From contig NZ_OX296583.1 in NCBI RefSeq assembly GCF_946463545.1, positions 1,558,902 through 1,622,901 on the forward strand: a DNA stretch of 64,000 bases. The letters run 5' to 3'. This DNA comes from Methanothermococcus thermolithotrophicus DSM 2095. GTDB lineage: Archaea; AGJL01; Methanococci; Methanococcales; Methanococcaceae. This document shows positions 1-64,000 of the stretch, piece by piece (the first letter of the stretch is position 1; each line of letters starts with the position of its first letter). The notes under the pieces were generated by a model. It had not been told where the DNA came from. It searched no databases and saw only the letters and a program-made list of their open reading frames with translations. The position numbers and the translations under genes were made by a program.

Positions 1-1
1 C

Positions 2-1207
2 AACATAAACATGGACGATGTAGAGAAGTTTGACATCAAAAAAGGAAAACTACTCGTCTATGTTAATGGAGAAGAACACAAAATACCTTTAAAAGAGATC
101 GAACTAAGTGCAGGCTGTAAAATGTGTAGGGACTTTGACGCTGAAATGGCTGATGTGTCAGTCGGATGCGTTGGAAGTCCAGACGGCTATTCAACAGTTA
201 TAATAAGAACAGAAAAAGGGGAAGAGATTAAAAACGCTATAGAGTTAATGGAAGGTGTAGATTTAGAAGCTATTGAAAAATTGAGAGACTTAAAACTCAA
301 TAGATTCAAGAAAGAAGTTGAAAGAAGAAAAGCAGAAGATGAAAAAGTATCATTCTATTGGTTATCCGATTACAATGGGATTGGACTAAGGGCAGACGGG
401 ACCTACTTTATAAGACTTAGAGCAAAACCTGCTGGATTCTATAATATCGAAGATATTGAATTTATTTCTAAGATTGCAAAGGAATATAACGCAAGAATAA
501 AATTAAACAGTAGGCAAGGAATAGAGCTACAAGGCATAAGTGGATTTGATGCAGAGGATGTTGCTTTAAAATTAATTGAAAAAGGTTTGTTGCCTGGTTC
601 AACTGGTCCAGTAGTTACAACAGTGGTTGCATGTCCAGGAAAAGGTAATTGTTCACTCGGATTAATTGAAACTGAAAAGTTGACAAAGATTATTGAGGGT
701 AAGTTTGAGGAAAGACCTACGCCAACTAAGTTTAAAATGGCCGTTAGCGGATGTCCAAACGGATGTACCAGACCACAAGTTAGTGAAATTGGTATAGCCG
801 GAGTTAAGTTCCCAGTAGTTAATGAAGAAAACTGTAACGGTTGTGGAAGATGTGCAGAAGTTTGTAAGGTTGAGGCAATAGATATTAGGGGAGAAACATC
901 ATACACAAACTACAATGTATGTATTGGATGTGGAAAATGTATAAAGGCATGTCCAAATGAAGGTAGGGATGTTAAAGAAGAAGGATTTATGGTGTATGTT
1001 GGAGGTAAGACCGGAAGGGAGGTAATAGAAGGAGTAAGCATGAAATTAATGAGTGTTGAAGAGATACTTGACTTTATTGATAAAGTATTGATCGTTTACG
1101 ATAAATATGCTAAAAAACCGGCAAGGGAAAGATTGGGCGCAGTTATGCAAAGAGTAGGTTATGGAAAGTTCTTAGAAGAAGTTAAAGAACTTATGAAACA
1201 AAATTAA
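2..1207 (+). CDS. fsr: F420-dependent sulfite reductase, C-terminal two thirds (partial at window edge)
   Basis: Reduces sulfite to sulfide with electrons from reduced coenzyme F420, detoxifying sulfite and supplying sulfur. The frame is open to the window edge, so the ATG at 11 is internal. The first ~90 residues look like the end of an FrhB/FpoF-type F420 dehydrogenase domain (AGCKMCRDF), followed by a dissimilatory-sulfite-reductase-like half. Siroheme/4Fe-4S ligands are visible as CPGKGNC (about 632-652) and CPNGC (about 752-766). Two ferredoxin motifs, CNGCGRCAEVC and CIGCGKCIKACP, are inserted after them. FrhB plus Dsr fusion is the Fsr architecture, which is about 620 residues in methanogens; about 400 are seen here. 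A T-rich tract follows the stop. Confidence 0.9.
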   Translation, partial: NINMDDVEKFDIKKGKLLVYVNGEEHKIPLKEIELSAGCKMCRDFDAEMADVSVGCVGSPDGYSTVIIRTEKGEEIKNAIELMEGVDLEAIEKLRDLKLNRFKKEVERRKAEDEKVSFYWLSDYNGIGLRADGTYFIRLRAKPAGFYNIEDIEFISKIAKEYNARIKLNSRQGIELQGISGFDAEDVALKLIEKGLLPGSTGPVVTTVVACPGKGNCSLGLIETEKLTKIIEGKFEERPTPTKFKMAVSGCPNGCTRPQVSEIGIAGVKFPVVNEENCNGCGRCAEVCKVEAIDIRGETSYTNYNVCIGCGKCIKACPNEGRDVKEEGFMVYVGGKTGREVIEGVSMKLMSVEEILDFIDKVLIVYDKYAKKPARERLGAVMQRVGYGKFLEEVKELMKQN

Positions 1208-1240
1208 ATACTTTTTTAATCTTTCAATCTTTTCAATATT
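1208..1240 (+). terminator. T-rich terminator region after fsr
   Basis: Immediately after the fsr stop the + strand has several T runs (CTTTTTTAATCTTTC and following). Archaeal transcription typically ends at U-rich tracts without a hairpin. The next gene has its own promoter at about 1352-1371, which supports termination here. Confidence 0.4.
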
Positions 1241-1263
1241 AAAGAATTTAACCATAAAAATTT

Positions 1264-1371
1264 TTATTACTTTTTAAGTTTTTTTCATAATAATTATATC
1301 TCATCCCCAAACTAAAAAACATAAGTATTAGTCGTTTTCCCAAAAAAACCGGTCAAAAATCTTTTTATATT
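1264..1371 (+). promoter_or_regulatory. Two-block control region and TATA box, copy 1
   Basis: Block A AATAATTATATCTCAT lies at 1289-1304. Block B GTCAAAAATCTTTTTATATT, which contains the TATA-like TTTTATAT, lies at 1352-1371. A TTATTAC box sits at 1264-1270. The same blocks recur before hcp and before the 115-residue gene at 5179, with 63 bp between block starts in all three. This implies a common transcription regulator; the identity of that regulator is not visible. Confidence 0.6.
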
Positions 1372-1421
1372 ATTAAATGCACTATATAGATTGTCAAAAA
1401 ATAAAAAATGAGGGTGAGAAC

Positions 1422-1742
1422 ATGGTTAAAGTTGCAATTTTAAGATGCGATAGTGCAGCAAAAACCTGTCCTGCAGTAGGCTGTATGACCGCGGCATTAA
1501 ACAAAAAAGACACATTTAAGGATTACGAAGATTTTGAACTTGTAACCATGATAACATGCGGTGGATGCCCAGGAAGACTGGGAATAAATCAGATAAAACA
1601 GTTGGTAGAAAAGCACGGAGTAGAAGTTGTTCACTTTGCAACATGTACAACAGCACTTAAACCAAAGTGTATCTATACTGATGAAATGAAAGAAGAAATT
1701 GAAAAAACTGGGGCAAAAGTAGTGTTGGGTTCCCACTTCTAA
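1422..1742 (+). CDS. CGGC-domain protein (putative metal-binding)
   Basis: A 106-residue cysteine-rich protein with the literal CGGCPGR motif in its middle, plus CDSAAKTCPAVGC near the N terminus and CTTALKPKC near the C terminus. These mark it as the CGGC family, proposed to bind metal or Fe-S and otherwise uncharacterised. I chose ATG 1422 because GGGTGA (1412-1417) precedes it at good spacing; an upstream in-frame ATG at 1377 overlaps the promoter. It lies between fsr and a ferredoxin/hcp pair and has its own promoter of the shared stress type, so a role in sulfite or nitrosative stress is inferred from context only. Confidence 0.75.
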   Translation: MVKVAILRCDSAAKTCPAVGCMTAALNKKDTFKDYEDFELVTMITCGGCPGRLGINQIKQLVEKHGVEVVHFATCTTALKPKCIYTDEMKEEIEKTGAKVVLGSHF

Positions 1743-1814
1743 GCCCAACTTTTATTAATTATGTTTTATAGATTAGAAATTATACATGTAAAATCCTAAT
1801 AAAGAGGGGGTTGT

Positions 1815-2540
1815 ATGAAGATATCACGATATAAAATTGAAGTTGACCAGGACAAATGTCTTGGTTATGAAGAATGTGGATTGTGTATTAAAGCCTGTGA
1901 AGAAAACATCCTTGTGCCTGATCCTGAAACTAAAAAGGTAAAAGTAGATAAAAATAAAGAGATTTACTGTGATGGAATAGGTTCCTGTTTAGATGTGTGT
2001 CCTGTTGATGCCATAAAAATCACAAAAGAAGAGGTAGAGGTAAGTAGTTCTGCCCATAATAATAGTCATGCTCATTCACATTCGCATTCAGAAGGACACA
2101 AATGCCCAGGTTCAATGGCAATGACCTTTAACAGAAAAAAATGCGAAAGTAACGACCAAGGGATGGATTCAGAAATAGAGTCAGAGTTAATAAACTGGCC
2201 TGTTCAACTTCATCTACTAAATCCAATGGCACCATACTTTAAAGATGCTGAATTGGTAATTGCAGCAGACTGTGTTCCATTTGCCTATGCAAACTTCCAT
2301 AAAAAATTCTTAAAAGGTAAAGTTTTAGCCATTGGATGTCCAAAATTGGACGACGTTTCAGAATACGCTGAAAAAATAAGGGCGATTGTTGAATTGAACA
2401 ATATTAAAAAAGTGGATGTTGTAATAATGAGCGTTCCATGCTGTCATGGATTATATGCGTTAGTAAAAAATGCACTTGAAGGAACAGGCTGTGAAATAAG
2501 AAAGCATGTGATATCAATTGATGGTAGGGTAGTTGAATAA
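1815..2540 (+). CDS. Dicluster ferredoxin-domain protein with histidine-rich linker
   Basis: A 241-residue iron-sulfur protein. The N-terminal ~75 residues hold two cysteine clusters, CLGYEECGLCIKAC and CDGIGSCLDVCP, for 4Fe-4S clusters; the first is an irregular CX4CX2CX3C. A histidine-rich stretch follows (HAHSHSHSEGHKC, about residues 80-95), suggesting metal binding. The C-terminal domain has IGCPKLDD and SVPCCHG cysteines, as in ferredoxin-like proteins commonly found beside hybrid cluster proteins. The start is supported by GAGGGGGT just upstream. The next gene is hcp, so it may be the electron donor or a maturation partner for Hcp (inference). Confidence 0.75.
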   Translation: MKISRYKIEVDQDKCLGYEECGLCIKACEENILVPDPETKKVKVDKNKEIYCDGIGSCLDVCPVDAIKITKEEVEVSSSAHNNSHAHSHSHSEGHKCPGSMAMTFNRKKCESNDQGMDSEIESELINWPVQLHLLNPMAPYFKDAELVIAADCVPFAYANFHKKFLKGKVLAIGCPKLDDVSEYAEKIRAIVELNNIKKVDVVIMSVPCCHGLYALVKNALEGTGCEIRKHVISIDGRVVE

Positions 2541-2590
2541 ACACTACATTGAACTCTGCATAAGAGTATTAATATACGATAAAACGTAAT

Positions 2591-2673
2591 AATAATTATG
2601 TCACATTGGAGCGTATAATGAATAATATTTGTGTATCTTTTTGGATAATAATTGTCAAAAATTCATATATATG
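2591..2673 (+). promoter_or_regulatory. Two-block control region and TATA box, copy 2 (hcp promoter)
   Basis: Block A AATAATTATGTCACAT at 2591-2606 and block B GTCAAAAATTCATATATATG at 2654-2673 match the blocks before the CGGC gene and the gene at 5179. Start-to-start spacing is again 63 bp, close to six DNA turns. The TATA-like ATATATAT is inside block B, about 45 bp before the hcp ATG. Confidence 0.6.
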
Positions 2674-2714
2674 ATAAAAAACAAATGTAAATTTGTTAAA
2701 TAAAGGGTGAGTCT

Positions 2715-4463
2715 ATGGAAGACATTAGACAAAAAATAAAATCAATTATAGACGGTATAATGGGGAAGAGCTCCAGTGCTGTTACAATAACTAAGTCAAC
2801 CGGGGAGGGTATAACTATGAGACCATCAAAAATGTTCTGTTATCAATGCCAAGAAACTGCAAAAAATACTGGATGTACAATCATCGGAGTTTGTGGTAAA
2901 AAAGACAACGTGGCAAACCTTCAAGACCTTTTGGTATATACTGTGAAAGGTTTAGCAGTTGTTCGTGAGAATTTAGGATACTCAAACGATAAAACCGATA
3001 GATATATCGTAGACGCATTATTTACAACAATTACAAATGTAAATTTCGATGATAAAGATATTATAGAAAAAATAAAAGAAGGTTTGGCACTTCGTGAAGA
3101 GGCCGCATCAAAAAGTACATGTCCAGGATGCGGTGGAGATTTGCCTGACTGTGCAACATGGACTGCAGATTCAGACGATGAAATTATAAAAAAGGCAAAT
3201 TCACTTGAGGTTTCCGTTCTTGCAACAGAAAATGAAGATGTCCGTTCTTTAAGGGAATTATTAACTTACGGGGTTAAAGGTATTGCAGCATATCTACACC
3301 ACGCCATGGTTTTAGGATATGACAACAAAGATATTCACAAATTTATAAGAAAAGCACTTGTTGCAACAACTGATGATAGCCTATCTGCCGACGAGCTCAC
3401 AGCACTCGTACTTGAATGTGGTAAATATGCCGTTGATACAATGGCATTACTCGATAAAGCAAATACCGAAACCTACGGACATCCTGAAATAACCGAAGTA
3501 GATATTGGGGTTAGAAACAACCCTGGTATTTTAATAAGTGGGCACGATTTGAAAGATTTAGAACAACTCTTAGAACAAACAAAGGGAACTGGTGTTGACG
3601 TATATACACACAGTGAAATGTTGCCTGCTCACTACTATCCTGCATTTAAGAAATACGACCACTTTGTAGGAAACTACGGGGGATCATGGTGGAGACAGAA
3701 AGAAGAATTTGAAGCATTCAACGGACCAATTGTAATGACTACAAACTGTCTTGTTCCGCCTGCTGAAAGTTATAAGGATAGAATATATACAACAGGAGTT
3801 GTAGGATTCCCAGGACTTAAAAGAATACCAGAAGATGAAAATGGAAATAAGGACTTCTCAGAAGTAATCGAACAGGCTAAAAAATGTGCTCCACCAAAAC
3901 AACTTGAAACTGGTAAGATTGTAGGTGGTTTCGCACACAACCAAGTATTGGCATTAGCAGATAAGGTTGTTGAAGCTGTAAAATCAGGAGCTATAAGAAA
4001 ATTCGTTGTAATGGCTGGATGTGATGGAAGACATCCTTCAAGAGAATACTACACCGAATTTGCAAAGAAACTTCCAAACGACACAGTCATATTAACCGCA
4101 GGATGTGCAAAATATAGATACAATAAATTAGGTTTAGGAGACATTGGTGGAATACCAAGAGTATTAGATGCTGGACAGTGTAACGACTGTTACTCATTAG
4201 CAGTTATTGCACTTAAATTAAAAGAAGTATTTGAATTAGATGATATAAACGACCTTCCAATTGCATTCAATGTAGCATGGTACGAACAAAAAGCAGTTGC
4301 AGTTCTATTGGCATTACTCTACTTAGGTGTTAAAGATATCGTATTAGGTCCAACACTACCTGCATTCTTATCTCCAAATGTAGCTAAGGTGCTTGTAGAG
4401 AAATTTGGAATAAGCGGAATAACCACCGTTGATGAAGATATTGAAAGACTGATAAACAAATAA
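2715..4463 (+). CDS. hcp: Hybrid cluster protein (hydroxylamine reductase / NO-detoxifying)
   Basis: Hcp carries a 4Fe-4S cluster plus a hybrid Fe-S-O cluster, and reduces hydroxylamine in vitro and NO in vivo in characterised homologues. The N-terminal motif is [19 protein letters not shown] (CX2CX8CX5C), the spacing seen in class III Hcp. Later hybrid-cluster cysteines are visible in [23 protein letters not shown] and GQCNDCYS. At 582 residues it is slightly long because of a 34-residue N-terminal extension from ATG 2715 (SD GGGTGA). An internal ATG at 2817 is also preceded by GGGAGGGT and would give the usual Hcp start. The promoter is the shared two-block type. Confidence 0.93.
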
Positions 4464-4534
4464 TTGCAAAAATAAGAATTAGCTATTGGTCATTATTAAT
4501 TACTAACTATCTTTTATTTTTTTTAGGTGACATT

Positions 4535-4888
4535 ATGATAGAAACAGTATATAATTTTACAACCGAATCTGATTCAAAGATTGTGGAAAAAATAGTTAAT
4601 ACCGACGAAGTTCAAATTATTCATATGATATTTCCAAAAGGGGAAGGCACACCTAAGCACTTTACAAACTCAAAGGTTCATTTAATAGTTGTAAAGGGAG
4701 AGATGACATTAACTTTGGAAGACCAAGAGCCAAAAGTATATCCTGCTGGATCAATAATTCATTTGCCGTTCAATACAAAGATGATTGCTCAAAATTTAAC
4801 ATGTGATGTTCTTGAATTCTTTGTAATCAAAGCACCACATCCTTCAAAAATAGGTGGTCCAGAAGAACCAATTAAAATTAACGAATAA
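4535..4888 (+). CDS. Small single-domain cupin protein
   Basis: A 117-residue protein that is all beta by pattern, with cupin motif residues H-F-x4-VHLIVVKGE (around residues 42-56) and a second G-SIIHLPF motif. It probably binds a metal ion through the histidines; no substrate can be inferred. SD AGGTGA precedes ATG 4535. It follows hcp after a T-rich stretch (about 4508-4524) that could partly terminate the hcp transcript, so co-transcription is uncertain. Placement in the stress cluster suggests a redox-linked role, by inference. Confidence 0.7.
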   Translation: MIETVYNFTTESDSKIVEKIVNTDEVQIIHMIFPKGEGTPKHFTNSKVHLIVVKGEMTLTLEDQEPKVYPAGSIIHLPFNTKMIAQNLTCDVLEFFVIKAPHPSKIGGPEEPIKINE

Positions 4889-5003
4889 CTTAAATAAAAA
4901 GTAATGTTCATAATATTTACAATATAACCATTGCAATTTTCTATGCCCTCGATAGGCATACAGTTAAATATATGTGCTAAATTTAATTTTTAAATTAAAT
5001 AAC

Positions 5004-5111
5004 TTATTACTTTTTTATTATTTTTTATAATAGTTATATCTTCATTATTAATTTAAATGAATACTAATTATCCATTTTTAGGGTAAAAATAGTCAAAAAT
5101 ACTTTTATATT
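5004..5111 (+). promoter_or_regulatory. Two-block control region and TATA box, copy 3
   Basis: TTATTAC (5004-5010), block A AATAGTTATATCTTCA (5029-5044) and block B GTCAAAAATACTTTTATATT (5092-5111) repeat the layout at 1264-1371 with an exact 3740-bp offset for every block. A small hairpin AATCTC-TTT-GAGATT at 5142-5156 lies in the presumed leader, 22 bases before the start codon. Confidence 0.6.
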
Positions 5112-5178
5112 ACAAATAAGCATATAAATTAATTAAATTGAAATCTCTTTGAGATTGTAGCTCTTCGATGGTGATATA

Positions 5179-5526
5179 ATGCAATTAGAAGAATTAATGG
5201 AAAAAATCATGTCAAATAAAATGAAACTGTCCTTAATGAGTAGGTTGAAGTCAATAGAACAATATAATAACGAATTATACAATGATATATCAAATAGTCA
5301 GATGAAGGATGTAGAAGCACTTTATGAGAAGTACATGATATATATTGGGGGAAAACCTAACATAAAATTTGAATTAGATGGAGACATTAGGGAAATTTTA
5401 AAAGAAACTATAGAATTAGAGAAAAAACTTATAAAAGAGAGTGGAATGACCTTTGGAGTAAGGCAAACAACAATACATTGTCTCACAAATGATGAAAGGT
5501 TTTACCATTACTTGAAAAATATTTAA
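5179..5526 (+). CDS. Hypothetical helical protein of the stress regulon
   Basis: A 115-residue charged protein, predicted mostly helical from its spacing of hydrophobic and Glu/Lys residues; I do not recognise a family. It has one cysteine near the C terminus (TIHCLTNDERFYHYLK). There is no signal peptide or membrane segment. GGTGAT is placed 5 bases before ATG 5179. It is expressed from the third copy of the two-block promoter shared with the CGGC gene and hcp, so it is probably a member of the same stimulon. The helix-rich E/H/Y content would fit a ferritin-like fold, but ligand spacing is not convincing. Confidence 0.6.
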   Translation: MQLEELMEKIMSNKMKLSLMSRLKSIEQYNNELYNDISNSQMKDVEALYEKYMIYIGGKPNIKFELDGDIREILKETIELEKKLIKESGMTFGVRQTTIHCLTNDERFYHYLKNI

Positions 5527-5573
5527 TTTAAATTTCATTCCTTCTTTTTTAATTAAAACTAAGAGGCGATAAC

Positions 5574-6329
5574 ATGATAGATGCACACACCCATCTAGAT
5601 GTTAGAAGTTTTGAAGATATGGAAAAGATGGCATTAAGTGGAATTGAAACCATTGTAACATGTGCCCATGACCCATACAAAATGAGTGTTCCAGAAGTTT
5701 ATCTTGATCACTGGGATAGGTTGATTAATTTAGAAACAAAAAGAGGAAAAATGGCAGATGTGGAAGTTAAGGTAGCGTTGGGAGTTCATCCTATGGGATA
5801 CCCTAAAAACTGGGAGCTCCTTATAAAAAAACTTCCAGGGTTTTTAGACAATGAAAATGTTGTGGCAATTGGGGAAACTGGATTACATTATATTGCGGAC
5901 GAAGAAAAAAACCTCCTAAGAGAACAACTAATTCTTGCAAAGGATTACAACATGCCAATAATTGTTCATACTCCGGAGAAGAATAAGAAAGAAGCGTTAG
6001 TTGAGATTTTAAAACTTCTCGATGAAGTTAAAATAAAAGACGATTTAGTAATGATAGACCACATAAACAAAGAAACAGTAGAGTTAATCGATAGGGATGT
6101 TTACGTTGGTTTGACTGTTCAGCAATCAATGAAAATAGATCATGTTGAGGCATCTGAAATAATAAAGAACTACGATAAAAAATTTATTTTAAGTAGCGAT
6201 TTAGGAAGTTTAAAGGCAGATATCTATGCACTCCCAAGAACCAAACTCCATATGAAAAAAATAGGGGTTGATGAGAAGAAGATAACTGATTCAATTTACA
6301 AAAATGCAAAAACGTTTTACAGGTTATAG
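5574..6329 (+). CDS. TatD-like metal-dependent hydrolase
   Basis: A 251-residue amidohydrolase-superfamily protein of the TatD-related archaeal group. The metal-binding HTHLD motif starts at residue 4. Other visible family motifs are GVHPMGYP, IGETGLHY, IIVHTPEKNK, IDHIN and LSSDLGS near the C terminus (last metal Asp). TatD relatives are Mg-dependent 3'-5' nucleases; the exact substrate of archaeal members is not established. GAGGCGAT precedes the start. It follows the 115-residue gene by 47 bp and could be in the same transcript. Confidence 0.8.
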   Translation: MIDAHTHLDVRSFEDMEKMALSGIETIVTCAHDPYKMSVPEVYLDHWDRLINLETKRGKMADVEVKVALGVHPMGYPKNWELLIKKLPGFLDNENVVAIGETGLHYIADEEKNLLREQLILAKDYNMPIIVHTPEKNKKEALVEILKLLDEVKIKDDLVMIDHINKETVELIDRDVYVGLTVQQSMKIDHVEASEIIKNYDKKFILSSDLGSLKADIYALPRTKLHMKKIGVDEKKITDSIYKNAKTFYRL

Positions 6330-6448
6330 GCATACTCCCACTTAATTCATGAATTTAGATATTTTTTAAATACATTAGAATTAATCAATATATCGAAAAT
6401 TTTAAATATAATATGGCCCTATTTTTTAAAAAAAATAAGGTGTTAATA

Positions 6449-7483
6449 ATGAGTAAAAAAGGATTAGGGTTTTTTGAAAAGTATCTTTCAATATGGGTGG
6501 CATTGTGTATAATCGCAGGGATTCTAATGGGCAATTATTTATCAATAATTCCTCAAACACTCTCAAAATTTACGATAGCCAATGTTAACATTCCGATAGC
6601 AGTTCTAATATGGGCGATGATTTATCCAATGATGGTAAAGATTGACTTTAGAGCTGTAGAGATGATAAGAAAGAATTACATTAAAGGAATGACAATAACA
6701 TGGGCTGTAAATTGGTTAATAAAACCATTCACAATGTATCTATTTGCTTCATTATTTTTAATAACGATTTTTTCAAAATTGGGCTTTATTCCATTGGAAT
6801 TGGCTAAGGAATATGTTGCTGGAGCAATACTTTTAGGAGCAGCTCCATGTACTGCCATGGTGTTTGTTTGGAGTTATTTGACCGATGGAGATCCTTTATA
6901 TACATTAGTGCAGGTAGCCACAAATGATTTAATAATACTCATCGCCTTTGCTCCAATAGTTGGGTTCTTAATGGGAATAAGCGACATTCCTATTCCTTAC
7001 GATACGTTGTTCCTTTCAGTATTCTTATACGTAGTTATACCATTAGTTTCTGGATATCTATCAAGGAAGTATCTAATGGCACACAAAGGACAAAAATGGT
7101 TTGAAAAAACATTTATACCAAGTTTAAATAAGGTTTCAATATTAAGTTTATTGATGACTCTGGTGATTTTATTCTCATTTCAAGGAGAAATAATACTAAA
7201 CAATCCCCTGTACATATTGCTGATATCCATACCACTAACAATACAAACATTCTTTGTATTTGGTTTGGCATACACCTGGGCAAAAAAATGGAAATTACCA
7301 CATAATATCTCTGCTCCGTCAGCACTTATTGGAGCAAGTAACTTCTTTGAGCTTGCGGTTGCAGTTGCGATAACATTATTTGGGCTCAACAGTGGAGCTG
7401 CACTTGCAACAGTTGTTGGCGTTCTTGTAGAGGTTCCATTGATGCTAACACTTGTCTGGATTGCAAATAAGACAAAGTGGTGA
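6449..7483 (+). CDS. acr3: Arsenite efflux permease, Acr3 family
   Basis: A 344-residue, ten-helix-type membrane protein exporting As(III). Typical Acr3 features are FEKYLSIWVALCIIAGILMG at the N terminus, LIWAMIYPMMVKIDF, the conserved cysteine in GAAPCTAMVFVWSYLTDGDP and GASNFFELAVAVAITLFG. ATG 6449 is chosen because AAGGTG (6438-6443) lies just upstream; an in-frame ATG at 6413 has no ribosome site. arsC follows 39 bp downstream, confirming an arsenic operon. No ArsR-like gene is adjacent. Confidence 0.92.
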   Translation: MSKKGLGFFEKYLSIWVALCIIAGILMGNYLSIIPQTLSKFTIANVNIPIAVLIWAMIYPMMVKIDFRAVEMIRKNYIKGMTITWAVNWLIKPFTMYLFASLFLITIFSKLGFIPLELAKEYVAGAILLGAAPCTAMVFVWSYLTDGDPLYTLVQVATNDLIILIAFAPIVGFLMGISDIPIPYDTLFLSVFLYVVIPLVSGYLSRKYLMAHKGQKWFEKTFIPSLNKVSILSLLMTLVILFSFQGEIILNNPLYILLISIPLTIQTFFVFGLAYTWAKKWKLPHNISAPSALIGASNFFELAVAVAITLFGLNSGAALATVVGVLVEVPLMLTLVWIANKTKW

Positions 7484-7522
7484 AATATTATATTACTGGT
7501 GCTATTTGATTAGGTGAAAAAT

Positions 7523-7906
7523 ATGAAGGTTTTGTTTGTTTGTGTACACAATAAAAGAAGAAGTATAATGGCAGAGGCATTTGGGAAGAAATATGGACTA
7601 AATGCCTATAGTGCAGGGTTGGAAAAAACCGATGGTGTTGATGAAAAGGTTGTTGAAGTTTTAAAAGAAAAAAATTTAAACGTAAAACAGAAGCCTCAAA
7701 CAATAGACGAGGTTGTTAGAGAGGTTGGAAATTTTGACGTTGTCGTTACAATGGGATGTTTGGATAAATGCCCATTTGTTCCAGCAAAAAAGCATATAGG
7801 TTGGGATATTGAAGACCCTGCAGATAAAGATATTGAAGTTTATAGGAAAGTCAGAGATGAAATCGAGAAGAAAATCGAAGAATTAATCCAGATATTAAAT
7901 TATTAA
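7523..7906 (+). CDS. arsC: Arsenate reductase, thioredoxin-coupled LMW-phosphatase type
   Basis: A 127-residue protein with the phosphatase P-loop CVHNKRRS (CX5RS) at the N terminus and the pair of resolving cysteines in MGCLDKCPF, followed by DIEDPADKD. This combination distinguishes ArsC from ordinary low-molecular-weight tyrosine phosphatases. It reduces arsenate to arsenite for export by Acr3. GTG at 7514 belongs to the Shine-Dalgarno AGGTGA, so ATG 7523 is the likely start. It sits between acr3 and a DUF166 gene 15 bp downstream. Confidence 0.9.
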   Translation: MKVLFVCVHNKRRSIMAEAFGKKYGLNAYSAGLEKTDGVDEKVVEVLKEKNLNVKQKPQTIDEVVREVGNFDVVVTMGCLDKCPFVPAKKHIGWDIEDPADKDIEVYRKVRDEIEKKIEELIQILNY

Positions 7907-7921
7907 GGTGTGGTGATATTA

Positions 7922-8704
7922 ATGAAAGTCACATTTATCTACCATGAGGGAAACAAGAGAATGGAGAAGTTCTATAAAAACCTGCTAAATGAACCAGATT
8001 TTTGTAGAATATGTGAGGATTGTTATAACTGTAGAGGAGATTGGAGTTTTAAGGATAATGTAAATGTTTTAGAAGTAAAGAAAGCATACGAGGAATTTAT
8101 CGACAATCCCTATGAATATATTCCAGAAGTTCCAGAAGGGGATGTTTGTATAGCTCAACTACATGATGATTTACTGTATGAGCTCCCACTGTTTTTAAAG
8201 GAAAAAAATTATAGGGCTCTAATAGTACCTTCTGAAGCTCCAGATGATTTATCCATTGCTATGAGAAATAGTTTAAAAGAAATGTGTGAGAACAACGGAA
8301 TAGAGTTTGAGAATCCAAAACCGTTCTGTTCCTTAAAGAAGGTAGAAGGTAAAAATGCCATAAATGAATTTATAGAATACTTTAGAATTGGAGCTCCAGA
8401 GATTGAAGCCGAGGTAGTGGGACATACTATAAAGGATGTTAAAGTTAAAATTTCATCACCATGCGGGGAAACCTACTACATCGCAAAGAGGATAAAAAAT
8501 AAAGGAATTAGAGAGTTAAAAGATGAAATAGCAAATGCCCACCACAACTATCCGTGTTTGGGAAGTATGGAGTATGACAAGGAATTAGAAGACACGATAC
8601 TACATGAGGCAGGATACATAGCAATAGACTCTATAAAAAAGGCACTATCATCGCATAAATGTAAAAATAAATTTTGTTCAAAAGGTTGTGGAGGATTCTT
8701 ATAA
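7922..8704 (+). CDS. DUF166 family protein in the ars operon
   Basis: A 260-residue soluble protein of the methanogen DUF166 group, sometimes labelled thymidylate-synthase-related without experimental support. It is cysteine-rich at both ends: CRICEDCYNC near residue 30, SSPCGE and YPCLGSMEYD in the middle, and CKNKFCSKGCGG at the C terminus, consistent with metal or Fe-S binding. GGTGAT (7912-7917) directs ATG 7922; the preceding GTGGTG codons are part of that site. The tight linkage to arsC suggests a role in arsenic handling, by inference. Confidence 0.65.
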   Translation: MKVTFIYHEGNKRMEKFYKNLLNEPDFCRICEDCYNCRGDWSFKDNVNVLEVKKAYEEFIDNPYEYIPEVPEGDVCIAQLHDDLLYELPLFLKEKNYRALIVPSEAPDDLSIAMRNSLKEMCENNGIEFENPKPFCSLKKVEGKNAINEFIEYFRIGAPEIEAEVVGHTIKDVKVKISSPCGETYYIAKRIKNKGIRELKDEIANAHHNYPCLGSMEYDKELEDTILHEAGYIAIDSIKKALSSHKCKNKFCSKGCGGFL

Positions 8705-8890
8705 TCGGTTAAAATAAAGGCTTTATGGGTACCTCAAGCTAATAATATGTTACATATTCTTTTTTCTATTTTAATTAATTTTAAATTATTTAACTAGTTG
8801 TGTTTATTTTTTATAGAATAATTTTTATAAAGTTACATCACCATATGGTAGTAAAATATTTTAAAATAATACATTTAATAAAGGGATAAT

Positions 8891-9580
8891 ATGAAAAACA
8901 ATGTTTTTGTGGTCATCCCCGCATACAATGAAGAAAAGATGATAGGGAACACCCTAAGAAGATTAAAGAATGAGGGATATAAAAATTTAATAGTTGTGGA
9001 CGATGGGAGCTCTGATAGAACCTCCGAAATAGCAAAAAAGGAAGGTGCAATAGTTTGCAGACATATAATAAATAGAGGGTTAGGTGGAGCTCTGGGAACT
9101 GGATTAAAATGTGCTCTACAGTACAAACCAAATGTTATTGTAACATTTGATGCAGACGGACAGCATGAACCAAAGGATATTGAAAAAATCGTAAAACCTA
9201 TTTTAGAAGATGATTATGAGGTAGTTGTAGGCAGTAGATTATTGGATGAAAATGAAGTTAAAAATATGCCAACTGTTAAAAGGATTGGAAACTGGGGATT
9301 AAATTTTGTAACATATTTAATGGGGGGCCATTTTGTAACTGACAGTCAGAGTGGTTTAAGGGCATTTTCTTACGGAGCTGCTGAGAAAATAACCAATCAA
9401 TTAAAGAGCAATAGATACGAAGTTTCATCAGAGTTTATAGTTTTAATTAAAAGAAACAATTTAAAATTTAAAGAAGTTCCAATAAAAACAATATATACGG
9501 ATTATTCCATGGCAAGAGGAACGAATGTATCGACAGGATTTAAAATTTTATTTAAGTTGATTATACAAAAATTAATTTAA
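8891..9580 (+). CDS. Family 2 glycosyltransferase (dolichol-phosphate-sugar synthase-like)
   Basis: A 229-residue GT-A glycosyltransferase. Visible motifs are the N-terminal VVIPAYNEE, VVDDGSSD, the DxD-type TFDADGQHEP and DSQSGLRAFS followed by RYEVSSEF. This pattern is that of dolichyl-phosphate mannosyl/glucosyltransferases, which charge lipid carriers for N-glycan or S-layer glycosylation. There is no C-terminal membrane domain, so it is probably peripheral. AAGGGAT lies before ATG. It is monocistronic, with AT-rich flanks. Confidence 0.85.
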   Translation: MKNNVFVVIPAYNEEKMIGNTLRRLKNEGYKNLIVVDDGSSDRTSEIAKKEGAIVCRHIINRGLGGALGTGLKCALQYKPNVIVTFDADGQHEPKDIEKIVKPILEDDYEVVVGSRLLDENEVKNMPTVKRIGNWGLNFVTYLMGGHFVTDSQSGLRAFSYGAAEKITNQLKSNRYEVSSEFIVLIKRNNLKFKEVPIKTIYTDYSMARGTNVSTGFKILFKLIIQKLI

Positions 9581-9711
9581 ACTTTATTTTATGGTATTCT
9601 TATTATTTATTGGACAGTATCCATGTCGTATAGCAATTAGAGGAAGATTAAAAAGAATATATCACTTTTAACATATATTTTAAATTTTATTAATTAAAAA
9701 AGGTTGAAATC

Positions 9712-10323
9712 ATGTTTAGTATAAGAAAAATAATAACAATATCTGATTATGTAACGGTAATAAACATTGTTTTAGGGATGCTGGGGATATTATTTCACGA
9801 TTTCAGGTTTATCTATGCGTCAGTTGTTTTTGATGCATTGGATGGTTTTGTTGCAAGGAAAACTAACACAGTATCCGAATTTGGAGCAGAACTGGATAGT
9901 ATTTGTGATGTTGTTAGTTTTGGTGTGGCTCCTGCATATTTGACCTATTACTACTTTGAAGGAAATCTTAGTTTAATAGCTTCTTTAATATTCTTAATTG
10001 GCGGAGCTCTAAGGTTGGCAAGATTTGGAATATTGGATGTCAAACATTTTGTCGGATTGCCTATCCCTGCAGCTGCTTTGGTTTTGTGTGTAGTATCTCA
10101 AATGATTTTAGAATACAACATAACTTCAAATTTAGCTTCAATAACTGCCATAATTGCCGGGTTTTTAATGGTTAGCGATATTCAATATCCGAAATATCCT
10201 CAAAAGATATCAATGGGTATTTTTGCAGTTTCATTAATTCTCTCGTTATTCGGGATTGTAGAACCTCTGGCATTTTGTGCTATAGGATATGTTCTTTATG
10301 GCATTATTAAATTTAAGGGATAA
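9712..10323 (+). CDS. CDP-alcohol phosphatidyltransferase, probable archaetidylserine synthase
   Basis: A 203-residue, multi-pass membrane enzyme with the complete CDP-alcohol phosphotransferase signature D-A-L-D-G-x2-A-R-x8-G-x3-D-x3-D (DALDGFVARK then GAELDSICD). It joins a CDP-archaeol donor to a polar headgroup. Of the archaeal paralogues, its sequence (ISDYVTVINI, SFGVAPAYL) most resembles archaetidylserine synthases, but the headgroup is not provable by reading. AGGTTGA precedes ATG 9712. It ends before a 200-bp AT-rich gap that contains the promoter of the ABC operon. Confidence 0.8.
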   Translation: MFSIRKIITISDYVTVINIVLGMLGILFHDFRFIYASVVFDALDGFVARKTNTVSEFGAELDSICDVVSFGVAPAYLTYYYFEGNLSLIASLIFLIGGALRLARFGILDVKHFVGLPIPAAALVLCVVSQMILEYNITSNLASITAIIAGFLMVSDIQYPKYPQKISMGIFAVSLILSLFGIVEPLAFCAIGYVLYGIIKFKG

Positions 10324-10526
10324 AATCGTTTAAAATGAGAAATAATTATTATAATCGTTCTATCAACAACATAAATATTCAAAATTAAAGAAATTTCTAT
10401 TTTTATATTTTAGTTTAAAGATTCACTATTTTATGCAGTATTTAATAGAATAATAAAATAATAGAAAAATTTATATTTAATAATATTTATTCTCGATAAT
10501 ATATTATTGAATAAAATGGTGATAGA

Positions 10527-11681
10527 GTGTTAAAAAAGTTAATAGGATTATTAACAATCCTGATTGTAGCCGTTGGATTCTGTGGATGCATAGATGGAAC
10601 AGATGTAGATGCAGATACTGCCACACCGGCACAATCGGGAGCTCCGGCTGTAAGTGAAGATACAGGAAAAATAAAAATAACAGATATGCTTGGAAGAGAA
10701 GTTGAAATCCCAAAGGACGTAAATGAAATAGTATGTGTTGGGCCGGGATGTTTGAGGTTAATTACCTATTTAAATGCTACCGATAAAGTCGTTGGAATTG
10801 AGGGCTTTGAAAAGAAAAAAAGTACAGGAAGGCCTTATATATTAGCACATCCTGAACTTTTAAATCTTCCAGTAATTGGAAATGGAGGACCTAGCGATAT
10901 CGGTAAAGGACCAAATGTAGAACAGACCTTAAAGGTTAAGCCAGATGTAATATTCATAACCTACATAACTAAAGAGAAAGCAGACGAAATTGAGCAAAAG
11001 ACAGGTATTCCAGTTGTTGTTTTAAGCTATGGAAAGTTGGCAACATTCGATAATGAGGACATATTTAACTCTTTAAAAATAGCAGGAGAAATTTTAGATA
11101 AAGAAGATAGAGCAGAAGAAGTTATTAAATTTATAAAAGATTGCGAAAATGACTTAAATGAAAGAACAAAAGACATTCCAGATGAAGAAAAACCAACAGT
11201 CTATGTTGGTGGAGTGGCATTTAAGGGTGTGCATGGAATAGACAGCACCCAATGTAAGTATCCCCCATTTGAAGCAGTTAATGCCAAGAATGTCGCTGAT
11301 GAGCTGAATAAAGAAGGGCAGGCATTTGTTAATAAAGAACAAATTTTAAAATGGAATCCAGATATTATATTCATTGACGAAGGAGGATTAAAATTAGTTA
11401 TGGATGATTATAAAAAGAATCCTGAGTTTTACAACTCATTAAATGCGTTTAAGAATGGGGAAGTTTATGGACTATTGCCTTACAACTTCTATACCACAAA
11501 TATAGGAACAGCACTGGCAGATGCCTATTACATTGGTAAGGTTATTTATCCTAATAAATTTGAGGATATTAATCCAGAGCAGAAAGCAGACGAAATATAT
11601 ACATTCCTTGTAGGAAAACCAGTTTATAATGCAATGAAAGAGAAATTAGGAGGATTTGGAAAATTGGAATTTAATAATTAA
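10527..11681 (+). CDS. Iron-complex/corrinoid ABC transporter, substrate-binding lipoprotein
   Basis: A 384-residue extracytoplasmic binding protein of the TroA/BtuF-FhuD helical-backbone family. The N terminus is a lipoprotein-type signal ([14 protein letters not shown] then CGCID), followed by a Ser/Ala/Pro linker and the domain start [19 protein letters not shown]. Translation starts at GTG 10527, directed by GGTGAT (10519-10524); the nearby ATG at 10515 runs into a stop. It is the first gene of an importer operon whose permease (17246) and ATPase (18320) are now displaced downstream. The ligand could be a ferric chelate, haem or cobamide. Confidence 0.85.
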
Positions 11682-11716
11682 CTATTCTATTTTTATTTTT
11701 CTTTCCGGTGATGAAA

Positions 11717-12805
11717 ATGACTCTTTTAAAATGCCCTGGTGAAAGTCCAGAAAAGGTATTAAAACTTTTTGATGAAATTTATTCAAAAACAAGAATTTTT
11801 TATTTATTAAAAACTGCATTAGATTTGAATTTATTTGATTATTTAAATGATTTTAAAAGTGCGGAAGAATTGGCAGATATGTTAAATACAAATTTAACTT
11901 TAACCAAATATATGTTGAGAATATTCACTGAGCTCGGAATTCTCGAATCTCGTGTTGAAATGAATAGTAATAGTAGTAATATTACTAATAATATTATCTA
12001 TCGAAATACGAACATAACCAATACATATTTAAAAAAAGATTCAGAGTTCAGTATAATTAATCCAATATCATACTACTTCGAAAATATCAAAAATTGGGAA
12101 AATTTAATTGATATTTTAAAAAATAAAGATAATTTTTCCAACACTGATACTAATAACTTTTTTCCAGAAGTTGTTAAAAGAATGGCTGATGAATGCAAAT
12201 GCTGGGAATTACAGAAGGTTCTATATTACATTTCCAAATATGAAGAGTTTAAAAATGCCAAAAAACTTCTTGATTTAGCTGGAGGACATGGGTTGTATGC
12301 AATTGGATTTAGCATGTTAAATAAAAACCTAAAATGCCGTGTTTTTGATTTACCAAATGTTGTTGAAGAAACAAAAAAATTCATTGAAAAATATAATGCA
12401 AAAAACATCTCAACAATTGCAGGAGATTTTTATAAGGATGATATTGGAAATGACTATGATATAATCTTTACCTCTTATAATCCCGGAGGAAAAAATCCCA
12501 ATATAGCAAAAAAAGTTTATAATGCCCTAAATAATGGTGGATTATTCATAAATAAGCAGTTTTTTCCAGAAAAGGAAGAACATATTGAGGACTATTTAAA
12601 CAATATGGAATGGAACTTTTCCAAACCTGCAGGACTTGAAAAGAGTAGATTAAGATTTACATTTAAGGGGGATTTGAATTTTGATGATTATTTGAAATAC
12701 TTAGAAAATTTGGGCTTTAAAATTTTAGAAGTTGTAGATATTCCAGAACTTTTAGGATTTAAGAACAATTCACCAGCAAAAATGATTGTTGCTAAAAAAC
12801 TTTAA
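11717..12805 (+). CDS. SAM-dependent methyltransferase, O-methyltransferase-like with winged-helix N terminus
   Basis: A 362-residue protein resembling plant-type/hydroxyneurosporene O-methyltransferases. The N-terminal ~110 residues form a dimerisation/winged-helix segment (SAEELADMLNTN), followed by a Rossmann methyltransferase with SAM motif LLDLAGGHGLYA, acidic VFDLPNVVE and IIFTSYNPGG. An Asn/Ser-rich patch (about 11961-12020) is poorly conserved-looking. GGTGA at 11707-11711 supports ATG 11717. The gene sits inside an importer operon, so modification of the imported ligand is plausible. Its 3' half is duplicated at 16742-17233. Confidence 0.75.
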   Translation: MTLLKCPGESPEKVLKLFDEIYSKTRIFYLLKTALDLNLFDYLNDFKSAEELADMLNTNLTLTKYMLRIFTELGILESRVEMNSNSSNITNNIIYRNTNITNTYLKKDSEFSIINPISYYFENIKNWENLIDILKNKDNFSNTDTNNFFPEVVKRMADECKCWELQKVLYYISKYEEFKNAKKLLDLAGGHGLYAIGFSMLNKNLKCRVFDLPNVVEETKKFIEKYNAKNISTIAGDFYKDDIGNDYDIIFTSYNPGGKNPNIAKKVYNALNNGGLFINKQFFPEKEEHIEDYLNNMEWNFSKPAGLEKSRLRFTFKGDLNFDDYLKYLENLGFKILEVVDIPELLGFKNNSPAKMIVAKKL

Positions 12806-12998
12806 ATTAATGTATGCTTAACCATAAATTTTATGGATTATCATAAATAATAAATCCTTATATAATAAAGTTTAAATATAAAGAAAGGAAAAGTTATCAC
12901 TGTAAATTATGAGGGCGGAATATGATATTCGAGAAAAGTAAATAATACATCATAAATTGGATAGTCAAAAAAAATAAAATAGATAATATCAAATGATT

Positions 12999-13193
12999 AC
13001 TTGTGAACTACTCCGACCTTACGGACGGAGCTTCCTGCTTCCGACCCGTAGTCTCCACAGGCGTCACTTCGGACTGTCCCAGCCCTAGGCTACCTTTTCT
13101 TTTCGGTAGCAATAAATATTGTGAGAATAGTTATATAAATAATTTTCGGCTTTCATCTTCTCCCTTACGGAAGGGGACTTCTCGCCGAAACAA
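12999..13193 (-). mobile_element. IS200/IS605-family right-end remnant(s) without transposase
   Basis: The 431-bp gap after the methyltransferase contains an unusually GC-rich block. Read on the minus strand, 13000-13045 gives GAAGCAGGAAGCTCCG, a hairpin (CTCCG 13011-13015 with CGGAG 13026-13030) and then TAGTTCAC, the typical right end of TnpB-carrying IS605 elements. A second structure follows: inner hairpin CCCTT-ACGG-AAGGG (13162-13175) inside outer arms TTTCGGC (13144-13150) and GCCGAAA (13184-13190). No intact tnpA or tnpB is present. The overlapping open frame at 13003-13206 is not considered a gene. Confidence 0.55.
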
Positions 13194-13236
13194 GTTAAAA
13201 TTTTGACATATATTTAACAAAGTGGGGTGTAAAAAA

Positions 13237-14064
13237 ATGGGAGATGATTCTTACACTATAACATGGAAAGTTGCTTTATTTTATTATGCAGGAGCCCTTA
13301 CGCCTACAAGTCAAATACCAGATTTTATCAATGAATTTAACGGGGTTGTAATATTAACCAATGATGAAGGGGAATCTGCAAATAAAGATGCACTCATAGA
13401 TATAGTTGAAAGATTTTGGGAATATAAACCTGGGTATCAAATAATAGTTGAAGTTCCGAATCCTTCTGGGACTTGCACCTATGAGGAAATGAAAAGCTGG
13501 ATTGACAAAATAGAAGAAAGAGTAGCAGACAAAGTTGGAGGCTATTATTTTGTTCCTGAAGGAGCCTGGACTATGCTGAATGCATCTGGGTGTATAGATA
13601 ATGTGAAAAAAGCTGTGAATTATGTTAAAAATACATTAAATAAATTTGCCATATGGATACCTGTTGGAGATATTAGTAATATTGAAGGAAGTTTTAATAA
13701 TATGGATTTATGTCAAAATCTAATAGGTTTTACAAATATAGCTCCACAACCTCATTATTATATGACAAAAGATTCTGAAATGGATTTTAACAAATTGATT
13801 GAATTTATGCAAGAGTGTAAAAATAGAGGTTGGGGCGTAGAGTTTGAATGCGATAAAACAGTGTTAGGAAATATTGAAAACTGCGGATGTAAATATAAAA
13901 ATATATGCATTAGAAGAGCGGCTAATTATTATTGTGCATTGAATAAAGTTGGAAATGTTAAGTATATTTATCACTACTTTAGTAACGATATAGAATGTTA
14001 TAGGATGGTAAAAAGACACTACGAAGAACATCCATGTCCAAACGATGGATATTCGACATGTTAA
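13237..14064 (+). CDS. Uncharacterised protein, possible TIM-barrel enzyme
   Basis: A 275-residue protein I cannot assign. It has alternating strands and helices with IIVEVPNPSGTCTYEEM, YYFVPEGAW, FAIWIPVGD and GWGVEFECDKTVL, which loosely resembles glycoside-hydrolase-like TIM barrels (DUF4855-type), with Cys/His/Asp at the C terminus (HYFSNDIECYR). There is no signal peptide. The start is ATG 13237 after GGGGTG; an upstream GTG at 13222 is less likely. It lies directly beside IS605 remnants, within the segment that interrupts the ABC operon, so it was probably acquired horizontally. The next gene encodes a secreted, membrane-anchored protein. Confidence 0.6.
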   Translation: MGDDSYTITWKVALFYYAGALTPTSQIPDFINEFNGVVILTNDEGESANKDALIDIVERFWEYKPGYQIIVEVPNPSGTCTYEEMKSWIDKIEERVADKVGGYYFVPEGAWTMLNASGCIDNVKKAVNYVKNTLNKFAIWIPVGDISNIEGSFNNMDLCQNLIGFTNIAPQPHYYMTKDSEMDFNKLIEFMQECKNRGWGVEFECDKTVLGNIENCGCKYKNICIRRAANYYCALNKVGNVKYIYHYFSNDIECYRMVKRHYEEHPCPNDGYSTC

Positions 14065-14094
14065 TTTTTATTTTAAGTTTTTTTAGGTGATAAA

Positions 14095-15291
14095 TTGAAA
14101 AAATTTATCCTCTTTTTGGTTTTATTTGTATTTCTTAATCCGCTATTTGCAGAGGAAACTATAAAATACAATATATTATTCGAGGGCATGGCTACAAATG
14201 GAACAGATGCAATGATTAGTGTTTATGATAAATCCCACTTAAAAATGTATGAAATACTATACGATGGAAAAGGGTTTAAACTAATTTCAGAATTTCCAAT
14301 AAATAAATCTGAATTAAATGATTCAAAGATAAACTTCAAACCTAAGAATTGGAATTATTATAGTTATTTTACACATCCCGTTGTAGTTGGTTATTTTAAA
14401 GGAAAATGGATTTTTTACAATCCAGAAATGTTAGGGTTCTTTGATGGAAAAAACTTCACTACAACAGTAAGTGGTTACTATTCAGGATGCTCAACGGCAG
14501 AAATAGATAAATTTGTTACCGATAACAAAAACACCGTAATTATTAAGTGGAGGGGTTCAACAACATCATGTAATGGAGAGTGGTTTGTTTTATATCATAA
14601 TTTTACAGATATTAAAAATGTAAAAAGTCAAACTCTGCCAAATCATACAAACGATGTGATATATAATCCCTACGATAATGATTGGTATATTATTACAGAA
14701 AAATCTGCCTTTATTTATAAAAATAATAGTTTATATAATTTATTTACCTTTCCAAATAATTTAACAGAGCAATGCATAGCACCAATCGGTTATAAAAAGC
14801 TATTAATTTCATTATATTCAAAAGATGGTTATTGTGGATTATACCTATACAATAATGGAAATTTAACAGAAATTCTTAATAAACCAATTTATACAATGGA
14901 TTATGGTGGTAATGAAGTTTTATTAATATCTACAAAAATCCTGAGCTCACCTAATAGATGCTGCATAGTTGATTATCCAATAAGCGGATGCTATCTATAT
15001 AAAAATGGAAAAATAGAAAATCTTCCAGATTTAGAAGTTAAAAGAGTTGATTATATTACTTATGTGGATAAAGATAGGTATTGGTTATTAGCGGGGGTTA
15101 ATAAAGAATCTGCAAAATTAGTTAAATTCAATGGAAATTATATGGAAGATTTAACTCAGCAATTGGTTAATATTATAAATGGAAATAATAATATGAAAAA
15201 TGAAACCAATAGTGGTTTATATTATTATCTCTATGGATTAATACTTTTAATTATAATTTTGATTTTAGCTAATATGGGAAAAAAATCATAA
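14095..15291 (+). CDS. Secreted, C-terminally membrane-anchored protein, beta-propeller-like
   Basis: A 398-residue protein with a clear signal peptide (KKFILFLVLFVFLNPLFA) and a single C-terminal transmembrane helix (LYGLILLIIILILAN) followed by KKS, so the bulk is outside the cell. The body has repeated blade-like segments ending in Y-N-G/K-N-G patterns (YLYNNGNLTEIL, YLYKNGKIENLPDL), many N-x-S/T sequons and several Cys. The function is unknown. The start is TTG 14095, 5 bases after AGGTGA. It lies 30 bp downstream of the uncharacterised gene and is likely co-transcribed with it. Confidence 0.65.
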   Translation: MKKFILFLVLFVFLNPLFAEETIKYNILFEGMATNGTDAMISVYDKSHLKMYEILYDGKGFKLISEFPINKSELNDSKINFKPKNWNYYSYFTHPVVVGYFKGKWIFYNPEMLGFFDGKNFTTTVSGYYSGCSTAEIDKFVTDNKNTVIIKWRGSTTSCNGEWFVLYHNFTDIKNVKSQTLPNHTNDVIYNPYDNDWYIITEKSAFIYKNNSLYNLFTFPNNLTEQCIAPIGYKKLLISLYSKDGYCGLYLYNNGNLTEILNKPIYTMDYGGNEVLLISTKILSSPNRCCIVDYPISGCYLYKNGKIENLPDLEVKRVDYITYVDKDRYWLLAGVNKESAKLVKFNGNYMEDLTQQLVNIINGNNNMKNETNSGLYYYLYGLILLIIILILANMGKKS

Positions 15292-15348
15292 TTCTCTTAT
15301 TTTCTTTCTCTATGGTTTTTACTACCTTAAGAGTAGCAGAGAAATTAT

Positions 15349-15565
15349 AAAACCGCAGGTTTTCTTTATTTTGAAAATAGGTAGATTTTTAGAAATCTTT
15401 GATTTTCTTTATCAAGAGTGAAACGAGTTGGATTAAAAATCTTTTATTTCCCATCGGTCAAATCAAAAAGATTTGTAGGGACCAGCAAGACTTATAATCC
15501 ATATTTGAGGCCCATAAAAACTAGAGGTTCGTCGAAAAGTGAATTTAGGAAATCCCCGATACTCT
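15349..15565 (+). mobile_element. Short palindromes plus possible truncated IS605 right end
   Basis: The gap between 15292 and 15587 holds AAAACC-GCA-GGTTTT (15349-15363) and AAATC-TTT-GATTT (15393-15405), which have the three-base centre of the dispersed palindrome family, though short enough to be chance. Downstream, the stretch ending in AGTGAATTTAGGAAATCCCCG (about 15537-15557) resembles the sequence preceding the terminal hairpin of TnpB-type insertion sequences. The second half of the hairpin is missing. I call it a degenerate end, with low confidence. Confidence 0.3.
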
Positions 15566-15587
15566 TAAAATTATTTGGTGTATGGAT

Positions 15588-16376
15588 ATGTCATTTGAAG
15601 AAAATCTTTGGAATTTAGTTAAGAACAATAAATGCAACACTTTGTTGTATTCACACGGTATGAAAAATAGAGTATTGCTAAGTTATTTATTAAAGTTTAG
15701 GGAAGAATATGATTTTGATTTTGAGGCAGTAACTTTTATTTCAGATAGAAGCCCAAAATGGATTAAAGATGAGATAATATGGATTATGAAAGCAAATAGT
15801 GTCAAACATAGATTTATTGAATGTGGGGAGTGCGGGACAAAGTTAGAGAATGAGACACATAATTATCGTAGTGGTTGTGTAGTCTGGGACAATATTAAAC
15901 ACTCTAATAGTGGGGTTGTAGCATCATCAATGGAGGAGTATATTAAAGATAGAGATAGATTCTTAATGTGGTGTAAAAATTACAATTTATTCCCACCATT
16001 TATCCACTTAAATATATCAAAAACTGAGCTCGCTGAAGAGTATGAAAAATTAAATAAAAACCTAATTTCAAGTTGTTATCATGCTTGTGTATTTTGCCCA
16101 ATATTGTATAAACTGGGAAAGGGACCGATATATTTTAAAGGTTTCTATGAGAAAAAAGTTTTAATGGATAAAGAAAGAAAAGAGCATGTTTTGAATGAAT
16201 TTTATAATGATATAAAAGAGTATGACATTGGAAGAATAGTTAATCTAGTTAAGATTTATCATAACAAATATATAAGGAAGTTGGATGAGTTGTATGTTGA
16301 TTATGTAAAGAGTAAAGATGTTGGAGTGTATGATAGATTACTGGATAAATGCAAAGAATGCTTGCAGGTAAAATAA
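15588..16376 (+). CDS. Uncharacterised cysteine-rich protein, possibly a degenerate PP-loop ATPase
   Basis: A 262-residue protein. The N terminus (NTLLYSHGMKNRVLLSYLL, then FEAVTFISD) has the layout of an ATP-pyrophosphatase (adenine nucleotide alpha hydrolase) fold, but the SGGxDS loop is replaced by SHGMKN. CGECG and CYHACVFC suggest metal binding. The C-terminal ~70 residues are charged and helical. ATG 15588 has GGTG seven bases upstream; ATG 15582 is too close to it. The gene lies in the foreign-looking insert and its stop overlaps a short downstream frame (TAATG). Family assignment is tentative. Confidence 0.5.
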   Translation: MSFEENLWNLVKNNKCNTLLYSHGMKNRVLLSYLLKFREEYDFDFEAVTFISDRSPKWIKDEIIWIMKANSVKHRFIECGECGTKLENETHNYRSGCVVWDNIKHSNSGVVASSMEEYIKDRDRFLMWCKNYNLFPPFIHLNISKTELAEEYEKLNKNLISSCYHACVFCPILYKLGKGPIYFKGFYEKKVLMDKERKEHVLNEFYNDIKEYDIGRIVNLVKIYHNKYIRKLDELYVDYVKSKDVGVYDRLLDKCKECLQVK

Positions 16377-16456
16377 TGGAGTGGTTCTTACATTTCTCCA
16401 AAAAACCTAATATGTATAGAGATTATGATATTTTGAATATGTCAAGAACAGATTGA
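16376..16456 (+). CDS. Short ORF coupled to upstream gene; possible gene remnant
   Basis: A 26-codon frame beginning MEWFLHFSKKPNMYRD starts at the ATG of a TAATG overlap with the preceding gene's stop. The overlap suggests translational coupling, but the peptide is short and may be the start of a decayed gene. The following ~285 bp up to the methyltransferase fragment are AT-rich. They contain an isolated GAGGT plus a five-codon ATG frame near 16480 and nothing else that I can support. Confidence 0.25.
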   Translation: MEWFLHFSKKPNMYRDYDILNMSRTD

Positions 16457-16741
16457 AAAATAGAATGAGGTAATATATATGAAAGTAAAAGTATAAAAAA
16501 AGCGATTTTACTATAATAAACATTGGAAGAGAACTCTACATAACTCTCAAAATTAATTATTTTTCAAACACAAAAATCTCTGCAAAGTTCAGAAGTTTAG
16601 CTTAATAATTAATAAATTTACAAAAAGTTTATAGTTTTCATAATAATTATTTTGGTTAATGTAATATTTTATATATAAGATAACAATACAAATATTATTA
16701 TATTCCATAACAACCTCAAATCTCAATATTTTTAATAATAA

Positions 16742-17233
16742 AATAAAAACCTAAAATGCCGTGTTTTTGATTTACCAAATGTCATTGAAGAAACAAAAAA
16801 ATTCATTGAAAAATACAATGCAAAAAATGTTTCTACAATTGCAGGGAATTTTTATAATGACGATATTGGGGTGGGTTATGATATAATATTTACATCATAC
16901 AACCCAGGAGGGAAAAACCCAAAAATAGCAAAAAAAGTCTATAATGCCCTAAATAATGGTGGATTATTTATAAATAAGCAGTTCTTTCCAGAAAAGGAAG
17001 AATGTATTGAAGATTGTTTAAACAATATGGAATGGAACTTCTCCAAACCAAAAGGGCTTGAAAAAGAGAAAGTAAGATTTACATTTAAAGAGGATTTAAA
17101 CTTGGATAGTTATTTAAAATATTTAAAATATTTAGGATTTGAGATTTTAGAAGTTGCCGATATTCCAGAACTTTTAGGATTTAAGAACAATTCACCAGCA
17201 AAAATGATTGTTGCTAAAAAATCTTCAAAATAA
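16742..17233 (+). pseudogene. 5'-truncated second copy of the methyltransferase gene
   Basis: The 163 codons from NKNLKCRVFDLPNV to the stop match the 3' half of the gene at 11717-12805, starting abruptly at its 12320 region. A stop codon (TAA 16739-16741) lies directly before the homology. The N-terminal domain and SAM motif (AGGHG) are absent and there is no good start, so it is presumably non-functional. The copies differ by scattered substitutions (VVEETKKF/VIEETKKF, NISTIAGDF/NVSTIAGNF). Its end abuts the permease gene by 12 bp, so this copy probably marks the original operon junction. Confidence 0.8.
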
Positions 17234-17245
17234 CACTGTGATAAT

Positions 17246-18292
17246 ATGGATATTCCACAAAAATATAAACAATATACTGAAAAGAAGATATCTTTTGGGA
17301 TTATATTATTAATAATCTTATTTTTAAGTGCAGTATATGCCCTGTGTGTTGGAGATTACAGATTAACTGTCAATCAGGTTGTAGATGCTTTAATAGGTAA
17401 TGGAACAGGTAATGCGGAGTTAGTTATTTGGAATATGAGATTACCAAGGGTTTTTGCTGCAATAATTGCAGGGATGTCTTTGGCAGTTGCTGGGGCAGTT
17501 ATGCAGTGTATTTTAAAGAATCCCCTTGCAAGTCCATTTACAATGGGAATTTCCCACGGGGCAATGTTCGGTGCTTCACTTGCAATAATACTTTTCAGTG
17601 CAGGGGGAGCGGAAAGCACAGGTCGAATATTTGTAAATAATCCATACTCCATTACTATTTTTGCATTTCTCGGTGCATTAATTGGAGTTTTTGTTATACT
17701 ACTACTTGCAAAGCTAAGGGGACTGTCCCCTGAGGCCATGATTTTGGCTGGGGTAGCTATGAGCTCACTATTCACAGCATCCACAATGTTGATTCAATAC
17801 TTCGCCGATGACTTACAGCTTGCGGCAATGGTATATTGGACATTTGGAGACTTGGGAAGACCACTATGGGATGAAATATACATTATGGTTGCAATTATGA
17901 TTCCTGCATTGTTGTATTTCATATACAGGCGGTGGGACTACAACGCATTGGAGGCCGGGGAAGAAACTGCAAAATCATTGGGAGTTAATACTGAAAGAAC
18001 TAGATTAATAGGAATGTTTATAGCTTCACTATTAACAGCTGTAAATGTGGCATTCTTAGGAATAATTGGATTCATAGGGCTTATATGTCCCCACATTGTG
18101 AGGATATTTATTGGTGGAGATTATAGATTTTTAATTCCAATATCTGCCCTATTTGGTGCGGTGTTGCTTTTAATAGCCGATACCATTGCACGAACAATAA
18201 TATCTCCAATAGTATTACCTGTTGGAATACTAACATCATTTATGGGAGCTCCGATGTTTTTGTATCTGATTATAAGGATGTATAAAAGGTAA
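17246..18292 (+). CDS. FecCD/BtuC-type ABC transporter permease
   Basis: A 348-residue permease with about ten membrane helices. Family landmarks are LRLPRVFAAIIAGMSLAVAGAVMQ (here NMRLPRVFAA...), NPLASPFTMGISHGAMFGA, a central DLGRPLWDEI loop and the ATPase-coupling GIIGFIGLICPHIVRIFIGGDYR. It pairs with the binding protein at 10527 and the ATPase at 18320 to import an iron chelate or corrinoid. It starts at ATG 17246 after GTGATA, 12 bp after the methyltransferase fragment. Confidence 0.9.
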   Translation: MDIPQKYKQYTEKKISFGIILLIILFLSAVYALCVGDYRLTVNQVVDALIGNGTGNAELVIWNMRLPRVFAAIIAGMSLAVAGAVMQCILKNPLASPFTMGISHGAMFGASLAIILFSAGGAESTGRIFVNNPYSITIFAFLGALIGVFVILLLAKLRGLSPEAMILAGVAMSSLFTASTMLIQYFADDLQLAAMVYWTFGDLGRPLWDEIYIMVAIMIPALLYFIYRRWDYNALEAGEETAKSLGVNTERTRLIGMFIASLLTAVNVAFLGIIGFIGLICPHIVRIFIGGDYRFLIPISALFGAVLLLIADTIARTIISPIVLPVGILTSFMGAPMFLYLIIRMYKR

Positions 18293-18319
18293 AAAAATAA
18301 CAAATGAAAAGTGGTAATT

Positions 18320-19078
18320 ATGATTCTCTCAGTTGATGGCGTTGAATTTTCATATAAAAGTAAAAAAATACTGGAAAATGTGAAATTTGAAGTAAATAGA
18401 GGGGATGTTGTTTCCATTCTTGGAGTTAATGGAGCTGGGAAATCAACACTAATAAAATGTATAAATAAAATTTTAAAACCAAAGGTTGGAACCATATTGA
18501 TTGATAATCACGACGTCAGCAAACTGAATAACATGGAACTTGCAAGGAAAATGGGATATGTTCCACAGCGGGCAGATGGAAACTACATGACTGTATTTGA
18601 TGCTGTGCTTTTGGGAAGAAAACCGCATATAAAATGGGAAGTGTCAGAAAGGGATATCGAACTAACTCACAAAATTTTAAAACTTATGAATTTAGAAGAT
18701 TATGCTTTAAGATACACAAATGAATTAAGCGGCGGTGAGCTCCAAAAGGTGATAATTGCAAGAGCTCTTGTTCAAGAACCCCAGGTGCTTTTGTTGGATG
18801 AACCAACAAACAATCTTGATTTAAAAAATCAATTGGAAGCCATGAAAATTGTAAGAGACATATCAAAATCCAAAAATATTGCTTCAATTATTGTTATGCA
18901 TGATTTGAATCTTGCTTTAAGGTATTCTGATAAGTTTATAATGCTGAAAGACGGGAAGATTTTTGCTGAGGGGGAGCGGGATATAATAAACCCACATAAC
19001 ATAAGGGAAGTTTATGGCGTTGATGTCCATGTTGAAGAGTTTAATGGAATTCCCCTGGTAGTTCCAATAAGAGACTAA
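18320..19078 (+). CDS. FecE/BtuD-type ABC transporter ATP-binding protein
   Basis: A 252-residue ATPase with Walker [11 protein letters not shown]-loop [13 protein letters not shown], signature LSGGELQKV, Walker [14 protein letters not shown] and switch His in VMHDLN. It energises the FecCD-type permease 27 bp upstream. ATG 18320 is preferred; the in-frame GTG at 18311 forms part of the weak ribosome site GTGGT. It is the last gene of the operon; a palindrome array begins shortly after. Confidence 0.92.
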
Positions 19079-19105
19079 AAATAATTTATAATCGTTCTGC
19101 AATTT

Positions 19106-19444
19106 TATAGTATCGGACATAACAAACTTAACACTACCAGTCATAAAGCTGACTAAAATATACTTCTCGACAAAAACCTTTGGTTTAGTTGAATAATCTA
19201 CGATTATTCAACTTCCCCGCAACTATGTTGCGGTGGATTGTGAGTCTCGACAAAAATTCTTCGAATTTTTGTGAGTCAGCAAATTTCTTTGAAATTTGCT
19301 TCGACAGCGAATCTTCGATTCGCTTCGACTTAACGAAGTTAAGAAGTATCCGGTTTTGGAATCGGAGTGAGCGAAGCAAACGGAGAGTTACAAAAATTAC
19401 TTCGTAATTTTTGTTCAATCAAAACCTTTTTCTAAAAGGTTTTG
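19106..19444. repeat. Palindrome array 1
   Basis: A gene-free stretch of ~460 bp with a head motif TATAGTATCGGACATAAC (from 19106) and at least nine perfect palindromes, each with a 3-nt centre. These are 19174-19186; 19187-19213 (arms AGTTGAATAATC); 19217-19233 (CCGCAAC); 19250-19272 (ACAAAAATTC); 19278-19300 (AGCAAATTTC); 19306-19324 (AGCGAATC); 19329-19343 (CTTAAC); 19390-19414 (ACAAAAATTAC) and 19420-19444 (CAAAACCTTTT). Spacers reuse TCGAC, GAGTC and GCGAAGC. Open frames across it on both strands are by-products of the palindromes, not genes. Confidence 0.85.
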
Positions 19445-19542
19445 CTTTATACTATAATATCATGTTCTTTTTTATATCTTTAATTCTAATTTAATATGGA
19501 TTTATATTTATCGTAATATTATATTTTGGTGTTTGTTCAATA

Positions 19543-20094
19543 GTGGATGGTGAAACTTTGGAAAATGTTAAATCTGAACTAAAGGATTTATTAAAAGATT
19601 GTAAAAAACTATGTATAATGGGTGTTGGTAACACTATGAAAGGGGATGATGGGTTTGGTGTGTATGTTGTCGAAAAATTAGCTGAGTACTATAATAAAAT
19701 TGGTTACGATATAAACCCAAATAATGAGGTAAATATCATAAATGATAATCTGGTACTTCTGAACTGTGGTGTAGTTCCTGAGAATTTTACAGACGTTTTA
19801 AAAAAGGAAAAACCATCCCATATTTTAATATTGGACGCCGCACTGATGGGGGAAAAACCTGGAACTTTAAAGATTGTTGATAGTGAAGATATTGCAGAAG
19901 TTGGTTTTTCGACACATGCATTACCTATGACCATAATTATTAAATACATAACCCACTATATAAATACAGAAATATTAGTGATTGGAATAGAACCTAAAAA
20001 CCTTGACTTTGGAGGGTCTTTATCCAATGAAATCAAAGAAAAAGCTTCTCAATTTACTAAGGTACTTATTAATATAATATCCAATCGAAATTGA
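19543..20094 (+). CDS. Hydrogenase maturation protease (HycI/HybD family)
   Basis: A 183-residue endopeptidase that trims the C terminus of [NiFe]-hydrogenase large subunits after nickel insertion. Visible features are MGVGNTMKGDDGFG (nickel-binding acidic residue), ILDAALMGEKPGT (second acidic ligand) and STHALPM (histidine ligand). Start choice is between GTG 19543 and TTG 19558; the latter follows GGTGA at 19549-19553. It is probably specific for an F420-reducing or energy-converting hydrogenase, which cannot be decided here. It stands alone between a palindrome array and lonB. Confidence 0.82.
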   Translation: MDGETLENVKSELKDLLKDCKKLCIMGVGNTMKGDDGFGVYVVEKLAEYYNKIGYDINPNNEVNIINDNLVLLNCGVVPENFTDVLKKEKPSHILILDAALMGEKPGTLKIVDSEDIAEVGFSTHALPMTIIIKYITHYINTEILVIGIEPKNLDFGGSLSNEIKEKASQFTKVLINIISNRN

Positions 20095-20165
20095 TTAACC
20101 GAAAATAAAGATTTAGTTCAATAAATTCTTTTTTAATTTAATTAAGATCATAGGTGTAAATAAAT

Positions 20166-22241
20166 ATGTTTTCAGTGAAATTTAAAACTACAGAAGAATT
20201 GCCTGAACCGTCTCCAAGATTAATTGACCAGGTTATCGGTCAAGATGAAGCTGTAAAAATAGTGTTAAGCGCAGTTAAGAACAAGAGACATGCATTATTA
20301 CTGGGGGATCCTGGTGTCGGTAAATCCATGATGGTTAAGGCTGTTGGAGAACTTTTAGAAAAATCCGATGAATTCACTCCATATACCATATTGGCGAGAC
20401 CTAACTTAAAAAACCCTGAGAAACCAATAGTGGAGTTAGTTGAAGGGCTGTATGTTGAAGAGAATAATGAAGAGAGACCAAAAATTACCAAACAGCCACC
20501 AAATATCCTAACATTATTCATTCTAATGATTGCATTTACTGCCATAACATCATACTTAATGAAGGGACTTTCAGAAACTAAAATGTTGGGAGTAATAGCA
20601 ACTGTAGCTATAGTAGGTTCATTATTGGCTTTTGTAGTACTTTTCCTTGGAATATTTGGGGCTACAAAAGCTTCAATGCCTAATACAGTGAATCCTGCAG
20701 ATTTAAAACCTGTAGTATTGTATGAATGCAAGAAAAAACCACTTATAAGGGCCAGTGCATACAACGTAACTAAACTCTTAGGGGATGTTAAACACTGTCC
20801 ACTTGGAGGAAAGCCACCACTAGGCACCCCGCCACATAAAAGGATAATTTTAGGGGCCATATATGAAGCTCACAAGGGTATTCTCTATGTGGACGAGATA
20901 AAAACCATGCCCCTGGAGGTTCAAGATTATATATTAACCGCATTACAGGATAAACAACTCCAAATAAGTGGTAGAAATCCAAATTCAAGCGGTGCCACTG
21001 TAGAGACTAACCCGATACCTTGTGACTTTACGTTGATAATGTCTGGAAACATGGATGATGTAAGTAACTTAAGAGCTCCGTTACTTGACAGGATAGATTA
21101 CAAAATAGTTCTAAAGAATAAAATGGAAAACAACCAGAAAAATAGAGATATACTATTACAATTCATAGTTCAAGAGATAAAAAACAACAACCTAAATCCA
21201 ATGACCTATGAAGCATGCTGTGAAATTGTAAGACTGGCTCAGCTCTTATCAGGTTCAAAGGATAAACTTACCTTAAGGTTGAGGAAATTATCAAACATAA
21301 TAAAAATGGCAAATGATATTGCAGTGGGCAAAGAAATAAAAGAAATAATCGAAGAAACTGCAGAAAAAGAAAAAGAGAAAGAATTAGAAATAAAAAGAGA
21401 AGTAGTTATTGATAATAGGGAAGCGAGTGGCAGTAGCAAAAAACTAAAAAACATAGTAGGAATGCTACATAAGAAAAAAGAAAACATAGAAACATCTATT
21501 GAAAAAATCAAAAGCGATAAAGTTTCAGAAATAAAAAAATCCGAAGAGAAGAAAATATACATTGAACGTGAACACATATTGGAAGTCATAAGGAGTGGAG
21601 TATACAGCATGTCCAAACAGGTTGCCATCGACTACCTTACAAACTTTAAGAGATACAAGCACATTACTCCAAACGATGTACCAAAAGTTGGAGTTATACA
21701 CGGTCTTGCAGTTCTTGGAACAGATGGACTAGGCGATGTAACTAAAATAATAACTCAAATTGTAGATTCAAAGAATCCAGGAACTCACCTGTTAAACATA
21801 AGTGGGGACCTTGCAAAACACAGTATATCATTAGCTTCGGCATTATCTAAAAAACTAGTATCTGAAGGAAAGTTGCCTATTGAAACCAAAGATAGCATTG
21901 ATTTAACTTCAAAGGAAATATACATCCAATTCAGTCAATCGTACTCAAAAATAGATGGAGACAGTGCAACAGCAGCAGCATGTTTAAGTATAATTTCTTC
22001 ACTCTTGGATATTCCGCTAAAACAGGACTTTGCAATAACTGGAAGTTTGGATTTAAACGGTAACATACTTGCAATTGGCGGAGTAAACGAGAAAATAAAC
22101 GCTGCTAAAGAATATGGATTTAAAAGAGTTATAATCCCAGAATCAAATATGATAGATGTTATAGATATCGAAGGAATTGAAGTAATCCCTGTTAAAACAC
22201 TTGATGAGCTAATACCACTGGTATTTGAATTAGATAACTAA
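20166..22241 (+). CDS. lonB: Membrane-anchored archaeal Lon protease (LonB)
   Basis: A 691-residue ATP-dependent protease. The AAA+ module has Walker A GDPGVGKS near residue 45 and Walker B GILYVDEIKTM. Two transmembrane helices (ILTLFILMIAFTAITSYLM and IATVAIVGSLLAFVVLFLGIFG) are inserted between them, as in LonB. A charged coiled-coil region precedes the C-terminal S16 peptidase domain, with catalytic Ser in DGDSATAA and Lys in VNEKINAAKEYG. No intein interrupts the gene. The order lonB-fucA-UPF0147 matches Methanocaldococcus jannaschii, as I recall it. Confidence 0.95.
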   Translation: MFSVKFKTTEELPEPSPRLIDQVIGQDEAVKIVLSAVKNKRHALLLGDPGVGKSMMVKAVGELLEKSDEFTPYTILARPNLKNPEKPIVELVEGLYVEENNEERPKITKQPPNILTLFILMIAFTAITSYLMKGLSETKMLGVIATVAIVGSLLAFVVLFLGIFGATKASMPNTVNPADLKPVVLYECKKKPLIRASAYNVTKLLGDVKHCPLGGKPPLGTPPHKRIILGAIYEAHKGILYVDEIKTMPLEVQDYILTALQDKQLQISGRNPNSSGATVETNPIPCDFTLIMSGNMDDVSNLRAPLLDRIDYKIVLKNKMENNQKNRDILLQFIVQEIKNNNLNPMTYEACCEIVRLAQLLSGSKDKLTLRLRKLSNIIKMANDIAVGKEIKEIIEETAEKEKEKELEIKREVVIDNREASGSSKKLKNIVGMLHKKKENIETSIEKIKSDKVSEIKKSEEKKIYIEREHILEVIRSGVYSMSKQVAIDYLTNFKRYKHITPNDVPKVGVIHGLAVLGTDGLGDVTKIITQIVDSKNPGTHLLNISGDLAKHSISLASALSKKLVSEGKLPIETKDSIDLTSKEIYIQFSQSYSKIDGDSATAAACLSIISSLLDIPLKQDFAITGSLDLNGNILAIGGVNEKINAAKEYGFKRVIIPESNMIDVIDIEGIEVIPVKTLDELIPLVFELDN

Positions 22242-22314
22242 TATAAAACCTTTCTTTTATTTTATTCAAATGTAAATGTGTTATAAATTATCAAATCTCT
22301 TTTTTGGTGGTACT

Positions 22315-22863
22315 GTGGATTTAAAAGCTTTTGTGGATATTTGTCATAAACTCTACGATAGAAAATATGTTGTAGGAAGCGGAGGTAATGTTAGCGTAAG
22401 GCATGATGATTTGATATATACAACTCCAACAGGCTCATGTCTTGGGTTTTTAAAAGAAGAAGATATATGCATAGTAAATTTAAATGGGGAAATTATCAAA
22501 GGAGCTCCTACTTCAGAGACCAACATGCACTTAAAGATTTATCAGAATAGAAAAGATGTAAATGCAATAGTCCATACTCATTCCCTACACTCTACAGCAC
22601 TATCAATAGTGGATAAAAAAATAGAACTATTGACTCCTGAAGCAGAAATATTTTTAAAAAAAATAGGTTACGTGGACTATTTACCCTGCGGAAGTTTAGA
22701 ACTGGCAGAAGAAGTTTCAAAAAGAAATGAGGATGTTATAGTCCTGAAAAATCATGGAATTGTAACCCTTGGAAAAAATTTACTTGAAGCCTATGTTAAA
22801 ACAGAGGTTACCGAAGAAGTTGCTAAATTAAATTATCTTGTAAATTATTTAAAAAGAATTTAG
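22315..22863 (+). CDS. fucA: Class II aldolase, L-fuculose-1-phosphate aldolase type
   Basis: A 182-residue zinc aldolase. Motifs are [22 protein letters not shown], the metal-binding [13 protein letters not shown] and the later KNHGIVTLG histidine. In methanogens this enzyme has been linked to lactaldehyde formation for coenzyme F420 biosynthesis. GTG 22315 is the preferred start (GGTGG at 22306-22310) because it begins the conserved [18 protein letters not shown]; the in-frame ATG at 22276 would add 13 atypical residues and has no ribosome site. Confidence 0.87.
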
Positions 22864-22886
22864 TTATGTATTTAACTATAAATTAT

Positions 22887-23165
22887 TTATTCATTTTTTA
22901 TTGTTTCCAATTCACTTACAATACTCCATATTTGGGTTCTTGTATGTAGTGGCATGTTTGGATCATCACTAATGTCGTCTAAGTATTGAATTGCAGTAGC
23001 ACTTCTAACGATGTATTCATCATTTTCATTCAATACTGACTCTTTTGCCTTTTCAGCAGCAGCCCTTATATTTCTAGGTACTGTTGTATCGTTAATTATT
23101 TCATCGAGCATAAAAGCAATGTTGTTTAATTTTTGTTCAGGGGTCATCTTCTTAGGGCCGAACAT
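22887..23165 (-). CDS. UPF0147 family protein
   Basis: A 92-residue helical protein of the archaeal UPF0147 family, recognised by KMTPEQKLNNIAFMLDEIINDTTVPRNIRAAAE and DDISDDPNMPLHTRTQIW. The function is unknown. ATG 23165 follows GGTGGTGAT on the minus strand; the longer frame to 23213 is unlikely. It converges with fucA (24 bp between stops). Its upstream region has inverted arms CCATCTCCCA (23210-23219) and TGGGAGATGG (23292-23301) around a possible minus-strand TATA box. Confidence 0.85.
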   Translation of the reverse strand: MFGPKKMTPEQKLNNIAFMLDEIINDTTVPRNIRAAAEKAKESVLNENDEYIVRSATAIQYLDDISDDPNMPLHTRTQIWSIVSELETIKNE

Positions 23166-23357
23166 ACTATCACCACCATGTTTTGGATTCCTATTGACAT
23201 TTAATATGGCCATCTCCCATATATCGAAATTTTTATGTTTAAATAAAATTACTTGTATTTATTAGTTAAGTGAATGTACACCACTATTGGTTGGGAGATG
23301 GACCGTAAATACCACTACATTTTAATTATCATATACCGTATTTAAATATTAACCTTA

Positions 23358-24086
23358 TTATTTTTTATTTTTATTTTTTAAGGTTTTAACTTTTTTAGGG
23401 TTACCTACAAGAACTTTGTCTACTTTTGTAAACACTCCGTTTTCCACAACTCCTGGAATGTTATTTAATTCTTTTTCTGTTTCTTCTGGATCTTTTATGT
23501 CTATAAATACATCTATTATCATGTTTCCATTGTCTGTGATAATCGGGCCCATTTTCTTAGATGCCATTCTTATTGAAGGAGCTGAATTTCTTTTTAACAG
23601 TTCATTTAAAACAGTCGAGTATGCAAAAGGAACAACTTCAAGAGGTACTGGCATTTTTTCCCCTAAATTATCTACTACTTTATTTTCATCCACTATTACT
23701 ACGAACTCTTTTGCATAGTAATCTATAATTTTTTCCTGGGTGTGGCATCCACCGCCACCTTTAATAAGGGCGAGCGTTTTCTTATCGACCTCATCAGCTC
23801 CATCAATTGCAATGTCTATTTCATCACACTGATCCAAAGAAACCAGTGGAATCCCATATTGTATGGCAAGCATTCTTGATTCAAAAGAAGTCGGGATTCC
23901 AAAAATATTTAATTCTTCATCTATAATTCTTTTTCCAAGTTCTGCTATGAATATATTTGCCGTAGAACCTGAGCCTAAACCTACTATCATGTCGTCCTTT
24001 ACCAACTTTACAGCTTCCTGAGCTACTCTGGTTTTTGAAGCCTCCAATTCAGATAAACCTTCATTTCCAACTGAACTTTTACGCAT
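23358..24086 (-). CDS. rpiA: Ribose-5-phosphate isomerase A
   Basis: A 242-residue enzyme interconverting ribulose-5-phosphate and ribose-5-phosphate. Family motifs are VGLGSGSTANIFI, GIPTSFES, IDGADEVD, LIKGGGGCHTQEK, and VPFA. ATG 24086 with GAGGTG upstream (minus strand) is preferred over an in-frame GTG at 24101. In this lineage ribose-5-phosphate is needed for nucleotides and cofactors. The C-terminal lysine tail (KTLKNKNKK) is slightly extended. Confidence 0.95.
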   Translation of the reverse strand: MRKSSVGNEGLSELEASKTRVAQEAVKLVKDDMIVGLGSGSTANIFIAELGKRIIDEELNIFGIPTSFESRMLAIQYGIPLVSLDQCDEIDIAIDGADEVDKKTLALIKGGGGCHTQEKIIDYYAKEFVVIVDENKVVDNLGEKMPVPLEVVPFAYSTVLNELLKRNSAPSIRMASKKMGPIITDNGNMIIDVFIDIKDPEETEKELNNIPGVVENGVFTKVDKVLVGNPKKVKTLKNKNKK

Positions 24087-24241
24087 ACATACACACCTCA
24101 CTATATATTTTGTAATTTGTAGTAATTAATTTTGATTAGGTTAAATTTTGATAATCTAAGCGTTGTTTTTGTAGAATAAAAAAGAGATATAAAAAAATTA
24201 TTGTATTATATATAAAAGAGTATACTACAATACTCACGACT

Positions 24242-24522
24242 AAAGCCGTTGGCTTTCGGAGTGAGCGAAGCAACGTTATAAAAACCCAACGGTTAAACAA
24301 AAACTCTTCGAGTTTACGAAAACCTTCGGTTTTCGAATCCAGTAGGTTTTGTAGCCCACCACTATCACCGAGCGAAGCGAAGGTGAGCTACATCCACCGC
24401 AACATAGTTGCGGGGAGGTTGAATAATCGTAAATTATTCAACCAATCCGAAGGATTTGTTCAATCGTGGTAGTTTTCAAAACCCTTAACGGGTAAAGATA
24501 TAAAATCACGAAGTGATTTTAT
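24242..24522. repeat. Palindrome array 2
   Basis: The ~465-bp gene-free region between rpiA and the FKBP gene carries palindromes with 3-nt centres. They are 24242-24256 (AAAGCC), 24301-24315 (AAACTC), 24317-24335 (CGAAAACC), 24397-24413 (CCGCAAC, the stem of array 1 in opposite orientation), 24417-24443 (GTTGAATAAT, one arm base mutated), 24444-24456 and 24500-24522 (ATAAAATCAC). The spacer GAGTGAGCGAAGC recurs from array 1. Arms GTAGC/GCTAC enclose a GCGAAGC-rich block at about 24351-24392. Confidence 0.8.
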
Positions 24523-24551
24523 TTAATCTCGGCGGAATGTTATAATGATAA

Positions 24552-25007
24552 TTATTCGACAACTTCAATAATTTTAATTGTAAATACTAAATCTTTTCCT
24601 GCAAGTTCATGGTTAAAGTCTAAAGTTACCTCATTATCTGTAACTTCGGTTATTGTAGCAGGAATTCCTTCTGCAAGGATTACCATTCCTTCTTCAGGTT
24701 CAAAATCAGCTTCTTTAAAAGCATCTCTTGGTATTTTCTGTATTAACATTTCATTTCTGTTACCGTATGCTTTCTCTGCAGGGATTTTTACGGTTTTTTC
24801 GTCCCCGACTTCCATGTCTAAAACAGCTTCTTCAAAACCTTGAATCAACTGACCTTCTCCTACAACGAACTCTAGAGGTTCATATTCTCTATCAGGCGCG
24901 TATATTCCAGCTTCTTTTGCTACCTCTTCTATGGAAGTGTCAAAGACATCTCCACTTTCAAGTTTACCTATGTAGTCTACTTTTATTTTAACTCCTTTAT
25001 CTACCAA
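24552..25007 (-). CDS. FKBP-type peptidyl-prolyl cis-trans isomerase with insert-in-flap domain
   Basis: A 151-residue archaeal FKBP (SlyD-like) with folding-helper activity. Motifs are [53 protein letters not shown] and the IF domain up to [15 protein letters not shown] 25007 after GGATGTGAT is the likely start, giving a protein beginning MVDKGV. From memory this equals the sequence of the structurally studied FKBP of M. thermolithotrophicus, which is why I name that species. It is divergent from mch. Confidence 0.95.
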
Positions 25008-25224
25008 AAAAATCACATCCTTATGTCGATATCATAACTCAAACTGTATTGGTATATATATTTTATTATTGCTACCACGATTAATGGATTTATTACATGT
25101 TAATAACTACATGTTAAACGTTAAATGAGTATGAACTTATTCAACATGTCGAATCAAATCAAAAATTATAAAAATTAAAAAATATCTAGATTTAAAGGTA
25201 TAATAAAATCAAAAAGGTGGAATA

Positions 25225-26199
25225 ATGGTCAGTGTAAACTTGACTTCTTTGTCCATAGTTGAAGAAATGATACAAAGAAAAGAAGACTTGAACATAGAAG
25301 TTAAGAAATTAGAAAATGGTGCTACCGTTCTTGACTGTGGTGTTAATGTAGCAGGAAGCTTTGAAGCTGGTAAATTATTTACAAAAGTATGTTTAGGTGG
25401 TCTTGCTCACGTTGGAATAAGTATATCAGGTTCATTAGCTGATGAATTAGTTTTACCTTCAGTTAAGATAAAAACATCACACCCTGCAGTTGCTACATTA
25501 GGAGCTCAGAAAGCAGGTTGGAGTGTCAAGGTAGGGAAATACTTTGCAATGGGTTCAGGACCTGCAAGAGCTTTAGCCTTAATGCCTAAAAGCACATACG
25601 AAGAAATTGGTTACGAAGACGATGCAGATGTTGCTGTTTTATGTTTAGAAGCAAGCCAATTACCTGATGAAAATGTTGCAGACTACGTTGCAGAAAAATG
25701 TGGTGTAGATGCTGAAAAAGTTTACCTCTTAGTAGCTCCTACAGCATCAATGGTTGGATCCATACAAATCAGTGGTAGAGTTGTAGAAAACGGAACCTAC
25801 AAAATGTTAGAAGCTTTACACTTTGATGTAAAAAAAGTTAAATTTGCAGCAGGTATTGCTCCAGTAGCTCCAATAATTGGTGACGATTTAGCAATGATGG
25901 GTTCCACAAACGATATGGTACTCTACGGAGGAAGAACCTTCTATTACATAGAAAGCGACGAAAACGACGATGTTGAAGCATTATGCAAAGCTTTACCATC
26001 CTGTTCATCAGAAGGTTACGGAAAACCATTCTTAGATGTATTCAAAGAAGCAAACTACGACTTCTACAAAATAGACAAAGGAATGTTTGCCCCAGCAGTT
26101 GTTACAATTAACGACATGAGAACAGGTAAATTAGTATCCTATGGAAAAATGAACATAGATGTACTTAAAAAATCATTAGGGTTTAAAGAATTAGAATAA
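25225..26199 (+). CDS. mch: Methenyltetrahydromethanopterin cyclohydrolase
   Basis: A 324-residue enzyme of the CO2-to-methane pathway that converts formyl-H4MPT to methenyl-H4MPT. Characteristic sequences are [57 protein letters not shown] and [18 protein letters not shown] lies before ATG 25225. The codon choice (GCA/GTT/TTA rich, regular) and strong SD fit high expression. An AT-rich promoter with a TATA-like AATTATAAAAATT lies near 25161-25180, and a strong T-tract follows the gene. Confidence 0.97.
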
Positions 26200-26211
26200 G
26201 TCTCATACTTA

Positions 26212-26283
26212 TACCTACTATTACCTACTATTCCTTTTATTTTATTTTTTATTTTTAATCGTTCTTTTTCCTTTTTCTTTTTT
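26212..26283 (+). terminator. Long T-rich terminator after mch
   Basis: Successive T runs (ATTCCTTTTATTTTATTTTTTATTTT, then TCTTTTTCCTTTTTCTTTTTTAG) start 10 bp after the mch stop. This is the expected archaeal U-rich termination signal for a highly expressed gene. Confidence 0.6.
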
Positions 26284-26386
26284 AGTTAAAGAATAATATT
26301 AAAATACTGTATAATGCATACACATGATATAAACAATAAATAGGTATTATTGAATAAAAATCTAAAATTTCCAATTTTCCAATTTT

Positions 26387-26622
26387 CCAATCTCGATTGG
26401 ATAACCATAGTGTAAGACAAAACCTTTTAAAAAATCGAAGCGAATCCAAAGGATTCGCTGATCGAGACAAATTTCAAAGAAATTCGCTGACTCACAAAAA
26501 TTCGAAGAATTTTTGTCGAGAGGTTTTGGATTCAAAACCAATACACAACCTTGCTTCGCTCGGTAGTGTCTTTTAGTCGGTTTTATAACACATTAGTATA
26601 GTTTGTTATGTCCGACACTATA
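26387..26622. repeat. Palindrome array 3 (inverted relative to array 1)
   Basis: Between mch and the DUF47 gene. Units are CCAATC-TC-GATTGG (26387-26400), AGCGAATCC-AAA-GGATTCGCT (26439-26459), a mutated AATTTC-AAA-GAAATT unit (26470-26484), ACAAAAATTC-GAA-GAATTTTTGT (26494-26516) and GGTTTTG/CAAAACC (26522-26539). The head motif, on the minus strand TATAGTGTCGGACATAAC..., occupies 26600-26622. Read on the minus strand, unit order and spacers (CTCGAC, TGAGTC) match array 1. The head motif overlaps the likely promoter of the phosphate-transport pair. Confidence 0.8.
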
Positions 26623-26641
26623 ATCATGTAGGGGTGGTAAA

Positions 26642-27274
26642 TTGTCTATGTTCTTTTTTAAACGAAAGCCTGAAAAAGAAGTTATCGATCTTCTAAAAAA
26701 GCATATTTCATTATCTATAGAAGGTATCGAGTTATTGAATGAATATATTGAATACAGGGGATCTGATAAATTGGACGATATATTGAACAAAATTATAGAG
26801 CTCGAAAAAGAAGGGGATGAAATAAGAAAAAAAGCCATATTTAATCTTTATAATGCATTTTTACCAAGTATGAAGAGAGAACTAAATTATTCAATTGAAC
26901 TTTTAGATGAAGTCCTTGACAGCATTAAACATGGAGCCATGCTATACAATTTGATGACCTTTGATTTAGATGAAAATATAAAAGAAAAATGTAAATTAAT
27001 ATTGAATATATCGTCAAAAATGCTTGATTCCCTAAATAAGATAATAGATGTATTTGAAAACGGAGGGGAATTTAAAGAGCACATTAAAAATATAAAAATG
27101 GGGGAGGAAGATATTGACGATATCCATCAGGAAATTTACAGGTATATGGTTGGTATGGAGATAAGCTCCTTTTGGGTAGGGAAGCTCATGAGTGATTTTG
27201 TGGATATGATTACAGGTATAAGCGACTTTATAGAAAATATAGCCGATGAATTTCAAATAATATATTTAAAATAA
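26642..27274 (+). CDS. DUF47/PhoU-like protein (Pit accessory)
   Basis: A 210-residue all-helical protein of the DUF47 (PhoU-like) group: KPEKEVIDLLKKHISLSIEGIELL, IIELEKEGDEIRKKA and a C-terminal ISDFIENIADEFQ. Members bind metal clusters and modulate the adjacent low-affinity phosphate transporter. TTG 26642 has GGGGTGG just upstream; ATG 26648 is the alternative. Its stop TAA (27272-27274) is immediately followed by the permease frame, implying translational coupling. Confidence 0.85.
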   Translation: MSMFFFKRKPEKEVIDLLKKHISLSIEGIELLNEYIEYRGSDKLDDILNKIIELEKEGDEIRKKAIFNLYNAFLPSMKRELNYSIELLDEVLDSIKHGAMLYNLMTFDLDENIKEKCKLILNISSKMLDSLNKIIDVFENGGEFKEHIKNIKMGEEDIDDIHQEIYRYMVGMEISSFWVGKLMSDFVDMITGISDFIENIADEFQIIYLK

Positions 27275-28171
27275 TTGGTGATTAAAATATTTGAACTAAT
27301 AGCTATTTTAAGTGGTTTGTATATTGCATTTGTAATTGGGGCGAACGATACTGCAAATGCACTTGGAACAGCCATTGGAGCAAATTTAATGAGTTATAAA
27401 AAATTAGTTTTTATATTTGGCGTGTTTGTCCTTATAGGGTGTTTAAATGCCCACAAAGTCGGACATACGGTAGGCTCCATTACCGGCGGAGAGGTAATAT
27501 TTCCATTGATAATCGCTGGAATTATTATCACAATGATAACCTATAAAAAGATACCAATATCTACACATCAGGTTATAGTATGTGCATTGGTTGGTTTGAA
27601 CCTGAATACTGCAAATTTGGATTTATTTGTAAAAATTATTGGTAGCTGGATAGTTTCACCAATACTGGCTGGTTTTCTATCCTTTGTACTTTATAATGCC
27701 GTTGAAAAATTGAATATTTCTGTTTTAAAAAGGGAGGAACTATTAAGATATGGATTAATATTAAGCGGTGGACTTATAGCATATAATTTAGGTTCAAACG
27801 ATCTTCCAACTGCACTTGGAGCTGTAACAAACAGTAGTTATGTTTTTCTTATGGGAGGTATTGTCCTTATATTAGGTGCCTTGCTTTTTGGAAAGGGAGT
27901 TTCTGAAACCGTTGGATTGAGAATCGTTAGGTTAAGTCCATTAACTGCATTTATTGCCCAGCTATCTGCGGGAATTAGTGTTCTTGTATTCACCCAGTTT
28001 GGTATGCCGGTTTCTACAACTCAGGCTATTATTGGTGGAATCGTAGGGGTGGGATTAACAAAAGGTATCAAAACAGTCAGCTGGAAAACTTTGTTAAGTA
28101 TTGTGCTTGGTTGGGTTTCTGCTCCAGGTCTTGCACTGTTTGTCGGTTATTTGATTGAATTTTTGTTCTAA
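27275..28171 (+). CDS. Pit-family phosphate permease
   Basis: A 298-residue permease with two inverted repeats bearing the family signature GANDTANALGTAIGA near the N terminus and GSNDLPTALGAV in the second half, plus ISTHQV and VSTTQAI. It imports phosphate (or metal phosphate) coupled to a cation. The start is unclear: TTG 27275 or GTG 27278 directly abuts the upstream stop, while GGTGAT (27277-27282) looks like a ribosome site for a non-standard start near 27287. The DUF47 partner is upstream. Confidence 0.88.
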   Translation: MVIKIFELIAILSGLYIAFVIGANDTANALGTAIGANLMSYKKLVFIFGVFVLIGCLNAHKVGHTVGSITGGEVIFPLIIAGIIITMITYKKIPISTHQVIVCALVGLNLNTANLDLFVKIIGSWIVSPILAGFLSFVLYNAVEKLNISVLKREELLRYGLILSGGLIAYNLGSNDLPTALGAVTNSSYVFLMGGIVLILGALLFGKGVSETVGLRIVRLSPLTAFIAQLSAGISVLVFTQFGMPVSTTQAIIGGIVGVGLTKGIKTVSWKTLLSIVLGWVSAPGLALFVGYLIEFLF

Positions 28172-28363
28172 TTTTATTATTTTTAATTCTTTATTATTCA
28201 ATATAGGTGCATGACAAATATATTATAAGTATAATGTAGTAGATGTTAGAGATGATTAATTATAGTATACATCTATAATAGATATCAAATTACAGTTAAT
28301 TGTTTACTTACTACGTACTATCTACTATTTTATTTATCGTTTAATGAATTAAGGTGTATTATT

Positions 28364-29545
28364 ATGACTAAAACAGATTTAACAGACTATCAAAAAACTA
28401 ATAAGCAGGAATCTGTTTATTTATCGGATTTAGAAGAAGTGGCTTGTGCCGATTTGCCGTTAGGTTGTCAGTACTGCATTAACGGAGAAAAACTTGTTCT
28501 ATTCATAAGTGGAATCTGCGGTGAAAATTGTTTTTACTGCCCACTGTCTGAAAATAGAAAAAGTAAAGACGTAATATATGCAAATGAAAAGAAGATAAGT
28601 TCAATTGAAGAGGCTATTGAAGAGGCTTACCTCTGTAATAGTAAAGGTGTAGGAATTACCGGAGGAAACCCTCTTTTAAAGATTGAGAGAACTGTGGAAT
28701 ATCTAAAGGCACTGAAGGAAGAATTTGGAGAAGAATTTCACAGCCACCTATACACCACACCGGATGTCGTTGATGAAGAAAAACTTAAAATGTTAAAAGA
28801 GGCGGGATTGGACGAAATAAGACTACACCCAACTAAATTTTTTAAAAACGATGGAAAATTTAAATTTAAACTTGAAGAATTTTTAGACAAGTTAAAACTG
28901 TGTATGAAATATATTCCTGATGTTGGAGTTGAAATTCCAGGAATTCCAGGAATGGAGGAAGAAATACTTAATTTGGCAAATGAAGTTGATAAAATAGGAG
29001 TTAAATTCTTAAATATAAATGAATTGGAATACTCTGAAACCAACTACACGGAGCTCTTGAATAAAGGATTCAAAGAAAAAAATGATTACGCATCAGGGAT
29101 TTCAGGAAGTGGAGAAACTGCCAAATATGTAATCGAGAATTTCAATGGAAACATGATAATTCACTACTGCCCTTCGTCCTTGAAAGATGGCATACAGCTG
29201 AAAAACAGGCTTATAAATAGGGCAAAGAACGTTGCTAAAGAATATGATGTCATAACCGAAGAAGGCTTAATTCTGAGAGGCATAATAATATTTAGAGATA
29301 GAGCGGAAGTTGAAGAAGTCCTCGAAATTTTAGAGTACAACGACGTGGACTTTGAAATAGATGATGATAAGATATTTTTAAATCCATTTATCCTAGAAGA
29401 TTTGATAGAGAATCTAAAAAATGCAAATTATGAAATAAGTTTTAGTGCTTATGTGTCTGAAATATACCCTACAAGCGACAGGCTTGAAGTTGAAAGAATA
29501 CCTTTGGTAACAAGAAAGCCAAAATTGAAGCTTAAAAAGAATTAA
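28364..29545 (+). CDS. Radical SAM protein (Pfl-activase-like), function unknown
   Basis: A 393-residue radical SAM enzyme. The CX3CX2C cluster is CGENCFYC near residue 55, preceded by an extra CADLPLGCQYC. The TIM-barrel motif GITGGNPLL corresponds to the GGEP SAM-binding element, and VEIPGIPG is also visible. The C-terminal ~110 residues form a separate domain containing IEDDDKIFLNPFILEDL-like sequence. It belongs to an uncharacterised archaeal group; the substrate is unknown. It is monocistronic, upstream of the rpsB cluster. Confidence 0.8.
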   Translation: MTKTDLTDYQKTNKQESVYLSDLEEVACADLPLGCQYCINGEKLVLFISGICGENCFYCPLSENRKSKDVIYANEKKISSIEEAIEEAYLCNSKGVGITGGNPLLKIERTVEYLKALKEEFGEEFHSHLYTTPDVVDEEKLKMLKEAGLDEIRLHPTKFFKNDGKFKFKLEEFLDKLKLCMKYIPDVGVEIPGIPGMEEEILNLANEVDKIGVKFLNINELEYSETNYTELLNKGFKEKNDYASGISGSGETAKYVIENFNGNMIIHYCPSSLKDGIQLKNRLINRAKNVAKEYDVITEEGLILRGIIIFRDRAEVEEVLEILEYNDVDFEIDDDKIFLNPFILEDLIENLKNANYEISFSAYVSEIYPTSDRLEVERIPLVTRKPKLKLKKN

Positions 29546-29670
29546 AGTAAAGATAGAGAAAAGTATATATAGTATATTAAGCATTTGTTTAATGTTTAAT
29601 TTTTTACAGTAGTTCTATCTAGAAATTTTAACATAAAATAGAAACTTGAATATCGACAAAAAAACAAAAG

Positions 29671-29690
29671 GGCTTTATTTTTACAAAGCC
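29671..29690 (+). promoter_or_regulatory. Leader hairpin before rpsB
   Basis: GGCTTT (29671-29676) and AAAGCC (29685-29690) can pair in the presumed 5' leader, followed by the strong ribosome site GGAGG (29706-29710). Upstream, AAAGTATATATAGTAT near 29560-29576 is TATA-like. An autoregulatory leader is possible for a ribosomal protein gene, but this is speculative. Confidence 0.3.
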
Positions 29691-29718
29691 AAAAAACCAC
29701 TATTTTGGAGGAATAGGT

Positions 29719-30378
29719 ATGGCAGATGAAAGTCTATTGACCACATTAGATACATATTTGGCTTCCGGTATGCACATCGGTACACAGCAAAAAACAAAAG
29801 ACATGAAGAAATACATCTACAGAGTAAGATCAGACGGTTTATACGTTTTAGATGTTAGAAAAACAGATGAAAAAATAAGATTAGCTGCAAAATTCTTATC
29901 AAACTACGAACCTGAAGACATTTTAGCAGTTTCAAGAAGAGTGTACTCAGTAGGACCATTAGAAAAATTCGGCCAAGTTACAGGTATAAAAGCAGTTGCA
30001 GGAAGGTTTGTTCCTGGTACATTAACAAACCCAGCTTCCAAAAAATTCATAGAACCTGAAGTATTATTTTTAAGCGACCCTAGAGTAGATAGACAAGCTT
30101 TAAAAGAAGCTATTGAACTAGGCATACCAATTATCGGTATGTGCGATACAGAACACTTAACCTCATACATAGACTTCGTAATACCAACAAACAACAAAGG
30201 TAGAAAGGCTGTTTCATTAATCTACTATTTAATAGCTAGAGAATACTTAAGAAACAGAGGAGTTATTAGTGAAGAGGTTCCATTCTCATACGAAGAATTC
30301 TTAGAAAAAGCTATGAATGTTAAAGTTAGACATAACAACCAACAATTCCAAAGAGGAAGGGGAAGAAGAAGGAGATAA
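29719..30378 (+). CDS. rpsB: 30S ribosomal protein uS2
   Basis: A 219-residue archaeal S2 with [78 protein letters not shown] and an Arg-rich tail (QRGRGRRRR). It binds the small-subunit body/neck. It heads a run with a zinc-ribbon protein and eS1. The promoter and a leader hairpin lie in the 170 bp upstream. Confidence 0.96.
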
Positions 30379-30460
30379 GTCGGCCTAATAACTAAGGGTA
30401 GCTACTTATCTTAGTCCTCTATAGTTATATGCCCAATTATCTATAAAACACGTGATTAAA

Positions 30461-31066
30461 ATGGAAGAAAAATTTTTACTTGAATGCCCGAGCTGTGATG
30501 ATGTAACCCCCCATGATATACTAAAAAAAGTTGAATCAAAGAAACACGTTAAATATACTGTGAAGTGTCTAGATTGTGGACATGTTCACGAAGTAGAAAA
30601 AACAGTTAAATTAAAAGACGTTAAGATAATTATAAGTAGATTTGACGAATCAGAAAAAAAAGTAATCCAAGTACCTACTAATGAAATTCTTAGCGTTGGG
30701 GACAAAATTGAAGTTTTCGGGGAAAATGTTGAGATAACTGGTATCGAAACTGACAAGAGGGTTACATCTTCAAAAGCAGAAAGTGTAAAAACATTATGGG
30801 CAAAATCTATTGATATTCCTAAAAAAGTTGGTATATCAATAAATAACAGGGGTATTACCTATTCAATTAATATTTTAGTTCCTCAAGATTACGTCTTTGA
30901 AGAAGGTAAGGTATATAAAATTAAGAGCTCGTTCTTTAGAATAAAAATGATAAAAACTGAGAAGGGCAATTTTAAGAGAGAAGTTGCACGTAAAATAAAA
31001 AGGATATATGCAGATTCTACAAAACCCTTGAGGAAACATGAGGACTTAACAGATTATTTGATATAA
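30461..31066 (+). CDS. Zinc-ribbon protein of the HVO_0476 type
   Basis: A 201-residue protein with an N-terminal zinc ribbon (CPSCDDVTPHD ... CLDCGHVHEVE), followed by a beta-rich region with KIEVFGENVEITGIETDKR and an Arg/Lys-rich C terminus. Archaeal homologues are conserved but uncharacterised; placement between uS2 and eS1 suggests a translation-related role. ATG 30461 is chosen because GTGAT at 30452-30456 serves as its ribosome site. It is 12 bp from the next gene. Confidence 0.7.
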   Translation: MEEKFLLECPSCDDVTPHDILKKVESKKHVKYTVKCLDCGHVHEVEKTVKLKDVKIIISRFDESEKKVIQVPTNEILSVGDKIEVFGENVEITGIETDKRVTSSKAESVKTLWAKSIDIPKKVGISINNRGITYSINILVPQDYVFEEGKVYKIKSSFFRIKMIKTEKGNFKREVARKIKRIYADSTKPLRKHEDLTDYLI

Positions 31067-31078
31067 TGAGGTGTAATA

Positions 31079-31735
31079 ATGGCAAGAATGAAAGCTAGAA
31101 GTGGTAAAGGGAGAAGAGTAACCAGAGATACCTGGAAAACAAAAGTTTGGTATGATATACGCACTCCACAAGTATTTGGCGGAGATGTAATAGGTCAAAC
31201 TCCTTCAAACGATCCATCATTATTGATTGGAAGAGTTGCTGAAATTAGTTTAAGAGACTTAACTAACGACCACACAAAACACATGGTTAGAATGTACTTT
31301 AAGATAGATGGCGTTAGCGGAAACAACGCAACAACACAATTTGTTGGTCACGACACAACAAGAGAATACTTAAAATCACAAATCAGAAGAAGAAGAAGCA
31401 AAATAGACACCGTAGTTGATGTTAGAACAAAAGATGGATACAAGATAAGGGTTAAAGCTATCGTTTTAACAGCCGTTAGAGCTAGAGACCACCACAAAAC
31501 AGAAATAAGAAAGAAAATGGAAGAAATCATAAGAACAATGGCTAAAGAATCAACATTCCCAGAATACGTTCAGGCAATGTTGTTAGGTGGATTAGGTTCA
31601 AAAATCTACGGCGAATGTAAAAAGATGTTCCCATTAAGAAGAGTGGAAGTATATAAATCAGAAGTTTTAGAATTCGGAAAACCATTGGAAGCTAAAGCAG
31701 AAGAAGAAACTGTTGAAGAAGAAAAACAAGAATAA
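31079..31735 (+). CDS. rps3ae: 30S ribosomal protein eS1 (S3Ae)
   Basis: A 218-residue protein matching eS1: KGRRVTRDTWKTKVWYDIRTPQVF, GRVAEISLRDLTNDHTKH, QIRRRRSKIDTVVDVRTKDGY and PLRRVEVYKSEVLEFGKP. An acidic C-terminal tail (EEETVEEEKQE) follows. GAGGTG precedes ATG 31079. It is the last gene of the rpsB run; a T-tract follows. Confidence 0.96.
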   Translation: MARMKARSGKGRRVTRDTWKTKVWYDIRTPQVFGGDVIGQTPSNDPSLLIGRVAEISLRDLTNDHTKHMVRMYFKIDGVSGNNATTQFVGHDTTREYLKSQIRRRRSKIDTVVDVRTKDGYKIRVKAIVLTAVRARDHHKTEIRKKMEEIIRTMAKESTFPEYVQAMLLGGLGSKIYGECKKMFPLRRVEVYKSEVLEFGKPLEAKAEEETVEEEKQE

Positions 31736-31743
31736 AATAATAA

Positions 31744-31763
31744 ACTTCTTTTTTTGTTTTTTA
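31744..31763 (+). terminator. T-tract terminator after eS1 gene
   Basis: CTTCTTTTTTTGTTTTTTAA begins about 9 bp after the stop codon. A U-rich archaeal terminator is likely. The next gene has a ~170-bp AT-rich upstream region of its own. Confidence 0.5.
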
Positions 31764-31931
31764 AATGAATATTTTTTAAAATCTCTTTTACTGTTAATAT
31801 AAATTTACTGTGAAATTGTTTTATACTATTTTATCAATATATTCTACAATACCGTATGGTCTTATTTGTTATATTTGTTATTTTTAATATTTTATAAACG
31901 TATATACTGTTGCTGGTTATGGGTGATATTT

Positions 31932-32276
31932 TTGGCCAAACAAAATTCTAACAATTTTCATGAATCCCTATCAGAAATTGAAGAATTGGTCAGGGACTCT
32001 AAAAATGGAGTTTTAATTGATATTGAGATTACTCCAAATGCAAAGAAAAACCAAATTGGCGGAATAAATACTTGGAGAAAAAGACTGGAAATAAGAATAA
32101 AAGAACAGCCAATAGAAGGAAAGGCAAACAAGGAAATTATCAAATTCCTTAAAAAAACGTTGAAGAAAAATATTGAAATAGTGGCTGGTTCAACATCATC
32201 TCAAAAGACTGTTTTGGTAGTTGATGCTAAAAAAGAAGAGGTTATTGAAATTTTAAAAGATATTATATTTAAATAA
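31932..32276 (+). CDS. UPF0235 (DUF167/YggU) family protein
   Basis: A 114-residue protein with the family core LIDIEITPNAKKNQIGGINTWRKRLEIRIKEQPIEGKANKEIIKFL and VAGSTSSQKTVLV. The fold is known for homologues (YggU/MTH637 type) but the function is not. The start is taken as TTG 31932 after GGGTGAT (31921-31927), since the frame upstream to 31866 is hydrophobic non-family sequence. It is followed by the YcaO gene after 30 bp, so the two may be co-transcribed. Confidence 0.8.
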   Translation: MAKQNSNNFHESLSEIEELVRDSKNGVLIDIEITPNAKKNQIGGINTWRKRLEIRIKEQPIEGKANKEIIKFLKKTLKKNIEIVAGSTSSQKTVLVVDAKKEEVIEILKDIIFK

Positions 32277-32306
32277 ATTATTAAATAAGTAGATGTTCGT
32301 GATATT

Positions 32307-33506
32307 ATGGATGATATAAACTACACTTTAGCAGCTTATAGAATATGCACCCCAGAAAAAACCTGGGAAAAGATAGAACCTGTAACAAAGGAGATTGGAG
32401 TTACAAGAATTGCCAGAATAGATGGGTTAGACAGAGTAGGAATTCCTGTTTACTCTGCAATAAGACCTTCTGCAAAGGAAGGGGCCATAAGCGTCTATGC
32501 TGGAAAGGGGGCAACAGACATTCAAGCTAGGGTTTCTTCCGCCATGGAAGCTATTGAAAGATACTCTGCAGAATACGATGAAAAAAGTAATGTAGAACTT
32601 ACCTTAAAACCTGAAAATCCCATAAACCTGGAGGAGCTCATAGTTCCAAGAAATATCTCATCAGGCATTGGTAACATCAATAACACTAAAAATATAGAGT
32701 GGGTAAGAGGTTACGACATAATAAATAATGAAACTGTCGAAATTCCTGCCAACAGCGTTTTTCACCCTTATGAAGGAAAGAGACTTTTTAGAAGTAACAC
32801 AAACGGTTTAGCATCTGGAAATTCTAGAGAAGAAGCCATTTTTCATGGAATTTTAGAGGTTGTTGAAAGGGATGCATGGAGCATCTCGGAGCTCTCCAAA
32901 AGAACATATAAAAAGATAAATATTGAAGGAGCAAAAAATCCGATAATCCATGAATTAATGGAAAAATTCAATAAATCAAAAATAAATATAGTTTTGAAGG
33001 ATTTAACCAGTGAAGTAGGTATTCCAACAATAGCTGCAATATCTGATGACGATGTTTTAAAAGATCCTGCCCTTTTGTGCATGGGTGTTGGATGTCATCT
33101 TCATCCTGAAATAGCAGTTATACGAGCTCTTACCGAAGTGGCACAAAGTAGAGCTACCCAGATACATGGGGCAAGGGAAGACACAATAAGAGGGGATGTT
33201 GTAAGGAAAATAAGCTACGATAGAATGAAAAGAATCCATAGGAAATGGTTTGAACATAGGGAAGAAGTAAATATTGAAGATATACCAAACAATGCAAAGT
33301 TGAATTTAAAAAGAGATATCCAAACAGTTAAAGAAAAACTTTCTGAAAATGGATTTGACAAAATAGTGGTTGTAGATCTGAAAAAAACGGATATAGATGT
33401 TGTCAGAGTTGTAATCCCTAAAATGGAGGTTTACTGCGTGGATAGAGATAGAATATCCCCTTGGGTAAAGGATAGGGTTAGAAAAATAGCAGACAAAAAA
33501 TTATAA
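32307..33506 (+). CDS. ycaO: YcaO-domain protein, methanogenesis marker protein 1
   Basis: A 399-residue ATP-dependent cyclodehydratase-family protein. Motifs include YSAIRPSAKEGAISVYAGKGATDIQARVSSAMEAIERYSAEY, NSREEAIFHGILEVVERDAW and LTEVAQSRATQIHGARED, the ATP/Mg-binding E-x-x-E-R segments of YcaO. In methanogens this protein installs the thioglycine of methyl-coenzyme M reductase. No tfuA is adjacent in the window. Confidence 0.92.
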   Translation: MDDINYTLAAYRICTPEKTWEKIEPVTKEIGVTRIARIDGLDRVGIPVYSAIRPSAKEGAISVYAGKGATDIQARVSSAMEAIERYSAEYDEKSNVELTLKPENPINLEELIVPRNISSGIGNINNTKNIEWVRGYDIINNETVEIPANSVFHPYEGKRLFRSNTNGLASGNSREEAIFHGILEVVERDAWSISELSKRTYKKINIEGAKNPIIHELMEKFNKSKINIVLKDLTSEVGIPTIAAISDDDVLKDPALLCMGVGCHLHPEIAVIRALTEVAQSRATQIHGAREDTIRGDVVRKISYDRMKRIHRKWFEHREEVNIEDIPNNAKLNLKRDIQTVKEKLSENGFDKIVVVDLKKTDIDVVRVVIPKMEVYCVDRDRISPWVKDRVRKIADKKL

Positions 33507-33599
33507 TTTATCTTTTAAACTCTTTTTATAAATATATTATAAAAAATAAATTTAAAATCAAAGAATATCATAAAAATAATGGAACAAAGCCCAAAGTAA

Positions 33600-33639
33600 A
33601 ACGGTCCAAACATTCGAAAAATTGAACGGTCCAAACATT
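33600..33639. repeat. Two direct copies of a 15-bp sequence
   Basis: AACGGTCCAAACATT occurs at 33600-33614 and again at 33625-33639 (25-bp period). The function is unknown. It lies about 130 bp from the 3' end of tRNA-Ala, in a ~530-bp region whose only gene is that tRNA; the 34 kb side carries an ATATATAAG TATA-like element near 34009. Confidence 0.5.
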
Positions 33640-33765
33640 AGTTCAAATTAATGAACGTAATGAACGAATATCTATCTAGACTATTGATTAATGGGCTAAA
33701 CATAATTCGGAACGTAACTTTAAAAAGGTTGTATCTAAAATATCAAGAATCTAACGCTATATTAA

Positions 33766-33839
33766 TGGACTGGGCGGGATTTGAACCCGCGGCCTCCGCA
33801 CAGCCAATGCGGCGATCTCCCAGTCTGATCTACCAGCCC
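33766..33839 (-). tRNA. tRNA-Ala (anticodon GGC)
   Basis: On the minus strand a full 74-nt cloverleaf reads: acceptor GGGCTGG pairing with CCAGTCC, D arm GATC/GATC, anticodon arm CCGCA-TTGGCTG-TGCGG, and T arm GCGGG-TTCAAAT-CCCGC. The anticodon is GGC. The G3:U70 wobble and A73 are alanine identity features. CCA is not encoded. Position 37 is T, an unusual pyrimidine next to the anticodon. No intron. Confidence 0.93.
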
Positions 33840-34039
33840 ACACACCCCAGTTATTAACCAATTACACCTATATAAAGTTTTCGGTCTTATTGAAAGTCTG
33901 TTTTGGTGATCGATTACTTTGTATATCTTAGGTAACATATATAATAGTATGTAATTTTAATGATCGAGACAAACTATTTATTATTTCGTGTAACGCACAC
34001 CACCATGATATATAAGTTCGATTGATAAAGGTAGATTGT

Positions 34040-35488
34040 ATGGATGTTTTCAAAGAAGATTTTGACGTTGTGATTATTGGAGCAGGCCCCGCAGGTCTCT
34101 TTGCAGCCTATGAGCTCGTAGAAAAAAGTAAATTAAAAATTTTAATAGTTGAAAAGGGCCTAGATATTGATAAGAGAAAGTGCAAAATGAAAGAATTCAA
34201 CCACTGCCTTAGATGTAAACCCTGCCACATCATGAGTGGAGTAGGCGGGGCTGGAGGTTTAAGTGACGGCACAGTTAACTTAAGGCCAGATATTGGCGGA
34301 GATTTAACAGAATTAACCACTGATGAAAACTACTCCTGGCAGTTAATATGGGAAGTTGACCAAATACTCCTAAAGCACAAAACCCCTAAAGAAATAATCA
34401 AAGGAAAGGAATATGAAATTAGAGAGCTCGAAAGAAAATCTGCACAAGTTGGGGTTAAATTTATTTCCATAATTCAGAGGCATATAGGTTCAGACCACAC
34501 AAAAGAAACTATTGGAAGTATAAGGGATCACTTAATAAACAAAGGAGTTAAATTCATGCTCCATACTACGGTTAAAGAGTTTTATCAAGGAGAGGTCATT
34601 GTAGAGAGACGGAATGAAGTTTTTAAAATAAAAACAAAATATATCGTTGTAGCTCCAGGAAGAATAGGGGCTGACTGGTTTCATGATGTTGCCCAAAAAA
34701 TAGGTTTAAATGCCAGGCATGGTCCAATCGATGTTGGAGTTAGGGTTGAAGTACCTTCAATCATAATGGAACCTGTAACAAATATAAATCATGACCCTAA
34801 GTTTCACATATATACTGATACCTACGATGATTTCGTTAGAACTTTTTGCACAAACCCATACGGATTTGTTGTAGAGGAGAAATACAGAGATTTTGTTGGA
34901 GTTAATGGTCATTCAATGAAGGATGAAAAAAGTAACAATACAAACTTTGCTCTTTTAACCAGAATAGAACTTACAGAACCTGTGGAAGATACAACTTCCT
35001 ATGGGAAAAGCATAGCACACTTGGCAACCACGATTGGAGGAGGAATGCCAGTACTTCAGAGACTTGGAGATTTAAGAAGGGGTAGAAGAAGTACCAAGTC
35101 TAGAATCATGAGGAGCAATGTAGTACCTACTTTGAGATATATCACACCTGGAGATATAGCAATGGCTTTACCTTATAGGATAGTAACGAATATTATAGAG
35201 GGCCTTGAAAAACTGGATAAAGTTATTCCAGGGGTTGCAAGTGATCACACCTTGCTTTATGCACCCGAAATTAAGTACTATGCAATGAGAGCTCTAGTGA
35301 ACTCGGATCTTGAGACTAATATAGAAAACATTTTTGTTGCCGGTGATGGGGCAGGACTTTCAAGGGATATTACAAATGCAGCGGCCACAGGAATCTTGGC
35401 TGCCAGAGGGATTTTAAAAAAAGAAGGAGTTATGGACCGTAGTTTTAAAAAAGACGGCAACTGGAAAGAGGCTATTGAAAAACTATAG
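34040..35488 (+). CDS. FAD-dependent oxidoreductase, archaeal family of unknown substrate
   Basis: A 482-residue flavoprotein. The N-terminal dinucleotide-binding motif is DVVIIGAGPAGLFAAYEL. A cysteine pair region CLRCKPCHIMSGVGGAGGLSDG follows, and a C-terminal FAD motif NIFVAGDGAGLSRDITNAAATG closes the domain. It belongs to the FAD-dehydrogenase group related to NAD(FAD)-utilizing proteins; the reaction is not known. ATG 34040 with AAGGT upstream is preferred over TTG 34022. Monocistronic. Confidence 0.85.
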   Translation: MDVFKEDFDVVIIGAGPAGLFAAYELVEKSKLKILIVEKGLDIDKRKCKMKEFNHCLRCKPCHIMSGVGGAGGLSDGTVNLRPDIGGDLTELTTDENYSWQLIWEVDQILLKHKTPKEIIKGKEYEIRELERKSAQVGVKFISIIQRHIGSDHTKETIGSIRDHLINKGVKFMLHTTVKEFYQGEVIVERRNEVFKIKTKYIVVAPGRIGADWFHDVAQKIGLNARHGPIDVGVRVEVPSIIMEPVTNINHDPKFHIYTDTYDDFVRTFCTNPYGFVVEEKYRDFVGVNGHSMKDEKSNNTNFALLTRIELTEPVEDTTSYGKSIAHLATTIGGGMPVLQRLGDLRRGRRSTKSRIMRSNVVPTLRYITPGDIAMALPYRIVTNIIEGLEKLDKVIPGVASDHTLLYAPEIKYYAMRALVNSDLETNIENIFVAGDGAGLSRDITNAAATGILAARGILKKEGVMDRSFKKDGNWKEAIEKL

Positions 35489-35748
35489 TTCTCGTTATAA
35501 TGGACTAATGTTCTTGAATTAATATTCTTAAATTATATTCTTGAAACTGGATATGGCATTATACAACTAAACAAAATATTTACAATTCATACGATTAATT
35601 TTATAATTTACAGTAAATCGTTAATTCCGAGACAACCATATAAAAGCCAATAAAAATATTGTGGACAAAATATACCTATTATGACAAAATCTATTATACT
35701 TCTAAATTTAAAACATATTCTAAGTTTATAGCATTTCCCGGTGATGTG

Positions 35749-37179
35749 ATGAGGATTTATAACACCTTAACAAGAGAGTATGAAGAGTTTAAACCATTAG
35801 ATAGTTGGGAAGTTAAAATGTATGTCTGTGGGCCTACCGTTTATGATTACGCCCATTTAGGACATGGAAGAACCTACGTGGCTTTTGATGTCATTAGAAG
35901 ATACTTAGAACACAGGGGCAATTATACCATTAAGATGGTTCTTAACTTTACAGATATCGATGATAAAATTATAAATAGGGCAAATGAAACAAAAATAAAG
36001 CCGGAAGAATTGGCAGATAAATTTATAAAGTCTTTCTTAGAAGATATGAATAAATTGAATATTAAACCTGCAGATATTTATCCAAGGGTCTCCGAACATA
36101 TAGATGATGTTATTTCATTTATAAAAAAACTTGAAGAAAAAGGATATGCCTATAAAACAAAGGACGGAGTTTATTTTGATGTTAGAAAGTTCAAAGAGTA
36201 TGGAAAACTTAGCAACATTAATTTAAACGAAACAATAGCAGGCTATAGAGTGGAAAAAAATATAGAAAAGAAAAATCCTGAAGATTTTGCACTCTGGAAG
36301 TTTGCAAAACCAAACGAACCAAAATGGGACAGCCCTTGGGGTGAAGGAAGACCTGCATGGCACATAGAATGCTCAGCAATGGGTATAAAATACCTTGGAG
36401 AACAGTTTGATATTCACGGTGGAGGAAACGATTTAATATTCCCGCATCATGAAAACGAAATAGCTCAAAGTGAAGTTTGTACCGGCAAAAAACCATGGGT
36501 TAAATACTGGCTTCACACAGGATTTGTTATGGTGGATAAGGAAAAAATGAGCAAGAGTTTGGGGAACTTCATCACACTTAGGGATTTGTTTAAAAAATAC
36601 CCTCCTGAGGTCATTAGGTTCTTCTTATTACAGAGGCATTACCGCTCACCACTCGATTATTCAGAGGAAGGTATTCAGCATGCCAAAAACAACTTAGAAA
36701 AATTGTACAATACTATAGAAAATATTAGAATAGCTTTAAACGATTCGGAAACAAGTTATTCATGGGGAGATATTGAGTTTGAGACATACTCAATTATTAA
36801 AAATGCAAAAACGAACTTTTATAAAGCCATGGATAATGATTTTAATACGCCAGAGGCCATTAAATCAGTATTTGAAGTTTCAAATGCTATAAATAGGTAT
36901 ATTTCGACGGTTGAAACTCCAAAGGACAGTGTTCTTAAAAAATCACTTGAATTCTTCATAATGGTTAGTGAGGTATTTGGAATATTTAATAAGGCTTTTC
37001 AGTTTGAACAGAATTCTTCAGAGGAGGAGTTAGTAGAGCTCCTAATAAGTATCCGTTCAGACTTAAGGAAAGAGAAGAATTACAAATTATCCGATAAAAT
37101 AAGGGATGAATTAAAAGATATGGGCATTCAATTAGAGGATACGCCAAAAGGAGTTGTATGGAGGAAAATAAATATCTAA
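35749..37179 (+). CDS. cysS: Cysteinyl-tRNA synthetase
   Basis: A 476-residue class I synthetase: zinc/HIGH region MYVCGPTVYDYAHLGHGRTYVAFD, NFTDIDDKII, WHIECSAM, HGGGNDLIFPHHENEIAQSE and the KMSKS loop DKEKMSKSLGNF. Some Methanococcales lack CysRS and use only SepRS/SepCysS, so its presence is informative. ATG 35749 follows GGTGAT at 35740-35745; the frame upstream to 35659 is not family sequence. Confidence 0.96.
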   Translation: MRIYNTLTREYEEFKPLDSWEVKMYVCGPTVYDYAHLGHGRTYVAFDVIRRYLEHRGNYTIKMVLNFTDIDDKIINRANETKIKPEELADKFIKSFLEDMNKLNIKPADIYPRVSEHIDDVISFIKKLEEKGYAYKTKDGVYFDVRKFKEYGKLSNINLNETIAGYRVEKNIEKKNPEDFALWKFAKPNEPKWDSPWGEGRPAWHIECSAMGIKYLGEQFDIHGGGNDLIFPHHENEIAQSEVCTGKKPWVKYWLHTGFVMVDKEKMSKSLGNFITLRDLFKKYPPEVIRFFLLQRHYRSPLDYSEEGIQHAKNNLEKLYNTIENIRIALNDSETSYSWGDIEFETYSIIKNAKTNFYKAMDNDFNTPEAIKSVFEVSNAINRYISTVETPKDSVLKKSLEFFIMVSEVFGIFNKAFQFEQNSSEEELVELLISIRSDLRKEKNYKLSDKIRDELKDMGIQLEDTPKGVVWRKINI

Positions 37180-37236
37180 TTCCTTTATCGATTATTTTAT
37201 CATAATTTTTATTCATATTATTTGTCAGGGGATATC

Positions 37237-37860
37237 TTGAATAGTAAAGATCATAAAACACTTAAAGGTCTTGGAAAGGTTGAAAAAAAATTTAAAGATT
37301 CTATTTTTATCGGATATGCAGCTCCTGTAGAAAGTGAGGAGGAAGCAAAGAACTTCATAAACAAAATAAAAAATTTTCACAGCGATGCATCCCACAACGT
37401 CTATGCTTATATCGTTAGAAATGGTCCAGAATTTGCCATTAAGTACGACGACGATGGGGAACCTAAAGGGAGCTCAGGAAAACCTGTAATGAAGATTTTA
37501 GAACATAAAGGCATAGAAAATGTAGTGGTAGTTGTTACACGTTATTTTGGCGGGACAAAATTAGGTTATGGAGGTTTAGTTAAAGCCTATAGCGAGACTG
37601 CCAGCGATTCTATAGAAAACGCGGGAATTATTGAAGTTTATGAAATGGAATATTTTGAAGTAGAGCTCCCATACAACTTGTTTAACGCCGTAAAGAATAT
37701 GATAGAAAATCGAGGGACGATAGTTAAAGAAACGTATAGTGACTGTGTGGTTTTTGGTATAGAAGTTAAAAAAGGAACTGCTGATGAAGTTATACATGAG
37801 ATATTGGATCTAACAAAAGGTCAGGTAAAAATAAATCGTTCTGCGAATGCGAATGAGTGA
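37237..37860 (+). CDS. IMPACT/YigZ (UPF0029) family protein
   Basis: A 207-residue protein with the UPF0029 core KIKNFHSDASHNVYAYIV, YDDDGEPKGSSGKPVM and VVVTRYFGGTKLGYGGLVKAYS, followed by a C-terminal DUF1949-like ferredoxin-fold domain. The eukaryotic relative IMPACT regulates Gcn2; the prokaryotic role is unclear. TTG 37237 after AGGGG (37227-37231) is the preferred start; TTG 37222 is in frame but has no ribosome site. Confidence 0.87.
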   Translation: MNSKDHKTLKGLGKVEKKFKDSIFIGYAAPVESEEEAKNFINKIKNFHSDASHNVYAYIVRNGPEFAIKYDDDGEPKGSSGKPVMKILEHKGIENVVVVVTRYFGGTKLGYGGLVKAYSETASDSIENAGIIEVYEMEYFEVELPYNLFNAVKNMIENRGTIVKETYSDCVVFGIEVKKGTADEVIHEILDLTKGQVKINRSANANE

Positions 37861-38037
37861 TACAAATATTACATTAAATTAATTAGGATTTGCTTAACAA
37901 TTCTATTTGATACATATTAGTTTTTAGTTATTAATTACAGACGTCTATACTGCGGATACCAATATTGATAAACATTCTTTTAAGTATCGTTATACACTAT
38001 AGAGGTAATTTTATGGCATGCTTATAAGGTGATAGTT

Positions 38038-40647
38038 GTGAAAGGTCAAAAAGAAAAACTATTTTATGATATGTTAAATAACATATTCATTGGTGCTAAA
38101 ATCGAAGGAGATTCTGGATATGTTAATTTAATGAGGATAAAATCCAATTACTACAATAAAGTGTTTGAGGAAATTGGTAAAGAAATAAATAAACGATTAA
38201 ATGAGTTCCCAGAGTTTAGGGAAGAAATGTTTAATAAATTGTATTCTTTCTTTAAAACATATTTTAACGAAGCTGGGGCAATATACTTTAATCAAACACC
38301 GTTAAAATCAAAAGTATATGAGAAGGTTTATTCCAATAACAAAGATGTTATACTGTTCTGGAAAACTCATATGCTGTATTATGTGAAAACAGACAAATTA
38401 TGGAACAATTTAAAAATAGAATTCGACAATGGAAAAGGAGATATTTACAAAGTATCATTTAATGTTTCAGAATTGGAACATAAAAAAGCAAATGAAAAAA
38501 AGAGCGTTATTTATGAGTTATCTAAAATAAATAATAATGATATAATGTTTAATGTTTTGTATTCTGAAAGAGGTAAGAAAACAAAAATAAACGATATTTT
38601 AAAAGAGTTTAAGAAAAAAGATGTTAATTTAGACGAAGAACAATTGAAAAGAATCTTTAGGATCTTTGAAAGACAGAATGAAGTTGATTATTTTATAAAC
38701 AAAAATGCGGAACAGTTTTTAAAAGAACATTTTGATCTGTATCTAAAAAATTATATTTTTGATGATGAAAGTATATTCGATGAAAAGAGATTGAAGGAGC
38801 TGAAGTCATTAAAAGAAATTGCATATATGATTATTGATTTCATTGCACAGTTTGAGGATGAACTAGTGAGGATATGGAATAAACCAAAATTCGTTTTAAA
38901 TTCTAACTATGTAATCACATTGGACAGGATTTATGATAAGAACGGAATTGATGTTATTGAATACATATTAAATGCTAAAGGTATTGAAAAACAGATTGAG
39001 GAATGGAAGGAGTTAGGGTTCATTGATAATGATTTTAAATTGAGTGATGTGTTCATAAATACCTTGGCTGGAAAAAGTTTGAACCCAAAATATCAGTTTT
39101 TACCAGTAGATACAAAATATTTCGATGAAGATGTTAAGTTTAAGATTTTAATGTTATTTGGTAATTTAGATGACGAATTAGATGGGTGGTTAATTAAGAG
39201 TGAAAACTATCAAGCACTCAATACAATTTTGCCCAAATTTAGGGATAAAGTGCAGACAATTTATATCGATCCACCGTTTAATTTAGGGACCAACGCCGAT
39301 TTTTTATATGATGTGAGCTACAAGGATGCAACCTGGATTACAATATTAGAAAATAGAATAAGATTAGGAAAGGATCTATTGAATAATAGAGGATGTATTT
39401 TTGTTAGATGCGATTATAATGGAAATGCCTATGTTAGGTTATTAATGAATGAGATTTTTGGCGAGGAAAATTTTAGAAATGAAATTTTGATAAACAGGAA
39501 AAGACAAAGCATGGGAACCCCAAATAAATTTGAAGTTGAAAGTGAATATCTTTATTTGTATTCAAAAAATGAAAGCTTTATGAAAAAAGATTTGTATAAA
39601 AGTAGAAGCATTTTGGACTTTAAATGGACAGGGTTTTTAAAACAAGGGGAGAGAAATCCAAAAGAAAGAGTATTTTTTGGAAAAACATTATATCCCCCAA
39701 AAAACCAGCATTTTTCATTAATACAAGAAAAAGTTGATAAGCTGATAAAAGAGCATTACTTGAGATTAAAATGCAAAAAATGTAGGTCAATATATTATTG
39801 GGACGAATCTGAAAGTAAAGAGGAATTTATATCTAAAATATTAAAAAACCGTAAAGAATCGTTTAAGTATCTAGATATAAAGCCAGACACGAAAGTTTAT
39901 GGTATCAGTAAATTGGATAAATGTTTAAACTGTGGAGGGGATGATTGGAAAGTTGAATATTTAACATCGGATAAAATAAAAATCACCGACAATTGGAAAG
40001 ATATAGCATCGTATTCCGATAATTTCAAATTTTCAACGGAAAATTCAGAAATCCTATTAAAACGTGTTATCCAATCCACATCAAACGAAGGAGATTTAAT
40101 TTTAGATTTCTTCTGTGGAAGTGGGACAACAATAGCAACGGCACACAAACTAAAAAGAAAGTGGATTGGAATTGAAATGGGGGAACACTTTTACACAGTT
40201 ATACTTCCTAGAATGAAAAAAGTCCTATTCTACGATAAATCAGGAATATCAAAAGAAAAAGATGTTAAAGATATATATAACAAAGATAACACAGGCGGAT
40301 TCTTTAAATACTATGAATTGGAGCAGTACGAACATACATTGAAAAAAGCAGTTTATGAACCATCAGAACCATTAATGGAGTATGTTGGGACTCCAATACA
40401 TAAACAGTACGTATTCTTAAAAGATAAGAAGTTTTTAGACGCTTTAGAATTGGATTATGAAAACAATAAAACAAAAATTAATTGGGACACCATCTACAAA
40501 AACATAGATTTGGCAGAGACATTATCAAACCTAACTGGAAGGAAAATAAAGAGAATAGCGAAGGATTATGTTATCCTTGAAAATGATGAAAAAATTGAAT
40601 TTGACGATATTGATTTCAAATTAATAAAACCATTAATTTGGTGGTAA
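38038..40647 (+). CDS. Type III-like DNA methyltransferase (Mod) with long N-terminal extension
   Basis: An 869-residue N6/N4-type methyltransferase of beta-class order: catalytic motif IV DPPFNLG near residue 410 comes before the SAM motif DFFCGSGTT near residue 690. A zinc-ribbon-like pair CKKC (about residue 579) and CLNCGGD (about 629) lies within the target-recognition region. The first ~390 residues are not recognised and exceed usual Mod proteins. GTG 38038 follows AAGGTGAT. It is the first of three tightly packed genes: 1 bp to the middle gene and then 3 bp to the helicase-nuclease, a restriction-modification operon. Confidence 0.88.
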   Translation: MKGQKEKLFYDMLNNIFIGAKIEGDSGYVNLMRIKSNYYNKVFEEIGKEINKRLNEFPEFREEMFNKLYSFFKTYFNEAGAIYFNQTPLKSKVYEKVYSNNKDVILFWKTHMLYYVKTDKLWNNLKIEFDNGKGDIYKVSFNVSELEHKKANEKKSVIYELSKINNNDIMFNVLYSERGKKTKINDILKEFKKKDVNLDEEQLKRIFRIFERQNEVDYFINKNAEQFLKEHFDLYLKNYIFDDESIFDEKRLKELKSLKEIAYMIIDFIAQFEDELVRIWNKPKFVLNSNYVITLDRIYDKNGIDVIEYILNAKGIEKQIEEWKELGFIDNDFKLSDVFINTLAGKSLNPKYQFLPVDTKYFDEDVKFKILMLFGNLDDELDGWLIKSENYQALNTILPKFRDKVQTIYIDPPFNLGTNADFLYDVSYKDATWITILENRIRLGKDLLNNRGCIFVRCDYNGNAYVRLLMNEIFGEENFRNEILINRKRQSMGTPNKFEVESEYLYLYSKNESFMKKDLYKSRSILDFKWTGFLKQGERNPKERVFFGKTLYPPKNQHFSLIQEKVDKLIKEHYLRLKCKKCRSIYYWDESESKEEFISKILKNRKESFKYLDIKPDTKVYGISKLDKCLNCGGDDWKVEYLTSDKIKITDNWKDIASYSDNFKFSTENSEILLKRVIQSTSNEGDLILDFFCGSGTTIATAHKLKRKWIGIEMGEHFYTVILPRMKKVLFYDKSGISKEKDVKDIYNKDNTGGFFKYYELEQYEHTLKKAVYEPSEPLMEYVGTPIHKQYVFLKDKKFLDALELDYENNKTKINWDTIYKNIDLAETLSNLTGRKIKRIAKDYVILENDEKIEFDDIDFKLIKPLIWW

Positions 40648-40648
40648 A

Positions 40649-41590
40649 TTGGTAATACCCAGTAATTTTTCCCAGTGGATGAGAACTAATTTATTAAGTG
40701 CATGGAGGGGGTTGATTACACAAGATATCGACTTAATTGCATTTGATAATAATCTTAATTCATTTATCTTGATTGAAGAAAAGAACAAACCTTACGCCCC
40801 TATATCTATTTCACAAGCAATATGTTTCAAAATGTTGGATGAACTTCTTAATCTACAAATACAATGTCACTATTGTGGAAGTTATTTAATCTACTACATA
40901 AAGGAAAGTACCAATGACGAGAAAATCTGGATAAATCCACCACTTGTAAGGGGGAGAGAATTTTCTTATAAAATGGGAAATACCGATAATATTTCTAGTT
41001 TAGATAAAAAGGGCCTCACGAATTTAATATATAATAGTAGTGGATTTTCACATTTGGAACATACCTATAGGAATAATTGGTATCAGGATGTAGTTAATGC
41101 ATTTGTAAATAAACTTTGGGATTGTGGGGAAATCCCTCCTTATGAGGGGACAAAAAAAGAAAGGTCGATGTATAGAAACTCATACATTTATGAACCATCC
41201 GAGAATATGAAAAACATAAACTGGATTTTTATAAACTATTGTACTGGATATTTTATATTAATTGAAGAGAAACAGGATAGTGATGGAAATTATATGCCAA
41301 ATTCCGATGAATCACAGATGATGGATAAAATTCATAAAATATTTATCGGCGCCAACAATACCAACTTATCACTTTCAGATAATGAAAAAGTGAAAAATCC
41401 AAGAAGTAAAAAACCATATGAATATTTAGGATATTTCTTATTGGAATTTGAAGGAAAAGGTCCTGAGGATTCCGATAATATATATTTAAATCATCAAAAA
41501 ATTACAAAAGAAGATTTAATAGCATTTTTAAATTTAAATTCGCAGAGCTCGAAACAAATAGCGAAAAACTACATGCATAAATGGTGGTAA
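40649..41590 (+). CDS. Middle protein of the RM operon, possible duplicated PD-(D/E)XK-like nuclease
   Basis: A 313-residue protein of unknown family. It contains two similar blocks: QDIDLIAFDNNLNSFILIEEKNK (about residues 25-47) and a later GYFILIEEKQDSDG. Each ends in hydrophobic-EEK, which resembles the E-x-K part of PD-(D/E)XK nucleases, with ID-x-x-A-FD as a potential acidic element in the first block. It starts at TTG 40649 after GGTGGT, overlapping the end of mod's ribosome context. Its fixed place between mod and res suggests a third subunit (nuclease, specificity or inhibitor); this is inference. Confidence 0.6.
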   Translation: MVIPSNFSQWMRTNLLSAWRGLITQDIDLIAFDNNLNSFILIEEKNKPYAPISISQAICFKMLDELLNLQIQCHYCGSYLIYYIKESTNDEKIWINPPLVRGREFSYKMGNTDNISSLDKKGLTNLIYNSSGFSHLEHTYRNNWYQDVVNAFVNKLWDCGEIPPYEGTKKERSMYRNSYIYEPSENMKNINWIFINYCTGYFILIEEKQDSDGNYMPNSDESQMMDKIHKIFIGANNTNLSLSDNEKVKNPRSKKPYEYLGYFLLEFEGKGPEDSDNIYLNHQKITKEDLIAFLNLNSQSSKQIAKNYMHKWW

Positions 41591-41593
41591 TTA

Positions 41594-44500
41594 ATGCCGC
41601 AAAATGAGAGAATTCCAACACTTTATCAAGAGTATGTGGAAAACATACCTGACCACATACTTCCACCTGAGTGGACCATTCAAAACCTGGATAAATTTTC
41701 GAAAAATAAATCATTGTTTAAATACCAGATAGAAGCACTCACAAATATTCTAAAATTATTATACGATTACTACAGCATGACCGTCCCATATTCAAAGAAT
41801 GAAACTGAAGAAACAAATTTGAATAGAAAACAGGAGTTTTATAATAAAATAGAGCGAATGAATGAGAGATGGATTAAACCGCTGGAAATTACAAATAAAA
41901 AAAATAAACCTTTATTTGATAAATTAAAAGAATTCTACCAAATAGAGGAAAAAAGAAACTACGAAAAAATACACTTCTACAATTTTATAAATAGGGCGAG
42001 TTTCTGGATGGCAACAGGTAGTGGAAAAACCATAGTTATAATAAAATTAGTGGAGATTTTAAACAGCCTTATCAACTCAAATCAAATACCCGACAACGAC
42101 ATAGTTATCTTAACACAAAGGGATGATTTAATAGAACAGATAAAAGAACATATTGAAGAGTACAACAGCAACAACTCTAAGAAAATAAAAGTATGGGATT
42201 TAAAAAAATATGAGGAAGTGAAAAGCGGACGGGAATCAGTAAATAAAAATGACATAAACATATTTATTTACCGTTCAGACCTTGTGGGAGATGAAGAAAC
42301 GGTTAGTAAGAAAGAAGCAGGGAAGAGGATTGACTATGAAACCATTGAAAATGATGGAAAATGGTATTTAATATTGGATGAAGCACATAAGGGGGATAAA
42401 AGCGATTCAAAGAGACAGATGTATTATTCCATAATGTCAAGGAATGGATTTTTATTTAATTTCTCTGCAAGTTTTACTGATGATTGGGACATATTAACAA
42501 CCGTTTATAATTTTAATCTCCCTGAATTCATAACCAAAGGATACGGAAAGCAGATATTCATATCTACACAGGATTTATCGGCATTTGGTAGGGATAAAAA
42601 AGACTTCGATAATGAAGAAAAAAAGAAAATAGTTTTAAAAACCCTAATTCTCTTAACCTATCTCAAAAAAATTAAAGAATCAATAGACGACAAAACCAGA
42701 GATTTGGGATTGCAAACATACCACAATCCTATGTTAATATCGTTGGTGAATTCAGTTAATACAAAAGAATCAGATTTAGAAATGTTCTTCAAGGTATTGG
42801 AAGATATTGCAAAAGGAGAGCTATCCAATGAGATCATATTAAATGCAAAGGATGAATTACGGAATGAATTCATAACCAATCCAAAATACTACATAGGAAA
42901 TGGAACTATACACATGGATATCGAGGAATTATCAAATATAAACCTTAACGATGTCTTAAAGTACATATTCAATGCATCGTCAAAGGGGAGTATCGAGGTT
43001 ATAAAACTTCCACAGAATAAAGAGGAATTAATTTTCAAATTAAAAACATCTGATAAACCATTTGCATTAATAAAAATAGGGGACATATCCACCTGGTTAA
43101 GAGATAAACTAACTCACTACGATATAATAGAATCCTATGACAGTGAGAGTTATTTTGAAAATCTTAACAAAAATGATAATATAAACATCTTAATGGGATC
43201 AAGAGCATTTTATGAAGGATGGGACTCAAATAGGCCTAACATAATGATATTTATAAACATAGGCAAAGGGGATGCTAAAAAATATGTAATTCAATCCATA
43301 GGAAGAGGGGTGAGAATTGAGCCAGTTAAAGGAAAAAGAAAAAGATTGAATAAATTGTATCATGAAGATGAGACAATAGAAAGGATATACGAGAGCTTGG
43401 ATAATAAACTAATATGCCCAATAGAAACCTTGTTCGTATATGGAACCAATAAAAAGAACATTGAGGCAGTTTTAGAAGGGATGAAATCTGAGAAAAAAAC
43501 ACTTGGAGAAACCATCGAGTTAATGAAAAATAATGGGAAAATTGAACATATTGGCGGAGAAATTGAATTGTTAGTTCCAGTTTATAAAGACACCTCCAAG
43601 AAATATAATATAAATGAACTACCGAAATTCGAAGGAAACAAGGAATTACTACAAAAATACATTGAATGGCTGTCAGACGATAGACTTCTTTATGCATTGT
43701 TATCTGAGTATAATGATGACATTGACGCCAATACAATAGCAAGGTTAAAAGAATATATTAAAAACGGAGAGTTTGAGGAAAATAATAATAGTAGTAGTGG
43801 TAGGCACATCCTATATCAGCTCAATGGATTAATTAAGCACATTAACATTGTTCCAAAAGAATTTGATAAATTTGAAAGTGTGCATGACAGGATTGTTCAT
43901 TTCAATAGAATAAATGTATTTTTAGATGACGATGAGGTTGAGGAATTAAAGAAATGTATTGAGGATGTAAAGGGATATGGGAATATCGACAGAGCAAAAG
44001 AAAAATACAAAGAAGAGCTCAGGTCTGGTATAATAGATGTTGATCAATATACTAAAAAGATCGAAAGATTAACAGACACTGTTAAAAAAGAAAAACAGTT
44101 TAAAGATTTGAAAATCAAATATATAGCAGAGCATTATTATGTTCCAGTGATTATAGCAGAGAATGAAAAAAATAACTATATAAACCATATTGTAAAGGTC
44201 GAAAGTGAAAGAAAATTTATTGAAAAATTAGAGGAGTATTTAAAAAAAGGAGGAGAATTTTTCAAACATTTTGATTGGTGGATGTTCAGCAAGATTGATG
44301 AACATTTAGACGATGTAGGTATTCCTTATTATTATGCAAAATACAACAAAATAAGGGAGTACAAACCAGATTTTATATTCTGGCTAAAAAAAGGAAATGA
44401 TTATTATATTTTGTTCATAGATCCAAAAGGATTTGAACATTCCGACTACAATTGGAAAATCAGAGGATATAAAGATATTTTTGAAAATAAAAATGGAGGT

Positions 44501-44644
44501 ATTAGAACATTTCGCTACAAAGATTATAATGTGAAGATCTATCTTGCATTATATACTGTCGATAGAAATAAAGTCCCTCCAGCATGTAGAAAATATTGGA
44601 TAGATGATTTCGATAGATTAATGAACGATTGGGACATCATATAA
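41594..44644 (+). CDS. Type III-like restriction subunit (Res), SF2 helicase-nuclease
   Basis: A 1016-residue protein. The superfamily 2 motor has Walker A MATGSGKT near residue 140, DEAH box LDEAHKGD near 261, and motif VI QSIGRGVRIEP. The C terminus carries PDFIFWLKKGNDYYILFIDPKG (about residue 925), a PD-(D/E)XK nuclease motif as in type III Res subunits. ATG 41594 is preceded by GGTGGT. With Mod it should cleave unmodified DNA after ATP-driven scanning. The long linker regions are charged and low in recognisable domains. Confidence 0.87.
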   Translation: MPQNERIPTLYQEYVENIPDHILPPEWTIQNLDKFSKNKSLFKYQIEALTNILKLLYDYYSMTVPYSKNETEETNLNRKQEFYNKIERMNERWIKPLEITNKKNKPLFDKLKEFYQIEEKRNYEKIHFYNFINRASFWMATGSGKTIVIIKLVEILNSLINSNQIPDNDIVILTQRDDLIEQIKEHIEEYNSNNSKKIKVWDLKKYEEVKSGRESVNKNDINIFIYRSDLVGDEETVSKKEAGKRIDYETIENDGKWYLILDEAHKGDKSDSKRQMYYSIMSRNGFLFNFSASFTDDWDILTTVYNFNLPEFITKGYGKQIFISTQDLSAFGRDKKDFDNEEKKKIVLKTLILLTYLKKIKESIDDKTRDLGLQTYHNPMLISLVNSVNTKESDLEMFFKVLEDIAKGELSNEIILNAKDELRNEFITNPKYYIGNGTIHMDIEELSNINLNDVLKYIFNASSKGSIEVIKLPQNKEELIFKLKTSDKPFALIKIGDISTWLRDKLTHYDIIESYDSESYFENLNKNDNINILMGSRAFYEGWDSNRPNIMIFINIGKGDAKKYVIQSIGRGVRIEPVKGKRKRLNKLYHEDETIERIYESLDNKLICPIETLFVYGTNKKNIEAVLEGMKSEKKTLGETIELMKNNGKIEHIGGEIELLVPVYKDTSKKYNINELPKFEGNKELLQKYIEWLSDDRLLYALLSEYNDDIDANTIARLKEYIKNGEFEENNNSSSGRHILYQLNGLIKHINIVPKEFDKFESVHDRIVHFNRINVFLDDDEVEELKKCIEDVKGYGNIDRAKEKYKEELRSGIIDVDQYTKKIERLTDTVKKEKQFKDLKIKYIAEHYYVPVIIAENEKNNYINHIVKVESERKFIEKLEEYLKKGGEFFKHFDWWMFSKIDEHLDDVGIPYYYAKYNKIREYKPDFIFWLKKGNDYYILFIDPKGFEHSDYNWKIRGYKDIFENKNGGIRTFRYKDYNVKIYLALYTVDRNKVPPACRKYWIDDFDRLMNDWDII

Positions 44645-44692
44645 AAACATGTTAAATAATATTATACTTAATTAGTATATTTTGGGGGTATT

Positions 44693-46684
44693 ATGAAACT
44701 CAAATCAATTATTGCAATTATTCTTTTAACCATGATTTCAAGTAGTTTTGCAGTTGAAACGAACGAAATGAGTGGAGAACTACAGAAGCTAGATGGAAAC
44801 AGTTGTGACAGTTTTTTACCTGCTGGAAACTGCATTTCAATAGTGGCTCCAGCCGTAGCTCAGACAGATTATGGATACGTTGGAGTTCCAGTAAATATTG
44901 AGGTTACAGTTTCCAAAGGCAATGGACACGTTTATATGGATACAATGCCTTTAACAGATTTGGATATGCAAGGTTCGGCAAGAATAGCTGCAAAGGTTGC
45001 CTTTGACATATGTGGAAAGAATCAGAAGGATTATGATGTTCACTATGTCATAAGATCGGATGTGCCCATAATAGGAGGACCATCTGCAGGAGCTACTTTG
45101 AGTGTAGCCACAATTGCAGCATTAAACAACTGGAGCATTAACAAAAATGTTATGATGACTGGTATGATTAGTCCAGATGGAAGTATAGGACCAGTTGGCG
45201 GAATAATTGAAAAAATGGAAGCTGCTAAAGGCGAAAATGCCGAGTACTTTTTAATACCTAGTGGTGAAAGATACATAAATACCAGTAATGGAAGAATAGA
45301 TGCCGTTGAGTATGGAAATAGATTGGGAATTAAGGTAATAGAGGTAAAGAGTATTTACGATGCCATATACTACTTTACAAATTACAAAGTATCAGAATAT
45401 GAGTATCCACCTAACCCATTAGTTGAAGAAGAGTATTCAAAAATGATGGAAAAGTTATCGAAGCAAGTACTTGAAAAATCTAAAAATAAGTACACTACAG
45501 TTAAACAAAAACTTGAAACTAACTATATGAATTATGAACTAAGGCAGGCATTGGAGAATCAGCTGAAAAATGCTGAAAACACGATGATGGATTCAAATCA
45601 GCTTTATCTAAATAAATATTATTATGCATCAACTTCAAAGAGCTTTAATGCCTTGATTACACTTGAAACAATAGATGCTACATTAAAGTACCATGACGGT
45701 GGGGATGTTAAAGAGTACCTACTGGACATTCAAAAAGGCCTTGAGTATAAAAAGGAATATATAAACAGTCATAAAATATCAAAAGGGAATATTGAATATA
45801 TTATAGCATCTAAAAGTAGGATCTACGAAAGTGAAGAACTACTTGATGAGGCCTGGAAAAATTATTATACTGGCAAAACACAGTCTGCAATAGAATATGG
45901 TGCTTATGCAAAATTAAGGGGAGAAAGTGCCGTATGGTGGCTAAATTTAGGTGATAATTCAAGCCTGGATTCGAATACTCAAGAAAAACAGGAAAATCTA
46001 AAAACTTCAAATAATGTGATAGATGAAAGTGAATTGAAGTTTTTGGCACAGGAATACTTAGATAACTCTGAAATTGTGGTAATATATTCCTCAATGGTTT
46101 TGCCATCTACGCTGACGGTGGATGCCACTAAAAGTTTAGAGGATGCTAAAAAATACTACAATAAAAAAGAATACTTACTAGCAATCTCAAAAAGTATTGA
46201 TGCCAATGTATATGCAACAACGTCACTTGATTTCATGGGAGACACCGATTATTTAAAAAACCTCGCAAGAAAAAAAATAAATATGGTTGAGAATTACGGC
46301 TTAAACAAGAACGATAACGATATTAAATATATTCCAGTATCTGCTTTAGGTTACTACGAATACGCCGATAGCCTCGATGATAAAGTTTCAAAAATTCTGT
46401 ACTATAAATACTCAATAGCTTACGCCCAAATGAATATTGATATTTTAAAGCAGTTTGGCAGTAGTAGCCAAATTAGCACCATAGAAAAAACCGAAGTCCA
46501 AAAATTTCAGGGGGACGGTCTTAAAGATGGTCAAAACGACCAAATGGGGCATAATGCCACAAAATCATTTGAAGTCAATAAATTGGGCATAATATTGAAT
46601 ATTTCATACTTGATTATAGGTTTGATATGTGGTGTAGTTGTAGGTTATACTTACAGATCTAGAATATCAAAAAATAATAAATAA
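44693..46684 (+). CDS. Secreted, membrane-anchored Lon-type (S16) protease-like protein
   Basis: A 663-residue protein with signal peptide KLKSIIAIILLTMISSSFAV. An S16 peptidase domain follows, without an ATPase: Ser in IIGGPSAGATLS and Lys in GGIIEKMEAAK, with GMISPDGSIGPVGG. About 400 residues of helical, Tyr/Lys-rich repeats follow, and then one C-terminal membrane helix (LNISYLIIGLICGVVVGYTY) and a basic tail. It thus acts outside the membrane and cannot be ATP-driven. The role may be in envelope protein processing (inference). It is distinct from cytosolic-facing LonB at 20166. Confidence 0.85.
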   Translation: MKLKSIIAIILLTMISSSFAVETNEMSGELQKLDGNSCDSFLPAGNCISIVAPAVAQTDYGYVGVPVNIEVTVSKGNGHVYMDTMPLTDLDMQGSARIAAKVAFDICGKNQKDYDVHYVIRSDVPIIGGPSAGATLSVATIAALNNWSINKNVMMTGMISPDGSIGPVGGIIEKMEAAKGENAEYFLIPSGERYINTSNGRIDAVEYGNRLGIKVIEVKSIYDAIYYFTNYKVSEYEYPPNPLVEEEYSKMMEKLSKQVLEKSKNKYTTVKQKLETNYMNYELRQALENQLKNAENTMMDSNQLYLNKYYYASTSKSFNALITLETIDATLKYHDGGDVKEYLLDIQKGLEYKKEYINSHKISKGNIEYIIASKSRIYESEELLDEAWKNYYTGKTQSAIEYGAYAKLRGESAVWWLNLGDNSSLDSNTQEKQENLKTSNNVIDESELKFLAQEYLDNSEIVVIYSSMVLPSTLTVDATKSLEDAKKYYNKKEYLLAISKSIDANVYATTSLDFMGDTDYLKNLARKKINMVENYGLNKNDNDIKYIPVSALGYYEYADSLDDKVSKILYYKYSIAYAQMNIDILKQFGSSSQISTIEKTEVQKFQGDGLKDGQNDQMGHNATKSFEVNKLGIILNISYLIIGLICGVVVGYTYRSRISKNNK

Positions 46685-46871
46685 AAAAACTGTTAAAATA
46701 TAATTGCTCAAATTAATTAAATGATAAACACCATACTATATACTTTATAATTTTTTTAGGTTGTTGAGATATATAGTCTCAAAACTCAAAAATAGATCCA
46801 ATCATACATTTTAATGACTACTAATTTTATGAAACATGATATGGTTTATTATAATCGTTTATGGTGATGAT

Positions 46872-48416
46872 ATGGAACCTTACATTCAATCAAATGAGAT
46901 AATAAAAAAAGCTATGGAATCATTTAAACTCCCCAAGTATGTAACTGTCTTTGATACAACGCTAAGGGATGGAGAACAAACACCTGGTGTATCCCTAACT
47001 CCAGACGAAAAACTTGAAATTGCAATCAACCTAAACAAAATCGGTGTTGATGTTATAGAGGCAGGTTTTCCAGTTTCTTCAGCAGGTGAACAGGAAGCTA
47101 TTAAAAAAATAACATCATTAGGTATGGATTCTGAAATTTGCGGTCTTGCAAGAGCTGTTAAAAAAGATATCGACGTTGCAGTTGACTGCGGTGTTGATAG
47201 TATCCATACCTTTATCGCCACGTCACCATTACATAGGAAATACAAATTAAAGATGGATAAGGAAGAAATTATAAACAGAGCAGTTGAAGCTGTGGAATAT
47301 ATAAAAGACCACGGTCTTAAGGTGGAATTTTCTGCCGAAGATGCCACAAGAACTGAGCTCGACTATTTAGTTGAAGTTTATAAAAACGTAGTTGATGCAG
47401 GGGCAGATAGAATAAACGTCCCAGATACAGTTGGGGTAATGGTGCCAAATGCAATGTACTACTTGATTAAAGAATTAAAAAAGGAAATAAAAGTTCCAAT
47501 ATCTGTTCACTGTCATAACGACTTTGGTCTTGCAGTTGCAAACTCAGTTGCTGCAGTTGAAGGAGGAGCTGAACAGATACACTGTACTGTAAATGGATTA
47601 GGGGAGAGAGCAGGAAATGCAGCTCTTGAAGAAGCTATAATGACTCTTAAAATGGTTTACGGCATAGAGAACAGAATAAAAACAGAAAAGTTAACTGAGC
47701 TCTCAAATTTAGTCTCAAAATTAACAGGCATAAAAACTCAGCCAAATAAGGCCATTGTTGGGGAAAACTCATTTGCACATGAAAGTGGTATTCACGCCCA
47801 TGGAGTACTTGCCCATGCCCTCACTTACGAACCAATAGCTCCTGAAATTGTAGGTCAGAAGAGAAAGATAATTCTTGGAAAACACACAGGAGCTCATGCT
47901 ATAAAAGCTAAGTTAAAGGAGCTCGGTATTGAAGTTGGCGAAAAGGTATCTGAAGAGCAATTCGCGGAAATTGTTGCTAGAATAAAAGCCCTTGGAGACA
48001 AAGGTAAGATGATAACTGACATGGATGTTGTGGCTATTGTTGAAGATGTAACAAAAAGAACATTAAAATCAGAGAGAATAGTGGATTTAGAGCAAATAGC
48101 AGTAATGACTGGAAATAAAGTTATACCTACTGCCAGTGTAGTTTTAAAAATAAGAAACGAAATACATATGACATCTGAAATAGGTGTTGGACCAGTAGAT
48201 GCGGCATTGAAAGCTATTTGTTCAATAATTGGAGAAAAAATAAAATTAAAAGAGTACCACATAAACGCTATAACTGGTGGAACTGATGCCTTAGCAGAGG
48301 TTGTCGTTAAATTGGAAGGATACGGTAAAGAAGTAACCGCAAAAGCAGCTAATGAGGATATAGTAAGAGCTTCTGTTGAAGCTGTAATTGATGGAATAAA
48401 TAAAATAGTGGAGTAA
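46872..48416 (+). CDS. leuA: 2-isopropylmalate synthase (or close paralogue)
   Basis: A 514-residue DRE-TIM enzyme condensing acetyl-CoA with 2-oxoisovalerate, first in leucine synthesis. Motifs are [30 protein letters not shown] and [15 protein letters not shown], plus a C-terminal LeuA allosteric domain ([16 protein letters not shown]). Length and full regulatory domain favour LeuA over AksA (homocitrate) or CimA (citramalate), but paralogues are close. ATG 46872 follows GGTGATG; the earlier ATG 46836 gives non-family residues. Confidence 0.85.
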
Positions 48417-48424
48417 CCACTAAA

Positions 48425-48449
48425 TAATTTTTTTTATTCTTTTTTTTGT
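48425..48449 (+). terminator. T-rich terminator after leuA
   Basis: Two long T runs (ATTTTTTTTATTC and TTTTTTTTG) start about 10 bp after the leuA stop, and a convergent operon ends nearby at 48464. A U-rich archaeal terminator is likely. Confidence 0.5.
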
Positions 48450-48463
48450 AAAATAGCAAGCTA

Positions 48464-48547
48464 TTATAAGTTCATTAAAAAGAAAGGTATAGCTGAACAA
48501 ATCATTGCTACTCCAACCAGAATTGCGATCATTTTTCTAGTGTCCAT
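48464..48547 (-). CDS. 27-residue single-span membrane peptide, third gene of cyaB operon
   Basis: On the minus strand, ATG 48547 lies one base after the stop of the CYTH gene and is preceded by the strong ribosome site GAGGG within that gene's last codons. The product begins MDTRKMIAILVGVAM and is one hydrophobic helix with a basic N terminus, ending in MNL. The length is below usual annotation cut-offs. Coupling, SD and coherent hydrophobicity support a real small membrane protein; the function is unknown. Confidence 0.6.
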   Translation of the reverse strand: MDTRKMIAILVGVAMICSAIPFFLMNL

Positions 48548-48548
48548 C

Positions 48549-49103
48549 TTAGTTCCCTCTTCTCAACTCTAAGTAAGACTTCCTTTCTAGTTTGTCGTTA
48601 CTAATATTTAAACTTTTCATTAAATCCAGGAGACTTTGTAGGGCATCTTCTTTTTTAGATACATCCATAACAGTTTTTTCAAATTCAACATAAGACCCAA
48701 CGTCATCCACACAATCAATAGAGACTTCAATATCATCTTTACTATATATCTCCCTAAGTTTTTTTATGGGCTTTACTGGTTTAAATCCTAATTTTTCAAA
48801 TATCTTGTGAATAGCCGCCCCATTATCAACGGTAACTTCTATTTCTTCTCTTGTTTTTGATACATTATCTAGTTTTGGACCTTTGTAAGTTACATAAAAT
48901 TTAACCTGTCCAGTATCCATTTTTAGGGACTTTCTAACTCTAAGGGCTTCATCAGTTACTGAAAAGTCCCTATCTATTCCATTAAAGTATACATCTACTT
49001 CCTCTTTTTTTTCTATTCTTTTAAATCCCATATCTAACAATTTAGAAATTAACTCATTAATTTCATCTTCATTTAAACGGGCTTTTACTTCAACTTCAAT
49101 CAT
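48549..49103 (-). CDS. cyaB: CYTH-domain protein (class IV adenylate cyclase/thiamine-triphosphatase-like)
   Basis: A 184-residue CYTH tunnel-fold protein: the N-terminal EVEVKARL (ExExK) motif, VDVYFNGIDRDFS, EALRVRKS, VKFYVTYKGPK and IEVSIDCVDDVGSYVEFEK. Such proteins act on triphosphorylated substrates; whether this one makes cAMP is unknown in archaea. It overlaps the upstream ACT-domain gene by 4 bp (ATGA) and couples to the 27-residue peptide gene downstream. Confidence 0.87.
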   Translation of the reverse strand: MIEVEVKARLNEDEINELISKLLDMGFKRIEKKEEVDVYFNGIDRDFSVTDEALRVRKSLKMDTGQVKFYVTYKGPKLDNVSKTREEIEVTVDNGAAIHKIFEKLGFKPVKPIKKLREIYSKDDIEVSIDCVDDVGSYVEFEKTVMDVSKKEDALQSLLDLMKSLNISNDKLERKSYLELRRGN

Positions 49104-49534
49104 AACATCACCATTTTTTCTACAATATGCTTCAATTTTTCTTTTAATTCATCAAATTCAACATTTTCAACAACAAGCCATATTATTACTTTATCCATTT
49201 CCCTTTCGAGTGTAGTGGATAATATATTGCCATTTATCTCAGACACTTTTGAAGATATATCTGCCAAGAGACCAATTCGATCTTTTGCCACTATCTGAAC
49301 TTTAGTGGTTATCAGGCTTATATTCTTTTTGTCAATTAGGTACCTACCTTCTTTTGTTAAAAATACCCCACCATATTTTCCTTTCTTAGTTTCTACAAGT
49401 CCTAAATCTCTTAGAACCCTTATGCACCGGTCTATATTTTTTGGATGAGTATTTAATTGCTCTGCTATTTCTTTTGTAGTTGAATAGGTCTTTAATAGCA
49501 TCATGATTTTTCCAGTAGTGCCTTCAAGTTTCAT
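49100..49534 (-). CDS. HTH plus ACT-domain regulatory protein
   Basis: A 144-residue protein. An N-terminal winged helix (TTGKIMMLLKTYSTTKEIAEQLNTHPKNIDRCIRVLRDLGLVE) is followed by an ACT domain (VQIVAKDRIGLLADISSKVSEINGNILS). This arrangement suggests a transcription regulator sensing an amino acid or similar ligand. It heads an operon with the CYTH protein and small peptide, divergent from mntA. The AT-rich 190-bp intergenic region presumably holds both promoters. Confidence 0.8.
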   Translation of the reverse strand: MKLEGTTGKIMMLLKTYSTTKEIAEQLNTHPKNIDRCIRVLRDLGLVETKKGKYGGVFLTKEGRYLIDKKNISLITTKVQIVAKDRIGLLADISSKVSEINGNILSTTLEREMDKVIIWLVVENVEFDELKEKLKHIVEKMVML

Positions 49535-49722
49535 TATTTCACAGTTTTTAAGATTTAATATTGTATTGAGTAATTAATAAATAAATTTATTTTAAATTAT
49601 TAAATACTATCGAATGGATATATTTGTTATCTCTTATGTATATTAGAAATATCCTACTTAATAGAGAAATTAATAAAACATCTTTATCATCATATTTAAC
49701 ATAAGAAAATATGTGGTGGAAT

Positions 49723-50019
49723 ATGAAGACTTTAAATGAAGTTAAAAAGATACTTTTAGAACATAAAAAAGAACTAAAAGAAAAATACAAAGTAAAAAAA
49801 ATGGGCATTTTTGGTTCTTATGCGAGAGGGGAACAAACTGAAAAAAGCGATATTGATATAATGGTAGAATTTTATGAAACACCAAGTTTAATAGAATTCA
49901 TTGAAATGGAGTATTACTTATCTGATTTGTTAGGTATTAAAGTAGATTTAATCACAAAAAATTCAATAAAGAATCCTTATTTAAAAGAATCCATTGAGGA
50001 GGATTTATTATATGTCTGA
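49723..50019 (+). CDS. mntA: MntA-type nucleotidyltransferase antitoxin
   Basis: A 98-residue minimal nucleotidyltransferase with the GSX10DXD signature MGIFGSYARGEQTEKSDIDIMVEF. In characterised HepT/MntA pairs it silences the toxin by adding AMP to a tyrosine. ATG 49723 follows GGTGG; ATG 49711 is the in-frame alternative. Its end overlaps the hepT start by 8 bp. Confidence 0.88.
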   Translation: MKTLNEVKKILLEHKKELKEKYKVKKMGIFGSYARGEQTEKSDIDIMVEFYETPSLIEFIEMEYYLSDLLGIKVDLITKNSIKNPYLKESIEEDLLYV

Positions 50020-50362
50020 AAGAAATATAAAGGCGTTTTTATACGACATAATAGACCATATGGAAAAGGCAGAAAAATTTGTAAAGGGTATGGAATTTGA
50101 GGAGTTTGTTAAACATGAGATTACCATATTTGCAACAATAAGAGCATTAGAAGTAATTGGGGAGGCTACTAAAAACATACCTGATGAAATAAGGGTTAAA
50201 TACAGCGATATACCATGGCGTGGTATGGCCGGTATGAGGGATAAACTTATACATTTTTATTTTGGGATAGATTATGAACTCGTTTGGAAAGTAGTTAAAA
50301 ACGATATTCCTCAAACAAGACCAAAAATAGAAAAAATTTTAAAAGAACTTAGCAATGAATAA
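50012..50362 (+). CDS. hepT: HepT-type HEPN toxin (RNase)
   Basis: A 116-residue HEPN-domain protein. The RX4HXY motif is RDKLIHFY (Arg, then His, then the Tyr that is AMPylated in homologues). IRALEVIGEATKNIP is typical of this family. ATG 50012 is preceded by GAGGAGG and lies inside the last codons of mntA. Together they form a type VII toxin-antitoxin pair. Confidence 0.88.
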   Translation: MSERNIKAFLYDIIDHMEKAEKFVKGMEFEEFVKHEITIFATIRALEVIGEATKNIPDEIRVKYSDIPWRGMAGMRDKLIHFYFGIDYELVWKVVKNDIPQTRPKIEKILKELSNE

Positions 50363-50466
50363 AACTTTAATATTATAAACAGAGCTCACCTAAGATGCAT
50401 ATTAAAAATTTTTAACCCAAATGAAAATTTTAAAGAACAGCGTATAATCTGAACTGGGGGTAAATT

Positions 50467-52206
50467 ATGAAAATTGAAACTAACGAAGCAAATATAAATA
50501 AATTATTTGGCGATAATTTTTGGTTTGCAGTTCCGGAATATCAAAGACCCTATTCATGGCAAAAAGATAATGTAAACGAGTTGTTAGATGATTTATGGAA
50601 TGCTTATGAAGAATATTGTGAAAATGATGACGAAGATAAATATTTTTTAGGTTCATTAGTATTGTGTAAAAGAAGTGAAGAAGAAAACAGCATAAAATAC
50701 ACCGTTTATGACATAATAGATGGTCAGCAAAGATTAACAACACTTATGTTATTAATGGCAGTTTTAAGAGATACAACCGACAATGAAAATGCTAAAAGAA
50801 GATTGAACATGTTAATTTACCAGGAAGAAGATGAGTTTGGGAATATACCTGAAAAAACAAAAATAGAATATAAAATAAGAAAGGATGTTGAGAAAGAATT
50901 TATAAAAAAATACATTCTACCAGAAAATGGGACAAAAAATGATGAGATAAATAATTTAACAAAAGAAAAAAATATTTCCATATCAAATATGGCAAATGCA
51001 ATAATAAGAATGCATGACTTTTTCAAAGATAATAAAAAACAGCAGCAAATAGATAAATTTATTAGGTTTTTATTAAACGATATAGTTTTTATCACCGTTT
51101 CAACAGGAAATTTAGCAGATGCTTTTAGGTTGTTTTCAGTATTGAATAATAGAGGGATTCCTTTAACTAATGCAGATATATTAAAGGCAAATAATATTGG
51201 GAAAATAGGTAATGAAAAAGAAAGGGAAGAGTATGCAAAAATCTGGGAGGATATGGAGAATTATTTTGCAGATGAAAACAGTTTTGATAGATTTTTATCA
51301 TTTATCAGGGCAATATTTCTAAAAGAAAAAGCCAGAAAAAGCTTGTATGAGGAATTTAATAAGATATATGAAAAAAGAATGTTGGAAAAGGGAGAAAAAA
51401 CCATAGTTTTATTAAAAGAATATAATGACATATATGATAAACTTATTGAATTAAATAATTTTAAGATAGAAAATGATTATAAAAATTTGATAACAATAAT
51501 GAAAATAGGTCTTAAATCATATGAGTGGATACCTCCTTTACTGTATTTCTGGCATAGATTTAGAAATGAAAAAGGAGAAAACGAAACGATGTTGAAAAAT
51601 AACCTTGTAGAATTTCTTAAAAAATTAGAATATAAATTTTCAAGCGATTGGATTTTAGGATATACCCCAACTCAAAGAATAGAGAATATGAACAAAATTT
51701 TAAAGAGAATATACAAATGTGAGAGCTCTAATGAAGTTTTAAATGACGTGGAAATATTTAAAGTAGATAACGAAAAACTAAAAGAAGCATTAAATGAAGA
51801 CATATATAAAAAGAAATATGCAAAATTTGTATTATTAAAATATGCTTATTTAAATATGGAACATATGGTGCATTTGTCAAATATCAAGAATATATCAATA
51901 GAACATATCTTACCTCAAAAACCAAAAAAAGGTAGTCGATGGATGACTAATTTTTCAGAAGAAGAAAGAGAATACTGGACGAATAAATTGGCAAATTTAG
52001 TATTAATTAGCGGAAAAAAGAATTCATTACTTAGAAATTTGAATTTTAAAGAAAAAATAGAAAAATTAAGAAAATTACAGGAAAAAAGAGGGTTCGGAAT
52101 TTTTGATTTTATGTATGATGAAGTGAAAATATATGAAAATTGGACACCAGAAACATTGGAAAAACGTCAAACTGAGGTAATAAATAAATTAACATACAAT
52201 CTTTAA
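50467..52206 (+). CDS. DUF262/DUF1524 (GmrSD-like) protein, putative modification-dependent nuclease
   Basis: A 579-residue protein. The N-terminal DUF262 ParB-like domain has VPEYQRPYSW and IIDGQQRLTTL. The C-terminal DUF1524 His-Me finger has ISIEHILPQKP followed by LANLVLISGKKNSLLRN. Fused GmrS-GmrD homologues are type IV restriction enzymes cleaving modified phage DNA with NTP use. GGGGGT precedes ATG 50467. It is 100 bp after hepT and within 6 kb of the type III-like RM locus, forming a loose defence neighbourhood. Confidence 0.85.
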   Translation: MKIETNEANINKLFGDNFWFAVPEYQRPYSWQKDNVNELLDDLWNAYEEYCENDDEDKYFLGSLVLCKRSEEENSIKYTVYDIIDGQQRLTTLMLLMAVLRDTTDNENAKRRLNMLIYQEEDEFGNIPEKTKIEYKIRKDVEKEFIKKYILPENGTKNDEINNLTKEKNISISNMANAIIRMHDFFKDNKKQQQIDKFIRFLLNDIVFITVSTGNLADAFRLFSVLNNRGIPLTNADILKANNIGKIGNEKEREEYAKIWEDMENYFADENSFDRFLSFIRAIFLKEKARKSLYEEFNKIYEKRMLEKGEKTIVLLKEYNDIYDKLIELNNFKIENDYKNLITIMKIGLKSYEWIPPLLYFWHRFRNEKGENETMLKNNLVEFLKKLEYKFSSDWILGYTPTQRIENMNKILKRIYKCESSNEVLNDVEIFKVDNEKLKEALNEDIYKKKYAKFVLLKYAYLNMEHMVHLSNIKNISIEHILPQKPKKGSRWMTNFSEEEREYWTNKLANLVLISGKKNSLLRNLNFKEKIEKLRKLQEKRGFGIFDFMYDEVKIYENWTPETLEKRQTEVINKLTYNL

Positions 52207-52394
52207 TCATTATTGTTTAAATTTTGAAAATTAAATTAAAAATAGAGAAAAAATAAAATTAATAGCCGATTTAATTTATTGGTAATTGCATTCATTATTA
52301 ACGAGAACAACTATTTTAAACTAAAATTATAAAAAGAATCCAAAGATTAATTGGATTAAATACACAATTAGTTTTAATTTTTAAAAGTGATAAT

Positions 52395-52871
52395 ATGCTA
52401 ACTCATGTAGATGAAAAAGGAGTAAAAATGGTAGATGTTTCTAAAAAAGATGATGTAGAGAGAACCTGCGTTGCAAAGGGATGTATAAAACTAAAACCAT
52501 CAACAATAGAAGCTATTGAAAAGAAAAAAGTTATAAAGGGAGATGTTCTAACTACTGCCCAAATTGCAGGTATAATGGCCGTGAAAAAGACTTCAGAATT
52601 AATTCCAATGTGCCATCCCCTACCAATAACTTCGGTAAATGTTGATTTTGAAATATTTGAGGATAAAATTGGTGTAGAGGTTAAGGTAAAAACCACATAC
52701 AAAACAGGAATAGAAATGGAGGCCTTAACAGGCGTAAGTGTGGCACTTTTAACTATTTTGGATATGGTTAAAGCTATTGAAAAAGACGAAAATGGACAGT
52801 ATCCAGAAACTGAGATATTTGGAATAAAGGTTTTAGAAAAAATAAAGGGTGAAGCTGTCCCAAAGCAATAA
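52395..52871 (+). CDS. moaC: Cyclic pyranopterin monophosphate synthase MoaC
   Basis: A 158-residue enzyme of molybdopterin/tungstopterin synthesis acting with MoaA. Family sequences [40 protein letters not shown] and [21 protein letters not shown] are evident. GTGAT precedes ATG. It is needed for formate or formylmethanofuran dehydrogenase cofactors. It converges with tfrB, with a T-rich gap of 25 bp. Confidence 0.95.
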
Positions 52872-52896
52872 GTTAATATTTTTTTAGTTATTTTTT

Positions 52897-54447
52897 TTAA
52901 ATCACCTTATCCAGCAAAGAGACAATATTCATTACATCTATATCTTTTTCTAAATTATGCTCTTTTTTAAACTTCTTCAAACTATCTCTAACATGATACT
53001 CACAAAATGGACAGACCGTTATAACGTAATCCACATCTATATCATAAATCATCTTTGCCTTCCTACTTCCTATGGCAGATGCAACCTCAGGTTTTCCACT
53101 TCTAACTCCTCCACCTGCACCACAGCACTGGTCAGGAATTTCCATTTCAACAAATTTCAATTTTGGAATACTTTTTAATATCTTTCTAGGTTCCTTGTAT
53201 ATTTTCTGACCTCTTCTCAAGTGACATGGGTCGTGGTAGGTTACTTTTAGGTCAATAGGTTTGTATTCAATAAGCCCTACTTTGTTTATAACTTCGGTAA
53301 TGTCCATGACTTTAAATTCCTTCTCTTTGTAATCATTTTTTAAAGTACTTCCACAGCCTGCACAGAGCGTAACTACTGCATCAACGTCCAAGTTGTTGAA
53401 TGTTTCCAAATTCTGTTTTTTTAGCATTTCAGCTACATCAGTTTGTCCGGTTCTTATGCATGGAGACCCACAACAGACCTGATTTTTTGGAATTATAACG
53501 GAAATCCCGTGGGCGTTTAAAACCCTTATCGCACTTTTACCAACTTCCTGAAGCCTATAGTCAATTAAACATCCTGTGAAAAATGCAACCCTCATTTTTT
53601 CATTTTTCTCATCTTTGAGCAAATCTCTTCGGGATTTGCAGCTCTCCGCTCCTTCGGAGCTCCGAACAAGGTATTCCCCGCCCACTTCTTCTAAAAACGG
53701 TGTGGTTTCTTTTATTACTGATCTTTTGCCTATTAAAATATTTTTTCTGACTTCTAAATGACTGTCTAAATTATAACCTTTTTTAAATGAGAGCTCCCTC
53801 AATTTTTCAACTGCATTGTGTACAATATCTATTTCTTTTGGGCAGACCTCTACACATTTCCCACATGTCGTACAGTTGTAAAGGTTTTCGAAATATGCTT
53901 CCTTTTCTCTTTCAGCTTCATCTCTTGGATCAAAGGCAAATCTTGCAAGCTGTCTCATGAAGGTAGGTCCTGGATAATCTGAGAATTTCCTTGCTGGACA
54001 CATTGAGAGACAGCTCAGACAATCGATACATCCTCTGACTTTTTTAAAATCTTTTATATCGCAGGGATAAATTTTATCCAGTATTTCCAGTTCATCTAAC
54101 TTTTTGGTATCCTGTTGTGAGTAGTTTTCAACATAATTTCTTAAATTACTCAATTTTTTATAATACGGCGTTCTATCCACAATTAAATCTTTAACAACAT
54201 TGAATCCTCTTAAAGGTTCAATTGTCATTCCATCCTCTACTTTAGTTTTACATGCGAGCTTTGGTTCTCCATTTATTGTCATTGCACAGCTCCCACACTG
54301 CCCTGCCCTACATGAGGCCCTAAAATGAATGTTTTTATTATAGGTTTTGTTAATGTACTCCAAGGCATCGATTACAGTTAATCCTTCTGGAACTTCGTAT
54401 TCTTCAAAACCATTTAATCTCATAACTTTAATTTTTACGGCTTTCAT
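52897..54447 (-). CDS. tfrB: CoM/CoB thiol:fumarate reductase subunit B
   Basis: A 516-residue iron-sulfur subunit that reduces fumarate with coenzyme M and coenzyme B. An N-terminal 2Fe-2S domain (CRAGQCGSC then C in KLACKT) is followed by two 4Fe-4S sites (CIDCLSCLSMCP and CTTCGKCVEVCP) and two CCG heterodisulfide-type domains (CCGSPCIRTG, CCGAGGGVRSG). Between the second cluster and CCG domains, about 19 residues (VRSSEGAESCKSRRDLLKD) are encoded by two palindromes of the dispersed family at 53619-53660, apparently an in-frame insertion. No tfrA is adjacent. Confidence 0.93.
   Translation of the reverse strand: MKAVKIKVMRLNGFEEYEVPEGLTVIDALEYINKTYNKNIHFRASCRAGQCGSCAMTINGEPKLACKTKVEDGMTIEPLRGFNVVKDLIVDRTPYYKKLSNLRNYVENYSQQDTKKLDELEILDKIYPCDIKDFKKVRGCIDCLSCLSMCPARKFSDYPGPTFMRQLARFAFDPRDEAEREKEAYFENLYNCTTCGKCVEVCPKEIDIVHNAVEKLRELSFKKGYNLDSHLEVRKNILIGKRSVIKETTPFLEEVGGEYLVRSSEGAESCKSRRDLLKDEKNEKMRVAFFTGCLIDYRLQEVGKSAIRVLNAHGISVIIPKNQVCCGSPCIRTGQTDVAEMLKKQNLETFNNLDVDAVVTLCAGCGSTLKNDYKEKEFKVMDITEVINKVGLIEYKPIDLKVTYHDPCHLRRGQKIYKEPRKILKSIPKLKFVEMEIPDQCCGAGGGVRSGKPEVASAIGSRKAKMIYDIDVDYVITVCPFCEYHVRDSLKKFKKEHNLEKDIDVMNIVSLLDKVI
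53619..53660. repeat. Two palindromes inside tfrB
   Basis: GCAAATCTC-TTC-GGGATTTGC (53619-53639; 9-bp arms with one G.T) and GCTCC-TTC-GGAGC (53648-53660). Both have the 3-nt TTC centre typical of the intergenic arrays. They preserve the tfrB reading frame. Confidence 0.75.
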
Positions 54448-54482
54448 AGTTTCACGGTTTTATTTTTAAGTTATTGTATATA

Positions 54483-55412
54483 TTAAAATATTCCAGTTAA
54501 TTTTACTATGAATATAAAGTATATCGCAAGTAGTATCAATCCTTCCAATCTATGTATTTTATTTAACTTACTTAATTTAATTTTACTTTTATTCATGAAT
54601 AAGACCATAAGTGTTACCAGAATTATATTTATTGCCAGTTCAAACTTTACAGAAGGTAAATCGGTAATTACGGATGAAAGAGCTAGAGCTCCACATATAT
54701 TGGCCATGTTACTTCCTACAACATTTCCAAGGATTATATCCCCTAATTTCCTTCTTGCTGCAGAAATCGAAACTGCGAGCTCAGGGAGGGAAGTACCAAC
54801 TGCAACTAGTGTAAATCCAATAATCTTTTCTGAGATTCCTAAGTAGCTTGCAATGTTTCTTGCACCTTCAACAAATAGGTGACTTCCAAAAACAACTGAA
54901 GCCAACCCAACTACAAGAAAAACAACGGCTTTAACTGTACTTATGGATGTATCGACTTCTTCTTCACAAGCCCCTCCATTCTTAATGGTGTGCTTTAGGT
55001 AATAAAATAACAATAGGAGAAGCAAAATGCCATCTATTCTTGAAAATCCGTTGTATCCAAGTATGGTTATTATTATCGTGAATATTAAATACAAATAGCT
55101 GTTGGTTATAATTGGTTTACTCTTTACCATAACCGGATATATTAAAACACTAATACCCAATACAAGCCCAATGTTTGCTATACAGCTACCTAAGGCGTTT
55201 CCTATAGCAATATCTGGCGAATTTGTATATGCCGCATAGATGCTTGTAACGATCTCAGGTAGGGAAGTTCCAAATGCCACTACCGTAGCTCCAATTACAA
55301 AATTTGAAATATCTAGATATTTTGCTATTCTGGAGCTACCCACTATAAACCAGTCACTTCCATAGGATAACAGTATCAAACCAGATAAAAGTAAAATTAT
55401 TCCATCTATCAT
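54483..55412 (-). CDS. Na+/Ca2+ exchanger (CaCA family, NCX_Mj-like)
   Basis: A 309-residue, ten-helix antiporter with two inverted alpha repeats: GATVVAFGTSLPEIVTS ... GNALGSCIANIGLVLG and GFTLVAVGTSLPELAVS ... GNVVGSNMANICG. It exchanges Na+ for Ca2+, as shown for the M. jannaschii homologue, which also sits next to tfrB as I recall. The upstream 180 bp carries a minus-strand promoter region bounded by an 11-bp inverted repeat (55441-55451, 55567-55577). Confidence 0.92.
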   Translation of the reverse strand: MIDGIILLLSGLILLSYGSDWFIVGSSRIAKYLDISNFVIGATVVAFGTSLPEIVTSIYAAYTNSPDIAIGNALGSCIANIGLVLGISVLIYPVMVKSKPIITNSYLYLIFTIIITILGYNGFSRIDGILLLLLLFYYLKHTIKNGGACEEEVDTSISTVKAVVFLVVGLASVVFGSHLFVEGARNIASYLGISEKIIGFTLVAVGTSLPELAVSISAARRKLGDIILGNVVGSNMANICGALALSSVITDLPSVKFELAINIILVTLMVLFMNKSKIKLSKLNKIHRLEGLILLAIYFIFIVKLTGIF

Positions 55413-55440
55413 GTTTACACCTAAAAAAAATAGAAAATAT

Positions 55441-55577
55441 AGTGGTGTGCATTACTTACTTAACTAACGAATACGGGTATTTTATTTAATCACAAACATA
55501 CATTGTTATTAAATGGGCTTATTTATTAAACTATTCAATTATAATATATTGATTAGTTTATTGAATTGCACACCACT
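55441..55577. repeat. 137-bp segment bounded by 11-bp inverted repeats
   Basis: AGTGGTGTGCA at 55441-55451 and TGCACACCACT at 55567-55577. Inside, AACTATTCAAT and ATTGATTAGTT form a near-perfect inverted repeat around a TATA-like AATATATTATAATTG read on the minus strand. It spans the likely exchanger promoter. It could be an operator pair or a tiny mobile element. Confidence 0.5.
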
Positions 55578-55592
55578 CTAAATAAAATTGAA

Positions 55593-56510
55593 TTAATAGT
55601 ACAAATTGTATGATTTAAACTTTTCTGCCATATTCATGGTTTCTCCAAAACCCTTGCCAATACCGTATCCTAAGTTGTACACTACACCAAATAAACCTAA
55701 AGAATCTGCTGGATTGTATTCAACAGTTTTTGGAGAACTTATGTTTGCCAGCCTAGCAGCTGCATTAATGGCGTCTTCCTCGGTTCCTACCTCGTCCACT
55801 AAACCAACTTTTTGAGCATCCGATCCACTGTATATCTTACCATCGGCTACCTTTAAAGTTTCGTTTAGTGTCATGTTTCTATTTTCTGCAACCCATTTAA
55901 CAAAGTCTAGGTAGGTTTCATTTATCATTTTTTCCAAGTATGCCTTTTCTTCAGGAGTCATTGGTCTGTATGGTGACCCTATGTCTTTATATTCCCCGGC
56001 CTTTATAACTGTTGCATTTACACCGAGTTTTTCCATTAAACCATAATAATGAACAATATCCATCCTTACCCCAATACTACCTACAATAGAGTGCTTTTCA
56101 GCTACGATGTAATCAGTAGAAGCTGCTGCCATGTACGAACCAGATGCTCCTAAAGTTTCAATGTATGCCACAACGGTCTTTTTTTCAGAGACTTCCTTTA
56201 TCTTTCTTGCAAGTTTCTCACTTGCTATAACTTCTCCACCTGGTGAATTAATCCTTAAAATCACCGCATCAATATTGTCGTTATTTTCGGCTTCTTCCAA
56301 TAAATTGATATAGTCATTTACATCAGGTTGAATCTCACCAAATAATCCTGAATCCTCAGTCTTTGAAACTATCATATCGTCAAGATTTATAACGGCAATG
56401 TTTCCGTCCCCAAAATCTGATTCAGACGACAATATCATTAAAATGCCGCCAAGTATCAATGCAATAACCGCTACAAAGGCTATTAACGAGAACGCATATA
56501 TTTTCTTCAT
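55593..56510 (-). CDS. sppA: Signal peptide peptidase SppA-type protease
   Basis: A 305-residue membrane serine protease (S49). A single N-terminal helix (IYAFSLIAFVAVIALILGGILMI) anchors an external domain. The catalytic Ser is in LGASGSYMAA and the Lys in IKAGEYKDIGSPYRPMT, and LRINSPGGEV is also characteristic. It degrades residual signal peptides. Its length matches short archaeal SppA. It has its own transcript, with a palindrome group upstream at 56548-56622. Confidence 0.93.
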   Translation of the reverse strand: MKKIYAFSLIAFVAVIALILGGILMILSSESDFGDGNIAVINLDDMIVSKTEDSGLFGEIQPDVNDYINLLEEAENNDNIDAVILRINSPGGEVIASEKLARKIKEVSEKKTVVAYIETLGASGSYMAAASTDYIVAEKHSIVGSIGVRMDIVHYYGLMEKLGVNATVIKAGEYKDIGSPYRPMTPEEKAYLEKMINETYLDFVKWVAENRNMTLNETLKVADGKIYSGSDAQKVGLVDEVGTEEDAINAAARLANISSPKTVEYNPADSLGLFGVVYNLGYGIGKGFGETMNMAEKFKSYNLYY

Positions 56511-56547
56511 ACCAACACACCAACATTATACGTCGTTTTTGTCGTTT

Positions 56548-56622
56548 AGTTGAATAATCATAGATTATTCAACTCTCGATGAAAATCTTTGATTTGCTTC
56601 AATTCCTGTAGCTTTGCTACAG
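56548..56622. repeat. Palindrome group 4
   Basis: AGTTGAATAATC-ATA-GATTATTCAACT (56548-56574) has exactly the 12-bp stem of array 1 (19187-19213) with a different centre. AAATC-TTT-GATTT (56583-56595) and CTGTAGC-TTT-GCTACAG (56606-56622) follow, with CTCGATG and GCTTC spacers. It lies between sppA and the OB-fold gene. Confidence 0.8.
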
Positions 56623-56640
56623 TAGATTGACGAAATATTT

Positions 56641-57258
56641 TTAAAGTATTCTATAGTTACCTGGAGATGGCTCATATACTTCTCCATCCTCTTTTAATTC
56701 GGAGAGCAAATCATCTAGCTCATCCTCATCTATCTTTAATTTTTCTAAAAGTTCTTCATATGAGATCTCATCATTTTCTCTTATTATATCCAATATTAAG
56801 TCTTTAGTATCAAATTCGCCATAAAGATCTTCTAAAACTTCATTTTCTATTGATTTTTCAGCATCCATGGCTCCTTCGTAGGATGGTGTTTCTTCATCCT
56901 TTAGGTATTTTCTTGTTTTTTCTATTTCTATATTTCTTAATTCCCTCCATTTCTCCCTATTTTCGTTTCTCTTTTTATAAATTTCCAGGGCGATGTATTT
57001 CTGACCTTCATACTCTCCGACTCTGCCTATTACATCTAAAAAATCTCCATCATTAATATCTGTAGATTTATTTTCAAAATCTTTAACTAATATACCATCT
57101 AATTCAAATGTTGTAATGTTTGAAATATTGACATTTTTAACTTCCCCCAGTACTCTTACCCTGTGTATTCTTTTATTTTCTATTGTAATTGTTTTTCCAA
57201 CAACTTCATTTTCCAAGAACTCTTCAGGATGAATCTTATAAGCCACATATCTCATCAT
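56641..57258 (-). CDS. RPA-associated OB-fold protein (COG3390-like)
   Basis: A 205-residue protein with an N-terminal OB fold (MRYVAYKIHPEEFLEN, HRVRVLGEVKNVNIS, DFLDVIGRVGEYEGQKYIALEI), an acidic linker and a C-terminal winged helix (DLILDIIRENDEISYEELLEKLKI). This is the architecture of archaeal proteins that accompany replication protein A and resemble RPA32. The gene for RPA itself is not in the window. GGTGA lies before the tandem ATG ATG start at 57258/57255. Confidence 0.78.
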   Translation of the reverse strand: MMRYVAYKIHPEEFLENEVVGKTITIENKRIHRVRVLGEVKNVNISNITTFELDGILVKDFENKSTDINDGDFLDVIGRVGEYEGQKYIALEIYKKRNENREKWRELRNIEIEKTRKYLKDEETPSYEGAMDAEKSIENEVLEDLYGEFDTKDLILDIIRENDEISYEELLEKLKIDEDELDDLLSELKEDGEVYEPSPGNYRIL

Positions 57259-57341
57259 TTTTTCACCAATTTAATTTAAACATTTATACAATATAACACA
57301 GCCAGCATATGGTTTACATTTAATTACTTCTAACTTTTTAT

Positions 57342-57770
57342 CTATTGTTCTTCCAGCTCATCCTCATCTACAATTACACCGTTTTTGGTTCTAGGTGCAA
57401 TATCCTTTATTATCTTCATTAAGTCCTCCCCTTCTTCTGCAATTATTTTTATTTTCATTCCACCGTGGATATCTTCATCGAAATTTAGGTTATTTACAAA
57501 TGCCGCCTGTTTGTTTATTTTGAATGTTGTTAAATATGGTTCAGAATGTTTCTTTCTTATACCTTTTTCTAGTATCATTCTTGCAGTATCTAGTATGGCC
57601 TGACTTCTTATAAGTTCTTTAAACCTACTTATGTCAGTGGCTTCCCCTAGAATATATTTTTCATCTTCTTCTATCGCAATTTTTACATCGGGAAAAATGT
57701 TAACCATAGCCTTTTTGATTTTTTCTATGTCTTCCGTTGGTTTTATTCTGGTTTTTATTTTAATAATCAT
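57342..57770 (-). CDS. UPF0201 family protein
   Basis: A 142-residue archaeal protein of UPF0201 (COG1325): IIKIKTRIKPTEDIEKIKKAMVNIFPDV and ILDTARMILEKGIRKKHSEPYLTTFKINKQAAFV. Homologues have a ribosomal-L5-like fold and are suspected RNA-binding proteins. GGTGAT precedes ATG. It is 17 bp downstream of the aminotransferase gene, so probably co-transcribed. Confidence 0.85.
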   Translation of the reverse strand: MIIKIKTRIKPTEDIEKIKKAMVNIFPDVKIAIEEDEKYILGEATDISRFKELIRSQAILDTARMILEKGIRKKHSEPYLTTFKINKQAAFVNNLNFDEDIHGGMKIKIIAEEGEDLMKIIKDIAPRTKNGVIVDEDELEEQ

Positions 57771-57787
57771 GGTATCACCTAATCAAG

Positions 57788-58912
57788 TTAGAATAATTTC
57801 TCCATTATTTCCAGTGCTTTTTCTATGTCCTCATACTTTGTAGCATACGAGAATCTAACATTATTCTCCCCGTTTTTACCAAAGGCAATACCTGGAACGC
57901 ATAATATTTTATTCTCAATGAGTTTTTGAGCAACTTCCATTCCAGAGCCGTGTTCACCAACATTTGGAAATACATAGAAAGCCCCTTCAGGAATTACAAC
58001 ATCAAAGAAGTTTTTCAAACCATTTACTATTAAGTCCCTTCTTCTCCTAAATTCCTTTACCATATCTTCAACACACTTTTGACTACCTTCTAAAGCAGCC
58101 AGAGCTCCGTACTGGGCAAAGGATGTAGCACATGCAAAACCGTACTGATGTACTTTGACCATGTTTTCGATTATATCGTATTTCTCATTTAAATTGTCGT
58201 TAACTGCCAAATAACCTATTCTCCAGCCAGTCATTGAGTGGGATTTTGAAAATCCATTTATTAAAATACAGTTATCGGTAAATTCCATAGGAGAGTGGTG
58301 TTTTTTGTCGTAAATTATTTTTTCGTAAATTTCGTCTGAAATTATAACAATATCCTTATCTTCGGCTATTTCACAAATTGCCTTTATCTCTTCCTTATCC
58401 ATGACCCTTCCAGTTGGATTGGATGGTGAATTTAATATGATACACTTTGTTTTATCGGATATACTGTTTTTAATTTCTTCAATATCTAACTTAAACTCCT
58501 CATCAAGGTTCATTGGAACTATTTTCCCTTCGTAGAGCTGAGTTAGTGATTTATATGAAACAAAACCTGGATCTGGAATCAAAACTTCGTCCCCCTTGTT
58601 TACAAGAGCCATGACCGACAACATAAGAGCTTCAGAAGCTCCGCATGTAACCATAATATTGTTTAAATCTACATCCAAGTTGTTGTCATTTTTTAACTTT
58701 TTACATATGGCTTCCCTAAGTTCTGGAATTCCATTGTTTGGGGTGTAATGGGTTTTACCTTCATCTAAAGCTTTTTTTGCAGCATCTATTACATGTTTTG
58801 GAGTATCAAAATCTGGTTCTCCTATCCCTAAATTTATCGAGCTCTCAGTAGCCATGTTGAATATTTTTCTTATCTCTGAAGGTTCTATATTTTTACATCT
58901 GTTTGAAATCAT
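57788..58912 (-). CDS. Class I/II PLP-dependent aminotransferase
   Basis: A 374-residue fold-type I aminotransferase, aspartate-aminotransferase-like. Motifs are LGIGEPDFDTPKHV, YTPNNGIPELREAI, LNSPSNPTGRV, SDEIYE and the PLP lysine in INGFSKSHSMTGWRIGY. Substrate (aspartate, aromatic or LL-diaminopimelate relatives) cannot be fixed by reading. ATG 58912 is favoured because GGTGAG abuts the upstream ATG 58918. Confidence 0.9.
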   Translation of the reverse strand: MISNRCKNIEPSEIRKIFNMATESSINLGIGEPDFDTPKHVIDAAKKALDEGKTHYTPNNGIPELREAICKKLKNDNNLDVDLNNIMVTCGASEALMLSVMALVNKGDEVLIPDPGFVSYKSLTQLYEGKIVPMNLDEEFKLDIEEIKNSISDKTKCIILNSPSNPTGRVMDKEEIKAICEIAEDKDIVIISDEIYEKIIYDKKHHSPMEFTDNCILINGFSKSHSMTGWRIGYLAVNDNLNEKYDIIENMVKVHQYGFACATSFAQYGALAALEGSQKCVEDMVKEFRRRRDLIVNGLKNFFDVVIPEGAFYVFPNVGEHGSGMEVAQKLIENKILCVPGIAFGKNGENNVRFSYATKYEDIEKALEIMEKLF

Positions 58913-59020
58913 AAACATCTCACCGTAAATATTATGAAAATTATAAAAGCTATGAAACTATACGCTTCATAAAATAGTATGATTAAAAGATATATTAAAT
59001 TTTGTAGAAAAATAATTATT

Positions 59021-59515
59021 TTAATTTATTTCTTTTAAATAGTTTTTAACAATATTTTCAAGTTCTTTATTATATTTTAAGGACAATACATATTTAGATA
59101 TTGGATATTTTCTAATTAAATAAATATAATCTCCATTCTTTTTATATCCTTCAAAATTTTTCCAATATTCCATCCCTCCGTTTAAAAGGATACCTTTATC
59201 ACAAATATCTATTTTTCTCATCCTTAGTTTTTCAAAACTAAATACGATTAATAGCAGGATTATAGTATAAATTGACATAGATATTATGAAAATTGATGAA
59301 ATTGCAAAGAGCACCATAATAGCTAAAAACTCCTTATTTTTCCTTAAATTATACTTCATATTTTCCAACATGTCAATTTCTGTTGAATAAAGGACTTTCC
59401 ACGATTTCTTAGCTTTTTTATAATTTCGATAATAAATAATGCCCACAATTGTAGGTATTGCAAAACATAAAAAAATTATCGATAGTAAAAATACATCTAT
59501 ACCAAACAAATCCAT
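59021..59515 (-). CDS. Membrane protein with C-terminal PH-like region, paralogue 1
   Basis: A 164-residue protein with an N-terminal helix, two central helices (LAIMVLFAISSIFIISMSIYTIILLLIVF) and a C-terminal soluble domain KIDICDKGILLNGGMEYWKNFEGYKKNGDYIYLIR ... LENIVKNYLKEI. The last part is shared with the gene just upstream (59528-60055), so the two are tandem paralogues. The form resembles methanogen DUF5673-type proteins (PH-like domain on a membrane anchor); the function is unknown. GGGAG precedes ATG 59515. Confidence 0.65.
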   Translation of the reverse strand: MDLFGIDVFLLSIIFLCFAIPTIVGIIYYRNYKKAKKSWKVLYSTEIDMLENMKYNLRKNKEFLAIMVLFAISSIFIISMSIYTIILLLIVFSFEKLRMRKIDICDKGILLNGGMEYWKNFEGYKKNGDYIYLIRKYPISKYVLSLKYNKELENIVKNYLKEIN

Positions 59516-59527
59516 AATTCTCCCAAT

Positions 59528-60055
59528 TTAATCCATTTCTTTTAAATAATTCTTAATAATATTTTCGAGCTCACCTTCATTTAATAAATAAATATCGCCG
59601 ACCACCCAAGCGATATATTTTGGTCTCAATACAACATACTCCCCCTTTTTTAAATATCCTTTAAAATTATTCCAACACCAAACAAGTTTTTTATTACTAA
59701 GAATACCTTTATCGCTTATTTGTACTTCAATAAATTTTTTCTTATTGACAGCATGTTCAAGAACCAATATCGAAAATACTAGAATTACTACTGCTCCAAA
59801 ATTAAGCACAACTGACAAAACAACCTCAGATCCATGATAATACTCCATAATATTTCTAATAAGTATGATCAAATTAAATATCAATGCAAAATAAATAATC
59901 TTTCTATTTGATTTTAAGTTAAGTTTTCTGTTCATTTTGGCATTGTACAATATGTTAGCTGTTTTAGAGATTTTTTTAAATTTTTGTATTTTAACAATAA
60001 TATATATAATTAAAAATAACAACACAACTACTGCAAACAAAATATAAATTTCCAC
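59528..60055 (-). CDS. Membrane protein with C-terminal PH-like region, paralogue 2
   Basis: A 175-residue protein: N-terminal helix (IYILFAVVVLLFLIIYIIV), two central helices and a C-terminal domain QISDKGILSNKKLVWCWNNFKGYLKKGEYVVLRPK ... LENIIKNYLKEMD. It aligns with the neighbour at 59021-59515 while the membrane part has diverged. It starts at GTG 60055 after GGTGGT. Divergent from the Ehb-like pair; the shared upstream region holds a 24-bp perfect palindrome. Confidence 0.62.
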   Translation of the reverse strand: MEIYILFAVVVLLFLIIYIIVKIQKFKKISKTANILYNAKMNRKLNLKSNRKIIYFALIFNLIILIRNIMEYYHGSEVVLSVVLNFGAVVILVFSILVLEHAVNKKKFIEVQISDKGILSNKKLVWCWNNFKGYLKKGEYVVLRPKYIAWVVGDIYLLNEGELENIIKNYLKEMD

Positions 60056-60129
60056 AATACCACCGTTCTATTTACCCCATTCTTTGAATATTTTTTAGAT
60101 GCTATTTCAATAAATATTTATATGTAAAA

Positions 60130-60153
60130 ATTATAATGATTAATCATTATAAT
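60130..60153. promoter_or_regulatory. 24-bp perfect palindrome, candidate operator
   Basis: ATTATAATGATT (60130-60141) is followed directly by its reverse complement. A TATA-like TAAATATTTATATG lies at 60111-60124, so the dyad would cover the transcription start of the Ehb-like genes (start codon 60197). This is the layout expected for a repressor site. Confidence 0.5.
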
Positions 60154-60196
60154 ATTGATTTTATCATCTTGTTAATATTATTTATATGGTGGAACA

Positions 60197-60463
60197 ATGC
60201 TCGAAGATATCGTTTTAATACTTGCTTCAATAGGCATAATTCTCGCCTCAATAAGGCTTTGGATTGAAAAAGACGGAAAAAACATGGTCTATGCAAGGTT
60301 GCATATCGCAGGAGTTATTGACATAGCTTGTATTGTTATACTTCTGGTTTTAAATCAACCATTATTGGCTTTAATTTACTTAGTACTCTGTCCATTTGCA
60401 GCTCACGCAATTGCCAACGCCGATTATTACGATGAGCTAAACAAGAATAGGGTGGAAAAATGA
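60197..60463 (+). CDS. MnhG-like membrane subunit, probably of energy-converting hydrogenase B (Ehb)
   Basis: An 88-residue protein with three membrane helices and the MnhG pattern YARLHIAGVIDIACIVILL and CPFAAHAIANADYYDE. In methanogens such Mrp-antiporter-like pieces are parts of Ehb, which drives low-potential ferredoxin reduction by an ion gradient for biosynthesis. Ehb genes are scattered in some Methanococcales, which fits an isolated pair. It is probably EhbC by gene order in other methanogens, but I am not certain of the letter. The last codons overlap the next start (ATGA). Confidence 0.72.
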   Translation: MLEDIVLILASIGIILASIRLWIEKDGKNMVYARLHIAGVIDIACIVILLVLNQPLLALIYLVLCPFAAHAIANADYYDELNKNRVEK

Positions 60464-60702
60464 GCATATACTTGGAAATATTTATAATGGCCATTGTATT
60501 GATGTCATACATCGGAGCTCTAATTCAAAAGGACTTGATTAAATGTGTAGTTTTAACGGGTTTGGGCGGTTTAGGACTTGCGTATATTTTTAGTTCGTTA
60601 CTTGCTCCAGATGTTGCATTAACTGAAGCAATACTTGGTGGGGCTGTTTTACCTGCATTTTTTGCATTTACGGTTAGAAGAACCCAGAGAATGGATGAAT
60701 GA
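60460..60702 (+). CDS. DUF4040/MbhD-like membrane subunit, probably of Ehb
   Basis: An 80-residue, three-helix protein with DLIKCVVLTGLGGLGLAYIFSSLLAPDVALTEAILGG, the DUF4040 (MbhD/MnhB-associated) core. It overlaps the MnhG-like gene by 4 bp. It is probably the neighbouring Ehb subunit (EhbD in order), completing a two-gene Mrp-like module. No catalytic hydrogenase subunits are in the window. Confidence 0.7.
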   Translation: MSIYLEIFIMAIVLMSYIGALIQKDLIKCVVLTGLGGLGLAYIFSSLLAPDVALTEAILGGAVLPAFFAFTVRRTQRMDE

Positions 60703-60768
60703 ATTTAACATTTTAAAAAATAAATAATAGGGCCATATAAGAAATAAAATTATAAAAATAGCTTTATT

Positions 60769-61242
60769 TTATTTTTTCTCGTTATAGATTCCTTCGTACT
60801 CTCCGTTAACTTCGTTACATTCAACAAAAACTATTTGAGCAATTCTGGCGTTTTTATAAACTGTAATAGGATTTAAAACATGCATTAAATAGGTTGGATA
60901 ACCTTCGTATCCCGGGTCATGAACTGCGGTGTAAAGTGTTGCCCCCATTCTCAACAAGCTACTTCTTGGATAGGCAAAACCTCCTGCATTGTTAGGTACC
61001 TTTATCCTATCTGCAACCTTTACTGCATAAATTCCAACACCTAAATCGATTTTTTCATCCTTTTCAGAGTCAAAAATTTCAACATGTTCAGGGAGCTCTC
61101 TTTTTTCATTTGTAAAATCGATGGTTCCTTTCCCAACAATCTTGTAGATTTTTCCAACTCTTAAATCGATTCCACACTGCTGGATTTGAATATCATCTTT
61201 AACTTCAATAAAATTTTTTGATATTTTTGCTCCGATGATCAT
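60769..61242 (-). CDS. dut: Deoxyuridine triphosphatase of the Dcd/DUT trimer family
   Basis: A 157-residue enzyme hydrolysing dUTP to dUMP. Motifs are QIQQCGIDLRVGKIYKI, GFAYPRSSLLRMGATLYTAVHDPGYEG and NARIAQIVFVE. The short length without extra deaminase features resembles the M. jannaschii dUTPase next to its GlmU-like gene. ATG 61242 is fixed by a perfect GGAGGA ribosome site; the longer frame to 61293 runs into the palindrome between genes. Confidence 0.87.
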   Translation of the reverse strand: MIIGAKISKNFIEVKDDIQIQQCGIDLRVGKIYKIVGKGTIDFTNEKRELPEHVEIFDSEKDEKIDLGVGIYAVKVADRIKVPNNAGGFAYPRSSLLRMGATLYTAVHDPGYEGYPTYLMHVLNPITVYKNARIAQIVFVECNEVNGEYEGIYNEKK

Positions 61243-61265
61243 AATTTTCCTCCTTTGATTTCTTG

Positions 61266-61309
61266 ACGAAAACCAAAGGTTTTCGTGAGTCAATAATCAC
61301 CTTGTGATT
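61266..61309. repeat. Palindrome group 5, overlapping the end of the GlmU-like gene
   Basis: ACGAAAACC-AAA-GGTTTTCGT (61266-61286; same stem as array-2 unit 24317-24335) and AATCAC-CTT-GTGATT (61295-61309), joined by GAGTC and followed by CTCGAG. The second unit contains the stop codon of the upstream gene. Confidence 0.75.
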
Positions 61310-62541
61310 TGTCTCGAGTTTAAAGTTTTTACCACTTTTTCCTCCTTTTTATAAACAAAAGCTCCTCTCTCAACATCTTCGCCTATCAAACAATTTGCTC
61401 CAATCCAGCAGTTGCTTCCTACTTTAACCCCTGGCATAAATGAGACCTGAACACCTGTTTTTACATTATCTCCCATTACGACCCCTAATTTTCTAACACT
61501 CTCGACCTTATCTCCTTTTATATTCACTTTAACAGGTTTGTCATCAAATCTAAGGTTGGCGGTTATTGTGTTACATCCAAAGTTGCAGTTTTCTCCGATT
61601 ATGCTATCTCCAACATACGATAAGTGCGGTATTTTGGTATTTTTCATTATGATGCTTCCCTTAACTTCAGAAGAGTTTCCAACAAAGGTATTTTCCATTA
61701 AAACAGTATTTGGTCTTATATAAGCTAAAGGTCCCACTATGGCTCCTTTTTTAATTATTGCCGGTCCTTCTATTACACTATTTGCCTTTACGGTTGCTCC
61801 CTCTTCTATAATTACATTTCCTTCAACAACCACGTTTTTCCCGATTTCTCCCTTTATATTGGTTTTTATGTCTTTTAAAAAATAGGTATTTGCGTTTAAT
61901 ATATCCCAAGGTCTTCCAATGTCGTTCCAGTAACCGTTTAATTTAATGCCCTTTATTTTTTTATCCTTAACGAGCTCCTTTATGGCATCGGTTAATTCGA
62001 CCTCTCCTCTTTCAGATGGTTTTATGTCCTTTAAAATCTCAAAAATTTCAGGTTCGAATTTGTAAATACCTGCATTTATTAAATTTGATTTTGGATTGTT
62101 TGGCTTTTCTTGGAGCTCGGTTATATTATTTTCATCATCAACAACTACAACACCAAAGTTTTTAGGATTTTCCACCTCTTTCAATGCCATGGCGTTCTTA
62201 TATTTTATAAAATCCTTTAAATCATCTTCAAAGATAACGTCCCCATTTAAGACTAAAAAATCGTTATCAATAAAATCTTTTGCCATTAAAACAGCGTATC
62301 CAGTACCATCAAATCCCTTCTGCTCTATGAACTTGATTTTTCTGTTTCCTTCAAAATATCTTATTATCATCTCTTTTTTGTATTTAACGATTAAATAGAT
62401 GTTATCAACAAAATCTTCAATTTTTTCAACAATCCATTCTAAAATAGGTTTTCCTGCAATTGGAATCATTGGTTTTGGTCTATTTTCTGTCAATGGCATC
62501 AATCTTGTCCCATTTCCTGCACACAAAATCACAGCATCCAT
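61297..62541 (-). CDS. Bifunctional sugar-1-phosphate nucleotidylyltransferase/acetyltransferase (GlmU-like)
   Basis: A 414-residue enzyme making UDP-GlcNAc. The N-terminal nucleotidyltransferase has LCAGNGTRLMPLTENRPKPMIPIAGKP and LVLNGDVIFEDD. The C-terminal left-handed beta-helix of hexapeptide repeats (GEIGKNVVVEGNVIIEEGATVKANS ... GVVMGDNVKTGVQVSFMPGVKVG) carries acetyltransferase activity in the M. jannaschii homologue. The last residues (RQITR) and stop lie in a palindrome unit. It starts at ATG 62541 after GGTGAT. Order glmM, this gene, dut matches M. jannaschii as I recall. Confidence 0.92.
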   Translation of the reverse strand: MDAVILCAGNGTRLMPLTENRPKPMIPIAGKPILEWIVEKIEDFVDNIYLIVKYKKEMIIRYFEGNRKIKFIEQKGFDGTGYAVLMAKDFIDNDFLVLNGDVIFEDDLKDFIKYKNAMALKEVENPKNFGVVVVDDENNITELQEKPNNPKSNLINAGIYKFEPEIFEILKDIKPSERGEVELTDAIKELVKDKKIKGIKLNGYWNDIGRPWDILNANTYFLKDIKTNIKGEIGKNVVVEGNVIIEEGATVKANSVIEGPAIIKKGAIVGPLAYIRPNTVLMENTFVGNSSEVKGSIIMKNTKIPHLSYVGDSIIGENCNFGCNTITANLRFDDKPVKVNIKGDKVESVRKLGVVMGDNVKTGVQVSFMPGVKVGSNCWIGANCLIGEDVERGAFVYKKEEKVVKTLNSRQITR

Positions 62542-62570
62542 TTAATCACCAAATATAATGTATTTATTAG

Positions 62571-63926
62571 TTATTTATTAATTAAAGCTTTTTTTACCAA
62601 GTTCATACCTTTTTCTAGGAGCTCTTTTGCAAATTTATTATTCTTTGCCTCAACCCTAATTCTAACATAAGGTTCTGTTCCAGAAGGCCTTATCAATATC
62701 CAGCCATCTTCTAAACTAAACCTTACACCGTCTATGGTCTCAGGAGTTGTTTTAAATGCTCCTTCTCCATTTTCAACAACATAATCCATAACCTTTCCCT
62801 TTTTCTCGTCCGGACAGTTTAATTTTTCCCTTAAATTTACATAGGATGGGACTTCGTCCATTATCTCGTATAATTTTTTATCGTAAAATTCCATCATTTC
62901 CAGGATTCTCAATCCAGAGAGTATCCCATCTGGTGTTAAATGCACATCCCTATGTATCCATGTTCCAGAAGGTTCTCCACCAAAAATAGCATCATATTTT
63001 TCAAGAGCTCCTGAGACTGCAACATCTCCAACCTTTGTTCTAATTACTTCAGCATTTAAATCACTTAAGTATTCTTCAATAGCCATTGATGCATCTATTG
63101 TTGTGATTATGATCTTTTTGCTTTTTTTGACTACGTTAGCTTCACAGAGGTACCTTGAAAATGCTGCCAACAACTTATCAAAATCTGTTAACCTACCTTT
63201 TTCATCTATTGCTATCATTCTATCGGCATCGCCGTCGTGAGCTATCCCTATGAAATCCCTGCCCTTACTATTCAGCCCGTTAATAATATCCATGGTTTCG
63301 ATTAAGTTCTTTTTATTAGGTTCTGGCATCCTACCTATAAATCTACCATCTACATGAGAATTTAGGGATAAAGTCTTACATCCAACTTCAGTAAATAAAT
63401 ATGGAGAAACCAAACAGCCTGCAGAATTACCGCAATCCACAACAACGTTATGTTTTTTGTTTAAATCTATATTCTCCAAAATAAAATCCATGTATTTTTT
63501 AATGGCAGTTTCATCTTTCCAAACTTTACCAACACAGTTCCAATCTGCCCTTTTAAAATTCTCGTTAAAAACAATTTCTTCTATCTGACTTTCCTGCTCA
63601 GGTTTAAATGCAGTTCCATCTTTATTAAATAGTTTTATCCCGTTATATTCGGGGGGATTGTGGGATGCAGTAATCATGATTCCAGTATCATAATTTCTTG
63701 TTGAAAATCCTAGAACTGGCGTTGGAGCCATGCCTATTGTTGTTACTTCACATCCTCCATTTAGTAAACCGGTTATTAATGCACTTTCTATTAGTTGCCC
63801 GGTTGTTCTAGTATCCCGTCCAATTACAACGTTGTTAACTTTCTTTGATAACGCAAATCCTACTTCGTATGCAATTTTTGGGTCAAGGTTTTTCATCCTT
63901 ATTCCCGAAGTTCCAAATAACTTCAT
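62571..63926 (-). CDS. glmM: Phosphoglucosamine mutase
   Basis: A 451-residue alpha-D-phosphohexomutase converting glucosamine-6-phosphate to the 1-phosphate for the downstream GlmU-like enzyme. The motifs LFGTSGIR, active-site serine TASHNPPEYNGIK, metal loop IAHDGDADRM and sugar-binding GGEPSGTW are all visible, as is phosphate-binding RPSGTEPYVRI. AGGTGG precedes ATG 63926. It is separated from the GlmU-like gene by 29 bp, forming a UDP-GlcNAc operon. Confidence 0.94.
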   Translation of the reverse strand: MKLFGTSGIRMKNLDPKIAYEVGFALSKKVNNVVIGRDTRTTGQLIESALITGLLNGGCEVTTIGMAPTPVLGFSTRNYDTGIMITASHNPPEYNGIKLFNKDGTAFKPEQESQIEEIVFNENFKRADWNCVGKVWKDETAIKKYMDFILENIDLNKKHNVVVDCGNSAGCLVSPYLFTEVGCKTLSLNSHVDGRFIGRMPEPNKKNLIETMDIINGLNSKGRDFIGIAHDGDADRMIAIDEKGRLTDFDKLLAAFSRYLCEANVVKKSKKIIITTIDASMAIEEYLSDLNAEVIRTKVGDVAVSGALEKYDAIFGGEPSGTWIHRDVHLTPDGILSGLRILEMMEFYDKKLYEIMDEVPSYVNLREKLNCPDEKKGKVMDYVVENGEGAFKTTPETIDGVRFSLEDGWILIRPSGTEPYVRIRVEAKNNKFAKELLEKGMNLVKKALINK

Positions 63927-64000
63927 TTTTCCACCTATAAATTAATGAATATTACTAATTATTAAATTAATCATACAAAATAAATCATAGTATATCTAAA

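Follow-up and report, generated by a model that had tools for sequence, protein, structure and literature searches.

The question raised by this locus is what the short palindromes with a three-nucleotide loop that are scattered through it are, and how the same stems come to stand at distant sites. The window analysed is a stretch of 64,000 nucleotides from the chromosome of Methanothermococcus thermolithotrophicus DSM 2095, in which a first-pass annotation had described a dispersed family of modular palindromes resembling REP/BIME elements, an interpretation that our results partly support. All of the palindromes that it listed are where it placed them, and so are the recurring stems: AGTTGAATAATC at 19187 and 56548 with a variant at 24417, CCGCAAC at 19217 and 24397, ACAAAAATTC at 19250 and 26494, and CGAAAACC at 24317 and again inside a longer palindrome at 61266. 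The clustering and the reuse of stems at a distance are real, and the 19.1 kb array has 79 matches on the chromosome, counting itself. Genome statistics were taken from stretches spanning about half of the genome; the first set of these was biased, because known copies had guided their placement, and 400 kb of the 1.71 Mb genome, serving as an independent sample, was drawn from the gaps between them. This sample contains 48 palindromes with a three-nucleotide centre and arms of at least 9 bp (36 of them outside long open reading frames) versus 5.6 in shuffled sequence, and even-length centres give 5–11 with arms of at least 9 bp. In the window itself, 8 palindromes with a three-nucleotide centre and arms of at least 10 bp compare with 0.13 expected from dinucleotide shuffles; enrichment of even-length centres is not clear there, and the apparent enrichment of 5- and 7-nucleotide centres arises mostly because the same hairpins are counted again. 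The repeated palindromes with a three-nucleotide loop are real and represent small mobile units of DNA, most often with two hairpins each. Their centre had been called almost invariant; among 113 hairpins the closing pair and loop are CGAAG/CTTCG in 45, CAAAG/CTTTG in 20, TAGAA in 12, CGTAG in 6 and CATAG in 5, so the description holds for roughly two thirds, with GAA/TTC or AAA/TTT as the loop.

What had been taken for one repeat family is in fact two layers; the dispersed, modular, REP/BIME-like anatomy stands, and the first reading had missed the bounded miniature transposons at 19.1 and 26.4 kb, the pairing of the hairpins and their nesting. Layer 1 consists of gene-less miniature transposons of 69–350 bp with the inverted ends ATAGTnnnnGnCAWAAC, exact matches to this motif occurring mostly as convergent pairs 69–350 bp apart, and two such copies form the 19.1 kb and the 26.4 kb array. 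Copy 1 (19107..19455, + strand, 349 bp) has convergent end motifs with ATAGT...ACTAT ends flanked by T/A, carries all of the hairpins of the first array, and has a near-full-length counterpart elsewhere in the genome (95% identity over 356 bp). Copy 2 (26407..26621, - strand, 215 bp) has its convergent end motifs at genome positions 1585308 and 1585522. Host hairpin I of copy 1 (19160..19349, + strand; ATACTT...CTTAAC-GAA-GTTAAGAAGTAT) is split by a cassette; without 19166-19328 it reads ATACTTCTTAAC-GAA-GTTAAGAAGTAT, a perfect palindrome, and it is unbroken at the same place in related copies. Host hairpin II (19420..19444, + strand; CAAAACCTTTT-TCT-AAAAGGTTTTG) lies beside the right end and is present in the shortest copies, of 69 and 119 bp. 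Inverted ends starting at TA, a length below 600 bp, several copies and the lack of an open reading frame make layer 1 like the MITEs of bacteria and archaea. In a related genus (genome G006) a DDE transposase (IS4/ISC1217-like; DDE_Tnp_1) lies between matching ends; a search of the present genome for a homologue of that transposase found none. What sets the copies here apart from MITEs is their heavy load of mobile hairpins of a second class.

This second class, layer 2, consists of double-hairpin elements (DHE-1 to DHE-4), units of about 47–57 bp that are each a hairpin pair and that are found in miniature transposons, in the stems of other units, in intergenic DNA and, among relatives, also within genes. 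The insert in host hairpin I is a multi-hairpin cassette of DHE-1 and relatives (19166..19328, + strand; ends CTCGAC...GCTTCGA), whose end points recur with exact junctions at another site, hairpin II of other copies. Within it a 51 bp DHE-4 (19187..19237, + strand; AGTTGAATAATC-TAC-GATTATTCAACT plus TCCCCGCAAC-TAT-GTTGCGGTGGA) sits in the 3' arm of ACAAAAACC-TTT-GGTTTTTGT, and there follow the hairpins ACAAAAATTC-TTC-GAATTTTTGT (19250..19272; basal stem CTC/GAG with a bulged G), AGCAAATTTC-TTT-GAAATTTGCT (19278..19300) and AGCGAATC-TTC-GATTCGCT (19306..19324). A DHE-3 (19364..19420, - strand), made of a GA-motif hairpin around GCGAAGC and of ACAAAAATTAC-TTC-GTAATTTTTGT, lies between GGAATC and AAAACC. 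Near 24 kb, between the hairpins CGAAAACC-TTC-GGTTTTCG (24317..24335) and ATAAAATCAC-GAA-GTGATTTTAT (24500..24522), a second DHE-3 (24366..24465, - strand; a TCACC-GAGCGAAGCGAA-GGTGA hairpin plus ACAAATCC-TTC-GGATTTGT) is interrupted by a DHE-4 (24393..24443, - strand) nested in the arm of its hairpin; the same compound occurs at genome positions 984333-984420, with the insertion point GGATT^TGT on the - strand. In copy 2 a three-hairpin cassette CTCGAC...GCTTCGA (26435..26520, - strand) is inserted in hairpin II at AAAACCT^TTTT. A DHE-4-type first hairpin, AGTTGAATAATC-ATA-GATTATTCAACT, stands with additional hairpins in DNA where no miniature transposon can be recognised (56548..56622), and the single hairpin ACGAAAACC-AAA-GGTTTTCGT (61266..61286) is at the upstream edge of a dUTPase-like open reading frame (60769-61293, - strand). 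The sequences TCGAC and GAGTC, once thought to be reused spacers, are mainly basal hairpin stems with one or two bulged bases, as in CTC(g)ACAAAAATTC-TTC-GAATTTTTGTGAG; GCGAAGC, also listed as a spacer, is a GAA loop closed by a 2-bp stem.

Sites with and without the insert can be aligned exactly within this genome for DHE-3, DHE-4 and the 4-hairpin cassette. The 51 bp DHE-4 of 19187..19237 is missing from a copy at genome position 1134839, where the right flank agrees at 17/17 positions and the left at 14/17, all three differences being the loop. The site of the DHE-3 at 19364..19420 holds a 48 bp DHE-3 in a copy at 1003976 and is empty at 1552724 (flanks 29/30 and 30/30). Contigs of a 99.95%-identical strain add filled/empty pairs with exact junctions for DHE-1, DHE-2 and DHE-3, although these lie at the ends of contigs in a misbinned metagenome assembly, where short reads may have been misassembled. 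Target duplication is not detectable at DHE insertions, the splits being exact, and DHE-3 follows DTT while DHE-4 lies within GGWTT^T. The boundaries of DHE-4 are identical in another genus (G006), there within a different miniature transposon; that a unit keeps its exact boundaries across hosts and genera, also outside hairpins, points to recognised ends. Where several miniature transposons carry a cassette at the same site, joint inheritance or gene conversion can account for this in place of independent insertion.

The loops and stems change in a regular way. At homologous positions the loop of hairpin I is GAA in 5 copies, TTC in 7 and AAA in 2, with perfect stems throughout; DHE-4 loops are TAC (4), GTA (3), ATA (1) and TAT (1) here and TAC (12), TAT (5) and GTA (3) in G006. 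When DHE-3 sites were located solely through the neighbouring hairpin, 30 of 40 had a stem of at least 7 perfect pairs, in 20 different stem sequences, and the GA-motif hairpin shows stepwise-matched, paired changes (GC-GAA-GC, AC-GAA-GT, AT-GAA-AT, GT-GAA-AC, AC-GTA-GT). Loops in both orientations on perfect stems are as DNA template switching would produce, a process reported to homogenise short inverted-repeat arms and to invert spacers, including ttc to gaa (PMC8604942).

On balance we lean towards two nested layers of non-autonomous mobile DNA as the explanation. Layer 1 is made up of gene-less transposons with inverted ends, presumably dependent on a DDE transposase supplied in trans. 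The double-hairpin elements of layer 2 enter hairpin stems, miniature transposons and intergenic DNA (and genes in relatives), and probably do so as single-stranded DNA with the paired hairpins recognised by a Y1 transposase of IS200/IS605 type, which may act in trans and may no longer be encoded here; recombination between copies probably helps their spread within arrays, and template switching during replication would invert loops and keep arms perfect. IS200/IS605 elements and their gene-less derivatives have two subterminal hairpins, make no target duplication and use a fixed short 5' target, and layer 2 likewise inserts without duplication next to such a target, DTT (DHE-3) or GGWTT (DHE-4). 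They differ in that the present genome has TnpB genes without TnpA. The solitary Y1/RAYT-like transposase suggested earlier is absent from it: a PF01797 profile search of this genome found no Y1 gene, and the same search gave matches in five control genomes. A Y1 gene is absent also from G006, these two genomes being the richest in units among those searched, and the single-stranded transposase step is thus without a present enzyme; past or in-trans action of such an enzyme is possible. Y1 genes are sporadic in relatives, and in G003 and G004 the Y1/IS605 elements have a DHE-3-like double hairpin beside their left-end hairpin, which a relative, G026, lacks; this unit may be only another insertion into non-coding DNA. 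A DHE-3 pattern search of relatives gave a clear signal here and in G015, G009 and G004, and elsewhere was near background. Exact-hairpin matches in other genomes and viral contigs, with the misbinned near-identical-strain contigs set apart, were rejected as distant relatives and treated as chance or local terminators because each is a lone hairpin in unrelated context.

We give real but limited weight to spread without a dedicated enzyme, in which template switching during replication and repair copy hairpins into one another, and blocks are shifted by recombination between arrays. Inverted loops with perfect arms are the mark that template switching leaves, the two richest genomes have no Y1 gene, and at the 1009.5 kb locus the three differences coincide, which is what copying of a block would yield; however, unit boundaries are the same across hosts and genera and are kept outside hairpins as well, by DHE-4 in the miniature transposon of G006 and by DHE-3 in genes and IS605. 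A more speculative reading, which we hold rather doubtful, makes the units a self-propagating set of hairpin 'parasites of parasites', minimal double hairpins that favour the stems of other mobile hairpins, with compound arrays building up and being remodelled faster than the genome diverges; their mobilisation would not depend on a Y1 enzyme made by that cell and could use, for example, a host structure-specific nuclease plus template switching.

A role of the hairpins in RNA, structural or regulatory (as leaders, terminators or processing sites) and maintained by selection on transcripts, would agree with the paired stem changes and with the ribosome-binding sequence of several DHE-3 copies, but is improbable: both loop orientations occur at the same place, whereas RNA function would distinguish strands, U-runs are missing, and presence and absence between copies are exact. 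Known RNA families were rejected, an Rfam search of 18.9-26.8 kb giving no match up to E=1, as were terminators, since most sites have no T-runs; the first-pass annotation had rightly called the palindromes unlike terminators.

A true REP/BIME system with a Y1 RAYT encoded in the present species is very unlikely. Paired, short-stemmed, bulged hairpins that are intergenic, modular and in both orientations would suit it, some relatives have Y1 genes, and most DHE-3 copies have TAG between their two hairpins (many in the form GTAG, others ATAG); but the absence of PF01797 here and in G006 already contradicts it for this genome, the several unit families are unrelated in sequence rather than one REP family, and units insert into each other and into miniature transposons. 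Chance pairing in an AT-rich genome, which would account for certain 7–8 bp palindromes in the window that are at background level, is refuted by the excess over shuffled sequence for arms of at least 9 bp and by identical units genome-wide.

The closest known kinds are REPIN/BIME elements, MITEs and nested organelle palindromes. Like REP, BIME and REPIN sequences with their Y1 RAYT, the hairpins are many, short, imperfect palindromes with tiny loops and bulges, mostly between genes and sometimes within them, and mobile as pairs (PMC3116915, PMC3733652); they differ in the lack of a Y1 gene in the genome, the several unit families and the targeting of other hairpins, and the GTAG tag is matched only partly, no GTAG/CGTC-type tag having been noted in DHE-1, DHE-2 or DHE-4. 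Volvox carteri organelle DNA has short nested palindromic repeats (PMC2670323), and double-hairpin elements of Allomyces mitochondria are reported in Paquin et al. 2000, as cited there. These share with our units hairpins of 10–100 nt, loops of 3–5 nt, both orientations, mostly intergenic positions and insertion of palindromes into palindromes to give larger compound repeats (PMC2670323). Compared by description, the units here differ in lying on an archaeal chromosome and inside miniature transposons, and in having defined double-hairpin form, exact empty sites and documented loop inversion. Compared in the same way, DHE-3 is possibly identical with palindromic elements of Methanocaldococcus jannaschii, which presumably belongs to the same archaeal order. 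Those elements, as far as the citing account describes them (Suyama et al. 2005, cited in PMC2229807), are palindromic repeats sometimes within genes, and a DHE-3 lies within an apparent gene of a related genome (L153).

The copies form a natural filled/empty series at base resolution, so that the spread of very short hairpins, an open question for REPs and organelle palindromes, is directly testable in one archaeon, and the frequent loop inversions clearly document, at the level of the genome, template switching at short inverted repeats. In several DHE-3 copies the terminal GGTGATT immediately precedes a start codon, so that the unit supplies the ribosome-binding site at one end; this shows how such DNA can be tolerated ahead of genes.

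Every three-base-centred palindrome named in the first-pass annotation was found in the window (bases 1,558,902-1,622,901 of a genome assembled as one contig of 1,706,496 bases), whose gene content includes the methanogen markers methenyl-H4MPT cyclohydrolase and HycI; the nearest compared genomes are of one archaeal family and order, probably the Methanococcales. The proposed check against shuffled sequence places these palindromes far above the control: the window holds 8 with arms of at least 10 bp (0.13 in shuffles), and 400 kb of other stretches of the genome, picked from gaps between known copies, holds 48 with arms of at least 9 bp (5.6 shuffled), 36 of them outside the long ORFs that make up 83% of that sample. 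Loops are chiefly GAA/TTC and AAA/TTT, closed by a C-G pair. The reused spacers of that annotation are mainly lower parts of hairpin stems that carry a bulged base, and because of this bulge the two strands of a hairpin unit differ. A palindrome of a distinct kind, ATTATAATGATTAATCATTATAAT, with 12 bp arms and no loop, lies at 60130-60153.

The arrays at 19.1 and 26.4 kb are two copies of a gene-less miniature transposon. The 19.1 kb array has a nearly full-length, sharp-ended copy at 1049306-1049662 (95% identity over 356 bp), and a search of the genome with the array gave 77 additional partial matches. One end reads ATAGTnnnnGnCATAAC and the opposite end ATAGTnnnnGnCAAAAC, and matches to these motifs across the whole genome are mostly convergent pairs spaced 69 to 350 bp apart. 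In the simplest copies, of 69 and 119 bp, the ends and hairpin II (CAAAACCTTTT-nnn-AAAAGGTTTTG) are kept in both, while hairpin I (ATACCTACTCAAC-nnn-GTTGAGTAGGTAT) is present in the 119 bp copy and missing from the 69 bp copy. The flanking T...A is possibly a TA duplication. A sister genus (genomes G009 and G004) has the same ends without hairpin cassettes. Genome G006, of a related genus, carries a second miniature transposon family with ends TATAGTYGTGTGCG, whose end motif TATAGTTGTKTGCGNA is matched 187 times when one mismatch is tolerated (stretches L202-L221); one copy encloses a DDE transposase, for which a homologue search of our genome came back empty, a weak negative. Another lone hairpin, GGCAAAACC-nnn-GGTTTTGCCGTATA, is inserted at several positions in the G006 transposon.

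The double-hairpin elements DHE-1 to DHE-4, each defined unit of which is a hairpin pair, are well supported as mobile. Filled and empty sites emerge from comparison of copies. In the copy at 1003976, GGAATC and AAAACC enclose a 48 bp DHE-3 that is lacking from the copy at 1552724, the flanks matching at 29/30 and 30/30 positions; a 51 bp DHE-4 is lodged in a hairpin arm of the window copy and of that at 1049308 and is absent at 1134839. At 592351 hairpin II is split by a 108 bp four-hairpin cassette, CTCGAC...GCTTCGA, and a cassette with identical end points splits hairpin I at 7674 (114 bp, the comparison copy's left flank having diverged). DHE-2 separates the paired hairpins of DHE-1, so that two hairpins become four. 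The boundaries of DHE-4 are unchanged in G006, where its host is a miniature transposon of the other family. None of the compared sites needs a target duplication; GATT often stands on both sides of DHE-3, and may be that element's own end.

Contigs of JASGMZ, binned as a Bacteroidales MAG, are 99.95-100% identical to this genome over thousands of bases, and those used here (L120, L141, L142, L143) are misbinned contamination. Their version of the 1009.5 kb locus has an additional 47 bp DHE-3 and, in hairpin I, an additional two-hairpin DHE-1 of 57 bp; the loop is inverted, with TTC in place of the genome's GAA, and the contig starts inside DHE-2-like hairpins that the genome lacks at that place. 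At 1103.9 kb they carry an additional 57 bp DHE-2 (flanks 30/30 and 30/30). These sequences lie close to contig ends and could reflect misassembly, above all at the third locus (L141), where the contig terminates within the repeat.

DHEs would move by single-strand transposition of the IS200/IS605 type, a route suggested by the lack of target duplication, the paired strand-asymmetric hairpins and a short one-sided target that stays constant (DTT before DHE-3, GGWTT before DHE-4). Two relatives have an IS200/IS605-type element in which a DHE-3-like double hairpin separates the left-end hairpin from tnpA, and in a third relative this site is empty. The solitary Y1 transposase (PF01797) suggested for this species was not found in its genome; the absence of a Y1 gene from the two unit-richest genomes among those searched counts against a Y1 route, which is the leading but unproven mechanism. 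TnpB-like genes without a Y1/TnpA partner occur at 1197855 and 512644 (L255, L256), and a DHE-3-type hairpin pair directly follows the stop codon of the 395-aa one of these genes, an arrangement that fits a lost enzyme without proving it. The main rival is spread without an enzyme, through recombination and template switching.

A published study reports that template switching between short inverted repeats both makes their arms uniform and flips their spacers; inversions, ttc to gaa among them, were seen only where arms exceed 9 bp (PMC8604942). Here, hairpin I loops read in the same context are TTC (7), GAA (5) and AAA (2); TTC matches GAA at none of the three positions, no intermediate between them was found among the compared copies, and the surrounding bases diverge by a few per cent. 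DHE-4 loops are TAC/GTA/ATA/TAT in this genome and TAC (12), TAT (5) and GTA (3) in G006. Of 40 DHE-3 sites anchored on the neighbouring hairpin only, 30 have a perfect stem of 7 bp or more, and this stem comes in 20 versions.

The nearest published parallel in style is Volvox organelle DNA, with short, mutually nested palindromes and 3-5 nt loops (PMC2670323). REPINs are mobile REP pairs of bacteria (PMC3116915), and palindromic repeats of M. jannaschii were described in 2005 (cited in PMC2229807).

At least seven DHE-3 copies in our genome (L074, L075, L077, L080, L085, L195, L200) end with GGTGATT or a near match a few bases upstream of an ORF start codon. The left flank there is likewise ribosome-binding-site-like, so that an inserted DHE-3 substitutes for the site it interrupts. 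In genome G026 (L153) a DHE-3 lies within an apparently open protein-coding frame. Finally, a set of mutually related viral contigs from IMG/VR (L145-L152) share an unrelated hairpin, ACAAAAACC-TAT-GGTTTTTGT, whose centre varies among ATA, TAT and TAA.

Follow-up and report, generated by a model that had tools for sequence, protein, structure and literature searches.

A small palindromic repeat, apparently non-autonomous, has very probably spread through the genome of Methanothermococcus thermolithotrophicus DSM 2095, and one copy appears to have inserted in frame into tfrB, where it would be tolerated and read as ~19 extra residues. Repetition of the element, its in-frame position in tfrB, its absence from the orthologues and many parallel cases in other genes were all observed. 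An earlier note on this DNA had described two palindromes inserted in frame in the gene, encoding about 19 residues between the ferredoxin and CCG domains, and both palindromes were confirmed, in frame, within an open-reading frame of 516 amino acids in the window (the whole 64,000-nucleotide stretch that was analyzed). Rather than separate insertions, as had been supposed, they form the two halves of a single ~52-nt unit, which is repeated whole elsewhere.

The insert in tfrB

The product of the host gene fits a TfrB-like protein, as judged by its Pfam domains, Fer2_3 (14–95), Fer4_8 (137–206) and two CCG stretches, and by orthologues that are 61–79% identical to it. The insert lies past the Fer4 domain and ahead of the CCG part, and this placement, together with a 19-residue gap in relatives, bears out the position and length first proposed. 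By plain DNA similarity, which is independent of any model of the element, the tfrB copy matches another site in the genome over 52 nt with 90% identity (E = 2.6e-14). It also scores 80 bits (E = 1.7e-28) against R1, a covariance model of the element whose building set included this copy. When the window was shuffled 100 times with dinucleotides preserved, nothing equal to hairpin 1 arose, even at a tolerance of 3 mismatches. When folded as single-stranded RNA, the element formed exactly two hairpins, with a stability that was only modest relative to shuffled sequences (z = −1.8), and the evidence for the element is therefore its repetition and covariation rather than its energy.

Table 1. Features of the tfrB locus and other matches to the element in the window
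Feature	Position	Strand	Basis
TfrB-like host gene (thiol:fumarate reductase subunit B, with 2Fe-2S, 4Fe-4S and CCG domains)	52897..54447	-	ORF, Pfam, orthologues
Insert of ~19 codons, VRSSEGAESCKSRRDLLKD or close to it (±2 codons at the ends)	53612..53668	-	gap in relatives; DNA-level comparison
Whole palindromic unit (TTGA, hairpin 1, spacer AGCTCTCC, hairpin 2, TCCGAA)	53615..53666	+	90%-identity repeat; R1 match
Hairpin 1, GCAAATCTC-TTC-GGGATTTGC, 9-bp stem, sequence varies among copies	53619..53639	+	pairing retained despite changes
Hairpin 2, GCTCC-TTC-GGAGC, 5-bp stem	53648..53660	+	
Second element copy	19363..19418	-	R1, 36 bits
Weaker, diverged copy	24475..24526	-	R1, 25 bits
Related sequence, short or incomplete	5138..5175	+	R1, 20 bits

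An alignment of TfrB homologues, the check proposed in the earlier note, found none that carries the residues, and the objection that they might be native sequence present in close homologues failed. Every one of the other 21 family genomes has the 19-residue gap at the insert site, as do five named Methanothermococcus contigs. Relatives read EY(I/L)V-ENEKMRVAFF or similar, with gta gaa aat gaa aaa atg as their DNA across the site, while M. thermolithotrophicus reads EYLV-RSSEGAESCKSRRDLLKDEK-NEKMRVAFF. Because all 21 genomes are without them, the alignment identifies the ~19 residues as an insertion and not as native protein. Natural differences in linker length would favor residues native to TfrB, palindromic in the DNA by chance and lost from the relatives, but this explanation is scarcely credible given that the 52-nt DNA recurs in unrelated genes and at intergenic sites with 87–90% identity and that the residues are missing from the 21 other genomes. 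Three genomes (G005–G007) carry ~30 extra residues of unrelated sequence in the same linker. As a result of this variation, the insert can be delimited only to within ~2 codons; the element unit accounts for 51 nt of the 57-nt difference, and the other 6 nt may be ordinary linker variation. The same variation in length among relatives would explain why an insert is tolerated at this linker.

We infer that tfrB received its copy on the branch leading to this organism, after the split from the other sampled genera, and that the repeat is moved as DNA by some activity. The copy has no stop in the frame used (five of its six frames are open), its length keeps the frame, and its site is the length-variable linker between the 4Fe-4S and CCG domains, features that together would account for its being tolerated and read as ~19 residues. 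The peptide is presumably translated and retained in a TfrB that still works. Removal of the insert by RNA or protein splicing before TfrB matures has next to no probability, as 17–19 residues fall far under intein size, an Rfam search at the tfrB locus gave no intron match and no relevant match of any kind (best E = 0.98), and a comparable Rickettsia insert has been reported as translated (PMC2229807); apart from intein-like stretches in some host genes of this genome, no support for splicing was found. A search of the PDB returned no chain with the TfrB insert, TfrB itself or three consensus peptides, and an AlphaFold model of TfrB built on six sequences was too poor (mean pLDDT 52) and was discarded.

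A repeat family within and between genes

Model R1 was built from six copies, two rows of which had been edited manually, one losing a base pair and the other being truncated; its E-values are rough and the copy counts depend on it. In the M. thermolithotrophicus genome (G000), 69 matches at E ≤ 1e-5 were found within and between genes, and plain BLAST located six further genomic sites of the tfrB element. The species assignment agrees with the HdrB sequence of G000 (G000:C1:1247560-1248435; L240:961-1836), which, compared by eye, matches PDB chain 5odc_B, a protein of M. thermolithotrophicus. Copies are ~45–57 nt long, with a majority form close to TTGAACAAAATCCTTCGGATTTTGTAGCTCTTCGCTTCGCTCCGAT, a variable first hairpin and a second hairpin in several versions. 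Many are intergenic, some of them in arrays, and others are read in frame, in an orientation and frame that differ from host gene to host gene. The encoded peptides (RSSEGAESCKSRRDLLKD, IGAKRRATNSEGICSI, ESERSEELQNSKSFVR and IEQNSSSFVALRSFGAP) are wholly different, since the frame and strand in use vary, and four of the six frames of the majority 46-nt form are open. The conserved entity is the DNA architecture, not the peptide.

In addition to TfrB, at least eight conserved genes carry an in-frame copy where their orthologues are gapped, bringing the set to nine: those for a HepT-like protein (17 inserted residues), BioF (15), CobN (13–15), a YgiQ-like radical SAM protein (15, with the gap in one orthologue), HemC (~15), CofD (~19, neighboring copy included), and, each with two copies, a polyferredoxin (30) and a corrinoid-protein activator (27, the site being empty in the Methanotorris-type genome G021 and the insert shared with G009). 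The tfrB case is thus not rare, as had been proposed, given that many genes of this genome carry a copy. Cases in Hef, PolB, MCM, CofG, Fd289 and MTase were left out of this set on account of variable linkers or N-termini or an uncertain start codon, as was the MBL case, in which the flanking alignment was poor. One weak R1 match (1099112) was first read as an insertion and proved on alignment to be native sequence; it serves as a control.

Lengths of the in-gene copies were divisible by three in 9 of 9 cases, compared to 13 of 30 outside genes (p = 0.002), a result that is partly true by construction because a frame-breaking copy would not appear within a long open-reading frame. Two element copies at G000:C1:176757-176916 disrupt the frame of a HepT-like gene, a likely pseudogene, which is expected if only frame-keeping copies survive in genes that are needed. 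A copy in a 155-aa HepT-like protein (L002:1501-1552) keeps the frame and splits the R-X4-H motif (R | NAIVH), and the putative RNase may be inactive through this split; the gene adjoins a nucleotidyltransferase-like ORF. Two acylphosphatase-like genes (L071:1501-1546 and G000:C1:1672696-1672742), the second of which is truncated, have a copy at the same position just ahead of the VQHVGFR loop.

Among the 36 genomes of the order, which a phylum-wide search returned unchanged, R1 matched 17 at E ≤ 1e-5, with 27 matches in G016, 17 in G009, 14 in G021 and 10 in G025. Methanotorris- and Methanocaldococcus-type genomes were matched, and the seven genomes of genus g2 (Methanococcus) gave no match at this threshold, which doubles as a composition control. 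At E ≤ 0.01, 15 copies were found in G025, which we take to be Methanocaldococcus jannaschii, at least one of them in frame in a helicase-like ORF (L114). G010 has an in-frame copy at a GMP-synthase-like C-terminus, and G009 has one (G009:C1:551314) in an ORF resembling a fragment of a DDE transposase. In another helicase-like gene, the element and its flanks are identical between G000 (G000:C1:1458441-1458496) and G009 (L134, G009:C1:95642-95697), which suggests that this gene was recently transferred between the two; its protein has more palindrome-like residues in its intein-like part.

Hairpin variation and mobility

Stem pairing was compared among 66 parsed copies, which have 39 different 5′ arms. 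Stem cells were paired in 600 of 605 instances, compared to 502 ± 7 when arms were exchanged between copies, and in 132 of 132 for the gene-borne copies; the absolute figure is inflated, given that selection by R1 rewards pairing, which does not by itself explain the excess over exchange. Pairing retained despite sequence change is what would be expected of an element kept for a role in DNA or RNA, such as an mRNA stability hairpin, a terminator or a protein-binding site, with the peptide as a by-product. We consider this unlikely, however, as copies point either way with respect to genes, occupy coding as well as non-coding DNA, and are missing at the same site in relatives, and as the same covariation is predicted by DNA-level palindrome correction or by recent spread.

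The BioF gene provides an empty site at the DNA level. G000 reads gatttaat-[45 nt]-agaagaag, and its closest relative, G016, with 93% identity in this region, has gatttaatagaagaag. An element sits at exactly the same BioF codon, with the same orientation, in G000 (L048) and in the distant G033 (L256) and G028 (L257), that is, in two archaeal families, and the site is empty in 19 other aligned genomes, including close relatives of each occupied one. The inserts are 45 nt long in G000 and 51 and 57 nt in G033 and G028. In the latter two the second hairpin is almost the same, while the first hairpins differ and have the loop flipped (ACAAAACC-TTC-GGTTTTGT and ACAAAAATTAC-GAA-GTAATTTTTGT). The corrinoid activators of G000 and G009 have the first hairpin in common and a different second one. 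These patterns suggest either repeated insertion at a favored site or replacement of hairpins in place. Three G000 copies (1670899, 135904 and 1412668) have a common stem, ACAAAACTC/GAGTTTTGT, around a loop that is TTC in one and GAA in the other two, the pattern that an inversion of the hairpin's inner part would leave.

We raise, as a possibility that is less likely than not, that the repeats are also remodeled in place, a whole stem being swapped for another perfect stem, sometimes with the loop flipped from TTC to GAA, while the frame is kept. If so, a palindrome-preserving process in Methanococcales, whether a dedicated enzyme or the template switching or inversion of DNA at hairpins, would keep rewriting short peptides in conserved proteins.

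A target-site duplication was considered for these insertions. Identical TTRA-like 4-mers flanked 8 of 35 copies on both sides, compared to 5.0 expected by permutation (p = 0.07). A 4-nt TTAA duplication was suggested on inspection, the right flank being TTAA in 10 of 35 copies, but was not significant on left/right permutation (p = 0.07–0.08), and the flanks of the YgiQ, HemC and CobN copies do not fit. The BioF empty site, compared with G016, permits at most a 3-nt AAT repeat.

REP sequences and bacterial MITEs are likewise small, probably non-autonomous hairpin repeats that occur in many copies and in arrays. Mobilization of the element as a REP sequence by a REP-associated Y1 tyrosine transposase (RAYT) is nevertheless highly improbable: no Y1_Tnp domain (PF01797) was found in this genome, in a search whose positive control matched in 5 known genomes, and no constant GTAG/CGTC tag occurs among the copies, even though one variant ends in CACTACG, which is GTAG on the other strand. 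Of the two features of MITEs, terminal inverted repeats and a duplicated target site, neither could be clearly made out in the archaeal element. A palindromic repeat, spread by some other activity and carried along in genes where it keeps the frame, remains our preferred explanation.

Relation to known palindromic repeats

The parallel with Rickettsia palindromic elements (RPEs; Ogata et al. 2000/2002) drawn in the earlier note is sound, in that a palindromic repeat lies in frame in a conserved gene; both kinds are dispersed, occur intergenically and in frame in conserved genes, and encode an apparently tolerated peptide. RPEs, at ~105–150 bp, combine terminal inverted repeats with a long stem-loop (PMC2229807) and encode a conserved peptide (PMC10969869), whereas the archaeal element is ~45–57 nt, with two short hairpins, a hypervariable first stem, several frames and unrelated peptides, and belongs to another domain of life. 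On its size and architecture it is not an RPE proper, a distinction made by description and not by sequence. Its occurrence at many unrelated loci, in frame where orthologues are empty, places it among protein-coding palindromic repeats of the RPE-like kind. The Wolbachia palindromic elements (Ogata et al. 2005), compared by description, are likewise protein-coding palindromic repeats, but from a bacterium.

A precedent exists in the archaea, and the suggestion that the tfrB case might be undescribed there does not stand: palindromic repeats of M. jannaschii, some of them fused in frame into protein genes, were reported by Suyama, Lathe & Bork 2005 (FEBS Lett 579:5281), as cited in PMC2229807 and PMC2996958. 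These elements, known here by description, come from the same archaeal order and resemble ours in being palindromic repeats with in-frame gene fusions. Presumably the ones named MJRE1-3, they are reportedly ~100 bp long on average and inserted into genes in only three cases. The gene insertions in the single M. thermolithotrophicus genome are far more numerous. The two are likely one family, because R1 matches the genome taken as M. jannaschii. Literature searches of open-access scope returned no report of such an element for M. thermolithotrophicus, which is weak evidence of novelty. In-frame coding palindromic repeats were thus already known from Rickettsia and M. jannaschii; what is new is the scale, the clean empty sites, the occupation of one BioF codon in two families and the apparent replacement of hairpins in place.

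Protein-coding palindromic repeats, reported in a few cases from M. jannaschii, thereby prove to be pervasive in one archaeon that can be cultivated. Enzymes of M. thermolithotrophicus are natively purified and crystallized, making translation, retention and relevance of the peptides, as well as movement of the repeat, directly testable. The recurrent occupation of the BioF codon and the changing hairpins at common sites bear on how short peptides are added to conserved proteins.
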